From an uncultured Bacteroidales bacterium (lineage in GTDB: Bacteria; Bacteroidota; Bacteroidia; Bacteroidales; Paludibacteraceae), in the NCBI GenBank assembly GCA_902769535.1, contig CACXPH010000013.1, positions 1-43,724 on the forward strand: a DNA stretch of 43,724 nt, written 5' to 3'. Below are positions 1 through 43,724 of the stretch, in pieces; position 1 is the first letter of the stretch, and every line of letters begins with the position of its first letter. The position numbers and the translations under genes are program-made. Below the pieces are notes generated by a model that saw only the letters and a list, made by a program, of their open reading frames with translations, was not told the DNA's origin and did not search any database.

Positions 1-1
1 T

Positions 2-1615
2 ACAGGCGACGGATTAGTTAATGAAGGCGTTTCGCATACCGTTACTGCTACTCCAAAGAGCGGTTATCACTTCCTTCGCTGGTCCAACGGCGTGACCGAC
101 AATCCTTATACCTTCGTGGTAACGCAGGATACCGTTCTGTATGCTCTCTTCGAGGCAGACGTGGTTATCAATTACTACGACATCCGCGTTGCTTCTGCCG
201 ATGAGACCATGGGTTGGGTAGAAGGCGGTGCGCTGCAATTGGAGCAAGGACAGAAAGTAACGATCAAAGCATATCCGAGATCCGGCTATGAGTTCCTCTA
301 TTGGATGGATTCTCGCGAGCAAGTGCAATCCGGTCAGGCGACGTATGAAGTGACGGTAACCGGCGATGAGACCTACACGGCTTATTTCCGTGTAGCACCG
401 CCTGCAGACGCTTATATGCTTTGGGTGTGCGGTACGCAAGTAACCGGCTCGAACTCTCGCGACATCCTCGGCGACGGCGTTTGGAGTTATGATGATGCCA
501 CCCGTACGCTGACTGTCATGAAAGATGCTACGTACAACATCACCAATGATGGATTTATTGAAGATTGGGCTGGAAGCAGCACGAGTGAACCGTTACTTGT
601 CAATGTGGGTAACCATAAGATTGAAGCCACTTGTACCACAACGGACAATACCATCCGTAATGGCATCGTGGGCACCAAGGGTATGACCTTTACCGGAACA
701 ACCTACCATGGTTTGACCGTGACCGCGCAGAATATGTATGCGGCGAACTTTAGCAAACCGCTTACCGTAACCGGACACATGGACTTGACGCTCAACCTCA
801 AGAACACCACCGACTGGGGTAAAGACAATTTCAAAACCGCAGTGTTGCTGGCAGGTGTTACTCCGTCTCTGATCGTTGACGGAGCGAACTTGTACATTAA
901 CTCCGGCGTAGGTGAAAGTGCCGGGTCGGGTTATAAGGCTACCAACAAAACAGACCAGGCAGCGAACCTTAGTCTGAACAACGCGAGTATACAATGGGGC
1001 TCTATAAGCAGCCATGATCTGGGCATCTTGGATGACTCGCCCAAATACGAGATCAATTATATCACGCCTTCGCTGGAGAGTCTCTGTCTGACCAGTGTGT
1101 TCGGCCTTTCCTTCTTTGAAGGAACACACTTTAACTTGTATGCTTATCCGGCTACGGGATATAAGTTTGTCAGCTGGTCTGACGGCAACACCGATAACCC
1201 GCGTCTGATTATCATGCCGGCGCATAATCTCTACCTCGACCCGATCGTAGAAGTGGACGATAGCCAGACACCGAAAGGCGCGATCATCAATGCTTCCGCT
1301 ACAGAAGGACAAGGTTCGATCGCTGACTTTACATCCGGATGGTATGCCGAAGGTACCGAACTGACCATTACCGCTGAACCTGCCGAAGGCTATGAGTTCG
1401 TGCAGTGGTCCGATGGACATGAGACTAACCCGTACTACTTGACCGTGGAGAACGGAAAGAATATCTCCATCACCGCAATGTTCTGCGAAAAAGGACAGGG
1501 TATCGAGAATATCCAAGTAGAGGGTGACCAACCGCAAAAAATCATGATGGACGGCATCCTTTATATCGTTCGCGAGGGCAAGATTTACAATGCGCAAGGT
1601 GCAAATGTAAAATAA
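2..1615 (+). CDS. Secreted InlB-repeat protein with conserved C-terminal tail (5' end outside window)
   Basis: The reading frame is open from base 2, so the N-terminus lies upstream of the window; the visible part is about 537 residues. It holds several InlB/Listeria-Bacteroides-type repeats, recognisable by GY-x-F-x-x-W-x-DG followed by N-P and a short strand. They occur at the very start, near bases 270-400, near 1130-1230 and near 1380-1490. Between them, roughly bases 410-1010, is a strand-rich region that looks like a beta-helix or carbohydrate-binding module. The last 25 residues form a tail (MDG-x-LYIVREGKIYNAQG-x-x-VK) that recurs in two proteins at the right end of the window. Proteins of this build in Bacteroidales are exported surface or secreted proteins; the exact role cannot be told. 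The call as a secreted repeat protein is firm, the sorting role of the tail is inferred. Confidence 0.85.
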   Translation, partial: TGDGLVNEGVSHTVTATPKSGYHFLRWSNGVTDNPYTFVVTQDTVLYALFEADVVINYYDIRVASADETMGWVEGGALQLEQGQKVTIKAYPRSGYEFLYWMDSREQVQSGQATYEVTVTGDETYTAYFRVAPPADAYMLWVCGTQVTGSNSRDILGDGVWSYDDATRTLTVMKDATYNITNDGFIEDWAGSSTSEPLLVNVGNHKIEATCTTTDNTIRNGIVGTKGMTFTGTTYHGLTVTAQNMYAANFSKPLTVTGHMDLTLNLKNTTDWGKDNFKTAVLLAGVTPSLIVDGANLYINSGVGESAGSGYKATNKTDQAANLSLNNASIQWGSISSHDLGILDDSPKYEINYITPSLESLCLTSVFGLSFFEGTHFNLYAYPATGYKFVSWSDGNTDNPRLIIMPAHNLYLDPIVEVDDSQTPKGAIINASATEGQGSIADFTSGWYAEGTELTITAEPAEGYEFVQWSDGHETNPYYLTVENGKNISITAMFCEKGQGIENIQVEGDQPQKIMMDGILYIVREGKIYNAQGANVK

Positions 1616-1616
1616 A

Positions 1617-1648
1617 TTTGCACAAATCGCAAGAAATGTGTATCTTTG
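1617..1648 (+). promoter_or_regulatory. Bacteroidota promoter for the histidine kinase gene
   Basis: TTTG at 1617-1620 and TATCTTTG at 1641-1648 are separated by 20 nt, matching the Bacteroidota -33/-7 consensus (TTTG, N19-21, TAnnTTTG). The start of transcription would fall near 1654-1657, inside the first codons of the longest kinase reading frame. Confidence 0.7.
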
Positions 1649-3330
1649 CACCGGAATTGAAAAGGTTTATTCTCATAGTATTTGCATTCTTCTCCGTCAT
1701 GGCGACTCCCGCCATGACGCGAGAGGAAGCATTTGCTATGGTAGATAGCGCCTACGCGCTCGCCATGTCGGGCAATATCCAGCAAGCTATCGCCGTCAAT
1801 AATGATGGATTGTCGGCAGTGCCGGAAGACTCGATGGATATCCGTTGTGAGTTCTATTCCTGCCTGCTCTATTGCTATCATCGTCTGGGGGACTATCAAC
1901 AAGCGCTGTATTACGGCGAAGCCTGTCTCGCTTTTGATGAGCAGGACGGCGATCCGTCGAATATATCCGCTTCGCTCGGTAACTTGGCCGGTATCTACTC
2001 CTCGGCGGGACAACAAGACGTAGCTATCGCTTATCTCGAGCGCGCCATCTCCATTGAGGAGTCTCTTCTGGCATCCGACACCACCCATTCCCCAAAGTCC
2101 CTCGCCATCCGTAAGGCGATGTTAGGAGAAGTGCTGTTGGCGAAAGGTACTGACTTAAACCGCGCCTTGACGCTCACCGAAGAAGCGCTGACTATTGACC
2201 GTTCGTTAGGCCGCAGACTCCAAGAAGGAATGCGGCTCGCGCAGTTGGGCCATATTTATGACGCTTTAGGCGACGCGCGCAAGGCAAAAGAGTTCACTTC
2301 GCAAGCGCTCACTATCGCTCGTGAAACGGGCAATAAGATGACCGAAGTACTCAGTCTCTTGCAGTTGGAGCAATACGAAGAGGCGGCAGAACTGGCACAA
2401 CAACTCGGCTTCAAGAAGCAGGAGTTCGAAGCCTGCGACCAACTCTACGCTCGCGCCAAAGCGGCCGGCCGTAACGCAGAAGCCTTAGCATGGCTCGAAA
2501 GAGCACGTGTGCTCCACGAACAACTGATGAGCGAAGAGAGCCAGCGCCAATTGACCATCGCGCAAGTCAAATACGACTCCTTCCGCAAAGAACAGCAACT
2601 GGCGGAACAACAGCAGGAGATTCAGCAGAAACAGGCTCGTCTGAGAGCTCTGCTCTTCTTCTCGCTTCTTGCGCTCATCGTCATCTCCTTACTCATCGGA
2701 CTGGTCGTTCTGCTTCGTCATCGCAACACGCTTATCGCCCAACAGGCTGCCGATAAGAAACGTCAGTACGGCATCCTCAGTCATGACCTGCGTAATCCCG
2801 TCATGGCGCAGCAACAACTGCTACAGATGCTCTACACGAACTACGAGCACTACAAACCCGAGGAAGTGCATACCCTTGTCGGACAACTCCTTGCCGGCAG
2901 CGATAACCAACTGGCGCTCTTGCGTAACCTGCAGGAGATAGTACAACTCGATCGTCAGACCGACCGAGAGATGATCCGTACCGTGTTGCGCAACCTGCTC
3001 AGCAACGCCGTTAAGTTCTCACCCCGAGGCAGTACCATCGAGGTGGGAACAATAGCGCCGGCAGCCTTCTATGTGCGCGATCACGGCGTGGGAATGACAC
3101 GCGAACAGATACGACGTATCCTCACCGATCAAAAGCAGGTGAAGTCGTCTGTCGGTACCGATGGTGAGAGCGGTACAGGATACGGACTCATCCTCTGCCG
3201 CGAACTGCTTAACCTCTGCCACTGCAAGTTGGATATCCAGTCCGTCAAGGGCGAAGGTACAACGTTTACCATTGATTTACAACACGCTTATTACCCAATC
3301 AACAAATATGAAAATCGCTATACTCGATGA
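1636..3330 (+). CDS. TPR-containing sensor histidine kinase with shortened catalytic core
   Basis: Membrane sensor kinase, probably partner of the response regulator that overlaps its 3' end by 23 nt. Order of parts: N-terminal signal or membrane segment, TPR-like helices over about 230 residues, a Gln/Glu-rich coiled coil, one transmembrane segment (about bases 2650-2720), then the H-box SHDLRNPV (His codon 2782-2784), the N-box LLSNA, the G1 box DHGVGM and the G2 box GTGYGL. The distance from the catalytic His to the N-box Asn is only about 74 residues, where about 105-115 is usual, so the linker and the first strands of the ATPase domain are largely missing. The start is uncertain: ATG 1636 is used here, but the promoter at 1617-1648 argues for TTG 1657, which still leaves a signal peptide. 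Family call is firm; kinase activity is open because of the shortening. Confidence 0.85.
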   Translation: MCIFAPELKRFILIVFAFFSVMATPAMTREEAFAMVDSAYALAMSGNIQQAIAVNNDGLSAVPEDSMDIRCEFYSCLLYCYHRLGDYQQALYYGEACLAFDEQDGDPSNISASLGNLAGIYSSAGQQDVAIAYLERAISIEESLLASDTTHSPKSLAIRKAMLGEVLLAKGTDLNRALTLTEEALTIDRSLGRRLQEGMRLAQLGHIYDALGDARKAKEFTSQALTIARETGNKMTEVLSLLQLEQYEEAAELAQQLGFKKQEFEACDQLYARAKAAGRNAEALAWLERARVLHEQLMSEESQRQLTIAQVKYDSFRKEQQLAEQQQEIQQKQARLRALLFFSLLALIVISLLIGLVVLLRHRNTLIAQQAADKKRQYGILSHDLRNPVMAQQQLLQMLYTNYEHYKPEEVHTLVGQLLAGSDNQLALLRNLQEIVQLDRQTDREMIRTVLRNLLSNAVKFSPRGSTIEVGTIAPAAFYVRDHGVGMTREQIRRILTDQKQVKSSVGTDGESGTGYGLILCRELLNLCHCKLDIQSVKGEGTTFTIDLQHAYYPINKYENRYTR

Positions 3331-3856
3331 CCATGAACTGATACGCGTCGGCATCGCCGGCACGCCCTGCGACATCGTCTTACTGGACATCCTTATGCCC
3401 GATGTCAACGGCGTAGAAGTGGCGGAACGACTGAGAAACGAATACCCGGATATCAAAATCATTGTCCTCTCTATCGACAACCGTGAGTTCACACTCATGC
3501 AACTGCTCAAAATCGGCATGGACGGCTTCGTCAGCAAGAGTTCACCCCTCTCCGATATACCGCTTGCAATCGATTCGGTCGCCAACGGAGTGCCCTTCTA
3601 CGGACGCGATATCGCAATCCTCATACGCGATATCACCGATGCAAAACTCAACAATAAAAATATCGCATCGCTCTCAAAACGCGAGATAGAAATCATCAAA
3701 GCATGCTGCGACGGACTCATGGGAAAAGAAATCGCGGATAAATTCCATATTTCTCTCCGCGCTGTCAATAGCCATAAGACAAATATCTTCAATAAACTCG
3801 GGCTCTCCTCGTCTGTTGAAATGGTGCGGTTCGCACTGGAGCACGGAATCATCTAA
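3308..3856 (+). CDS. NarL/LuxR-type response regulator with internally shortened receiver
   Basis: Transcription factor of the NarL/FixJ family, 182 residues. It begins at ATG 3308, inside the end of the kinase gene, which suggests translational coupling and a cognate pair. The receiver keeps the acidic pair Asp7-Asp8, the phospho-acceptor in LLDILMPD (Asp27), the Ser in VLS (about 55) and Lys77 in VSK. However, the acceptor is normally near residue 54-58: about 28 residues covering helix 1, strand 2 and helix 2 are absent. The C-terminal LuxR helix-turn-helix (about residues 118-182, with LSKREIEI, GLMGKEIADK and RAVNSHKTNI) is complete. The DNA reads cleanly through the junction with no frameshift. 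Convergent recO begins 4 bp after the stop codon. Confidence 0.9.
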   Translation: MKIAILDDHELIRVGIAGTPCDIVLLDILMPDVNGVEVAERLRNEYPDIKIIVLSIDNREFTLMQLLKIGMDGFVSKSSPLSDIPLAIDSVANGVPFYGRDIAILIRDITDAKLNNKNIASLSKREIEIIKACCDGLMGKEIADKFHISLRAVNSHKTNIFNKLGLSSSVEMVRFALEHGII

Positions 3857-3860
3857 AGAC

Positions 3861-4439
3861 TTAATCAAAAACCTCCATGAGGACGTCAAGGGACTTGGGT
3901 GACTCCCAGGTCTCGACATGCTCGGCGAAATAGGCGCAGAGCGCGCGCAGAGCCTCTTGACGGGCTTTGCGGGTATATGGCGTATTGTGTATGGTGTATA
4001 GTGTATGGTTCTCCGGAATTGCAAAACCCAGTTTGGCGGCGAAGTTCACAAGGAACTGCAGGTGGAAATTCTGCGGTTCATCCGTTTGATCCAATTCGCG
4101 GATGGAGTCGGCGAGGAAATCATACATCGGTGCATCCTCCATCGGATGACGAAGGACGTTATGCAGGATCTCGCTCATGAATAACGCGATGGTTCGTTTA
4201 TACGGATCGGTTGTAATCGTGGCGGGTACGAACGTCAGTTGCGCCGTGCGTATAGAGCGCTCGTCGGTAGTCAGTTGCACAATGGAAAGCGGCGTGTATT
4301 TGCCGGAACTATTCTTCTTGCCCAGACCGTACACCATATAGTTAATACGCCCGCCTGTGCGGGTATACGCGTGAAGCACGTGCGCTTTGTCGGAATGCGG
4401 CTGAAGCGACAACACTATCGCATCAGTCGTGACTAACAT
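3861..4439 (-). CDS. recO: DNA repair protein RecO, short form
   Basis: RecO brings RecR to SSB-coated DNA and loads RecA in the RecFOR gap-repair pathway. The N-terminal OB-fold is clear (LVTTDAIVLSLQPHSDKAHV, then YTRTGGRINYMVYG and PLSIVQL), as are the helical middle part (FHLQFLVNFAAKLGF) and the C-terminus (KSLDVLMEVFD). At 192 residues from ATG 4439 it is about 45-50 residues shorter than usual Bacteroidales RecO. The missing stretch after KLGF is replaced by residues encoded by a 7-nt tandem repeat at 3973-4007. ATG 4439 is preferred over ATG 4463 because RecO proteins normally begin just before the first OB strand. The gene overlaps the upstream phosphoesterase gene by 17 nt and is the last gene of the pgk operon. 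Confidence 0.88.
   Translation of the reverse strand: MLVTTDAIVLSLQPHSDKAHVLHAYTRTGGRINYMVYGLGKKNSSGKYTPLSIVQLTTDERSIRTAQLTFVPATITTDPYKRTIALFMSEILHNVLRHPMEDAPMYDFLADSIRELDQTDEPQNFHLQFLVNFAAKLGFAIPENHTLYTIHNTPYTRKARQEALRALCAYFAEHVETWESPKSLDVLMEVFD
3973..4007. repeat. Heptamer tandem array inside recO (about 5 x GTGTATG)
   Basis: Five consecutive 7-nt units on the plus strand: GTATATG, GCGTATT, GTGTATG, GTGTATA, GTGTATG. It lies within the recO reading frame and encodes the His/Thr/Tyr-rich stretch between the RecO middle domain and its C-terminal helices. Confidence 0.8.
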
Positions 4440-5361
4440 AGAGGGAATCGATTTGCACTCCATCGCTTAACCGATGGACTGTAAATCGCATGGGTGATGG
4501 GTGATTGGTGATTGGTGATTGGATCACACCATACACCGGCTCGACAAAGGCCGTGTCCGGCGTGTAGTGGAATTTCTGAGGTTTGGGTTTACCGGCCGTG
4601 TTAAGCACCACAAACGGCGTGCGACGCATGTAACTGTGGTCATGCCCTGCGAGCACCAGATCGGCTTGTCCTAAAGCATGACGGAAGGCACTATAGACCA
4701 GTACGTTTGCGCGACCTTTACCGACCGAAAGAACAGGATGGTGCATCATAACGACGATATATCGTCCGTCGGCGGTATTCATTGTCTCACGTAGCCACGT
4801 GAGCGTACGCGTCAGATGAACGAGTCGCACCAGCGGGTTGGTATCAATACAGATGAGACGTATTCCGTCCAAGTCCATGAAGTAACTGGCTCCGGGCACC
4901 CCTGCAGGTCCGTTAACAGGATACGTGAAGGCGTGTTGCCAAACAGGAGAAAGGGTCTTGTGAACACCTTTTGAGTACTCGTGATTACCCGGCGTCGCGA
5001 TAACCGGTAGGCCGTACAGATTACTGTTCGTCCATTCGCGCAGCAGTAACTGATAGTAATAGTTCTGTCCGCGATCCATCCAGTCTCCGATCTGCAAGAC
5101 TGCATCTGCATCCGGTACACGCGCAGCGAGCGTGTCGTAGTCCGCACGCGTGAGTTGGCTGTGGATGTCACCGAGGACGAGGAGGGTTAGACAGCTGTCG
5201 CTGTCATCGGTGCATGGTGAAGGGAACGTATAATCTATCGTCTCTCCGTTCCATTGGGGTTCAGCGGGCATACCGAACCATGCCTGCCAGCGGATGATGC
5301 AGAGCACTACACCACCCGCCAGCAAAAGGCTTGGTATCAATATCTTAACCCACTTACTCAT
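4423..5361 (-). CDS. Membrane-anchored calcineurin-like metallophosphoesterase
   Basis: Predicted hydrolase of phosphate esters, 312 residues. An N-terminal hydrophobic segment (about residues 6-23) should anchor it with the catalytic domain outside the cytoplasm. All metal-binding motifs of the calcineurin-like family are present in order: GDIH, GDWMDRG, GNHE, MHHP and GHDH. The C-terminal part includes a short run encoded by a heptamer array at 4494-4521. Its ATG overlaps the stop codon of the DUF3127 gene by one base (TAATG), and its 3' end overlaps recO, so the genes are probably co-translated. The substrate cannot be read from the sequence. Confidence 0.88.
   Translation of the reverse strand: MSKWVKILIPSLLLAGGVVLCIIRWQAWFGMPAEPQWNGETIDYTFPSPCTDDSDSCLTLLVLGDIHSQLTRADYDTLAARVPDADAVLQIGDWMDRGQNYYYQLLLREWTNSNLYGLPVIATPGNHEYSKGVHKTLSPVWQHAFTYPVNGPAGVPGASYFMDLDGIRLICIDTNPLVRLVHLTRTLTWLRETMNTADGRYIVVMMHHPVLSVGKGRANVLVYSAFRHALGQADLVLAGHDHSYMRRTPFVVLNTAGKPKPQKFHYTPDTAFVEPVYGVIQSPITNHPSPMRFTVHRLSDGVQIDSLYVSHD
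4494..4521. repeat. Heptamer tandem array inside the phosphoesterase gene (4 x GTGATTG)
   Basis: Units GTGATGG, GTGATTG, GTGATTG, GTGATTG follow without gaps. On the coding (minus) strand they encode the segment IQSPITNHPSPM near the C-terminus, outside the catalytic motifs. Confidence 0.85.
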
Positions 5362-5792
5362 TAGAAGGGCAGGTCACTTGTGCCGTCACCGGCCGAAGCG
5401 TCAAACGGATCTACATTAGCTACAGGATCCATTGCTGCCTGTGCAGGCGCAGCCGGAGCTGCAGGCGCTGCAACCGGTGCAGCCGCAGGAGCAGCACCCG
5501 GAACGGCTGCAGCTTGCGTCATGTCACCTTGCTGGATCTTCCATGCACGGATAGAGGTGTACCAACGGCCGTTGAACTCGCGGCTCTCGATATCGAAACT
5601 AACGGTTACCAACTGGTCAATATCGCAGGGGTTCATCTTGATGCGGTCTTCACCGAACACCTCGAAATGCACCTTGCGCGGATACTGATCCAAGGTCTCT
5701 AATACGTACGGTTGAACCTTCCACGGGTTGCCGTTGCGACCTACACCTTCCTGTGCAGGCAGTACCTGAATAATCTTACCTACTACTTCCAT
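5361..5792 (-). CDS. DUF3127 protein with SSB-like acidic tip
   Basis: 143 residues. The first ~95 match the DUF3127 family of Bacteroidota, a small OB-fold-like domain (KVHFEVFGEDRI, VTVSFDIESREFNGRWYTSI). A low-complexity Ala/Pro linker follows (about residues 100-125), and the chain ends in an acidic tip, DGTSDLPF. The layout of OB-like domain, disordered linker and acidic tip ending in Pro-Phe is that of bacterial single-stranded DNA-binding protein, which uses the tip to recruit partners such as RecO. Here recO sits two genes downstream. A DNA-binding or DNA-repair role is inference; the family call is firm. It starts 3 bp after the pgk stop codon. Confidence 0.85.
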   Translation of the reverse strand: MEVVGKIIQVLPAQEGVGRNGNPWKVQPYVLETLDQYPRKVHFEVFGEDRIKMNPCDIDQLVTVSFDIESREFNGRWYTSIRAWKIQQGDMTQAAAVPGAAPAAAPVAAPAAPAAPAQAAMDPVANVDPFDASAGDGTSDLPF

Positions 5793-5795
5793 GAC

Positions 5796-7046
5796 TTATT
5801 CTCCTTTGATTGCTGCAACACCCGGAAGTACCTTACCTTCGATAGCCTCGAGCAGAGCGCCACCACCGGTTGAGATATACGAAACCTTATCAGCCAGTCC
5901 GAACTTATTGACACATGCTACCGAGTCACCACCGCCGATGAGCGAGAATGCACCTTCAGCCGTTGCCTCTGCAATAGCCTCACCGATAGCACGGCTACCA
6001 CCGCAGAAATTATCGAACTCGAACACACCTGCAGGACCGTTCCAGAGGATGGTCTTTGCACCCTTGATGGCCTTGCGGAAGTTCTCCTGTGCCTTCGGAC
6101 CTGCATCGAGGCCTTCCCAACCCTCTGGAATAGCGTTGGACGGGAAGATTTTCTGGTTAGCGTCGTTGCTGAAGCTATCAGCACACACTGCATCCGGAGC
6201 GAGAACGAGTTCTACACCGTTCTTCTTTGCCAACTCCTCAACACCCAGCGCTACATCCAGCTTATCGAGCTCAACGATCGAACCACCGATCTCACCGCCG
6301 TGAGCCTTAGCAAACGTATAGGTCATACCACCGCAGAGGATGAGTTTGTCCACCTTGCCGAGCAGGTTCTCGATGATACCGATCTTCGAACTTACTTTCG
6401 AGCCACCCATGATAGCTACGAACGGACGTTTGATATCTCTGAGGACAGCGTCCACAGCTGCTACCTCTTTCTCCATGAGGAAGCCGAGCATCTTGTTGTC
6501 TGCATCGAAGTAATCAGCGATGACAGCGGTCGAAGCATGCTTGCGGTGTGCGGTACCGAAGGCATCCATCACATAGCAGTCAGCATAGCTTGCCAGCACT
6601 TTTGCAAACTCTTTCTGACGTGCCTTCATCTCTTTCTTAGCTGCCTCATAAGCCGGATCTTCTTTCTCGATACCTACCGGCTTGCCTTCCTCTTCCGGAT
6701 AGAAACGGAGGTTCTCGAGCAACAGTACCTCACCCGGCTTGAGCGCAGCCGCCTTGTCCTGTGCTTTCGCGCAGTCCTCTGCGAACTGAACCGGACGACC
6801 GAGTGCAGCAGCTACTGCATCTACGATCTGGCTGAGGCTGTACTTAGCCGCTACTTTACCTTTCGGCTTACCCATATGGCTCATGATGATGAGCGCACCA
6901 CCTTCGTCAAGGATGTGTTTGAGGGTAGGCAGGGCACCACGAATACGGGTGTCGTCTGTGATTTTACCGTTCTCGTCCAGAGGCACATTGAAGTCCACGC
7001 GGACGATCGCCTTCTTACCGGCGAATTTGTAATCTTTAATCGTCAT
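5796..7046 (-). CDS. pgk: Phosphoglycerate kinase
   Basis: Cytoplasmic glycolytic enzyme that transfers phosphate between 1,3-bisphosphoglycerate and ADP. 416 residues, close to other Bacteroidales versions. Signature stretches: [12 protein letters not shown] near the N-terminus, SHMGKPKGK, the substrate Arg region [23 protein letters not shown], and the nucleotide-binding GGGDSVACV near the C-terminus. It starts 27 bp after the DUF6242-like gene and is followed at 3 bp by the DUF3127 gene, so it probably shares a transcript with both. Nothing unusual seen. Confidence 0.97.
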
Positions 7047-7073
7047 AGTGTTAAATATTTAGTTGTTAATTGT

Positions 7074-8402
7074 TTACCAGTCAATCGAGTTCAGGCGACC
7101 TTTATATACATCGCTGTAGGTCGTCGTCTTATCTTGTCCTCCGAAGAGGTAAATATCGTTGTTACGTACGATAGCGGTCTGTTTCTGTCGTGCCTGATAG
7201 ACTTCCGGCAACTGGTTCTTGGCCGTGTCGGCAGCCACCCAGTTCAGTCCCTCGTCTTCGGAGATGAGGATGTCCCGACCAAAATAGGTCATGTCGGCAT
7301 CCACGCCGCCGAACAGCATCAACTTGTCGTTATACCAGATGACCGAGATACCCGTAAGGGTGGTGAACGTCGGTCGGTCGATAGAGAACTCACTCATTCG
7401 GTATCCGCCGTTCGTTGCAATCTGCGGCGAGTACTCGAAGTTCCACCGCGTGTTCAGACTCCGTCCGTTCTCGGCGTAACCGCCGATGACCATAGCGCGT
7501 GCCCGCTCACTCGCACTGGCAAAATGCACCGCGGCAAAATCACTCACCGGGAAATCCCCGTCCGGACGTAAACCGGAGAGCGTGAGACCCGTGCCGTTGA
7601 GGTACGCCAGTTCGAGACCGCTGTTGTCCACCAGCACCCATACTTTCTCATTCCAGCACATGAGCATCGTCTTCATCGTGTACGGCATCGTAGCGGCCGT
7701 CCAGGTAGCAGCGTCCGTAGAGGTATAAAGCGTTGTGCCGTCGGCATAGTAGAGCTTGGTGCCGTCCGAGATGATCTGCCGCACGCGTGCGCTGTTAGGA
7801 AGACCGGAGACACTCACGGTGTTCCATGCCGCTCCGTCCGGCGATGAATAAACTGCGTTCTGGAAGCCGTTATTGGCGATCATCACAAACTTACCGCCAA
7901 GTTCGACTACCGTCTGCTCGCTCTCATCTGCAGGGTAGATCTGCGGCGTCAGTTGGCTCCATACAAACAAGTCCGGATCCGACTGATGCACCGTCGGACG
8001 AATCTCGTACACCTTGGTGGTCGTGCCATCCGAAGAGGTGAGCGTCAAGTATATCGGTTGCTTGGAGAAATTCAGTGTGTCGTATCCGGTCAGGATAAGC
8101 GATGTATCCGGCATGCTCAGACGAGCCGTTCCTACTGCCACCTTGAACGTGAAACGCGGCACAACGCGTTCGAGCGAGGTACCGTACAGCATCGAGTCTT
8201 TATTCCAAACCAAACCGGTGTCGAGACGTTCCTCTACAGTGAACACCGCAGCACCCAAACCCGGCATGGTGTCGTTCGCTACGAACGAGAACGCCGTCAG
8301 CTTGGCCACACTCGATGTGGCGGTCGTGACTGTCGTTGTAGAGTCACAACTGACCACCAATAAGGGCAAAAGAGCGATTATTATGTAAAAAAATTTGCGC
8401 AT
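7074..8402 (-). CDS. DUF6242-like lipoprotein with kelch-like repeats
   Basis: 442 residues. The first 19 residues form a lipoprotein signal ending in the lipobox VVSC, so Cys19 is the likely lipidated residue and the protein sits at the cell envelope. The next ~110 residues carry the pattern seen in Bacteroides DUF6242 proteins (FSFVANDTMPGLG, NKDSMLYGT, VVPRF). The rest consists of propeller-like blades with short WN and FGG motifs (MLFGGVD, IYLFGGQD), resembling kelch or sialidase-type repeats. Function is unknown; binding of a ligand at the cell surface is a guess. It is divergent from the cyclo-ligase gene and shares a compact promoter region with it. Confidence 0.8.
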   Translation of the reverse strand: MRKFFYIIIALLPLLVVSCDSTTTVTTATSSVAKLTAFSFVANDTMPGLGAAVFTVEERLDTGLVWNKDSMLYGTSLERVVPRFTFKVAVGTARLSMPDTSLILTGYDTLNFSKQPIYLTLTSSDGTTTKVYEIRPTVHQSDPDLFVWSQLTPQIYPADESEQTVVELGGKFVMIANNGFQNAVYSSPDGAAWNTVSVSGLPNSARVRQIISDGTKLYYADGTTLYTSTDAATWTAATMPYTMKTMLMCWNEKVWVLVDNSGLELAYLNGTGLTLSGLRPDGDFPVSDFAAVHFASASERARAMVIGGYAENGRSLNTRWNFEYSPQIATNGGYRMSEFSIDRPTFTTLTGISVIWYNDKLMLFGGVDADMTYFGRDILISEDEGLNWVAADTAKNQLPEVYQARQKQTAIVRNNDIYLFGGQDKTTTYSDVYKGRLNSIDW

Positions 8403-8425
8403 GTCAATTTTTTTTTGTACTTTTG
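8394..8425 (+). promoter_or_regulatory. Promoter of the cyclo-ligase gene with overlapping inverted repeat
   Basis: TTTG at 8394-8397 and TACTTTTG at 8418-8425 with 20 nt between. A perfect 9-bp inverted repeat (TACTTTTGC 8418-8426, loop AGCC, GCAAAAGTA 8431-8439) places a second -7 element on the minus strand, facing the DUF6242-like gene. Confidence 0.75.
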
Positions 8426-8478
8426 CAGCCGCAAAAGTAAATAACCAAATACCAATTATAAATTAACCAATTGTTATC

Positions 8479-9081
8479 ATGTTATTCGAAGCTCAAATAC
8501 ATGACTTTAAATCCTGGCTTCCTTGGCTCCGCATCCGAAACGAGCAGCGTGGACTTCGCGCTATCGTGGAGCAGCAGCGCCGTATCATGACCAAGGAAGA
8601 AGTGGCAACGCAGTCCGCGAAGATCATCTCTCAGTTAGAGCAGATGTCTGCCTTCCGTGAGGCCAACGTCATCTTGCTGTACTATCCGATCCATAATGAG
8701 GTGGACTTGCGTCCGCTGCTCACTAAGTACGAGGGGCAGAAGACTTTCCTGCTGCCGGTGACGCATCGTCACTCCATGGAGGTGCGTCCGTACGACGGCG
8801 AGGATATGATGCGTAAAGGTCGTCTGGGTGTTCCTGAACCGCAGACCAAGACCTATAAAGGTCCGATTGACCTGATCCTCGTGCCCGGCGTGGTCTTTGA
8901 CCAGCACAGGCATCGTATCGGCCGCGGTGGCGGGTATTATGATAAGTTCTTACGCAAGCAACTGACCGCGAAGAAATTCGGTGTTTGCTATACGTTCCAA
9001 CTTAAGAAACACACCATCCCGCATCATGTCAATGAGCCGAAGATGGACCGCATCATCAGTCCTCAGCAGACCATTGGATAG
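8479..9081 (+). CDS. 5-formyltetrahydrofolate cyclo-ligase
   Basis: Converts 5-formyl-THF with ATP to 5,10-methenyl-THF, salvaging the folate storage form. 200 residues, normal for the family. The N-terminal basic helix (EQQRRIMTKEEV), the middle strand ILLYYPIHNEVDLRPLL and the phosphate-binding signature GRGGGYYDKFL (about residues 149-159) are all present. The N-terminus is about 25 residues longer than in many homologues, but ATG 8479 is the only good start below the promoter. Its last 26 bp overlap the convergent gene on the other strand. Confidence 0.93.
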   Translation: MLFEAQIHDFKSWLPWLRIRNEQRGLRAIVEQQRRIMTKEEVATQSAKIISQLEQMSAFREANVILLYYPIHNEVDLRPLLTKYEGQKTFLLPVTHRHSMEVRPYDGEDMMRKGRLGVPEPQTKTYKGPIDLILVPGVVFDQHRHRIGRGGGYYDKFLRKQLTAKKFGVCYTFQLKKHTIPHHVNEPKMDRIISPQQTIG

Positions 9082-9823
9082 TAGGCTGACAGTCAATAAT
9101 TCGTTGCAGCTCACGGTCGCGCTCGGCCGTGAGTTTTCTTTCGCCCTTGCGATAGTAATAGATGACGCCGTATAACTGGCATTTCATCATCTTCGCATAA
9201 GGCAAAAGGTCTTTATAATAGTCCTCAACGAGGTTCCAAATCTTCAAAATCATCTCATCTGCCTGCTCACGCAGCGGACCTAAGTCTCCTTGCACACGTT
9301 CGGTATTCTGCATGTGGAACGAGTGCTGACGCTGGTGCTCGCAGAAGATATCATAGTGTACCTTCACCTTGTTAATCGCCGGATTGTAGATCGGGAATCC
9401 GCCGTTCGCCATACGTTTCTGCTCGCCTTCGATGATCTTCTTTCCCCACTCTAAGATTCCTTCTTCCGTGGACAGATCAGGTACTACATGGTTAAGCGGG
9501 TCGAGACCGTAGAGCAGTTTCTGCTCCCGCTTGATCTCTCCGCGAATTACGGCGAGGTTGAGCACCTGGATGAAATGCGAGATATACATACGCGCGTTCT
9601 GCACGATATGACGGTACTGCTTGTTGGCGTTGACGGATGTCTTGTAGTTGTCCTTAGACTGCATCACGACATTCTCAAAGGACACCAAGAACCGCTGTAA
9701 CTCACTCAGCGTTTTGTACGGGATGACCTGCTCCGTATAGTCTGCACCCTGTGCCCGCTGAACAGCGTTCTGCAGCGCGTGAAGACGGGCTAAATCCGTG
9801 TTAGGTAATCGACGATAAGGCAT
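9056..9823 (-). CDS. Conserved Bacteroidales protein of unknown function
   Basis: 255 residues, soluble, rich in charged and aromatic residues, largely helical, with no signal peptide or membrane segment. I do not recognise a named domain; the general look is that of conserved hypothetical proteins of Bacteroidales. It starts 4 bp downstream of the polyprenyl synthase gene, hence is probably the third gene of a ddl operon. Its 3' end overlaps the convergent cyclo-ligase gene by 26 bp. Codon use resembles its neighbours, so it is a real gene rather than a shadow. Confidence 0.8.
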   Translation of the reverse strand: MPYRRLPNTDLARLHALQNAVQRAQGADYTEQVIPYKTLSELQRFLVSFENVVMQSKDNYKTSVNANKQYRHIVQNARMYISHFIQVLNLAVIRGEIKREQKLLYGLDPLNHVVPDLSTEEGILEWGKKIIEGEQKRMANGGFPIYNPAINKVKVHYDIFCEHQRQHSFHMQNTERVQGDLGPLREQADEMILKIWNLVEDYYKDLLPYAKMMKCQLYGVIYYYRKGERKLTAERDRELQRIIDCQPTIQWSAED

Positions 9824-9827
9824 ATGT

Positions 9828-10796
9828 TTATGATTTTCTTGTTGCGAGTTTTTCTGCTAATACGCGTAATTTCTCTGTCGCTTCGTTCTGCGGCAGTTTG
9901 TCCAGTTGCGCCAGAGCCAGCGCGGTATGTTCCTCCATCGTAGCCTCTGCCGCCTCACGTACATTGAGACGGTTATAGATGGCGGTGACGGCGGCGATCT
10001 TCTCTTCGTTGCGGTCGGTAGCCATGAGCCATTGTAACAACTCGGCCTTGGACTCCGCATCCGCGGTCTCCATGGCTGTCAACAGCAGGAAGGTTTTCTT
10101 GTTACTGCATATATCTCCGCCAATGGCTTTGCCGAACGTCTTTGGGTCTCCATAGACATCGAGGATATCGTCCTGTATCTGGAAGGCCAGACCGATATGC
10201 AAACCGAACTGATAGAGTGCTTTCTGTTGTGCCTCGTCCGCGCCGGCGATATATCCGCCTATACGCATCGCGTTCGCTAACAGCACCGAGGTCTTGAGCT
10301 CAATCATCTTCATATAGTCCTCGATGCTCACCTGACTCATGTGCTCGAAGTCTACATCGTACTGCTGTCCCTCGCAGATACCTGTCGCCATCTCGTTGAA
10401 CCATTTGAGTACCTGCGGCAGTTTGTCGGCCGGCACGTTGCTCAGCAGTTTGTATGCCTCGATGAGCATCTGGTCACCCGAGAGGATGGCGGTGTTCTCA
10501 TTCCATTTGACATGCACCGTCGGCCGTCCGCGACGCACTGCAGCCTTGTCCATCACGTCGTCATGCAGCAGCGTGAAGTTATGGAATACCTCCAGCGCCA
10601 ATGCAGCCGGAAGGGTGTTCTCTATCGCGTCGCCGTTGAGCAGACCACCGTTCATGATGGCCTCTGCCGCTGTCAGCGCCAGTGTCGGACGCAGGCGCTT
10701 GCCACCTGCGGCCAAGGTGTACGCAATCGGTTCATACAGTCCCTGCGGATCCTTGCTCCAGTCAAGACTTTCTATCGCTTTGTTAATATCTATCAT
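9828..10796 (-). CDS. Polyprenyl diphosphate synthase (trans type)
   Basis: Condenses isopentenyl diphosphate units onto an allylic diphosphate to make linear isoprenoids for quinones or carrier lipids. 322 residues. Motifs: GGKRLRP near residue 32, the first Asp-rich motif HDDVMD and the second QDDILDVYGD, with KTFLLLTA following. The residue five before the first DD is Phe (FTLLHDD). In this family a bulky residue there tends to limit chain length to about C20, so a short- to medium-chain product is suggested, not proven. The start codon overlaps the ddl stop codon (ATGA). Confidence 0.93.
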   Translation of the reverse strand: MIDINKAIESLDWSKDPQGLYEPIAYTLAAGGKRLRPTLALTAAEAIMNGGLLNGDAIENTLPAALALEVFHNFTLLHDDVMDKAAVRRGRPTVHVKWNENTAILSGDQMLIEAYKLLSNVPADKLPQVLKWFNEMATGICEGQQYDVDFEHMSQVSIEDYMKMIELKTSVLLANAMRIGGYIAGADEAQQKALYQFGLHIGLAFQIQDDILDVYGDPKTFGKAIGGDICSNKKTFLLLTAMETADAESKAELLQWLMATDRNEEKIAAVTAIYNRLNVREAAEATMEEHTALALAQLDKLPQNEATEKLRVLAEKLATRKS

Positions 10797-11758
10797 GCGA
10801 ATTTATTTTCGATAATATCTGTTAAAACATCTTTGATGTCGAGACCTGCTGCTCGTACCTGTTGCGGGATAAAACTGGTCGGGGTCATACCCGGCGTGGT
10901 GTTCACCTCAAGCAGGTTGATTTGTTCACCCGTAATGATCCAGTCCACGCGGATGATTCCGTTCGCGCCGATAATGTCGTACAGACGCAGTGTCTCGGCT
11001 TGGATCTTATCGCGTATCTCGTCCGGAATACGTGCCGGCGTGATCTCATCCACCTGTCCTTTGTACTTCGCGTCGTAGTCAAAGAACTCGTTCTTGGTCA
11101 CTACCTCCGTGATCGGGAATGCAATTGCTTTGTCCTTCGTCTTATACACGCCGCAGGTCACCTCCGTGCCCTTCATATATGACTCGCAGATGACCTCGTC
11201 ACCTTCTTTGAACGCGCGCTCGATAGCCGGGTACACATCTTCGACGGTCTTCACTTTCGTGCAACCGAAACTCGACCCGCCTACGTTACTCTTGATGAAG
11301 CACGGCATACCCAGAGTGTCGGCGATCTTCGATGCACTCGGAAGCTTCTGTCCTGCACGAAGCATCATGCTGTTCGCGATATGAAAACCGAAATAAGACA
11401 GATAGTGGTTGCAGGCGTATTTATTGAACGTCAGCGCGGCGGCCAACACGCCACAACAAGAGTAGGGCATACCGATCATATCGAGATAACCCTGCAGAAT
11501 ACCGTTCTCACCCGGTGTGCCGTGTATGGTGATGTACGCGAAATCGAATGTGTGCTTCACGCTCCCGCGCGTAAAAGAAAAATCATTCTTATCTACAGGA
11601 CATCCGTCTTCGGTATGCCAATCTTTACCCTTCAGCACGACGATAGTAGCCTCATAGCCCGCCTCGCTGATCCATCCGTACAAACCCGCCGCAGAACGCA
11701 GCGACACCTCATGTTCGCTACTGTCTCCTCCGGCTATAATAGCTATCTTTCGTTTCAT
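10793..11758 (-). CDS. ddl: D-alanine--D-alanine ligase
   Basis: Cytoplasmic ATP-grasp enzyme that joins two D-alanines for peptidoglycan precursors. 321 residues from ATG 11758. Signatures: GGDSSEHEVSLRSA at the N-terminus, TIHGTPGENG, the flexible loop region KSNVGGSSFGCTKV, and the Mg/ATP-binding LLEVNTTPGMTPTSFIPQQ near the C-terminus. The longer in-frame ORF reaching 11788 is rejected because the -7 element of its promoter lies at 11786-11793. First gene of a three-gene operon with the polyprenyl synthase and the unknown 255-residue protein. Confidence 0.96.
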   Translation of the reverse strand: MKRKIAIIAGGDSSEHEVSLRSAAGLYGWISEAGYEATIVVLKGKDWHTEDGCPVDKNDFSFTRGSVKHTFDFAYITIHGTPGENGILQGYLDMIGMPYSCCGVLAAALTFNKYACNHYLSYFGFHIANSMMLRAGQKLPSASKIADTLGMPCFIKSNVGGSSFGCTKVKTVEDVYPAIERAFKEGDEVICESYMKGTEVTCGVYKTKDKAIAFPITEVVTKNEFFDYDAKYKGQVDEITPARIPDEIRDKIQAETLRLYDIIGANGIIRVDWIITGEQINLLEVNTTPGMTPTSFIPQQVRAAGLDIKDVLTDIIENKFA

Positions 11759-11785
11759 TGAATGCGTATAAATCAATTTTGCCTG

Positions 11786-11816
11786 CAAAATTACAAAAAA
11801 ATAATGACATACACAA
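11786..11816 (-). promoter_or_regulatory. Promoter of ddl with inverted repeat
   Basis: On the minus strand TAATTTTG (plus 11786-11793) is preceded by CTTG (11813-11816), 19 nt apart. The -7 element is part of a perfect inverted repeat AATTTTGC-AG-GCAAAATT, similar to the arrangement at 8418-8439 and 33990-34009. Confidence 0.65.
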
Positions 11817-11829
11817 GAGTGTATGCCAT
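11804..11829 (-). terminator. Terminator closing the surface protein/xseA/HhH operon
   Basis: Hairpin of 10 pairs in 11 (ATGGCATACAC, loop TCTT, GTGTATGTCAT on the minus strand), followed on that strand by TTATTTTTTT. It sits 13 bp beyond the stop codon of the helix-hairpin-helix gene and also covers the -33 region of ddl. Confidence 0.8.
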
Positions 11830-11842
11830 TTTTTCAAATTTT

Positions 11843-12598
11843 TTACTCGAAGCTTAGATACGGAGCTATTCGTTCGAGCTCGTCGTCGGAGAGTTCTGGA
11901 AGTGTGCGGAGTTCGTCAATAGACTGCAAGCGTACTTGTTTGCGGCGAAGGGAATAGATGGCTTTCGCTTGGTTGTAACGTAAGTACGGATGGCGTTGCA
12001 AACGCTCGACAGAACAGCTGTTTACGTCCAGTTGTTGCACATCTTTCGGGTCGGCGGTAAAGTGCGAAAGGAGTGTGTCAAGATGCAACTTCGCGAAGCG
12101 CTCGTCTTTCAATTGTTCGGTACTGTAATACCCGCCTAATTGTTCTCGATACTGAACAATCTGAATAGCAGTATATCGACCTATGCCGCGAATGAAGAGC
12201 AAGTCCGTCGTGTCGCAATGATTCAAATCCAGAATGGTATCTTTCTTCTCATGCTTGGCATACCGGAAACCCACAGAATCCCGCCAGAGTGAGTCCGCCA
12301 AACGGAAAGAATCGTACTGCTGTTGCCGGATCTGTTTCCATTCGCTTCGTCGGATAGAGTCGGCCAACCGAAACGAGTCATAGCGTTGCTCACGCTCCAA
12401 GGCCCACTGCGCATAGCGGATAGAGTCCGCTCGCCGCATGGAGTCCTTGCGTTCTTCCCAGGATCGCCTTGGTTGTTTGTCGGGAGGATCAGGCAGAACC
12501 GGTTGACGCGACGGCCATATAGCCACCACGAACCACGCCACCAGCGCTATACCGAACAATATAGCCGCTGCGATCCGTTGTTCTTTGGCGAGAATCAT
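11843..12598 (-). CDS. Helix-hairpin-helix (ComEA-like) membrane protein
   Basis: 251 residues. One N-terminal membrane segment (about residues 9-29) is followed by a charged stretch with three similar 23-residue units (consensus DS-x-R-x-ADSIR then W and RQQ). The C-terminal half holds two helix-hairpin-helix units: LDLNHCDTTDLLFIRGIG and the more divergent LDVNSCSVERLQRHPYL. ComEA-type proteins bind DNA at the cell surface during uptake. With a membrane anchor and HhH units, a DNA-binding role is plausible, and a comEC gene is nearby (21421). It overlaps the xseA stop codon (ATGA). Confidence 0.85.
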   Translation of the reverse strand: MILAKEQRIAAAILFGIALVAWFVVAIWPSRQPVLPDPPDKQPRRSWEERKDSMRRADSIRYAQWALEREQRYDSFRLADSIRRSEWKQIRQQQYDSFRLADSLWRDSVGFRYAKHEKKDTILDLNHCDTTDLLFIRGIGRYTAIQIVQYREQLGGYYSTEQLKDERFAKLHLDTLLSHFTADPKDVQQLDVNSCSVERLQRHPYLRYNQAKAIYSLRRKQVRLQSIDELRTLPELSDDELERIAPYLSFE

Positions 12599-13677
12599 AG
12601 TACGTCACTTTGAATGGTTCCGTCGGAAAGATGCGTCTGCACGCGGTCACCTCGTTGTACGTCCTTGATGCTTCGAACGACCTTTCCATCTTTGGTAAGC
12701 AAGCTGTAACCCATACGATAGATACGCTCAGGATTACACGAAGCGAGTCGCTGCTCGAGCATCTCCACACGGTGCTGACGAACGAGTATCTGCCGTTCAG
12801 CGGTGCGCTGCAGCCGCATCATCAAATCAGCCACCCGTCCCATTTTGTCATCCATGCGGTGAATGAGCCATTCGGCAACGGCTGTCGGTGTCTTCAGCGC
12901 CTCATGCGCCACAAGATCGAGCACCGACACATCTCGTGTATGACCGATTCCGGTGATAATAGGCAGTTCGAACTGCGCACAGACGGCACAGAGCGTATAG
13001 CGATCAAAACAACTGAGATCAGTGGTAGCGCCGCCACCGCGGATAATGGCTACGCAGTCAAAAGGCTGACCAGAGATCTCTTCTAGGGCGGCGATGATAG
13101 ATCTCTCCGCTCCTTCGCCTTGCATGACCGCTCCGAAGAGTTGCGTCTCAAACGCATACCCGCTGTTATCCAATTGGTGCTTGAAATCTTCGTATCCCGC
13201 TGCGTTTGGCGACGAGATGACGGCTATGCGTCGAATGAGTGTAGGAAGGGGTAGGAGTTGCTGCGCATCGAGCAAGCCGTCTGCTTCCAACTGCTTAATG
13301 GTCTGCTGGCGTTGCTGCGCCAGATCTCCAATGGTATAACTCGGATCAATGCCGACAATAGACAGACTCAACCCATAGACCGGGTGATACTGCACCTCTG
13401 CCTCTACGAGCACTGCCATACCGGCTTGTAGCGTCTGACCTGTCTCGGACTCGAAATAGGCCATCAGCAGTTCTTTATTGCCTGCCCAGCAGGTAGCCCG
13501 CATCTTAGCCGCTTTACCCTCAACGAGTTCCAGATACAGATGTCCGCCTCGTTCGCTGAGACTACTGATCTCCGCCTTTACCCAATAAGAAGGCGCCAGA
13601 GAGGACTCCAGCGCTTCGCCTATCTCGGCACACAGTTCGTAAAGAGTTAGTGTCGCCACGGGTCGCAAAGGATACAA
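12595..13677 (-). CDS. xseA: Exodeoxyribonuclease VII large subunit
   Basis: Catalytic subunit of exonuclease VII, which degrades single-stranded DNA to oligonucleotides. 360 residues, clearly shorter than the 400-460 usual. The N-terminal OB-fold (LTLYELCAEIGEAL, YWVKAEISSL) and the catalytic domain (IAVISSPNAAGYEDF, AIIRGGGATTDLSCFD, TGIGHTRDVSVLD, TPTAVAEWLI) are intact. The shortening is in the long coiled-coil region before the C-terminal strands (MGYSLLTKDGKVV). No xseB follows; the next gene encodes the HhH protein. The start at ATG 13677 overlaps the barrel gene by 31 bp; GTG 13659 is an alternative. Confidence 0.93.
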   Translation of the reverse strand: MYPLRPVATLTLYELCAEIGEALESSLAPSYWVKAEISSLSERGGHLYLELVEGKAAKMRATCWAGNKELLMAYFESETGQTLQAGMAVLVEAEVQYHPVYGLSLSIVGIDPSYTIGDLAQQRQQTIKQLEADGLLDAQQLLPLPTLIRRIAVISSPNAAGYEDFKHQLDNSGYAFETQLFGAVMQGEGAERSIIAALEEISGQPFDCVAIIRGGGATTDLSCFDRYTLCAVCAQFELPIITGIGHTRDVSVLDLVAHEALKTPTAVAEWLIHRMDDKMGRVADLMMRLQRTAERQILVRQHRVEMLEQRLASCNPERIYRMGYSLLTKDGKVVRSIKDVQRGDRVQTHLSDGTIQSDVL

Positions 13678-14819
13678 CGTTGTTGTGCTTTTAAACTAAA
13701 GAGTATCGTGAAACGTACACCGACTGTGAAATTGCGAACCCAGAGTTTTTCGCCGTTCGCGACTTCCGTCGTGAGGACATGATTCATGTTAAACGAGTGG
13801 AACTCATACAGTCCAAGTTGCTGCGCTGCGATCTTCTCCGGGTCATTCTCGGCTTCGTTGATATTGAGGTCGTATAAACTATTCGTACCTTTGGGACTGA
13901 TGTTAGGCAGACTCATGTCGATGAAGGCTGATAGACGCAATCGGCAGTCCATATTATCAGCTTTGCTGCTTCGGTATTGAGGGATAGCTTGGAAGGTATT
14001 GAACTCATATCCTCCTTCGATGTGTCCGAGGACGTCAAGACCTTCTACGCCTCCCAAACGAATAGGCAGTTTGCTTCCTTTGTAGGTAAGAGGTACATCC
14101 TTGCGGAAGCCGTGATTATCTATCTCGTCAAAAACGCCGATAAAATCGTTGAAGACACCCATGGAGGTACAGGTCGCTTTAGCAATCGTCTTACCACCGA
14201 AAGCATAGTTGACTTGCGCGCCGAGCATCACGTATCCTACGCCTCCCTGACCGGAAATATAATAACCGAAATTGATGGGCAGTTGGGCATAATAGAGTTC
14301 GGATATATCACTGCGCTCACTGAAGGTATGCTTCATATTGAATAGCGCACCGTCGTATGGATCAATCATGGGATGATTCATACCTTTCTCCTTATTGGAG
14401 AAGCCATTGTAGAATGTCGACACATTCTCAGGAAGGAGTTCTGACTTAACCGGTGTTGTTACATATTGGATGCCAATGCCTGCGCCGGTCTGCAGGAAGA
14501 AGTTGCCGAAGTGGTACTCATATAGAATCTTGCCGCTAGCAGCCACTCCACCAGGCGTACTTTGAACACCTTGGATATTAGTAAGGAACGTACTCCATCC
14601 TCCGTCCACAGAGAAACCGAGGTAATGGCCCGAACCCGTATATGTCGAGGAATGCAGACCCAGCGCATTCGTGGACTTTTTGGCATCCTTAGAGGAGAAA
14701 CCTTTCACTTTCGCCAGGTCTCTCTCCTTCTTGGAGGAAGTAGCAAAGCGGTTCTGCCCCCATGCGGCAACAGAGGCGAGGCAGAGGCTTAGAATGATGA
14801 TTTGTCGCAGTTTGGACAT
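13647..14819 (-). CDS. Outer membrane beta-barrel protein paired with the giant surface protein
   Basis: 390 residues with a typical signal peptide ending near AAWGQ (about residue 22). The body alternates Gly/aromatic strands and polar turns (GHYLGFSVDGGW, FFLQTGAGIGIQY, YYAQLPINFGYYISGQG) and ends in barrel-like strands, as in outer-membrane porin-like proteins of Bacteroidota. Its start overlaps the 3' end of the 2,190-residue surface protein by 31 bp. Such pairs recall SprB/SprF or PorP-type partners, where the barrel helps to export or hold the large protein. That role is inferred from context; the sequence lacks the usual PorP/SprF N-terminal signature. The last residues (CILCDPWRH) are non-barrel-like and overlap xseA. 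Confidence 0.75.
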   Translation of the reverse strand: MSKLRQIIILSLCLASVAAWGQNRFATSSKKERDLAKVKGFSSKDAKKSTNALGLHSSTYTGSGHYLGFSVDGGWSTFLTNIQGVQSTPGGVAASGKILYEYHFGNFFLQTGAGIGIQYVTTPVKSELLPENVSTFYNGFSNKEKGMNHPMIDPYDGALFNMKHTFSERSDISELYYAQLPINFGYYISGQGGVGYVMLGAQVNYAFGGKTIAKATCTSMGVFNDFIGVFDEIDNHGFRKDVPLTYKGSKLPIRLGGVEGLDVLGHIEGGYEFNTFQAIPQYRSSKADNMDCRLRLSAFIDMSLPNISPKGTNSLYDLNINEAENDPEKIAAQQLGLYEFHSFNMNHVLTTEVANGEKLWVRNFTVGVRFTILFSLKAQQRCILCDPWRH

Positions 14820-17800
14820 GTGTCTCTTACTATTACTTTAATGGCTCTATATGATTCTTTTGACTCTTTGTTGTCCGACCATACTTGAACGATGTACAAT
14901 CCTTCTACGGACGGTATGGACACCGGCGTGGCCGCACCATGGTATTCGCCTCTGGAGACGAACTGACCTTCGGCTGTAGTGATGCGGTACTCGCCACTAC
15001 TGTTTTCATTGAGTGCAAGGATATGTATCGACCCTCCACGTGGTACGCAGGTAGGTGTTACGGCGATGTAGTCACTCGAAGGTCCATGATCCGCATCAGG
15101 GTTCGTCGGCATGTACTGTACGATAATCGGACAGGTAGGTGCGGAACTGATAACCTCGCCGTTTTCGTCCGTCTCGGTGAGCACTACATGGTAGGATGCC
15201 GATCCCTCGGACTCATATACCAGACCTTCCGGCACATAGAGGTAAGGCTTGGTGTAGCCGAACATCTTCTGTCCGTTGCGGTACCACTGGAAATTGGTCC
15301 ATTCGTAACCTCCGTTGTGCTCAGCATTCAGCAATACAATCAGGTCGTTGTGGCGCTGCTCCATGATCCATCCGGGGTAGTTAATCATTACCTCGAAGGT
15401 GTATGTCATCAGCTCTTCTCCTGCGCAGACGCCGTTCTTGAAACCGATGGTAGCGCTATATACACCCGGTTCCGGATACTCCTCTTTCGAGTCAAGCATC
15501 GGAATAGGCAGGTCGAGCACATAGACGGAATCCACTTTCCATTCCGATTCAAGACGCTCGATCTTTTGATCGATAATATCCTTGAATCCTAAGTCTTTTG
15601 CTCCATCGTCGTAGTAAACGCTGAAACTGGTAGGATATTTCCCCTTGTACTTATAGCTGATTGCATAAGTGAGCTCGGTGTCAGCGTCTCCGAAACATAC
15701 CGGCGAAGGTTCGACAGTGAATGAAGACGCCTTCACTACGGAGAGTATAACCGTTGTCTTGGTCTTACACTGATCTTCTTCCTTTTCTTTGATAAACCGC
15801 GTATATGTGCCTTCGGTCGTCAGCACGGTGTCGCCTAATTGATATGTTTCGCCCTGACAGATCGTAACGCTAAGTTCAACCGGTTCTAACGCTTCGCGTA
15901 ACTCATAGTTAAGCGTTAGCACAGAGTCGCAGTAACATCCTACGGTCTTTAAACTGTCGCGAACAGTGTAATTACCGATAGCTAAGTCGGAAGGAATTCT
16001 GTTGCCCGGCACTTTGTTGGTCGGGTTACCCTGTGCGTCCGTGAAATGTGTCAAATCCGGATTGCCGGTCTTGTACTCGTACAGGTACAGATTACTCGGG
16101 ATATGTTCCTCGCCGTTCTTTAACAACCAGTGGAATTCATCATCGTGCTGACAGATAGTCGTGTCGTAGTTGTACGGGTCGATATATGTATCCCTGTAAT
16201 ACGCGTTCATACCCGTACATGGAGCAACGCCGTACGCAGGTTGGAATTTAATAATTCCTACATAGAAGTCTTTGCACTGCACGTTCGGATCCGGATGAGG
16301 TATCTCGTTTGTGATGGTATCGGATAGACTACCATTCACATCGTAGCATATGGCAGAAGACGCATTAGCCCACTCCGGCGCCCACTTGGGATCATTGAAG
16401 CAGCGGGAATAATTCCGCTTTACCTCTCCGTTACCGAGAACCGTCAAATCCAAAATACAGATAGAGTCCACGCAAATATAGTTATAGGCAGCTGTGTGAT
16501 AACGCTTGGCACACATGGTGTCTCGTATATAAGCGTGTCGATCCCAAAGCGTATAATCGCTGACAAGGAATGGTTGATCATTGAAGTGTCCCGGCCAGAG
16601 ATATGAGTCCGTGGCGCACACCGTAATCACCTCGTCCTTATTGTCCGTAACCAGGAACGTGGGATAAACCGTTACATACTGCACCTGTACATCGAGTGTG
16701 CCGTCCTGATTCAGTATGGTGTCAATCAGCAGATAGGTACGGGTGCCGTCTTCATTACAATGATAATCCTTGTCCTTTGCACGATCATAGCCATCCGTAT
16801 AATCCACCTCACCGACGACATTTCCGTGCTCGTCATAATAGAAACGGAAATAATCACTTGTGATCTGCGGGAAAGTATTGTAGCGTGTGCCATCTGCAGG
16901 TCGTGCGATGGATGTGTCACCGCCGAACTTCCACGGAGTGCTTACACCATCTAATCGATTGCCGTTATCACCGAAAATCACAGGAGGTAAGATGGTGGCC
17001 TTTCGTACGATCATATCCAAGAAGGTCGTACTATCGCACGCTTGTAAAGCAGTACCGGAGGATACTTGCGTACGGTGCAATTCTCCCTTTGTCGCCTCTG
17101 CTGCCGCAAATTGCGATACCAAAGTCTCGTCTATGATAAGCACGGAATCTACACCTGCTATGGTTTTCAGTTCATCTATACCACTCACCTCAGGGTGAGT
17201 AGTGAAGAAATCTTTACCTACGAACAATACGACCGGCTCGGTGAAGAAACGCACTGTGTCGTGCGAGTACAAGGTGTACTCGTAGGTGGAGAGCGCTCTG
17301 TTAACATCCTCTCGGTAGATAGGGTGCACGTACATGCGCACTACCTCACCGCTATCGCACCATACTTCTTCTTCTTCGTGGGTCTCAGGGTTAGTCCAAA
17401 ATTGATGTTCGGTTTCGAATTTATTACCCTTCTCTTGCATGCCCGGTTCATTCAGAGAGAATGTGAGACCTTTGAAGACCACTGATTTTCCCGGTTCTTG
17501 GCACGCAGCGGAATCTACCGTTGTGAGATAAGACGGATAGATCGTTAAGTCAAGATAGAAATGTGCTCCAATACCTTCTACCGGCCAATAAGGTTTTTTT
17601 GTCTTACGGTGCTCCTCGCGCTGGATACTCTTCGGCAACGATTTAGGATTCTGATAGTCGGTCATATCTATATAGATAGTGGTATCACCGGCTTTCCATT
17701 CGAACGGACCATCGTTACAAGTCCATGTGTACAAATGTTCCTCCTGCTCATCCGCTATTTGAACCAACAACTGTACCGTCGAGTCACAGGGTAAAGTCCG

Positions 17801-20800
17801 CGAACCATCGTTACGCAGATAGGTACGGGTCATCGTGGTGGTCGTCAATGCGTATGTGTAGTTACCTTGGGTGTATCCCACTTCCCATCCCTCAGGCTCA
17901 GGAGCGCGCCCGTACTCCTTGAGCACATAAACAGTCTTACCTTGTGGATTTGTGATCGTATCTGTATTCACTTTCTCTCCTGCCCAGATCACGTCGTGCC
18001 ACTCAAACCATTGCTTGGTGGAAATAGGTGCGCGTTGTTCCGAAGTGTTGTAGGGCGGCAAGAGGATAACGGTTTGGTAATAAATAACGTGGCAAGGATT
18101 GCCGTAGAGTGTATCCGTCAATTCATAAACGATACGCGTGTCTTTGGTCTTGTCTGCCTTTGGACGGTTTATGTAAAAAGGCTTGGTTGCATAATTATAA
18201 CGCGTCTTGGTGCTCTTGCCTTTCTCATTTGCCCAGAAGGTTGGGTGACCACTCCATGTATGCAACACTTGCGAACCGTCTTCGTAGCAATAAACGACCG
18301 TATCGCGATGAATCTCAACGGCATTAACCGTTATCTTATATTTCATATCGTACTCGCAGCCGTCTGAATTGACACACCTGATAACCTGGCTGGTATATTC
18401 CCCAGGTGTATGTTCTTTCGGGTCGAAAGTCCATTTATATGTAGGGTCAATGATATCCGGATCAGACTGTTTGTTCACTACCAAAACGGGATCGTCATTA
18501 CAGAGCTCTATCGGTTTGGTGTGTAATTGATGATCCTTGAGGAAGGTGAGGTGCAAAATGTGACGCTCGCCAACACATCCGTGGAAATCGGTACCGGTCG
18601 GATAGCCTAGTCCATCTCGTTGGTAGTTAAAGGTGAGTTCATTCGTACCTTCTTTTATTCCATCTTTATAGAGTTCATAGGTCTCGCTTCTATGTTTTCT
18701 CCATTGCCCGTTATACCATTGAAAGTCAAGCTCCCAAGTGAATTTATTTTTACAAGTGACAGCGTCATATTCATATACGGATATCGGCCAAACAAACAAA
18801 GTGATTGTCAACGATTTGTCACAACCGGTAGTAGCACGCGGATAGGCAGCGCCGTATTTGTCGTGCCACACATCCATTTTATCATTACAATTCTCCGTGC
18901 GAATAATGTCGGTGCCTTCAAATTTCCAATAACATAGGTCGGCGCTTAATTTTATAAGGGTCCATTGCCAACCGTCGCCGCTCGTGCTGGCGTTTTTCTG
19001 CTTGCTAGCCTGAAGGGTTCCTAAGAAATCAAATGTCTTGAAAAATTCTCCGAGGTTGAGATCCTTGCGGAGGTCTTCAGGGTCTTCCATATCAGACTCA
19101 CATATATATACAGGCTCGTGTTTATCCACTTTACTTTCGCAAAGCAACACGCACAGCGTAACAATCGAGTCGTTCTCACATCCGTTGACGGTAGTGTATT
19201 TGCGTGTGATATTTAGGTTCTCGCCTACTGCCAACTCGATGGGCACCTTTTCTTTGGTGGCAGGATCAGCAAAGTATTTAAACTCATAATTCCCGTTATC
19301 TTTCTTGGTAAGATCTTTGTCGTTCGTACATTTGATAAGCCACGTGGTGTCATTATAACTGCGGTACACGCGAACGATGGTACTAAGCGTATCTTTCGGC
19401 CAATCCTCTTGCTTGAGATCAGAACACAAGATTGGTTCACGGAATAAGATTGCACGTACTTCAAAGTCCTCGAACGGGTGACGTTTATCGGCTTTTTTGT
19501 CTTTTTCCGGCAGCACAAAGAACCTCGTCTCATAAAAAGGATTAGACAAGTTAATGCTTGAATCGCGCTCTTGCGCGGTCGTTTTCTTATATACTGAATC
19601 CGGCATATGAGTGCTTGGATTAAGACGCATGATTTCCCATTTCATCTTCGTCCACTCGTTGTGGAGAATAACAGGGAAACGCAACTTGGTACTGTCGCAA
19701 ATGAAAATCGTGTCGTACTGAGTCGGCTGATTCGGAAGATCCACTTTGTCCAAATACCAACCTCCATTATCCGGATACTTGGCATTGAACTCTCCGCCGC
19801 GTACTTCCTTCGTCTCCTCCGATTTCTTAGACAAGAAGAGCGAGTCCTGTGCCGGAAGGAAGTCATAGCCTATCGGATAGAGACAAGCTTGGCCGTCCTC
19901 CAAACCATATACGTATCCGCCGAATCCCTTCTCTTTGGCCGTGATGATTTGATAGCCTTCTTCTGCTCTTGGAATAGGAATACGGGCTAACTTATAGTCG
20001 GTGGTACCGGGAATAGTTTTGAATAGGCTTGAAGGAATAGGTTTCCCGTTACGTTGAGGCGACGTGGAGGAAATAATGGAACTTTTTGCCCAAACAACCA
20101 ATTCATACTGCATCGGCAATACGTCATCCTCAGTGAGTGGTGTCTCTACTGCAATGGGGTTCTTGTATGTGGAGAAAATAGCGGTGTCCGTCAGGTGTTC
20201 CAGCGGAGTAATCATCGTCATGGATGGGTCTCCTTGGGATTTAGGTTTGTAATTAATAAGTTCGCCGTTATAAACGGAACTGGAGGTGTAGAGATATACT
20301 TGAATAGGCTTGTCTGCTTTTACCGTAAAGGTACTATCTTTAAGTGTATAACCTTCTTGAAGACCATACTTGTGATACGCATCGACTAAACGCGACCATT
20401 TTCCTGCGGCACCCAAAGTCTTTATTTCTGTACCTGTAGAAGAGATTAACTTGACTTCTGTATTGGCATCTCGCGCAACAATATCGAGTTTGTTCAGTCG
20501 CGTCTTGAGACCTGTCATCGGCACAATGAATTCCTTACCCCAGCGGTTAATAGGTAACAATTGGTCGAATGCATGGTCCGCTCCCGCATTAACCGATTCG
20601 GATGTGAAACGCGCGGCTTGGTTTCCGCTCCAGACAGCTACAGGTTTATCTGCACAAATCGTGGTACCGGACAAATCAAGTACGCTCGATGGTCTCTCTT
20701 GTTGGACGGCAACCCGAACAATATAAATCATGTAAGGCTGAGTGAAAGTAATCGGCGGTAGGGAACCGGAATTTCCTTTGCTCGTTGTAACGCCTGCAGG

Positions 20801-21361
20801 TAATTGGATGTTTACCTTCGTGTTTTTCTGCGTGGACATCACCACAAATTCTGTGGCCATGATATCATCGCTGTCACACATTACGATATACTCATGTCCC
20901 AAGGCTTGCATGGGCAATACATGCGAACCATCCAAGGAGAGGGATTTGCTACCGCTCTGGTTGACGGAATAAACAGTCATCTTCTGACCGTTCTTGCTAT
21001 AGATGTGCACACCTAAGTTGATCGGTGTTTCTAGCTGTTCTTTTTCTTTTGTGATGTCCCAGTAGGCATTCTTACCCGGTATCTCTATCACTTCTGTCGT
21101 ACCGGCCGCCACGGTATAGTCTTTGCTATACCCAAAACCGCATTGTACGTGTACTTGGTTTTCTTCACGGGAACTAACCAGAAACTGCAGTCGCAAGTCA
21201 GGGGCATCCATTGCGCTGGAACCGTTCGGCAAGAAAGTGGCTACGAAATCATAACCTTCCGTGCTCGTCACCGGCGTAGCAACCGGCGTTGTCTGTGCCC
21301 GCATCACAAGACTCAAACAAAAAGTAAATACCGTTATAAAGAATAAACGTGTGTGTTCCAT
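14789..21361 (-). CDS. Giant cell-surface protein, IgGFc-binding-like N-terminus, T9SS-type C-terminus
   Basis: 2,190 residues. The signal peptide (about residues 1-23, ending RAQ) follows ATG 21361. The next ~350 residues resemble the IgGFc-binding-protein N-terminal domain (TEFVVMSTQKNTKV, DKPVAVWSGNQAA, DQLLPINRWGKEFIVP). The middle ~1,600 residues are many divergent modules that repeat the pattern ICQGETY, then G-x-Y, then CDS-x-x-x-L-x-L-x-V (for example PCDSTVQLLVQI, CVDSICILDLTV, YCDSVLTLNY). The C-terminus (GGSIHILALNENSSGEYRI, EGLYIVQVW) looks like a type A sorting domain of the type IX secretion system, followed by a short Cys-containing extension (TCPNCDKSSF). Likely an exported adhesin or motility-like filament protein. 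ATG 21379 is rejected because transcription should start near 21381. Confidence 0.82.
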   Translation of the reverse strand: MEHTRLFFITVFTFCLSLVMRAQTTPVATPVTSTEGYDFVATFLPNGSSAMDAPDLRLQFLVSSREENQVHVQCGFGYSKDYTVAAGTTEVIEIPGKNAYWDITKEKEQLETPINLGVHIYSKNGQKMTVYSVNQSGSKSLSLDGSHVLPMQALGHEYIVMCDSDDIMATEFVVMSTQKNTKVNIQLPAGVTTSKGNSGSLPPITFTQPYMIYIVRVAVQQERPSSVLDLSGTTICADKPVAVWSGNQAARFTSESVNAGADHAFDQLLPINRWGKEFIVPMTGLKTRLNKLDIVARDANTEVKLISSTGTEIKTLGAAGKWSRLVDAYHKYGLQEGYTLKDSTFTVKADKPIQVYLYTSSSVYNGELINYKPKSQGDPSMTMITPLEHLTDTAIFSTYKNPIAVETPLTEDDVLPMQYELVVWAKSSIISSTSPQRNGKPIPSSLFKTIPGTTDYKLARIPIPRAEEGYQIITAKEKGFGGYVYGLEDGQACLYPIGYDFLPAQDSLFLSKKSEETKEVRGGEFNAKYPDNGGWYLDKVDLPNQPTQYDTIFICDSTKLRFPVILHNEWTKMKWEIMRLNPSTHMPDSVYKKTTAQERDSSINLSNPFYETRFFVLPEKDKKADKRHPFEDFEVRAILFREPILCSDLKQEDWPKDTLSTIVRVYRSYNDTTWLIKCTNDKDLTKKDNGNYEFKYFADPATKEKVPIELAVGENLNITRKYTTVNGCENDSIVTLCVLLCESKVDKHEPVYICESDMEDPEDLRKDLNLGEFFKTFDFLGTLQASKQKNASTSGDGWQWTLIKLSADLCYWKFEGTDIIRTENCNDKMDVWHDKYGAAYPRATTGCDKSLTITLFVWPISVYEYDAVTCKNKFTWELDFQWYNGQWRKHRSETYELYKDGIKEGTNELTFNYQRDGLGYPTGTDFHGCVGERHILHLTFLKDHQLHTKPIELCNDDPVLVVNKQSDPDIIDPTYKWTFDPKEHTPGEYTSQVIRCVNSDGCEYDMKYKITVNAVEIHRDTVVYCYEDGSQVLHTWSGHPTFWANEKGKSTKTRYNYATKPFYINRPKADKTKDTRIVYELTDTLYGNPCHVIYYQTVILLPPYNTSEQRAPISTKQWFEWHDVIWAGEKVNTDTITNPQGKTVYVLKEYGRAPEPEGWEVGYTQGNYTYALTTTTMTRTYLRNDGSRTLPCDSTVQLLVQIADEQEEHLYTWTCNDGPFEWKAGDTTIYIDMTDYQNPKSLPKSIQREEHRKTKKPYWPVEGIGAHFYLDLTIYPSYLTTVDSAACQEPGKSVVFKGLTFSLNEPGMQEKGNKFETEHQFWTNPETHEEEEVWCDSGEVVRMYVHPIYREDVNRALSTYEYTLYSHDTVRFFTEPVVLFVGKDFFTTHPEVSGIDELKTIAGVDSVLIIDETLVSQFAAAEATKGELHRTQVSSGTALQACDSTTFLDMIVRKATILPPVIFGDNGNRLDGVSTPWKFGGDTSIARPADGTRYNTFPQITSDYFRFYYDEHGNVVGEVDYTDGYDRAKDKDYHCNEDGTRTYLLIDTILNQDGTLDVQVQYVTVYPTFLVTDNKDEVITVCATDSYLWPGHFNDQPFLVSDYTLWDRHAYIRDTMCAKRYHTAAYNYICVDSICILDLTVLGNGEVKRNYSRCFNDPKWAPEWANASSAICYDVNGSLSDTITNEIPHPDPNVQCKDFYVGIIKFQPAYGVAPCTGMNAYYRDTYIDPYNYDTTICQHDDEFHWLLKNGEEHIPSNLYLYEYKTGNPDLTHFTDAQGNPTNKVPGNRIPSDLAIGNYTVRDSLKTVGCYCDSVLTLNYELREALEPVELSVTICQGETYQLGDTVLTTEGTYTRFIKEKEEDQCKTKTTVILSVVKASSFTVEPSPVCFGDADTELTYAISYKYKGKYPTSFSVYYDDGAKDLGFKDIIDQKIERLESEWKVDSVYVLDLPIPMLDSKEEYPEPGVYSATIGFKNGVCAGEELMTYTFEVMINYPGWIMEQRHNDLIVLLNAEHNGGYEWTNFQWYRNGQKMFGYTKPYLYVPEGLVYESEGSASYHVVLTETDENGEVISSAPTCPIIVQYMPTNPDADHGPSSDYIAVTPTCVPRGGSIHILALNENSSGEYRITTAEGQFVSRGEYHGAATPVSIPSVEGLYIVQVWSDNKESKESYRAIKVIVRDTCPNCDKSSF

Positions 21362-21387
21362 GTTCGCGTTATCATTCATTTAGGGCA

Positions 21388-21419
21388 CAAAATTACAACT
21401 TTTTATTTAAATATGCAAA
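21388..21419 (-). promoter_or_regulatory. Promoter of the giant surface protein operon
   Basis: On the minus strand TTTG (plus 21416-21419) and TAATTTTG (plus 21388-21395) lie 20 nt apart, just beyond the comEC stop codon. The predicted transcript starts about 20 nt before ATG 21361. Confidence 0.75.
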
Positions 21420-21420
21420 T

Positions 21421-22698
21421 TTAATCGTATTTTTTAGACAGAAAAGCACAAAATAATAATAATAGTACATAATAAAGCAATACCATGCCCCCGCTCGCGT
21501 GTGCGTGAATGGTACTTCCCGGCAGGCTCTCGATCCAGCCGACACTATGGTTCATCGCCCAAGAAAGTGCCCACGTTACTTTGCCTATGAGCACGCCTAA
21601 CCATGAACCGCCAAAGGCGATGGTCGCTAATCCGCAGGGCACTAACAATGTAGCAAGCGGCAGTACAATCAGGTTTGTCAGCAGGAAATACGAACTGACT
21701 TGTCCGAAATAATAGATAGTGATCGGCAGCGTGCCTAATTGCGCTGCGATGGAAACGAGCATAAGGGCTATCACCCAATTGACAAGGCGACCTGTGAATG
21801 TTTGTCGTAATTCACGATAGTGAAAAACCTTACCCATACCGTTAACCATCACCACGATCGCTGCCGTTGCAGCAAAACTCAGTTGGAAACTGACGCTCCA
21901 TAGATCGCTTGGTTTGACTAACAAGATCAGCACCGCGGCAGCGGCAATCGTGTTGAGAGAGAACGACTGCCGGTAGAACATTCGTCCGATCTCAAACAAA
22001 CTGACCATTAGTACCGCGCGAACGACCGAAGGCGTCATGCCTGTTAACCACGCGTATCCCCACATGACGGCAATAATTACGGCACTAATCGCACGGCGTC
22101 CCCATTTGTTCTCATGCATCGGTCGGATTCGTCCGCCTACGGTCAGCAACCATACTAACAGGCCGTAGATAATTCCCGTGTGCAAACCGCTCACAGCCAG
22201 TACGTGAGCCGCGCCCGAAGCTTGAAAATGCCGCCTTACTTCGGGATCAATGTCGTCTTTGTAACCTAAGGTGAGCGCACCTACGGTAGCCAACTCATCG
22301 CCACTCAGACCTGCGTCGGCCAAGCGTTTGTAAAGTTGGATTTGGAGTGGTTCTTTATGTTTCTTCGCCGGTAAAATAAGATATTTTGATGCAAAGGCCC
22401 GTCCGTACTGCCGCGTCCATTCAATCTGCGTTGTAGCAACGATGGTATCGCCATAAATGGGTAAGGTTTTTGTGCTGTCTCGTAGCAGATAAACGAATAC
22501 TTTTCCGCCATCCAAGCAACGCGTCTCAAATCGCTCGCATTTGGGGGTGGATTTGGGTGCGCCGGTGATGACAAAACCATGTTTTAGAGGTTCTATAGGA
22601 GGCTGAGGCTTCGGATAGAAACGGTCAAAAAGCACTATTGCCACCACCAGCGGCAGTAGCAATAGTATCATTGGGTATGCATTAAGTCTGTTAATCAC
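21421..22698 (-). CDS. comEC: ComEC/Rec2-type DNA uptake channel, short form
   Basis: Inner-membrane channel protein for transport of single-stranded DNA in natural transformation. 425 residues, much shorter than common ComEC proteins (650-800). One N-terminal membrane segment and a compact DUF4131-like soluble part lead into the Competence domain with the hallmark ASGAAHVLAVSGLHTG and a run of membrane helices. There is no C-terminal metallo-beta-lactamase domain, and fewer N-terminal helices than usual. GTG 22698 is preferred because it gives the typical N-terminus (AYPMILLLLPLV); it lies within an 11-nt tandem repeat. ATG 22671 is the alternative. Follows rpe in the same operon. Confidence 0.85.
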   Translation of the reverse strand: MINRLNAYPMILLLLPLVVAIVLFDRFYPKPQPPIEPLKHGFVITGAPKSTPKCERFETRCLDGGKVFVYLLRDSTKTLPIYGDTIVATTQIEWTRQYGRAFASKYLILPAKKHKEPLQIQLYKRLADAGLSGDELATVGALTLGYKDDIDPEVRRHFQASGAAHVLAVSGLHTGIIYGLLVWLLTVGGRIRPMHENKWGRRAISAVIIAVMWGYAWLTGMTPSVVRAVLMVSLFEIGRMFYRQSFSLNTIAAAAVLILLVKPSDLWSVSFQLSFAATAAIVVMVNGMGKVFHYRELRQTFTGRLVNWVIALMLVSIAAQLGTLPITIYYFGQVSSYFLLTNLIVLPLATLLVPCGLATIAFGGSWLGVLIGKVTWALSWAMNHSVGWIESLPGSTIHAHASGGMVLLYYVLLLLFCAFLSKKYD

Positions 22699-22735
22699 CT
22701 ACTAATCACCTACTAATCACCTACTAATCACCTAC
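22692..22735. repeat. 11-nt tandem array between rpe and comEC (4 x TAATCACCTAC)
   Basis: Four perfect copies of TAATCACCTAC, filling the whole gap between the rpe stop codon and the start of comEC. On the coding strand each copy reads GTAGGTGATTA, providing an AGGTG-like ribosome-binding sequence and the GTG start itself. Confidence 0.95.
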
Positions 22736-22742
22736 TAAAAGT

Positions 22743-23390
22743 CTAATGGGCTTTCATGATTTTAATCACCTCTTCTGGATCTTTGGCTCCGAAAACGGCA
22801 GAGCCTGCAACGAGTGCATCGGCTCCTGCTGCGAATAGTTCGGCAGCATTGTCGGTATTTACACCGCCGTCAATCTCAATGAGGGTGTTCAGGCCACGTT
22901 TCTCGATCTCTGCCTTGATAAAACGGATTTTGTCCATCGTTTCCGGAATGAATTTTTGTCCGCCGAAACCGGCAAACACAGACATGAGCAGGATCATATC
23001 GACCTTGTCCAGATAGGGCACGAGGCGCTTGACGTCAATATCGGGATTGATGGTAAGGCAGGTGCGCACACCTTTGGCTTTGATAAGGTCTAAGATCGGA
23101 ATAGGATCGTCCACGGCCTCCAGATGGAAGCCCACCGACCAAGCACCCGCGTCGCAGAAACGCTCCACGTATTTCTCCGGATGAACAATCATCAGATGGA
23201 CGTCCAGCGGTTTTGTGCAGTATTTACGCATCGGCTCCATCAACGGAAAACCGAACGAGATATTCGGCACAAACGTACCGTCCATCACGTCCACGTGCAG
23301 CCAGTCTGCCTCGCTGCGGTTAATCATCTCTAAATCGTCAGCCAAATGACCGAAATCCGCTGACAAAACGCTTGGTGCAATGATTTTCAT
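22743..23390 (-). CDS. rpe: Ribulose-phosphate 3-epimerase
   Basis: Interconverts ribulose-5-phosphate and xylulose-5-phosphate in the pentose phosphate pathway; cytoplasmic TIM barrel. 215 residues, normal length. Signatures: SVLSADFGHLADDL, the metal and catalytic region LHVDVMDGTFVPNISFG, HLMIVHPEKYV, and the second catalytic Asp in IEIDGGVNTDNA, with AGSAVFGAKDP near the end. Its ATG overlaps the stop of the RprY-like regulator gene (ATGA), and comEC follows, an arrangement seen in other Bacteroidota. Nothing unusual in the protein. Confidence 0.97.
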   Translation of the reverse strand: MKIIAPSVLSADFGHLADDLEMINRSEADWLHVDVMDGTFVPNISFGFPLMEPMRKYCTKPLDVHLMIVHPEKYVERFCDAGAWSVGFHLEAVDDPIPILDLIKAKGVRTCLTINPDIDVKRLVPYLDKVDMILLMSVFAGFGGQKFIPETMDKIRFIKAEIEKRGLNTLIEIDGGVNTDNAAELFAAGADALVAGSAVFGAKDPEEVIKIMKAH

Positions 23391-24058
23391 ATCTTGTTAA
23401 CGAGCTTATATCCTTTGTATCGAATGGCGATTATCTCATAGTTGGCCGGTGTGATGAATTGGCGCAGATGGTTGATATAGACGCCTAACGAACGGGCTGT
23501 AAAGGCATTGTCTTCTTTCCAAAGCGAGGACAGAATCTTATGCTTGTCCACGACCTCGCCTTCGTGCCGGCAGAGCATCAGGAGCAGGTCGCTCTCGCGG
23601 GACGACATATGTGCGCCGTCGAAGGTCTGATGGAGCGAATCGAAACTATGCCCGTTCAAGTCAAAGACCTTCTGTTTGTTCTCTTCGAATGCCCGTACAC
23701 GGCGCAGAATAGCCTCCATCCGGCAAATGAGAATATCCATCGTGAAGGGCTTGGTCTGGTAGTCGTCTGCACCCAACTGGAAGGCACGCATCTGGTCTTC
23801 GCGGTCGCTGCGCGTGGTGAGCACGATAAGCGGAATCTGCGGCAAACGATGACGGATGTCTTTGAGTAACTCATAGCCGTTCATGCCGATGCCCTGCAAC
23901 TCCATGAGCACTAAATCCCAGTGTTCTGCAGCAAGCAGATCCAAACCGGCACGACCGGTGTTCGCCACATGGGCTTTGTACCCGCGGCTCGCCAGATAAT
24001 CACTCAGCACGGTCGAAAGGCTGATGTCTCCGTCTATGATCAATATGCGTGATGCCAC
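23387..24058 (-). CDS. RprY-like OmpR-family regulator with degenerate receiver
   Basis: DNA-binding regulator, 223 residues from GTG 24058, resembling RprY of Bacteroides in the linker (AILRRVRAF) and in the winged helix (SSRESDLLLMLCRHEGEVV, ARSLGVYINHLRQF, YKGYKLV). The receiver keeps the fold and the conserved Lys (DYQTKPF), but the phospho-acceptor Asp is replaced by Glu53 (LVLMELQG) and the acidic pair is reduced to Asp9-Gly10-Asp11 (IIDGD). It may therefore work without phosphorylation or be locked in an active-like state. The longer ORF reaching 24139 is rejected because the promoter lies at 24076-24107. No sensor kinase gene is adjacent. Confidence 0.9.
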   Translation of the reverse strand: MASRILIIDGDISLSTVLSDYLASRGYKAHVANTGRAGLDLLAAEHWDLVLMELQGIGMNGYELLKDIRHRLPQIPLIVLTTRSDREDQMRAFQLGADDYQTKPFTMDILICRMEAILRRVRAFEENKQKVFDLNGHSFDSLHQTFDGAHMSSRESDLLLMLCRHEGEVVDKHKILSSLWKEDNAFTARSLGVYINHLRQFITPANYEIIAIRYKGYKLVNKI

Positions 24059-24075
24059 ACTTCCAAAAATCGGCA

Positions 24076-24107
24076 CAAAAATACAAAAAATTTTGCATAT
24101 GTGCAAG
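24076..24107 (-). promoter_or_regulatory. Promoter of the RprY-like regulator operon
   Basis: Minus-strand TATTTTTG (plus 24076-24083) with CTTG (plus 24104-24107) 20 nt upstream. This leaves a leader of only about 10 nt before GTG 24058. Confidence 0.65.
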
Positions 24108-24132
24108 AATTGTGAAAAATTAATCGCATTTA

Positions 24133-24164
24133 TTTGCATAAATAGAAATTTTTCACTATTTTTG
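24133..24164 (+). promoter_or_regulatory. Promoter of the asparaginase gene
   Basis: TTTG at 24133-24136, 20 nt, then TATTTTTG at 24157-24164. It is divergent from the regulator promoter 26 bp away, so the two could share control. Confidence 0.72.
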
Positions 24165-24186
24165 CAGCGGAAAAACTTTTTTGGCC

Positions 24187-25209
24187 ATGAATAAAGTGCT
24201 TTTGATTTCTACGGGTGGCACCATTACTATGGTGCGTGATGAAGCAACGCAGGCCTTGGTGCCGGCGGATATGGAGACCTTCAAGGCCTATCTGCCGGAA
24301 CTCTTTGCGGGTGCTGTGCACGTGGATATTCAGGCTTTCTCTCCGCTGATCGATTCCTCGGATGTCAACCCTGAGTGCTGGGTGCGCATGGCTCGGATGG
24401 TCTATGACCATTATGACGAGTACGACGGCTTTGTCATTCTTCATGGTACGGACACGATGTCTTACTCCGCTTCGGCACTCTCGTTCATGCTTCAAAACCT
24501 CAGCAAACCGGTTGTGTTTACGGGTTCCCAACTACCTGTCGGAGTGCTTCGCTCGGATGCAAAGGAGAACCTGCTGACGGCCATCGAGATTGCGGCTGCG
24601 AAGGACGAAGAAGGCAATGCTATCGTGCCGGAGGTAACCATCTATTTTGAGGACCGCCTGTTCCGTGCCAACCGTACGACCAAGCGCAATGCGGAGCATT
24701 TCTCGGCGTTTAACAGTTATAATTACCCGGCGCTTGCTAAGGCCGGTGTTCACATTACCTACCAGCCGCATTTGGTGCACTATTCCGATCCGAATGCACC
24801 GCTTGTGCTGCATACGGATTTTGATTGTAACGTGGCGGTGCTCAAACTGTTCCCGGGTATTCAGCAGCCCGTCGTGCGCGCGCTCTTACACACACGCGGA
24901 TTAAAAGGAGTGGTGCTTGAGACCTTCGGCGCAGGAAATGCACCAACCGACAAATGGCTCTATCGAGAACTCAAAGCGGCGGTGGACCGTGGCATTATCA
25001 TCGTCAACAAGACGCAATGTAATACCGGCTCGGTTGAAATGGGTCTGTATGCGGTTTCGCTTAACCTCATGAAAGCCGGTGTGCTGTCCGGTTATGACAT
25101 TACGACCGAGGCGCTGCTGACCAAAATGATGCTCTTGCTTGGCGAGAATCCTGAGCACGCGAAAGAGTTGCTCGGAAAGAGCCTATGCGGAGAGATGACG
25201 GTCGATTGA
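24187..25209 (+). CDS. ansA: Type I (cytoplasmic) L-asparaginase
   Basis: Hydrolyses L-asparagine to aspartate and ammonia. 340 residues without signal peptide, typical of the cytoplasmic AnsA type. Both catalytic Thr motifs are present: ISTGGTITM at the N-terminus and ILHGTDTMSYSAS (about residues 84-96). Other family stretches include VVFTGSQLPVGVLRSDAKEN and VVLETFGAGNAP. ATG 24187 is preferred to the TTG two codons earlier. It is followed at 36 bp by pepD in the same direction, the gap being a heptamer array; together the two genes suggest use of amino acids and dipeptides. Confidence 0.95.
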   Translation: MNKVLLISTGGTITMVRDEATQALVPADMETFKAYLPELFAGAVHVDIQAFSPLIDSSDVNPECWVRMARMVYDHYDEYDGFVILHGTDTMSYSASALSFMLQNLSKPVVFTGSQLPVGVLRSDAKENLLTAIEIAAAKDEEGNAIVPEVTIYFEDRLFRANRTTKRNAEHFSAFNSYNYPALAKAGVHITYQPHLVHYSDPNAPLVLHTDFDCNVAVLKLFPGIQQPVVRALLHTRGLKGVVLETFGAGNAPTDKWLYRELKAAVDRGIIIVNKTQCNTGSVEMGLYAVSLNLMKAGVLSGYDITTEALLTKMMLLLGENPEHAKELLGKSLCGEMTVD

Positions 25210-25242
25210 TTTATGATTTATGATTTCAAATTTATGATTTTT
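25208..25242. repeat. Heptamer array between ansA and pepD (about 5 x GATTTAT)
   Basis: Units GATTTAT, GATTTAT, GATTTCA, AATTTAT, GATTTTT start in the ansA stop codon and end just before the pepD start. The segment 25221-25240 recurs base for base at 28319-28338. Confidence 0.88.
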
Positions 25243-25245
25243 GAT

Positions 25246-26691
25246 ATGAAAAACTTAGAACCCAAAGGTTTGTGGAGCAGTTTCTACAGCCTTACGCAAA
25301 TCCCGCGTCCGAGCGGTAAGCGCAAAGAGATCGCGGATTTCTTAGTGAATTACGGTAAATCCCTTGGTTTGGAAACGCTGCAAGACGAGATCGGCAACGT
25401 GCTCATTCGCAAACCGGCGTCTGCCGGCATGGAGAACCATCCGGGTGTGATCCTCCAAGGACACATGGATATGGTACCTCAGAAGAACAGCGACAAAGTC
25501 TTTGATTTTGAGAAAGATCCGATCGAGGCGTATATCGAGGACAACGGAGAGTGGGTTACGGCGAACGGTACGACCCTTGGTGCAGACAACGGAATCGGTG
25601 TAGCTACAGCGATGGCTATCCTGGCAGACAAGAATGCCGTTCATCCGCCGTTGGAGGCGCTCTTCACGATTGATGAGGAAACCGGTATGTACGGAGCGAA
25701 TGACCTGAAGGGTGGTTGGCTCAAGGGCAAATACCTTCTCAACCTCGATTCGGAGACCGAAGGCGAGTTGTATGTAGGTTGCGCCGGAGGTATAGACGCG
25801 GAAGCTACGTTCGCGTATCAGCCGGTAGATACCGAAGAAGGCGACATTGCACTCAAGGTAGAAGTAAAGGGTTGCAAGGGTGGTCACTCGGGTTGCGATA
25901 TTCATCTGCAGCGTGCGAATGCGATCAAACTGTTGTTCCGTTTCCTCAAGGATGCGGTAGCTAATTTCGAAGCACGATTGGCGTGTGTAGAAGGCGGAAA
26001 TATGCGCAATGCGATCCCGCGTGAGGCATCGGCCATCATCACGATTCCGGAAGAGAGTTATCAGGATCTGCAGGATCTCGTAGATCGTTACGAAGATCTC
26101 TGGTTGCGTGAGTACGACGGTATAGAGACGGACTTGACGTTCAAAGCGACCGAAGTAGAGTGTCCGAAGCAGGAGATGCCGGAGGATGTACAGGATTTCC
26201 TCATCCACGCCATCACCATCTGCCCGCATGGCGTATATCGCATGATTCCGGAGATGCCGGATATCGTCGAGACGAGCAATAACCTCGCTATCATCGAGAC
26301 CAAAGACAATAAGGTGACGGCAGTCTGCCTGACGCGTTCGAACGTAGAGAGCCGCAAAGAGGAGTTGGCATCGATCATCCAGTCTGCTTTTGCGATCGCA
26401 GGTGCAGACGTACAGTTCAGCGGTGCGTATCCGGGATGGAAACCGAACTTCAAGAGTTCGTTATTGGCTACCATGAAAAAAACGTACGAGCATGAGTTTG
26501 GTAACTCTCCTCGTATCGTTACTATTCATGCCGGTTTGGAGTGCGGCATTATCGGTGCGAACTATCCGAACATGGAGATGATCTCCTTCGGTCCGACCAT
26601 CGAGCACCCGCACAGTCCGGACGAGCGCGTGAATATCGCTACTGTGCAAAAGTTCTACAAATATGTACAAGCGGTGCTCAAAGCACTCTAA
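25246..26691 (+). CDS. pepD: Aminoacyl-histidine dipeptidase (PepD)
   Basis: Zinc-dependent dipeptidase of the M20 family that cleaves Xaa-His dipeptides in the cytoplasm. 481 residues from ATG 25246; the longer ORF from 25213 only translates the upstream repeat. Metal and catalytic motifs: ILQGHMDMVPQ, TTLGADNGIGVA, FTIDEETGMYGA, LNLDSETEGELYVGCAGG, CKGGHSGCDIH, and the C-terminal His region TIHAGLECGIIG with HSPDERV. All expected residues are visible. Ends at a bidirectional terminator shared with the convergent protease gene. Confidence 0.96.
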   Translation: MKNLEPKGLWSSFYSLTQIPRPSGKRKEIADFLVNYGKSLGLETLQDEIGNVLIRKPASAGMENHPGVILQGHMDMVPQKNSDKVFDFEKDPIEAYIEDNGEWVTANGTTLGADNGIGVATAMAILADKNAVHPPLEALFTIDEETGMYGANDLKGGWLKGKYLLNLDSETEGELYVGCAGGIDAEATFAYQPVDTEEGDIALKVEVKGCKGGHSGCDIHLQRANAIKLLFRFLKDAVANFEARLACVEGGNMRNAIPREASAIITIPEESYQDLQDLVDRYEDLWLREYDGIETDLTFKATEVECPKQEMPEDVQDFLIHAITICPHGVYRMIPEMPDIVETSNNLAIIETKDNKVTAVCLTRSNVESRKEELASIIQSAFAIAGADVQFSGAYPGWKPNFKSSLLATMKKTYEHEFGNSPRIVTIHAGLECGIIGANYPNMEMISFGPTIEHPHSPDERVNIATVQKFYKYVQAVLKAL

Positions 26692-26693
26692 AT

Positions 26694-26726
26694 AATAGAG
26701 GTTCTCATTCGCTGAGAACCTCTATT
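26694..26726. terminator. Bidirectional hairpin between pepD and the S41 protease gene
   Basis: Perfect 14-bp stem (AATAGAGGTTCTCA, loop TTCGC, and its complement). It starts 2 bp after the pepD stop codon and encodes the last residues and stop of the convergent protease gene. No long T run follows on either strand. Confidence 0.75.
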
Positions 26727-28315
26727 GCTTTCTTGGTTATTTCGTCGTCTCGCTCGAAGAGCGGGAAGAATCCTTCGTCACCGAGTACGTCTCGCACGAT
26801 ATACGCATTCAGAAGTCGCGTCATTAACGGGCGCGATTTTTGTATCTCTGCCTCGTTGGGTTCCACGCCTTTCTCTTGGGCAAAAGCCACAAACTGCTGC
26901 AGCAGATTTTGCTTGTTCAAGTGCTTCTCCAGACTTTGCCAATCTTTGAACTGACCGAGCTGTTTGCGGTGATCGTCCGTGTATTTATACGCGAACTGAT
27001 ACGTGTACGCAAGATTGACACACTTGTTGTACCATGGCGTGTTCAGCGTTGTGTCGCGGCCTACGAACACATCCGGCATGATACCTCCGCCTCCGTACAT
27101 GCGACGACCGGACTTGGTGTAATAAGCCGTTGTGTCCGCGAAATGGATAGAGTCAGCCGAATAGAACTCACCGTGCTCCCAACGCTCCATCAGGTCGTTC
27201 TGGTAATCCTCCTGGTCGCCGAGTGTGTACGGCTTTTGGATACAACGTCCGGACGGCGTGTAATAACGCGCTACCGTCAGACGAACGGCACTACCGTCAT
27301 CGAAAGCCATCTGCTGTTGAACCAGACCCTTCCCGAACGAACGACGACCGACAATCGTGGCACGGTCGTTGTCTTGCATGGCTCCTGCGAAGATCTCACT
27401 GGCGGAAGCCGAGAAGTTATCGATGAGCACTACGAGCGGTGTCTGCTTGAAGCGTCCAGTGCCATTAGCCGTTGCCTCATAACGCGGATACGCGCGACCT
27501 TGCGAATAGACGATCAGGTCGCCGCGGTTGAGGAACTCATTGGCCATGCGAATCGCCTGATCCATATAACCGCCGGAGTTCTCGCGTAAGTCAATGACGA
27601 AACGGTCTGCTCCCTTCGAAGCCAATTCTGCTAGCGCCGCGATAAACTCCTTATAGGTCGTCTCGCTGAACTTGTTCACACGCACAAAACCGATTTTCTT
27701 TCCGTTCGCCTCGATGATGAACTTGGCATCGACTGAGTGCACGGGAATATCGCCACGTGTGACGGTGAAGTAGAGCGGTTCATTGACGCCAGCACGCATG
27801 ATCCCCAATTTTACTTGAGTGCCTTTGGGTCCGCGCAGGGTCTTCATCACCTTCTCATTGTTCATCTTCTTGCCTACAAACGCCGAGTCGTCCACTGAGA
27901 TCAGTTTGTCTCCGGCTAACACGCCGACGCCTTCGCTCGGACCACCGGCAATGACGGCGACGATACGTACCGTGTCTTGCTGGATGGAGAACTGCACACC
28001 GATGCCCGAGAACGAACCTGCCAGTTCCGAAGTAACCATCTCCAGGTCTTCTTTGGGGATGTACGAGCTGTGCGGATCGAGTTTTTGCACCAGTTCAGTC
28101 ATCGCCTCGTCGGTGATGCTGTCGATATTAAGGCTGTCCACGTACGCACTTTCCATGAGTTGCAACAACCGGTCTATTTTCGATTGCTGTATAGACCATT
28201 GTCCGTTTTGGAACACGATACGTTGTGCATTCGCTTTCTGCGTCAGCGTCATGCCTAAGACTAAACCCAGCGCTACCGCCAGTACGGTGATTGTAGGAAG
28301 AAGGAACTTCTTCAT
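26705..28315 (-). CDS. S41-family C-terminal processing protease (CtpA-like)
   Basis: Periplasmic or envelope serine protease, about 536 residues. It has an N-terminal signal anchor (about residues 1-25), a PDZ domain (SGIGVQFSIQQDTVRIVAV, GVLAGDKLISVDD) and the S41 catalytic core: the Ser in FSASASEIFAGAM and the Lys in RRSFGKGLVQ, with DLRENSGGYMDQAI before it. ATG 28315 is preferred to TTG 28327, which lies in a heptamer array. A C-terminal helical region of about 120 residues follows the core, as in Bacteroidales homologues. Last gene of the run tig, mpl, dCMP deaminase, protease. Confidence 0.94.
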   Translation of the reverse strand: MKKFLLPTITVLAVALGLVLGMTLTQKANAQRIVFQNGQWSIQQSKIDRLLQLMESAYVDSLNIDSITDEAMTELVQKLDPHSSYIPKEDLEMVTSELAGSFSGIGVQFSIQQDTVRIVAVIAGGPSEGVGVLAGDKLISVDDSAFVGKKMNNEKVMKTLRGPKGTQVKLGIMRAGVNEPLYFTVTRGDIPVHSVDAKFIIEANGKKIGFVRVNKFSETTYKEFIAALAELASKGADRFVIDLRENSGGYMDQAIRMANEFLNRGDLIVYSQGRAYPRYEATANGTGRFKQTPLVVLIDNFSASASEIFAGAMQDNDRATIVGRRSFGKGLVQQQMAFDDGSAVRLTVARYYTPSGRCIQKPYTLGDQEDYQNDLMERWEHGEFYSADSIHFADTTAYYTKSGRRMYGGGGIMPDVFVGRDTTLNTPWYNKCVNLAYTYQFAYKYTDDHRKQLGQFKDWQSLEKHLNKQNLLQQFVAFAQEKGVEPNEAEIQKSRPLMTRLLNAYIVRDVLGDEGFFPLFERDDEITKKAIEVLSE

Positions 28316-28317
28316 TT

Positions 28318-28352
28318 CTGATTTCAAATTTATGATTTATGATTTGTTATTT
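28318..28352. repeat. Heptamer array between dCMP deaminase and protease genes (ATGATTT type)
   Basis: Units CTGATTT, CAAATTT, ATGATTT, ATGATTT, GTTATTT. It spans the whole junction, from the deaminase stop codon to 2 bp before the protease ATG, and shares an exact 20-nt segment with the array at 25208-25242. Confidence 0.85.
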
Positions 28353-28766
28353 ATCCGGAAGGAATTCTACCTCAATGCCTGCGCGTTTGAGGAGCTCTAC
28401 ACCGTCCATCAGGCGGTACTCTTCGCCGTACACGACGCGCTTGATGCCTGACTGAATAATGAGTTTCGAGCACTCCAAACACGGCGAAGCCGTGACATAG
28501 AGTGTAGCGCCGTTGGAACTGTTGTTGGAGCGTGCCACTTTGGTCAGCGCATTCGCTTCGGCGTGCAGTACGTAGGGCTTCGAAACGTTGTTCTCGTCCT
28601 CGCAGATATTCTCAAAGCCCGAAGGCGTTCCGTTATAGCCGTCCGAGATGATCATCTGGTCTTTGACCAGCAATGCACCTACCTTACGACGCACGCAGTA
28701 ACTGTTCTCAGCCCAAGTGCGCGCCATGCGCATGTATAAATAATCGCGTTTTTTCTGTTTATCCAT
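28347..28766 (-). CDS. Deoxycytidylate (dCMP) deaminase family protein
   Basis: Zinc enzyme that deaminates dCMP to dUMP, feeding thymidylate synthesis. 139 residues, normal. Zinc and catalytic motifs: LHAEANAL (His and Glu) and SPCLECSKLI (two Cys). VGALLVKDQMIISDGYNGTP and RVVYGEEYR are family stretches. The first 8 bp overlap the end of mpl. The related ComEB proteins share this fold, and the gene is commonly labelled dCMP deaminase in Bacteroidota next to an S41 protease, as here. Confidence 0.94.
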   Translation of the reverse strand: MDKQKKRDYLYMRMARTWAENSYCVRRKVGALLVKDQMIISDGYNGTPSGFENICEDENNVSKPYVLHAEANALTKVARSNNSSNGATLYVTASPCLECSKLIIQSGIKRVVYGEEYRLMDGVELLKRAGIEVEFLPDK

Positions 28767-30090
28767 AGTTTTTAAGTAATTCGCTCGCGAATTGCTTGAC
28801 GTTTATTCCGTCGAATGTTCCGCTACTCATCATCAGCAATGCGGTGTTGTTGTAATTCAGGCTCTGCAGTTTCTGCTGCAACGCGGAACTCTCCGTAAAT
28901 ACCTCTACATTTTCTGTGCCAAACGCTGCGCGAACCTCGTCTGCCGTGATCGGTGTGAGTTGTTTGTGCTCGATCACCTTCGGGTTAAAATAGACGTAAG
29001 CGATGTCTGCTTCGGCCATACAGCCCTTGTACTGCGGCAGGAAATCCGCCATGAGCGAAGAGAAGGTGTGCAGCTCCATGCAAGCCACTAACTTCTTGTT
29101 CGGATAGCGTTCGCGCACGGCATTGACAGTCGCTTTGAGTTTGCTCGGACTGTGCGCGAAATCCTTGTAGGCTACGCTCGTTTCGGTCTCGCAGATTTTC
29201 TCCAAGCGGTTGGAAGCACCCGTGAAGGTACTTATCTCGCGGTAGAAATCATCCGGTGCCACGCCGATGCAATGACACGCCAGCATCGCGGCCTGCAGGT
29301 TTTGCATGTTATGACGTCCGAACACCTGCATTTCGACCTTGCCTTCGTAGGCATCGTACGGGATACAGGTGATATCCTCGCGAGCCCCTTCGGCAATCTT
29401 CCGCAGGTTCTCGTCCCCCTTATAGTAGATAAAATTACCGTTCGGTTCAAAACTGTCCACGAACTTACGGAAGGTATCGACGTATTGCGGGAAGGTCGGG
29501 AAGACGTTGATGTGGTCCCACGCAATGCCCGTTAGGATAGCTACGTGCGGGTGATACCAGAGGAACTTAGACCGCAGGTCGAGTGGGGAAGTGAGGTACT
29601 CATCGCCTTCAAAGACAGCGTACTTAGCTGTATCGGAAAGGCGCACCATCCGCTCGAAGCCTTCTATCTGCGCACCCACCATATAATCGGCTTCTATGCC
29701 GAGGCGGTTGAGTACATAGAGGATCATCGAAGTGGTGGTTGTCTTACCGTGGCTACCGCCTACGACGATGCGGATCTTGTCTTTCGTCTGTTCGTACAGA
29801 TACTCCGGGAAGGAGTATATCTTGATGCCTAACTCGCGGGCACGCACCAACTCGGGATTGTCTTCGCGAGCGTGCATGCCTAAGATGATAGCGTCCAAGT
29901 CCGGTGTGATACGCTCTGGGTGCCATCCGATCTCGGCGGGTAACAGACCGGCATCGCGCAGATGAGACAACGCGGGCTCGAAGATTTCGTCATCCGAGCC
30001 CGTTACTTGATAGCCCGCCTTGGAGGCAACGGCTAATGCCAAGTTATGCATCGCCGCACCGCCAATAGCTATAAAATGGATTTTTGTCAT
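28759..30090 (-). CDS. mpl: Mpl-type murein peptide ligase (UDP-MurNAc:tripeptide ligase)
   Basis: Mur ligase family enzyme that attaches recycled L-Ala-gamma-D-Glu-meso-DAP to UDP-MurNAc in cell wall recycling. 443 residues, slightly under the usual ~455. N-terminal Rossmann-like motif IHFIAIGGAAMHNLALA, P-loop VVGGSHGKTTTTSMI, and central-domain motifs FEGDEYLTS, AWDHINVFPT, FGRHNMQNLQAA and DFAHSPSKL. The MHNLA start and the DEY motif separate Mpl from MurC. Its start overlaps the tig stop by 4 bp. Substrate identity rests on family resemblance. Confidence 0.9.
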   Translation of the reverse strand: MTKIHFIAIGGAAMHNLALAVASKAGYQVTGSDDEIFEPALSHLRDAGLLPAEIGWHPERITPDLDAIILGMHAREDNPELVRARELGIKIYSFPEYLYEQTKDKIRIVVGGSHGKTTTTSMILYVLNRLGIEADYMVGAQIEGFERMVRLSDTAKYAVFEGDEYLTSPLDLRSKFLWYHPHVAILTGIAWDHINVFPTFPQYVDTFRKFVDSFEPNGNFIYYKGDENLRKIAEGAREDITCIPYDAYEGKVEMQVFGRHNMQNLQAAMLACHCIGVAPDDFYREISTFTGASNRLEKICETETSVAYKDFAHSPSKLKATVNAVRERYPNKKLVACMELHTFSSLMADFLPQYKGCMAEADIAYVYFNPKVIEHKQLTPITADEVRAAFGTENVEVFTESSALQQKLQSLNYNNTALLMMSSGTFDGINVKQFASELLKNYG

Positions 30091-31166
30091 TTGAACAGTT
30101 TATCGAAGTCCTCTTGCGAAACGGTCTTCGGCTCTACTTTGGCAATGCCTTTGAGTGCCTCGAAGATTTTGTCTTCAACCAGACGCTCTACGATACCGCG
30201 CAGTTGATCCTCGTTCTTCAGCATCTCCTGAGCGTAGTTAGCCAGCATGGCGTCCTCTACGTTCATCAGACCGTACTGCATGAACTGCATCTTAGCGATA
30301 CGCTTTGCGAAATCTTCTACCTCTTCCTTCTCCACGTTGATGTTATATTCCTTCATCAACTGATCTTTAGCAAGGTGCCATTTGAGTTCCTCGATCATCT
30401 TCGGGAAATCCTTCTCCAGCTCCTCAGCCGTCATCTTCTCGTTGGTAGCGAGTACCCAGCGTTTGAGGAATTCCTCCGGGAAGGCAACCTTCTCCATCTT
30501 CTTGAGGATAGCAGCCTTGGCGTCAATACCGAAGCGATACTTGGTCTCTTCTGCCAAGCTACGAACGATATCTTCTTTCACTTTTGCACGGAAACCAGCC
30601 TCGTCTTTCGGAGCGTCTGCGCCGTAAACCTTAGCGAACAGTTCTGCATCTACTGCACACGGTTTAACCTCCGCTTTGGTACCTTTCTCTTTGTCCTCCG
30701 GGATGTACTCGCCGAAACGGTTGGTGTAGGCTTCGATCTGCTTATTGATCATCTCGTCTGTCGGTTCGATCGTGTACTCCGGCAGTTTGTTCTTGCCGTT
30801 CAACTTAGCATCGAACTCAGGAGCAACAGCGATGTCGAACTGGAAGGTGAAGGTATCCTCATTGTCCAGATCAATCTTGCCGTTCTCATTCGGCAGCGGT
30901 TCACCGAGGATCTGCAGTTTGTTGTCCTCAATGTGCTTCTGCAGGTTCTCGCCTACGAGTTTGTTCAACACGTCAGCCAAGATTCCCTTGCCGTACATTT
31001 TCTTAATGAGGCCTGCCGGAACCATTCCAGGACGGAATCCCGGCATCTGTGCTTTCTGACGCACTTGTTTGAGTTGCTTGGCAACCTCTTCCTGATAATC
31101 AGCCGGTTCGATCGTTACCGATACAACAGCCATCAGGTCTTTTAATTCACTTTGTTCAATTTTCAT
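30087..31166 (-). CDS. tig: Trigger factor lacking the PPIase domain
   Basis: Ribosome-associated chaperone for nascent chains, but only 359 residues instead of about 430-450. The N-terminal ribosome-binding domain is complete, with the signature GFRPGMVP (residues 43-50). The C-terminal chaperone domain is complete too (VDAELFAKVYG, FPEEFLKRWVLATNEKMTAE, EDFAKRIAKMQFMQYGLMN). Between them, where Bacteroidales homologues carry about 90 residues of FKBP-like peptidyl-prolyl isomerase, only a ~15-residue charged linker remains (about residues 154-170). The deletion is clean and in frame. In E. coli the PPIase domain is known to be dispensable for chaperone action, so this protein is probably functional. 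It overlaps mpl by 4 bp. Confidence 0.95.
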   Translation of the reverse strand: MKIEQSELKDLMAVVSVTIEPADYQEEVAKQLKQVRQKAQMPGFRPGMVPAGLIKKMYGKGILADVLNKLVGENLQKHIEDNKLQILGEPLPNENGKIDLDNEDTFTFQFDIAVAPEFDAKLNGKNKLPEYTIEPTDEMINKQIEAYTNRFGEYIPEDKEKGTKAEVKPCAVDAELFAKVYGADAPKDEAGFRAKVKEDIVRSLAEETKYRFGIDAKAAILKKMEKVAFPEEFLKRWVLATNEKMTAEELEKDFPKMIEELKWHLAKDQLMKEYNINVEKEEVEDFAKRIAKMQFMQYGLMNVEDAMLANYAQEMLKNEDQLRGIVERLVEDKIFEALKGIAKVEPKTVSQEDFDKLFK

Positions 31167-31212
31167 ACTATATATCTATTTAAATATCATTTATCGGAGT
31201 GTAAAAAAATAT

Positions 31213-31372
31213 TTTTTATTGTTTTTGCTGACGTAGAAAGCGTTTACATCCGTTGGATGTGCTGACCGCTCTGACGAGCTACGATAAATTCATTTATTAG
31301 TAGGTCGGCGGGGGCGGGTGGCATGGAGCACCAGCGGCTAACGGTTTCTACGGCAGTGTTTTTATTGTTTTT
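31213..31372. repeat. MITE-like or structured-RNA module between typA and tig
   Basis: The 214-bp gap holds no gene. A GC-rich core of about 130 bp is bounded by imperfect inverted repeats: CTG-A-CGTAGAAA-G-CGTT at 31228-31244 pairs with 31340-31356, 15 of 17 positions. It is flanked by an exact 14-bp direct repeat TTTTTATTGTTTTT (31213-31226 and 31359-31372). Inside are short hairpins ACATCC-GTT-GGATGT (31246-31260), GCTC-TGAC-GAGC (31268-31279) and ATAAAT-TC-ATTTAT (31284-31297). Inverted ends plus flanking duplication are what a non-autonomous transposable element would leave; the multi-branched pairing could equally be a small RNA. I could not assign it to a known family. Confidence 0.5.
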
Positions 31373-31380
31373 TTCTTCTC

Positions 31381-33195
31381 TTATGCTCGTCCGGCGCGCT
31401 TTCTCTCAAGCTCATCGAGAATGATTTTGCGGATACGCATCGCGTGCGGCGTTACCTCTACGTACTCGTCCTCTTTGATGTACTCGAGTGCTTCCTCGAG
31501 ACTCATGCGAACAGGCGGCGGTAATACGGCCTTGTCGTCGGCACTCTTCGAACGCATATTAGTCAGTTTCTTGGACTTGGTCACATTAATGACGATATCA
31601 CCTTCCTTGGCGTTCTCGCCGACTACCTGACCGGCGTATACTTCCTCTTGCGGATCGATGAAGAACTTTCCGCGGTCTTGCAACTTGTCGAGTGCGTATG
31701 CATATGCCGTTCCGGCTTCCATGGCGATGAGCGAACCGTTGTTGCGTTTTACGATCTCGCCTTTCCATGGTTGGTACTCTAAGAATCGGTGCGCCATGAT
31801 GGCCTCACCGGCGGAAACGTTCATCACGTAGGTACGCATTCCCATGATTCCGCGGCTCGGGATGGTGAACTCGAGGTGTACACGGTCGTTGACCATCTCC
31901 ATCTTAGTCATCTCGCCTTTGTGGGTCGAGACGAACTCGATGATCTTTCCGCTGCACTCTTCCGGTGTATTCACCGTCAGGCTCTCGACCGGCTCACATT
32001 TGACACCATCAATCTCTTTGATGATGACCTGCGGTTGGCCTACTTGCAGTTCGTATCCCTCGCGACGCATGGTCTCGATGAGCACGGAAAGATGGAGCAC
32101 TCCGCGTCCGTAAACGCGCCAACTGCTCTCTTCCGCGCCTTTCTCTACGCGCAGCGCGAGGTTCTTCTCCAGCTCTTTATTGAGACGATCCTGAATATGA
32201 CGACTCGTCACATATTTACCGTCTTGACCGAAGAAGGGGCTGTCGTTGATGCAGAAGGTCATACTCATGGTTGGCTCGTCGATGGCGATCGGCTTGAGTG
32301 CTTCGGGGTTCTCCGCGTCGCAGATGGTGTCGCCGATCTCAAAACCGTCGATACCGATCATCGCGCAGATATCGCCGTTCTTCACGACGTCCGTCTTCAC
32401 GTGTCCCATGCCCGAGAACGTATGTAACTCTTTGATCTTGGTCTTGATCATCGTGCCATCTTTCTTGGCAAGCGTGACAGCCTGTCCGTCCTTGAATTCA
32501 CCGCGGTGCACACGGCCGATGGCTATACGGCCTACGTACGAATTGTAATCCAGACTTGTCACCAGCATTTGCGGTGTACCGGGATTATCTTCCGGCGCCG
32601 GGATATACTCGATGATAGCGTCCATCAAATCCGTCAGATCCGTCGTCGGTTTGCGCCAATCGGTGGACATCCAGCCTTGCTTAGCCGAACCGTACAGCGT
32701 CTGGAAGTCCAACTGGTCATCCGTCGCGTTGAGGTTGCACATCAGGTCGAATACCTCTTCCTGTACCTCGTCCGGTCGGCAGTTGAGTTTGTCCACTTTG
32801 TTGATGACTACGATCGGTTTGAGACCCAGTTCGAGTGCCTTCTGCAGCACAAAGCGGGTCTGCGGCATCGCGCCTTCGAAGGCATCAACAAGCAGCAGTA
32901 CACCGTCTGCCATGTTCAGCACACGCTCTACCTCACCACCGAAATCGGCGTGCCCCGGAGTGTCGATAATGTTGATTTTCGTGCCCTTGTAATCAATGGC
33001 GACGTTTTTTGCCAGAATAGTTATTCCGCGCTCGCGCTCCAGATCGTTGTTATCCAAGATCAACTCTTTGGGTTGGTCGCTGAATTCAGAGCGCTGTTCA
33101 CTCACTACTTTCGCCGTGTACAGCATCTTATCGACGAGTGTCGTTTTGCCGTGATCCACGTGCGCGATGATGGCTATATTACGAATGTTTTGCAT
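31381..33195 (-). CDS. typA: Translational GTPase TypA/BipA
   Basis: Ribosome-binding GTPase of the EF-G family, involved in stress responses and 50S assembly. 604 residues, normal. GTPase motifs: G1 [10 protein letters not shown], switch region [12 protein letters not shown]3 [13 protein letters not shown]4 NKVD. TypA-specific C-terminal features include [20 protein letters not shown] and the basic end [15 protein letters not shown]. It has its own promoter at 33252-33283; tig follows after the repeat module and may depend on read-through. Nothing unusual in the protein. Confidence 0.97.
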
Positions 33196-33251
33196 AAACT
33201 TTATTTGTTTTTCTTATGTGCGTACGAGTACGCATGCACACAAATAGCCTG

Positions 33252-33283
33252 CAAAAGTACTTCTTTTTTTTGAATTATGCAAA
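33252..33283 (-). promoter_or_regulatory. Promoter of typA
   Basis: Minus-strand TTTG (plus 33280-33283), 20 nt, TACTTTTG (plus 33252-33259), about 57 bp from the typA start. Confidence 0.75.
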
Positions 33284-33316
33284 TAAATTTGAAAAATTTA
33301 AGTTAAAAGGGCCGAA

Positions 33317-33346
33317 ATAACGTCATTACGTAATCCCGTTATTCCG
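33317..33346. repeat. Octamer-type repeat copy (ACGTNATT units)
   Basis: Thirty bases that match 25 of 30 bases of the array at 34372-34401 in the opposite orientation. It begins with the shared ATAACGTCATTACG and contains the palindrome ATTACGTAAT. Confidence 0.7.
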
Positions 33347-33457
33347 AAACAAATGAACATTAAATCTTACAAATTATCATTATTTAGTTCAAAATGCTAT
33401 TATTTTGTCAACTCGATTTGGTATTTTGTAGAAAATTAACACTTTTTGCCTAAATTA

Positions 33458-33489
33458 TTTGGTTGGCTCACAAAAAGGCAGTACTTTTG
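33458..33489 (+). promoter_or_regulatory. Promoter of the 94-residue secreted protein
   Basis: TTTG at 33458-33461, 20 nt, TACTTTTG at 33482-33489. The predicted leader is about 100 nt, long for this window. Confidence 0.72.
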
Positions 33490-33597
33490 CGGCGTTTTTC
33501 GATGGCGTCTGCTCTCAAGGTAAGCTGAAACAGCCGGATGCCCACGCATTGACGCGAACGAAAAACGGTATTAGTCTGTTAAAAGAAAGGAACAAGT

Positions 33598-33882
33598 ATG
33601 AGACGTTTCTTAATGACGATGACGACAGTGGTCGTTTTGTTAACAGGAGTAATCGTAGCGGAGGCTGCAAAGTGTACTGATAATTTTACTGTTCGCTTCC
33701 GCGAGAACACTCTGGTGGTTACAGCCGCGCAGATGGAGGAAGCAAGAATCTATTCGTTAGACGGCAAGCTGCTTCAGAAGGAATGCGGCAATTATGTAGA
33801 ATTTGAATTGGAGCCCGGTACGTACCGACTCTTCGCCAAGGTTGGCGATCAAATGGAACGCCGTAGAATAGAATTGCGGTAA
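33598..33882 (+). CDS. Small secreted protein resembling a bare sorting domain
   Basis: 94 residues. A signal peptide covers about residues 1-23 (cleavage near AEA). The remaining ~70 residues are short beta strands: FTVRFRENTLVVTA, then ARIYSLDGKLLQKE, FELEPGTYRLFAKV and a basic last strand RRRIELR. This order (a strand, I-Y-S-L-D-G-K-L, a turn, L-x-PGTY-x-L, final strand) is that of type A C-terminal sorting domains of the type IX secretion system, here with hardly any cargo. The gene has its own promoter and a strong terminator, so it is a single-gene unit. Resemblance is by eye; the function is unknown. Confidence 0.75.
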   Translation: MRRFLMTMTTVVVLLTGVIVAEAAKCTDNFTVRFRENTLVVTAAQMEEARIYSLDGKLLQKECGNYVEFELEPGTYRLFAKVGDQMERRRIELR

Positions 33883-33888
33883 AATGGG

Positions 33889-33915
33889 AAAGAGGCTTTC
33901 GGGCCTCTTTTTTTG
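33889..33915 (+). terminator. Rho-independent terminator after the 94-residue protein
   Basis: Stem AAAGAGGC (33889-33896), loop TTTCGG, GCCTCTTT (33903-33910), followed directly by a T run. It begins 6 bp after the stop codon. Confidence 0.92.
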
Positions 33916-33964
33916 TATGAAGATGTAAGAAATAACCGAGGTTTATCCAAATTTGTCAAGAAAA

Positions 33965-34009
33965 TTTGCGTATGTCATTTTTTTGTAGTACTTTTGCAGT
34001 CGCAAAAGT
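33965..34009 (+). promoter_or_regulatory. Promoter of panD with inverted repeat
   Basis: TTTG at 33965-33968, 20 nt, TACTTTTG at 33989-33996. The -7 element belongs to a perfect 8-bp inverted repeat ACTTTTGC-AGTC-GCAAAAGT (33990-34009). The whole stretch is very similar to the promoter at 8394-8439. Confidence 0.78.
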
Positions 34010-34028
34010 TTGAAAATAACACAGCCTT

Positions 34029-34376
34029 ATGCTTTTGAATATATTAAAATCGAAGATTCATCGGGTGCAAGTGACGGAGGCGAACTTGGAGTATATCGGT
34101 TCGATCACCATCGATGAGGCACTCATGGAAGCGGCGAATATCTATGCCGGTGAGCGCGTGCAAGTGGTGGATAACAACAACGGTGCACGGCTGGAGACGT
34201 ACGTCATTCCCGGTAAACGTGGCAGCGGATGTATCTGTATCAACGGCGCTGCCGCACACCTCGTTAACGTCGGCGACACCGTCATCATCATGGCCTATGC
34301 TATGATGACGCCGGAAGAGGCAAAGACGTTTAAACCGGCGATAGTATTTCCCGGAGTAGGAAATAAACTATCGTAA
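34029..34376 (+). CDS. panD: Aspartate 1-decarboxylase
   Basis: Makes beta-alanine from L-aspartate for pantothenate and CoA synthesis, using a pyruvoyl group formed by self-cleavage. 115 residues, normal. The cleavage site Gly24-Ser25 lies in EYIGSITID, and the catalytic region [14 protein letters not shown], the [12 protein letters not shown] motif and the end [15 protein letters not shown] are typical. First gene of a plus-strand run with tgt and an LptF/LptG permease. Its stop codon is the first unit of an octamer array. Confidence 0.97.
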
Positions 34377-34403
34377 TAACGTAATCTCGTAATGACGTTA
34401 TGA
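34372..34403. repeat. Octamer array between panD and tgt (4 x CGTAATGA-like)
   Basis: Units CGTAATAA, CGTAATCT, CGTAATGA, CGTTATGA. The first carries the panD stop codon and the last the tgt start codon, so the array is the entire junction. Confidence 0.88.
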
Positions 34404-35536
34404 CGAAATTTTTCGAATTACAATCAGGTAATAGCGGTGTCGGTCCTCGAGCGGGAGTGATACACACCGACCACGGCGATATACTCACGCCGATATTCAT
34501 GCCGGTGGGAACAGTGGGCACCGTGAAAGGTGTGCAGCGCAAGGAGTTGGAGGACGACATCAAGGCGCAGATTATCCTGGGCAACACCTACCATCTGTTC
34601 CTGCGTCCGGGCACGGAGATTCTGCATCGTGCCGGAGGTTTGCATCGCTTTGAGGGATGGAATAGGCCGATCCTTACGGACTCCGGAGGCTTTCAGGTCT
34701 TCTCGCTTACGGACATCCGCAAGATGACGGAAGAAGGTGTGCGGTTCTCTTCGCACATCGACGGACGCAAACTCCTCTTCACACCGGAGAACGTGATGGA
34801 CATCGAGCGTGAGATCGGTGCGGACATCATGATGGCGTTCGACGAGTGCTGTCCGGGAACGGCCGACAAGAAATACGCGAAAGACTCGATGGATCGCACG
34901 CACCGCTGGCTCGACCGTTGTATCGCGCGATTCGATGGTACGGACGATCTGTACGGATACAAGCAACACCTCTTCCCTATCGTACAAGGCTGTACCTATA
35001 CCGACTTGCGCCAAGAGGCATGCAAGCGTCTGCGCGACTTAGACCGGGACGGCTATGCGATCGGCGGACTCGCCGTAGGCGAACCGACCGAAGTGATGTA
35101 CGAGATGATCGAGGTGTGCAACGACATCCTGCCGACCGACAAACCGCGGTATCTGATGGGAGTCGGTACGCCGTGGAATATACTCGAGGCGATCGAACGT
35201 GGTGTCGATATGTTCGACTGCGTCATGCCGACGCGTAACGGCCGAAACGGTATGATCTTCACCTGGAACGGCGTAATGAACCTGCGCAATAAGAAATGGG
35301 AAGACGACTTCACGGAGTTAGACCCGGCAGGTACCAGTTATGTCGACCACGCGTATACCCGCGCGTACGTTCGTCATTTAATACACGCGCAAGAGATGCT
35401 CGGACTCGAGGTGCTCTCCATCCATAACTTAGCGTTCTATCTGGATCTCGTGACCCGGGCACGAGAGCACATCCTCGCCGGAGATTACAGCGCTTGGAAA
35501 GCAAGCGTGATGCCGAACATCATGCAACGATTGTAA
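34400..35536 (+). CDS. tgt: tRNA-guanine transglycosylase (queuine tRNA-ribosyltransferase)
   Basis: Exchanges guanine for a queuosine precursor at the wobble position of tRNAs with GUN anticodons. 378 residues. Catalytic motifs: TDSGGFQVFSL (general acid/base Asp), IVQGCTY, GGLAVGEP, RYLMGVGTP and the nucleophile region DMFDCVMPTRNGRNGM. The C-terminal zinc site (three Cys) of most bacterial Tgt proteins is absent; the matching stretch reads GTSYVDHAYTRAY. As far as I know Bacteroides Tgt has the same zinc-less form, so this is lineage-typical rather than a defect. Start ATG 34400 lies inside the octamer array. Confidence 0.96.
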   Translation: MTKFFELQSGNSGVGPRAGVIHTDHGDILTPIFMPVGTVGTVKGVQRKELEDDIKAQIILGNTYHLFLRPGTEILHRAGGLHRFEGWNRPILTDSGGFQVFSLTDIRKMTEEGVRFSSHIDGRKLLFTPENVMDIEREIGADIMMAFDECCPGTADKKYAKDSMDRTHRWLDRCIARFDGTDDLYGYKQHLFPIVQGCTYTDLRQEACKRLRDLDRDGYAIGGLAVGEPTEVMYEMIEVCNDILPTDKPRYLMGVGTPWNILEAIERGVDMFDCVMPTRNGRNGMIFTWNGVMNLRNKKWEDDFTELDPAGTSYVDHAYTRAYVRHLIHAQEMLGLEVLSIHNLAFYLDLVTRAREHILAGDYSAWKASVMPNIMQRL

Positions 35537-35568
35537 CCCATAACCCGTAACCCATAACCCGTAATTCG
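35534..35568. repeat. Heptamer array between tgt and the permease gene (5 x TAACCCA/TAACCCG)
   Basis: Units TAACCCA, TAACCCG, TAACCCA, TAACCCG, TAATTCG. The first unit provides the tgt stop codon, and the array ends 2 bp before the GTG start of the permease gene. The same CCCGTAA family occurs inside the gene at 38931-38958. Confidence 0.93.
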
Positions 35569-35570
35569 GC

Positions 35571-36644
35571 GTGAAACGCCTCGATTGGTACATAATAAAG
35601 AAATTCTTGGGTACGTTCTTTTTCTCGATCGTGCTCATTCTGTCCATCGCCATCGTCTTTGACTTGACGGAGAAGATGGACGATTTCTTCGAGAGCCAAG
35701 TACCGCTCAAAGAGATCATCTTCGATTATTACCTGCCCTTCATTCCGTATTACATGAATATGTTCAGTTCGCTGTTCATCTTCATTTCCGTCATTTTCTT
35801 CACCTCTAAATTGGCGGGCAATTCGGAGATTATCGCGATGCAGGCGGCCGGCGTAAGTTACCATCGTTTGATGGTTCCGTATGCGTTCTCAGCTGCGCTG
35901 CTATTTGTTCTGGGAATCCTTCTCGGAGGATGGGTTATACCGCGAAGCAGCGAACGAATGCTGAATTTTACGGACAAATACGTAGATCATTTCACCAAAG
36001 AGAGTGCGCGAAACGTGCAGATGGAGGTAAAGCCCGGCACGATTCTCTATATCGAATCTTTCCGGAGTTATAACCACGTGGGTTACCGCTGCTCTATTGA
36101 GGAGTTCGATGGCAAGACTTTAGTACAACGCACCTCTGCGGATAAGATCATTTATGACTCGCTGGAATACTGGCATCTGGAGAACTACACGCAGCGCACC
36201 TTCACCGGTCTGCGCGAAGAGTTGGAGCAAGGTGCTCGGAAAGACATCGAACTGCCTATTGTCCCGGACGAGTTGTTCATCACCGCGCAACACGCCAAAC
36301 AGATGACCACACCGGAACTGAGGCATTATATGGAACGACAGCGGCAGCGCGGTTCCGGAAACGTCAAGGCGTTCGAAGTGGAGTACCATAAACGCTGGGC
36401 ATCGCCGCTCGGAGCATTTATCATGACGCTGTTAGGCGTGACGATGTCGAGCCGGAAAGTTCGTGGCGGCATGGGTAAAAACTTAGGGATAGGCGTGATT
36501 CTGACAGCCGCTTATATCTTGTTCTCAACCGTCAGCACAACCTTTTCGGTCAATAATGTGATGAGTCCGTTTATGGCGGCTTGGCTACCGAACTTCGTCT
36601 TCCTCGCGATCTCCATTCCGCTGTACGTACGCGCTTCGCGCTAA
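35571..36644 (+). CDS. LptF/LptG-family lipopolysaccharide export permease
   Basis: Inner-membrane permease of the YjgP/YjgQ family, part of the LptBFG transporter that extracts lipopolysaccharide for transport to the outer membrane. 357 residues, with the expected layout: three N-terminal membrane helices (about residues 12-30, 55-75, 90-120), a periplasmic beta-jellyroll-like middle and three C-terminal helices (about 275-350). The GTG start 35571 gives the typical MKRLDWYIIKKFLGTFF beginning. Whether it is LptF or LptG cannot be decided here. No lptB or lptC is nearby. Confidence 0.92.
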   Translation: MKRLDWYIIKKFLGTFFFSIVLILSIAIVFDLTEKMDDFFESQVPLKEIIFDYYLPFIPYYMNMFSSLFIFISVIFFTSKLAGNSEIIAMQAAGVSYHRLMVPYAFSAALLFVLGILLGGWVIPRSSERMLNFTDKYVDHFTKESARNVQMEVKPGTILYIESFRSYNHVGYRCSIEEFDGKTLVQRTSADKIIYDSLEYWHLENYTQRTFTGLREELEQGARKDIELPIVPDELFITAQHAKQMTTPELRHYMERQRQRGSGNVKAFEVEYHKRWASPLGAFIMTLLGVTMSSRKVRGGMGKNLGIGVILTAAYILFSTVSTTFSVNNVMSPFMAAWLPNFVFLAISIPLYVRASR

Positions 36645-36665
36645 GAAATCAGACGTCAGTGTTTT

Positions 36666-38411
36666 TTATTCTACTCGCGCACCGCGTGCGTCATACATCT
36701 TACCATCGCGGATGATATAGAGCAAGCCGTCAATCATTACTTTTTTGAAGGATGAAGGCTGATTGCAGATGACTTCAATATCCGTTCCGGGATTAGACGA
36801 TGGATTCAATTTCGCCTTAAGAGCCGCAATCTGGTTGGCTGTGAGCCAACCGCCTTGGATGTAGTGCTGTTTGACTGCTTCATTGAAGGTCGGGTCTGTT
36901 GCCGGATCTACGCCGCACATATGTCGGAGGCAGTAACGAATGGTGTTCGGATGACGATACTCCTCGACTCGCAGTTCGGAGGTGCGGTAGTAGTCATAAC
37001 TAATGTCTTCCCAATTGGCGTCGCAGAGCGCAGCGATGGTCGCGCAGAAAGCACCTGTCCGGTCGGCTCCAAGGGCACAGTGGATCTGGAAAGGTACAGG
37101 GTGCGCATCGCTGATGATGAACTCGACCGTCTCTTTAATCCATTGAGCGAAACGCTCGCCGTCGGAGTAATAGAGCGCGTTATTGAAGTCCGGTGTGTAT
37201 CCGTTTTGCGTGCCGACATAGAGGACGTTATTGTTCGCTATGATGGACTGGTAGTAGTCGGGGATGGTGATGGTGTAGTTCTTTCCGCCGCAGGTATATG
37301 TATTGCCTGCATTGCCGGTCATGTTTCCGCTGAGCGCGATGTCACTTTTGATGCCGAACTGCTCCGCAAAATGACGGACGTAGTTGAGGCGCTGCACTTC
37401 GGTGTCGTATTGCGCACGCGAAGGGTCGAAAGGATGGTAGGAGCGGTAGAGGTGCTGCGTACCCGGTACGCGGCGGAAATTGGATATACGCGCTTGCTCC
37501 ATACTATCGGTGAGGTTCCATTCGGCGAGCGGCTTGACGTACTTGGCGTACTCCCAGCGTTGTGCTATCTCGTCCATGTCCTCCCACGGCATGGATACGA
37601 CCATCTTGTTGTCGAAGACGAGTCGACTGTCGATGCCGCCTTCCCATGAGGAGTGCGAGCGGACGTCGTAACTGGAGCCGTCGGTTTTGACAACATGGAA
37701 CATAAACTCGGGCAGTCCGCAATTACCTACGCGTTCCACTTCGCTAAACGTCAAAGTGCGGTAGAAACAGCCGTCGGAGGAGTAGTTGGACAGGCGGTAA
37801 CCTTCGTCCTCTTTGGCCCAAACGCTGATTGAACCATAGACATAGACCTTGCTGACGTCGGCTTTGGCGATGTTGAAGCGCTTGGAGGAGGTAGAGAAGA
37901 TGAAGGTGATCTGCTGATTAAGCGTGTCAAGCTTGTAGCAGTTGTTCTTCTCGGTTGCAGAGAAGGTGACGCCATTATAACCTGTACCCAAGTAACTGAG
38001 TGTGAGCGTGCAGCCGTTATCTGTACTCTGCGGCGTGAAGAGAAATCCTTGTCCGCTAGTAGAAGACAGACCTGCGGTGTATGCGGCGCTGTAGTGACGG
38101 GCATTGACGAGGTTGTCGGGGCCGAAGTTACCGGATTTCCAACTCTTGGAGGCGGAGATAACAGCCATATACTCGGCATCGGACCAACCGGAACCCGGCA
38201 GATCGCAGTACCAGCGGTTGGCAGTCGTCGGATCAGCGATCATCGGATAGACGGACGAATAGGTCGATTTGCCGATGATGAGCATGATGGAGCCGTCGGA
38301 CCATTGCGTTTGGCTGTTATCGAAGTACATACATCCACCGGAGAACGACCATGCGGCAAACAGCTGCGTGGTCAATAGCAAGGAGACAACAAAGAAGTAG
38401 ATTCTTTTCAT
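36666..38411 (-). CDS. Secreted protein-tyrosine-phosphatase-like protein with shared C-terminal tail
   Basis: 581 residues with a signal peptide (about 1-19, ending FAA). The N-terminal ~200 residues are beta-rich, with two stretches that look like carbohydrate-binding modules (CMYFDNSQTQWSDGS; VYVYGSISVWAKEDEGYRL). From about residue 300 a phosphatase domain of the tyrosine/dual-specificity type follows: HLYRSYHPFDPS and the catalytic loop HCALGADRTGA, which is CX5R with Cys445 and Arg451. The last 25 residues are the tail (MIDGLLYIIRDGKMYDARG, then RVE) shared with the proteins at 2-1615 and 38846 onward. So it is an exported phosphatase, acting outside the cytoplasm on a phospho-protein, phospho-sugar or inositol phosphate; the substrate is unknown. 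Confidence 0.85.
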   Translation of the reverse strand: MKRIYFFVVSLLLTTQLFAAWSFSGGCMYFDNSQTQWSDGSIMLIIGKSTYSSVYPMIADPTTANRWYCDLPGSGWSDAEYMAVISASKSWKSGNFGPDNLVNARHYSAAYTAGLSSTSGQGFLFTPQSTDNGCTLTLSYLGTGYNGVTFSATEKNNCYKLDTLNQQITFIFSTSSKRFNIAKADVSKVYVYGSISVWAKEDEGYRLSNYSSDGCFYRTLTFSEVERVGNCGLPEFMFHVVKTDGSSYDVRSHSSWEGGIDSRLVFDNKMVVSMPWEDMDEIAQRWEYAKYVKPLAEWNLTDSMEQARISNFRRVPGTQHLYRSYHPFDPSRAQYDTEVQRLNYVRHFAEQFGIKSDIALSGNMTGNAGNTYTCGGKNYTITIPDYYQSIIANNNVLYVGTQNGYTPDFNNALYYSDGERFAQWIKETVEFIISDAHPVPFQIHCALGADRTGAFCATIAALCDANWEDISYDYYRTSELRVEEYRHPNTIRYCLRHMCGVDPATDPTFNEAVKQHYIQGGWLTANQIAALKAKLNPSSNPGTDIEVICNQPSSFKKVMIDGLLYIIRDGKMYDARGARVE

Positions 38412-38433
38412 GATATCATTTTATTGTTAAGGA

Positions 38434-38811
38434 TTACACACGCGCCTTGCGTTTGCGGAAGTAAACCACTCCCGCAAACGTAAGAGCCATCAATGCCAAG
38501 GGCAGTATAGCGTCGCCGATAGGAGATTGGTCAGACGGTTTATCATCTGCTCCATCGATTTTACTTCTTCTCGCTCCACCCGGTGCTTTTGCCGCCGAGC
38601 CGGTAGTGGTAGCCATCTGGCCTACCGACGAAGAACCTACTTCTGTGATAGGCGCTGTATAGCCACTGGCACCGGACATGATGGAGGTAGATTTCCATTG
38701 CTCCTGCTCTTGTGCCATGGTCGGCAGCGCCATGAGCGCCACCGCCATGAGTATCATCACAATTCTTTTCTTAGCCACAAGGGCACGATTAATTTCTACG
38801 AAATTTTTCAT
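38434..38811 (-). CDS. Small exported protein with C-terminal membrane anchor
   Basis: 125 residues from ATG 38811; the GTG at 38835 lies in a heptamer array and is less likely. There is an N-terminal signal segment (about residues 14-33, ending MAQ), then ~65 Ser/Gly/Thr-rich disordered residues. The C-terminal layout is tripartite: SPIGDAILP, a membrane helix of about 18 residues, and a basic end (RKRKARV). That layout resembles sorting signals processed by sortase- or exosortase-like enzymes, but no named signal is matched. It lies between the giant repeat protein gene and the phosphatase-like gene, 22 bp from the latter, so it is probably part of the same operon and surface system. Function unknown. 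Confidence 0.8.
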   Translation of the reverse strand: MKNFVEINRALVAKKRIVMILMAVALMALPTMAQEQEQWKSTSIMSGASGYTAPITEVGSSSVGQMATTTGSAAKAPGGARRSKIDGADDKPSDQSPIGDAILPLALMALTFAGVVYFRKRKARV

Positions 38812-38822
38812 ATCTATTTTCC

Positions 38823-38850
38823 TTTCAATTTTCACCTTTCACCTTTCATT
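38823..38850. repeat. Heptamer array at the junction of the two surface protein genes (TTTCACC type)
   Basis: Units TTTCAAT, TTTCACC, TTTCACC, TTTCATT. On the coding strand they read GGTGAAA, overlapping the TGA stop of the upstream gene and supplying purine-rich sequence ahead of ATG 38811. Confidence 0.75.
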
Positions 38851-41800
38851 TAACCTGTCGTCCTTGTGCGTCATAGATCTTACCATCCTTGATGATATAC
38901 ATCTTCTGGTCGATGATAACCTTGCGAGCTCCCGTAACCTGTAACCCGTCGCCCGTAACCTCTTCTACGTCCGTCGGAGTCTGCACGATCGGCGAGATCT
39001 CAAGCAGGAAGCGGTTGTCTATCTTACCCGCTGTCAGACTTACTTCATAATCCATCAGACCGAGGTTCGTGCGCGTGCCTGTGATACTATCTACAAGTAC
39101 TACGCCCACACCGTTCGTTCCTTCCGGCAATGAAATCACGTACTCACCAGCCGACTTGATGTCCAAACCTAACGGCACGATTGTTGTCTGGTCCGTATGA
39201 ACAGGCATACTGTTAGCAGCCACTTTCTCAGTACCGATAAAGCTGAAGATCGCGCTACGTTTCTTGTTGAACTCTTTGGACATGTCTTGACCGAAGTCAA
39301 AGCCATCCGTAACTGACTCTAGATCCTTCATACGAATGTATGTCCTGTCAATCATCTGATTGTTCTGTTGCAACTCTAAGCGCCAGTTATACTCTTCCGG
39401 CTCGGTGTTTCTCTGACGAGCTACAATGCTTGACGGTTTAGCACTTACTGCCGTCCATACAATCGCACCTCCGTTCTGTACAAGGTATGCATGCATCGGC
39501 TGGAACGAGAACTCGCTGGTTGCTTGAGGAGTAATCGTATTATCTGCCTTGTTCCACAGATAGATGAACGGGAATGCTGCATCGTCTTCTTTCCACTCAT
39601 AGTCATCTTTCCATTCGATCATGTTTCCTTCTCCATCCTCCAATGCGCTATTATACATATTGAAACTCGGAACACCGATACAACGCCAGTAACTATCTTT
39701 GATTCGACGATCTCCATCGTCACCATTCTCACGGTTAATCGTACAACGGTACGGATCGCCCTCTATCGTGTTCAATGCCGGGATTGTTACCTCCGTGCTC
39801 TTCAATGTCTCCAGAGTAACAGTCGATGGGAAGTACAACTCAATCGTGGTATTCTTGTTGGACCAGAACGTGAAATCAGTTGCCTGCATATAATCCATAT
39901 CCAATCCTAAGATATAACCTTGATTTGCCTTGAGCACGAAATTATCTTTTTCTTCCGGTTCAACATATTTCCAGTTAGACGGAGAATCGATCCAATAGCC
40001 GTTTTGAGCACGGGATAGACCATCGTACCACTCAATGTACCACTCATTCCAGTATTGACCGAATCCGAATACGTCGCTCAGTTTGACATCAAACGGGAAG
40101 GAGATGTAATAGTGTGAACGCTCATAGATCGATTTCTGATCACCAATAGCCAACGGCCGGTGATAAGTAGCGATTGCAGATGCATCTGCGCAGTGCTCAG
40201 GAGTATCATCTTCCGGATGTTCACGGTTGTTCAAAATCCAACGATTGAACTGCATTACGCCATATACCGTCTTCACTCCGGTCAAAGCCGACTCATCATT
40301 AGCAAACGTGATACATTGTGCAGATTCGTGGTGCGAACGTACCACCATCACATCTGCATTGATATCTAATACTCCGTTTATCTCTTCGGTCGATCCTGTC
40401 GGCTGCCAAGCAGTAACCAAACGATTCGTCTTAAAGTCATATACTACACGAACGGAGTATTTCGACGAAGAAGATGTACCACCTAACAACTCAACGGCTG
40501 AAGTACCCTTCACAAATCCTGCGTCCGAAGTGCCACGGAAATATTGGCGTATTCCTTTGTAAGTAGCATACAACTTCACTAATGCCGAAGGATTAGCTTG
40601 TACGGTAATCTCATAAATCCAGTTCTGATCATCCCTCAGCAGCGTTGCATTTGCTCCCGGAGGATTAGCGGAAAGGTCACTACCGTTTTCGTCAAAGATA
40701 TTGGCATTCGCAGTACCGCTTCCTTGCAGAACAAGGAATCGTGCCTCCGTAGAAGTGGACGATGCCACGTACGCACGACTAATCTTATTCGTCTTGCGGT
40801 TCCACATAAAGCGCACGTTAGCACTATTAGGATCCAGATAGGCATTACTTCCGGAGTGTCCGTCATTACCATCGTTGTTCAGCTTGCCATCAGCATCGGT
40901 GTTACTATACGGATTACCTACATCTTGCTTCAAGGTATCCGTAATACACATACTGTAGTCGTTGGCGATAGTAAATGCAATGTTCGTATTACGCGGACAC
41001 CATTTTGCTTTGTAATGACTGAACTTCTCGCCAAACGTATTCGCAGTACTCTCGGAGAACTCGGAATAGGTCATCTTATGATCTGAACCGACGCGGTAGT
41101 TGTCCCATCCTCCGGTGATGGCTTGCGAACGGATATAGTATTGTCCGGTGTACGGACGAATAGAATCCACCGTGATAGAACCGGCAGCCTGCGAGAGGTA
41201 GAAGTTATAAACACCGGACTCTTCAATATCGCTCAAGTCAATCGATCCTCCGGCAACATCTCTCCAATCCACTACACCTTCTCCATCTACAGCATATGCG
41301 TATTGGAACTTCATACTTGCGCTTGCTCCAACCTCTTTGCTTACGTAGAACGAAACGATGTCTTCTGCGCCATCTTTCTTTTCAATCGCGCGTGATGGGT
41401 GATACCAAGAAGCATCGTGCGCAGAACCCAGCGACCAAGCCACACGGTCATTGTAAACGACGCGATAGTCATTCGCAGCAACCGGGTAATGTACACCAGC
41501 CAGGAAGTTATAACCTCCGCTATTGCCATAATTCAAAGTGAAGGTATAGTCTCCGGCAACGGATGTCAGCAAACCGGTACGCTTGTTCTCGGCAAGAGCC
41601 CATCCAGTTCCATCATCGCCGCTATCGCCGTTTTTCATTACCTTCGTATCCGTACCATATTTTTTACCATCTGCACGATGAATCTCAAATCCGTACTCTT
41701 TACCGCCGGCTAACTCTACGGTCAGACTCATCGGCATGGTCTTGTCCTCATTGTACTCAAACGGAATGGACATCAATCCGTCCGATGCCCCGAAGGTTTT

Positions 41801-43723
41801 GCTGTTGTAAATATGGAGCACATAACCCGTATTCTCCGGATAGTTCATCCAGCAACCTTTGTTGTAGTAGTCAGTCTTGTTATGCACCTCCGGTGTTTGT
41901 TCTACCGGCACGAACATCGGCAACGAAGTCTTATAATCGCCACGGCGTACTGCTTTCGTATCCTTGAAGTAGCCTTCTCCATGTTGGTCTGCTTCTGTGA
42001 AGACCACATCATCGTAAGAGGAAGGAACTCCTTCTGCCTCGGCATCGAAATAGTAGATATTCGAGCCTTCACTTACAGGGAGCATTTGACCATGTAATCC
42101 TTCGCTATAAGGAGTGTCTGTCCATGAATATGTTGTATTGGCACCGGAACCATTATATGGAGAGACAGTTTGCCAATAGCTATCATTCTTATAGAAGTAA
42201 ACATAGACGCTACTCCAACCAAGCGTGTTGTTGAAGTAGATCATGCGCTTCTTGGTATATACCGCCGTCAGGGTGCTGTTGAAGGTCGTCGTGTACGAGA
42301 AGTCGGTCTTGGTCGACAAGGCCTCTTCTGTCGACATTCCTTCACCCAGCTGCCACGTGCTGAAGGTATAACCTATCAGATCCGGAGCAGTAATATCCGT
42401 AGACTCTAATGCTTTGCCCGGACTGGTTGTGCTTGCAGCAATCGTGTTGCCTTCGTTATCCTTATATTCTACAGTTACAGTAAAAGCATTAGCAATCTGG
42501 AACGTAGTGATACGAGTATCCAACAATGTTCCTCCGGCACAACTGCTTCCGGTACGCAATGTGGTTCTGATCTTATAACCACCTGCTGCCAAACCGGCAA
42601 TAGAGAATTTAATGCGGTTAAGATGACTACCATCTGGATCTGCAATTGCATCATGTCCGGTTACCGGGTTATCGTTGTCATACAACAATTCCCAGCAGAT
42701 TATGTGGTCTCCCGTAGGATTCGGAGCGATGGTCGGATTAGCTACTACGTATCCTACATCACCAGCAGCTACCGGATCGAACATAGTCTTGTTCAACTCT
42801 ACATCCGTAATCTCTGCTTTCTTGAAGTAAGCAAAGAGTTCCAAGTTGTCGGCTGTAGTATAGGAAGCCACAATCTTTGCTCCATCAGCGCCATAGTACT
42901 GCGTACCTTCACCATCATGATCGGTGTAATACCCCATAAAGGCATAACCGTTTGCAGCAGTAGGCAGCGAAGCAATCGTCGGAAGAGCCGCGTCAAATGT
43001 AGCAGAAACAGATGCCGTACCTGCCGAACCGTAACCCGTCTCAGTGGACTGCGTCAGCGTAATCGTATATGGATTTGCCGTCCACTTAGCATAGATATGT
43101 TGTCCATCATTATCAACATCCCACACGTGATTGCTTGCAAGCGCGTTAGTATAATATTGAGTACCTGTACCGGTAGTATTTGTCCAATAACCACCAAAGG
43201 TATAGCCGGTCTTGCTCGGTGCAGCCAAAGGAGTTGTACCATCTGAGCAAACTGTCGGCATAGCAGCATCGAATGTTGCTGTTACCGTCTGGTTACTTCC
43301 GCTTGTGGCTCCATTGACATCCAAAATGACATCATACGTATTCGGCTCATAATGTGCGTAGAGCGTGGTTTCTCCTGCTTTAGTCCATTTACCATCAGTG
43401 ATATAATCCGTTACGGCAGAGGAAGCAAATGAGCCATCTGCATTCAGCACTTTTACACCATCCGTTGCTGCGGTATAATAGCCTTCCAGATGATATCCCG
43501 TTGCAGGAGTACAATGCGTAATGCTTGTTTTGGCTGTTGCTTTATATACAATAGTTGCAGAGGTATTATCTCCTGAACCATGATTAGCTAGATTTGCGTT
43601 CAGCGTAACCGTTTGCGTCCATTTAGCATAAAGCGGTTTGCTCTCACTTGCATCGCTAGACGGGGTGCGTTGGAATTTACCTCCGGAAACCGTCCAGTTG
43701 GTTTTATTTGCTTGTAATTGTCC
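38846..43723 (-). CDS. Giant secreted InlB-repeat protein with shared C-terminal tail (5' end outside window)
   Basis: The frame is open to the right edge, so at least 1,625 residues are visible and the N-terminus is missing. The visible start holds several InlB/Listeria-Bacteroides repeats with GY-x-F-x-GYWT or GYYT, TGTQYY and LYAKWT. Next come a beta-rich region with starch-binding-like features (IYFNNTLGWSSVYVYFYKND), several further beta modules and a long C-terminal domain with ordinary extracellular composition. Before the end a heptamer array encodes VTGDGLQVTG, followed by the tail (VIIDQKMYIIKDGKIYDAQG, then RQVK) found in two other proteins here. Likely an exported adhesin or polysaccharide-binding protein. 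First visible gene of a minus-strand run with the small anchored protein and the phosphatase-like protein. Confidence 0.85.
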   Translation of the reverse strand, partial: GQLQANKTNWTVSGGKFQRTPSSDASESKPLYAKWTQTVTLNANLANHGSGDNTSATIVYKATAKTSITHCTPATGYHLEGYYTAATDGVKVLNADGSFASSAVTDYITDGKWTKAGETTLYAHYEPNTYDVILDVNGATSGSNQTVTATFDAAMPTVCSDGTTPLAAPSKTGYTFGGYWTNTTGTGTQYYTNALASNHVWDVDNDGQHIYAKWTANPYTITLTQSTETGYGSAGTASVSATFDAALPTIASLPTAANGYAFMGYYTDHDGEGTQYYGADGAKIVASYTTADNLELFAYFKKAEITDVELNKTMFDPVAAGDVGYVVANPTIAPNPTGDHIICWELLYDNDNPVTGHDAIADPDGSHLNRIKFSIAGLAAGGYKIRTTLRTGSSCAGGTLLDTRITTFQIANAFTVTVEYKDNEGNTIAASTTSPGKALESTDITAPDLIGYTFSTWQLGEGMSTEEALSTKTDFSYTTTFNSTLTAVYTKKRMIYFNNTLGWSSVYVYFYKNDSYWQTVSPYNGSGANTTYSWTDTPYSEGLHGQMLPVSEGSNIYYFDAEAEGVPSSYDDVVFTEADQHGEGYFKDTKAVRRGDYKTSLPMFVPVEQTPEVHNKTDYYNKGCWMNYPENTGYVLHIYNSKTFGASDGLMSIPFEYNEDKTMPMSLTVELAGGKEYGFEIHRADGKKYGTDTKVMKNGDSGDDGTGWALAENKRTGLLTSVAGDYTFTLNYGNSGGYNFLAGVHYPVAANDYRVVYNDRVAWSLGSAHDASWYHPSRAIEKKDGAEDIVSFYVSKEVGASASMKFQYAYAVDGEGVVDWRDVAGGSIDLSDIEESGVYNFYLSQAAGSITVDSIRPYTGQYYIRSQAITGGWDNYRVGSDHKMTYSEFSESTANTFGEKFSHYKAKWCPRNTNIAFTIANDYSMCITDTLKQDVGNPYSNTDADGKLNNDGNDGHSGSNAYLDPNSANVRFMWNRKTNKISRAYVASSTSTEARFLVLQGSGTANANIFDENGSDLSANPPGANATLLRDDQNWIYEITVQANPSALVKLYATYKGIRQYFRGTSDAGFVKGTSAVELLGGTSSSSKYSVRVVYDFKTNRLVTAWQPTGSTEEINGVLDINADVMVVRSHHESAQCITFANDESALTGVKTVYGVMQFNRWILNNREHPEDDTPEHCADASAIATYHRPLAIGDQKSIYERSHYYISFPFDVKLSDVFGFGQYWNEWYIEWYDGLSRAQNGYWIDSPSNWKYVEPEEKDNFVLKANQGYILGLDMDYMQATDFTFWSNKNTTIELYFPSTVTLETLKSTEVTIPALNTIEGDPYRCTINRENGDDGDRRIKDSYWRCIGVPSFNMYNSALEDGEGNMIEWKDDYEWKEDDAAFPFIYLWNKADNTITPQATSEFSFQPMHAYLVQNGGAIVWTAVSAKPSSIVARQRNTEPEEYNWRLELQQNNQMIDRTYIRMKDLESVTDGFDFGQDMSKEFNKKRSAIFSFIGTEKVAANSMPVHTDQTTIVPLGLDIKSAGEYVISLPEGTNGVGVVLVDSITGTRTNLGLMDYEVSLTAGKIDNRFLLEISPIVQTPTDVEEVTGDGLQVTGARKVIIDQKMYIIKDGKIYDAQGRQVK
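38931..38958. repeat. Heptamer array inside the giant repeat protein gene (4 x CCCGTAA)
   Basis: Units CCCGTAA, CCTGTAA, CCCGTCG, CCCGTAA in frame with the gene. It encodes EVTGDGLQVTG just ahead of the conserved tail and belongs to the same family as the intergenic array at 35534-35568. Confidence 0.82.
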
Positions 43724-43724
43724 G

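Follow-up and report, generated by a model that had tools for sequence, protein, structure and literature searches.

Introduction

Arrays of tandem heptamers have been noted in scattered bacteria, and their origin is not agreed upon. Cyanobacteria carry the STRR heptanucleotides, with several different tandem heptamers per genome. Rickettsia palindromic elements, which are discrete, longer and palindromic, are repeats that are tolerated in frame within protein genes. In the passages of the published accounts on which we draw, long simple sequence repeats of 5-11 nt in prokaryotes are most commonly heptamers, have a sporadic phylogenetic distribution, and have been proposed to arise by slippage (Mrazek 2007 as described in PMC4679880). 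The same source describes arrays of the heptamer TAACTGA in Beggiatoaceae, cyanobacteria and some Bacteroidetes, including two sets in Paludibacter propionicigenes; these lie between genes, often beside start codons, and the indels between two Cyanothece strains are mostly in 7-nt steps (PMC4679880). Arrays of GGGAATC in Xanthomonas and of GGGGA(T/C)T in Nostoc are described as enriched between genes, some overlapping stop codons, and as occurring at the same genes with varied length and sequence across related species; three tandem heptanucleotides are described in Calothrix (PMC4692102). DRT10 is described as making 9-nt tandem-repeat cDNA from an ncRNA template (PMC12632851), and the parS site of pSM19035 as having 7-10 consecutive 7-bp repeats, with at least four needed (PMC9499535).

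Here we describe the short tandem arrays of one window (the whole stretch of 43,724 nt that was analysed), of the genome it comes from, and of its genus. The initial annotation of the window knew of no such system but allowed that one might be published; related heptamer arrays are indeed described (PMC4679880, PMC4692102). For this genus or family, the matches listed in the open-licence literature include no paper on such arrays. The genus that carries them is one of gut bacteria. It holds many species with arrays, sister pairs that are 91-98% identical in aligned regions, and unit vocabularies that differ by species, and therefore the birth, spread and loss of arrays can be traced directly.

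Results

Nine arrays in the window

A repeat scan of the window finds all nine arrays of the initial annotation, each within about 10 bases of where it had been placed (Table 1).

Table 1. Short tandem arrays in the window.
Array	Positions	Strand	Setting
7-nt, ATACACC family	3972..4009	-	in open frame of recO-like gene 3861-4463; NHTLYTIHNTPYT
7-nt, AATCACC	4490..4522	-	in frame, near 3' end of phosphoesterase gene 4423-5361
11-nt, sense strand TAGTAGGTGAT	22692..22738	-	occupies most of the rpe-comEC gap
7-nt, TGATTTA/AAATCAT family	25207..25245	+	ansA-pepD junction; contains ansA stop (25207 TGA)
7-nt, AAATCAT family	28328..28354	-	dcd-ctp junction; contains dcd stop (TAA 28347-28349)
8-nt, CGTAATNN	34372..34409	+	panD-tgt junction; contains panD stop (34374 TAA)
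7/14-nt, TAACCCR	35533..35564	+	tgt-lptG junction; contains tgt stop (35534 TAA)
7-nt, TGAAAGG	38821..38848	-	between genes 38846-43450 and 38434-38811; contains stop of 38846-43450 (TGA 38846-38848)
7-nt, TAACCCG family	38931..38960	-	in frame, near 3' end of 1534-aa ORF 38846-43450

Six of the nine (22692, 25207, 28328, 34372, 35533 and 38821) lie at co-oriented gene junctions, which is where most arrays had been said to lie, and at five of these six the stop codon of the upstream gene is inside the array. The further claim that arrays supply stop and start codons is borne out by these five stops and by the ATG of tgt (34400), which falls in the final, degenerate part of the panD-tgt array, but not by the rpe stop (22743-22745), which is just beyond its array, nor by the GTG of lptG (35571), which comes after the array in its gap. 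The comEC gene may start at GTG 22696-22698, within the 11-nt array, or at ATG 22669-22671, and pepD probably starts at 25246, immediately past the array. The other three arrays (3972, 4490 and 38931) lie outside gaps, all in the open reading frame of genes; the one at 4490..4522 is directly upstream of the recO-like gene. Units do recur elsewhere in the sampled genome, as had been reported: the exact 11-nt unit of the array at 22692, which may resemble the sequence complementary to the 3' tail of 16S rRNA, is also found on four further contigs, in two tandem copies. Scans of the window for Rfam families (at gathering scores) and tRNAs gave no matches.

Census and position

The arrays are real and far beyond chance. 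The 843,545 bases sampled from the genome that holds the window yield 214 short tandem arrays; most have a period of 7, 8 or 11 and about 4-5 copies (median 4-5). An exact criterion applied to 443,724 bases of the genome detects 38 period-7, 14 period-11, 9 period-14 and 6 period-8 arrays, and none in second-order Markov sequence. The density per 10 kb is 2.5 in genome G000, 3.6 in G120, 4.6 in G157 and 5.3 in G014, and since the stretches taken from G014, with part of those from G000, were picked near known pattern hits, the G014 value especially may be inflated.

Co-directional gaps hold 88 arrays where 9.3 are expected by length, an excess of about nine-fold. Convergent (10 against 1.8) and divergent gaps (13 against 2.9) are enriched as well, and coding sequence holds 92 against 189.0 expected. 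The density per base is higher in co-directional than in other gaps (p 0.005), and a modest junction preference remains in these per-base gap densities. An array is present in 30 of the 80 co-directional gaps of 20-40 nt; the way arrays are assigned to gaps hardly lets a shorter gap receive one. The 126 period-7 arrays divide into 63 coding, 51 co-directional, 5 convergent, 3 divergent and 4 at edges, with the coding assignments depending on a home-made gene caller. The array at 25207, for instance, is scored as in-gene because the caller picks a start codon within it, and therefore a few of the arrays called coding are really junction arrays. Of the 126, 55 are wholly contained in called genes, at a distance of more than 60 nt from both ends of the gene. 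Placement at co-oriented junctions thus describes most arrays of the window but not those of the sampled genome, where the same 63 of 126 period-7 arrays lie mainly in called genes.

Presence in frame inside protein genes is established, and to judge by their open frames the in-gene arrays would be translated through. When MurG (L022 16611-17681) is compared with solved structures, the array stretch aligns to 3s2u_A with no net insertion, so that here the array seems to stand in for a stretch of the protein and not to lengthen it.

Stops are commoner on the sense strand in 85 junction arrays (52 to 21 with 12 ties, p 0.0001), and array-free gaps have a weaker bias in the same direction (p 0.01). 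The excess is clear only where the array overlaps or directly adjoins the upstream stop (33 to 12, p 0.002), as expected if the array must provide the stop codon; farther from the upstream stop the counts are 19 to 9 (p 0.09). Stop codons as the cause of unit choice can be set aside, with 45 of the 56 distinct period-7 units having a stop on either strand against 42.2 after letter shuffling. For the suggestion that junction arrays tune spacing or translational coupling, we find no supporting evidence in the sampled genome.

Turnover between related species

Copy number shifts by whole units in 12 of 16 clean indels within arrays of close species, where indels of random length would give 1.8; the 16 represent about 12 loci and are not all independent, and the unit is taken from the longer allele, so that plain tandem duplication counts too (one 24-nt case may be such). 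Eight of the twelve are by one unit and four by several, and the other four indels are not unit multiples. With this comparison of copy number among relatives, of a kind proposed initially, and with the excess in co-directional gaps, the idea of an active process at junctions keeps its active process but loses its specificity: the 55 period-7 arrays deep in genes, the enrichment of convergent and divergent gaps, and orthologous junctions that swap or lack arrays all speak against a process specific to operon junctions.

At many array loci, the differences between sister species are complex. Orthologous junctions in relatives can have different units, or no array and a gap near zero. In the near relative L073, the array at 25207 is shared with a copy difference of 7 nt, the array at 28328..28354 is missing, and the tgt-lptG gap has another unit, TAAATCA. 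Orthologous sites can be collapsed to one or two units (for example 35 = 5x7 and 32 = 4x8), and one site has different periods in L229 and L198. There is one clear case (L231/L233) of a concerted change of all units at a site, from CGTGATCT to CGTGATTA. Inside genes, mpl, ctp, pepD and the gene at 31381 have different units in the same variable segment across species, in a set of seven in-gene examples of which one has no homologue and hence no alignment. The same arrays are conserved across assemblies made separately for species that are about 96% identical.

Unit vocabularies

The 126 period-7 arrays use 56 distinct units, where random genomic heptamers would give 118.8 (minimum 112 in 200 draws), and the commonest unit is found in 10 arrays (null maximum 4). 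Across genomes, vocabularies are counted as hits, of which one array can yield several. The pattern GTCGTTR has 150 hits in G157, 13 in its sister G128 (about 94-95% identical), and none in 130 of 151 genomes. Low counts of this pattern mean little, because its reversed control (2 mismatches) also hits 52 of the 151 genomes (198 hits, at most 25 in one genome); only the bursts of 150 and 182 hits exceed the control. ATACACC occurs in 17 of the 151 genomes and its reversed control in 0. The variance/mean ratio of hits over the 151 genomes is 12.3 for ATACACC, 12.4 for the 11-mer and 106 for GTCGTTR. Such species-specific favourite units suggest that something is still writing and rewriting the arrays. 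Among the other genomes of the genus, 88 of 150 have CTAG at 9-nt phase, against 2 of 344 other Bacteroidota, and this phase persists across several genomes with variable spacers (adjacent spacer identity 0.31 in G000, 0.69 in G157).

The sequence 25-60 nt from 14 GTCGTTRGTC sites in G157 is no more alike than random pairs, and conserved flanks are seen neither in the listed arrays nor at these 14 sites, with the exception of two neighbouring sites in L195. Copying en bloc, looked for as a shared order of variant units, gives no signal (19 pairs against 18.4 expected), which argues, by a weak test, against recent block-wise copying. Within arrays, 4.74 of 7 phases per unit are invariant, against 3.47 for randomly placed mismatches, and the longest invariant run is 3.67 against 3.48 at period 7 and 4.32 against 3.87 at period 8, with no excess at period 11. 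Recopying of unit variants, by concentrating mismatches in few phases, could mimic a constraint on core versus spacer.

Candidate writing enzymes

We searched 25 draft genomes of the genus, 19 picked as array-rich or as relatives of array-rich genomes and 6 for low pattern counts. A reverse transcriptase domain (RVT_1, PF00078) is found in 6 of the 25 (G014, G133, G118, G071, G079 and G151), that is, in 6/19 and 0/6. It was not found in the 94-100% complete drafts G157, G129, G109, G050, G059 and G140, or in the drafts G000 (84.85% complete), G098 and G101 (all 80-89%), and the window's own genome gave no match. The genomes named here without a match all have many hits of some pattern. Y1_Tnp (PF01797) is found in 11 of the 25 (9 above cut-off), 10 of the 19 and 1 of the 6, and was not found in the drafts G157, G000, G014 and G098. 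Matches to both domains lean toward the array-rich picks. Loss of exonuclease VII as the cause is rejected, with xseA found in 24 of the 25 genus members and in 39 of all 41 genomes searched.

Discussion

We have moderate confidence that an active, genome-wide process makes these short arrays in this genus, combining slippage, a spread of units in trans and positions set by tolerance. Anywhere in the genome, it would produce arrays of roughly 30-45 nt that consist of about 4-5 copies of a unit of 7, 8, 9 or 11 nt. Slipped-strand replication or repair would give birth to arrays and resize them, active slippage would homogenise the units within an array, and particular unit families may also reach unrelated sites of that genome in trans, through DNA copied from array to array or through a unit-specific factor as yet unseen. 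Position would mostly reflect tolerance, with selection sparing arrays in gene gaps and, where they keep the frame, in variable parts of proteins, and removing them elsewhere; in a gene gap, an array of about 30 nt would become the gap itself, often giving the stop codon. The pattern is explicable without a conserved junction function.

Other explanations have to be weighed against this one. Local slippage alone, in which arrays grow from the sequence at their own site and units recur as some heptamers slip more easily (the explanation given for long simple sequence repeats, with a polymerase footprint of about 7 nt), agrees with the unit-multiple indels, with sites collapsed to one or two units, and with the over-representation of heptamers described in many bacteria (PMC4679880, PMC4692102). 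We think it rather unlikely: the set of units is much smaller than random local draws would give, and it is specific to species, as with GTCGTTR in G157 and G128 and with ATACACC, where the difference between sisters counts against a general slippage bias because such a bias should act equally in both. That arrays are functional platforms, bound by tandem-binding proteins (for example ribbon-helix-helix) or RNA-binding proteins, or tuning translation between genes, would have an analogy in the heptad platform parS of pSM19035, given the median of 4-5 copies here; the excess of invariant phases, the contiguity slightly above chance at periods 7 and 8 but not 11, and the CTAG phase kept among variable spacers point the same way. 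The number of period-7 units, at least 56 in less than half of a single genome, the many arrays deep in genes, and the loss and replacement between sister species make this improbable, and variant recopying would likewise concentrate mismatches in few phases.

Writing by a templated, telomerase-like reverse transcriptase as in DRT10, by a diversity-generating retroelement, or by a REP-associated Y1 transposase has the DRT10 precedent, a template that would account for species-specific vocabularies, and the lean of both domains toward array-rich picks; with RVT_1 not found in nine and Y1_Tnp in four named pattern-rich drafts, we rate it as very improbable. The genomes compared within the genus appear to be metagenome assemblies, which might point to assembly artefact or chance, an explanation of negligible weight given the Markov controls free of exact arrays and the arrays kept between separate assemblies.

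Within the favoured genome-wide process, a narrower proposal is tentative, and we would not bet on it: that short unit families disperse in trans without conserved flanks, and without a detectable reverse transcriptase in several array-rich genomes. If true, this would be a dispersed element smaller than known mobile elements, its unit families copied into unrelated sites, protein genes included, through DNA passed from one array to another as a copy or through an unseen unit-specific enzyme, with each species carrying its own bursts of units. The list of bacterial mutation mechanisms would then lack one process. Short repeats in any case rewrite protein sequence in frame, and they do so in conserved genes, murG, mpl and ctp among them.

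Among known systems, the likeness to parS heptads is one of repeat number only, by analogy, and a cognate protein here would be hypothetical. DRT10 shares 9-nt tandem repeats, but as described it needs a reverse transcriptase and an ncRNA (PMC12632851), whereas RVT_1 is found in 6/25 genomes here and not in the window's own. Rickettsia palindromic elements are alike in being tolerated in frame within protein genes; they are discrete, longer and palindromic, whereas the arrays here have no conserved ends, with no conserved flanks in the listed arrays or the 14 G157 sites. The cyanobacterial STRR sequences, likened by description rather than by sequence, share several distinct tandem heptamers in one genome. 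The Xanthomonas and Nostoc arrays share enrichment between genes, variation in length and sequence between species, and overlap with stop codons; they are described as one G-rich, quadruplex-forming unit family (PMC4692102), whereas here the units are mixed and mainly A+T-rich, with no single family. TAACTGA arrays share short intergenic heptamers with indels mostly in 7-nt steps, but are described as having one favoured unit, mainly forward and just upstream of start codons (PMC4679880); here there are dozens of units, with 8-, 9- and 11-mers besides, no unit family dominates (56 period-7 units in 126 arrays, the commonest in 10), and half of the period-7 arrays (63/126) are in called genes. 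Long simple sequence repeats, as described in PMC4679880, are alike in unit length (5-11 nt), in the prevalence of heptamers, in sporadic distribution and in the proposed slippage, and the arrays, as tandem 5-11-nt units longer than chance, belong among them; they differ in their concentration in one genus at 2.5-5.3 arrays per 10 kb sampled, in species-specific vocabularies, in rapid turnover, and in many in-frame heptamer arrays within genes. The arrays are a variant of the already published heptamer-array kind, from which their dozens of units, species-specific vocabularies and in-gene placement set them apart.

Detection and placement of the arrays

All nine arrays (short tandem repeats of about four to five copies) that the initial annotation named in the window were recovered by Tandem Repeats Finder; a lag-autocorrelation scan found eight of the nine at its usual threshold and the last at a lower one. 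The window is contig C13 of the draft genome G000 (1.887 Mb, 84.85% complete). By an exact criterion, 443,724 b of this genome hold arrays of period 7 (38), 11 (14), 14 (nine), 8 (six) and 10 (four), with at most two for any remaining period within 2-30, and Markov control sequence holds none. A relaxed criterion was run on 843,545 b, made up of the window plus 40 stretches, of which some were picked for 11-mer matches. It gives 214 arrays: 126 of period 7, 33 of 11, 25 of 8, nine of 9, five of 10 and 16 others. Median copy numbers, three genomes pooled, are 4.57, 4.12 and 3.91 for periods 7, 8 and 11.

Gene positions come from a home-made gene caller (690 genes called). The arrays fall mainly in genes in 92 cases, in co-directional gaps in 88, and in convergent gaps, divergent gaps and stretch edges in 10, 13 and 11, against length-based expectations (edges left out) of 189.0, 9.3, 1.8 and 2.9 for the first four classes. 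The proposed placement at junctions of co-oriented genes thus holds as an enrichment but not as a rule, as 63/126 period-7 arrays are coding. Co-directional gaps of 20-40 nt carry an array in 30/80 cases, gaps of 0-20 nt in 2/114 and overlapping gene pairs in 0/137, the last two counts being low partly by construction because mostly-in-gene arrays were scored as coding.

Fifty-eight period-7 arrays lie wholly within one called gene, and 55 of these are separated from each gene end by over 60 nt. In-gene arrays keep an open frame (listed for the first 443,724 b); the ATACACC unit, for example, is read as YTIHHTP in several different genes. Comparison with syntenic relatives shows that four genes (mpl, ctp, pepD and the one at 31381) carry their arrays at variable segments, and at one place in mpl two relatives have a 7-mer (L031) and an 8-mer array (L036) where the window has none. 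The MurG array stretch aligns to the solved chain 3s2u_A with no net insertion. From the depletion in genes and the open frames we infer that selection causes the placement. Arrays at junctions may or may not have a function.

Coordinates of individual features
Stretch	Position	Strand	Feature
Window	12595-13677		xseA; family match in two pieces with the middle shortened, likewise in many genus genomes
Window	14789-21379	minus	2196-aa ORF
Window	38931		period-7 array, found by lag autocorrelation at the lower threshold
L195 (G157)	about 3030 and 4205		GTCGTTR arrays 1.2 kb apart, common 3' flank GTTAGTCTAACAGYGAARCGG
G071, C1	40029-40275		CTAG-phased 9-mer run, ~250 nt

Unit vocabularies

In G000, 56 distinct units make up the period-7 arrays, against 118.8 from random draws of genome heptamers, and the favourite units of G014 (stretches selected close to AAAG-family matches) and G157 differ from these. 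Two tandem copies of AATCACCTACT occur in 35/151 genus genomes and three of ATACACC in 17/151, with 0 matches for either reversed control. GTCGTTR (up to two mismatches) matches in 21/151, with 182 matches in G101, 150 in G157 and 13 in G128, the sister species of G157; its reversed control matches in 52/151 (198 matches in all, maximum 25 per genome; one in G157, none in G101), perhaps because the reversed words are array words elsewhere. AAAGKTK was found in 14/41 genomes searched, led by G014 (47) and G000 (24), and its reversed control also matches, 11 times in each. CTAG at 9-nt phase occurs in 89/151 genus genomes (88/150 without G000; control 4), and the G157 stretches hold 15 neighbouring CTAG pairs at 9-nt spacing with just 33 CTAGs present. 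The counts show species-specific bursts of units. We infer that unit families spread in trans, for which shared unit order between arrays gave no support.

Among 345 genomes sampled across the phylum, G000 being one of them, the CTAG pattern occurs in three (2/344 others), fewer than its control matches. Named relatives of the window's dipeptidase gene are mostly Bacteroidales/Paludibacteraceae assemblies, many from rumen or gut; at their loci, neighbours from Bacteroides and Paludibacter carry few arrays, and many rumen-group members, though not all, carry arrays at high density.

Other repeats were seen beside these. A ~33-nt non-tandem sequence (CTCTGCCGCAAGGGCGCGATTAACTCCG...) within or adjoining arrays at two different loci (L198 in G157, L229 in G128) is a second, longer dispersed repeat. 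Several loci (L170, L171, L177, L179) carry 15-nt arrays of type ATTTACCATTTGGTC or 15/16-nt units such as GACCGCTTCGCTGTAA. The two L195 arrays probably arose by local duplication, unlike the remaining sites listed. The G071 run, far longer than usual arrays, is possibly a coding repeat.

Turnover between close species

At mpl-dcd, dcd-ctp, ansA-pepD, tgt-lptG and RR-rpe, relatives have unrelated units, other periods or no array, the gap then being near zero. Between the window and its near relative L073, the tgt-lptG unit is TAACCCR versus TAAATCA, ansA-pepD differs by 7 nt, and the dcd-ctp array is only in the window.

In five close-species comparisons (~91-96.5% identity; not independent, as some genomes are shared), the alignments covered 95 array loci. 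At 47 of them just one of the two species has an array above the threshold; the other 48 have an array in both, 26 of these without indel, seven with unit-multiple indels, one mixed and 14 other. Substitutions reach 12.1% in array regions versus 5.6%, an excess partly from misalignment. Arrays are involved in 16/29 clean single indels of at least 5 nt (six comparisons, genomes shared). Whole-unit copy change, expected under the slippage first suggested, is upheld: 12 of these 16 (about 12 loci by reading of the list) are unit multiples versus 1.8 expected, with the unit taken from the longer allele, so that plain tandem duplication also scores as one unit. These unit-step indels and one case of concerted change show slippage and homogenisation of arrays.

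Comparison with known systems

An RT producing 9-nt repeats has been described (PMC12632851). RVT_1 is present in 6/25 genomes searched, five of them array-rich picks, and was not found in G157, G101, G059, G098, G129, G140, G109, G050 or G000. In this small, biased sample, 10 of the 11 genomes with Y1_Tnp and all six with RVT_1 are array-rich picks or their relatives. Seven-base repeat platforms with a bound ribbon-helix-helix protein are also known (PMC9499535), as are bacterial heptamer arrays (PMC4679880; PMC4692102). Compared with the latter, the arrays here differ in the number of unit families, in their species-specific bursts and turnover, and in their frequent in-frame presence in genes.
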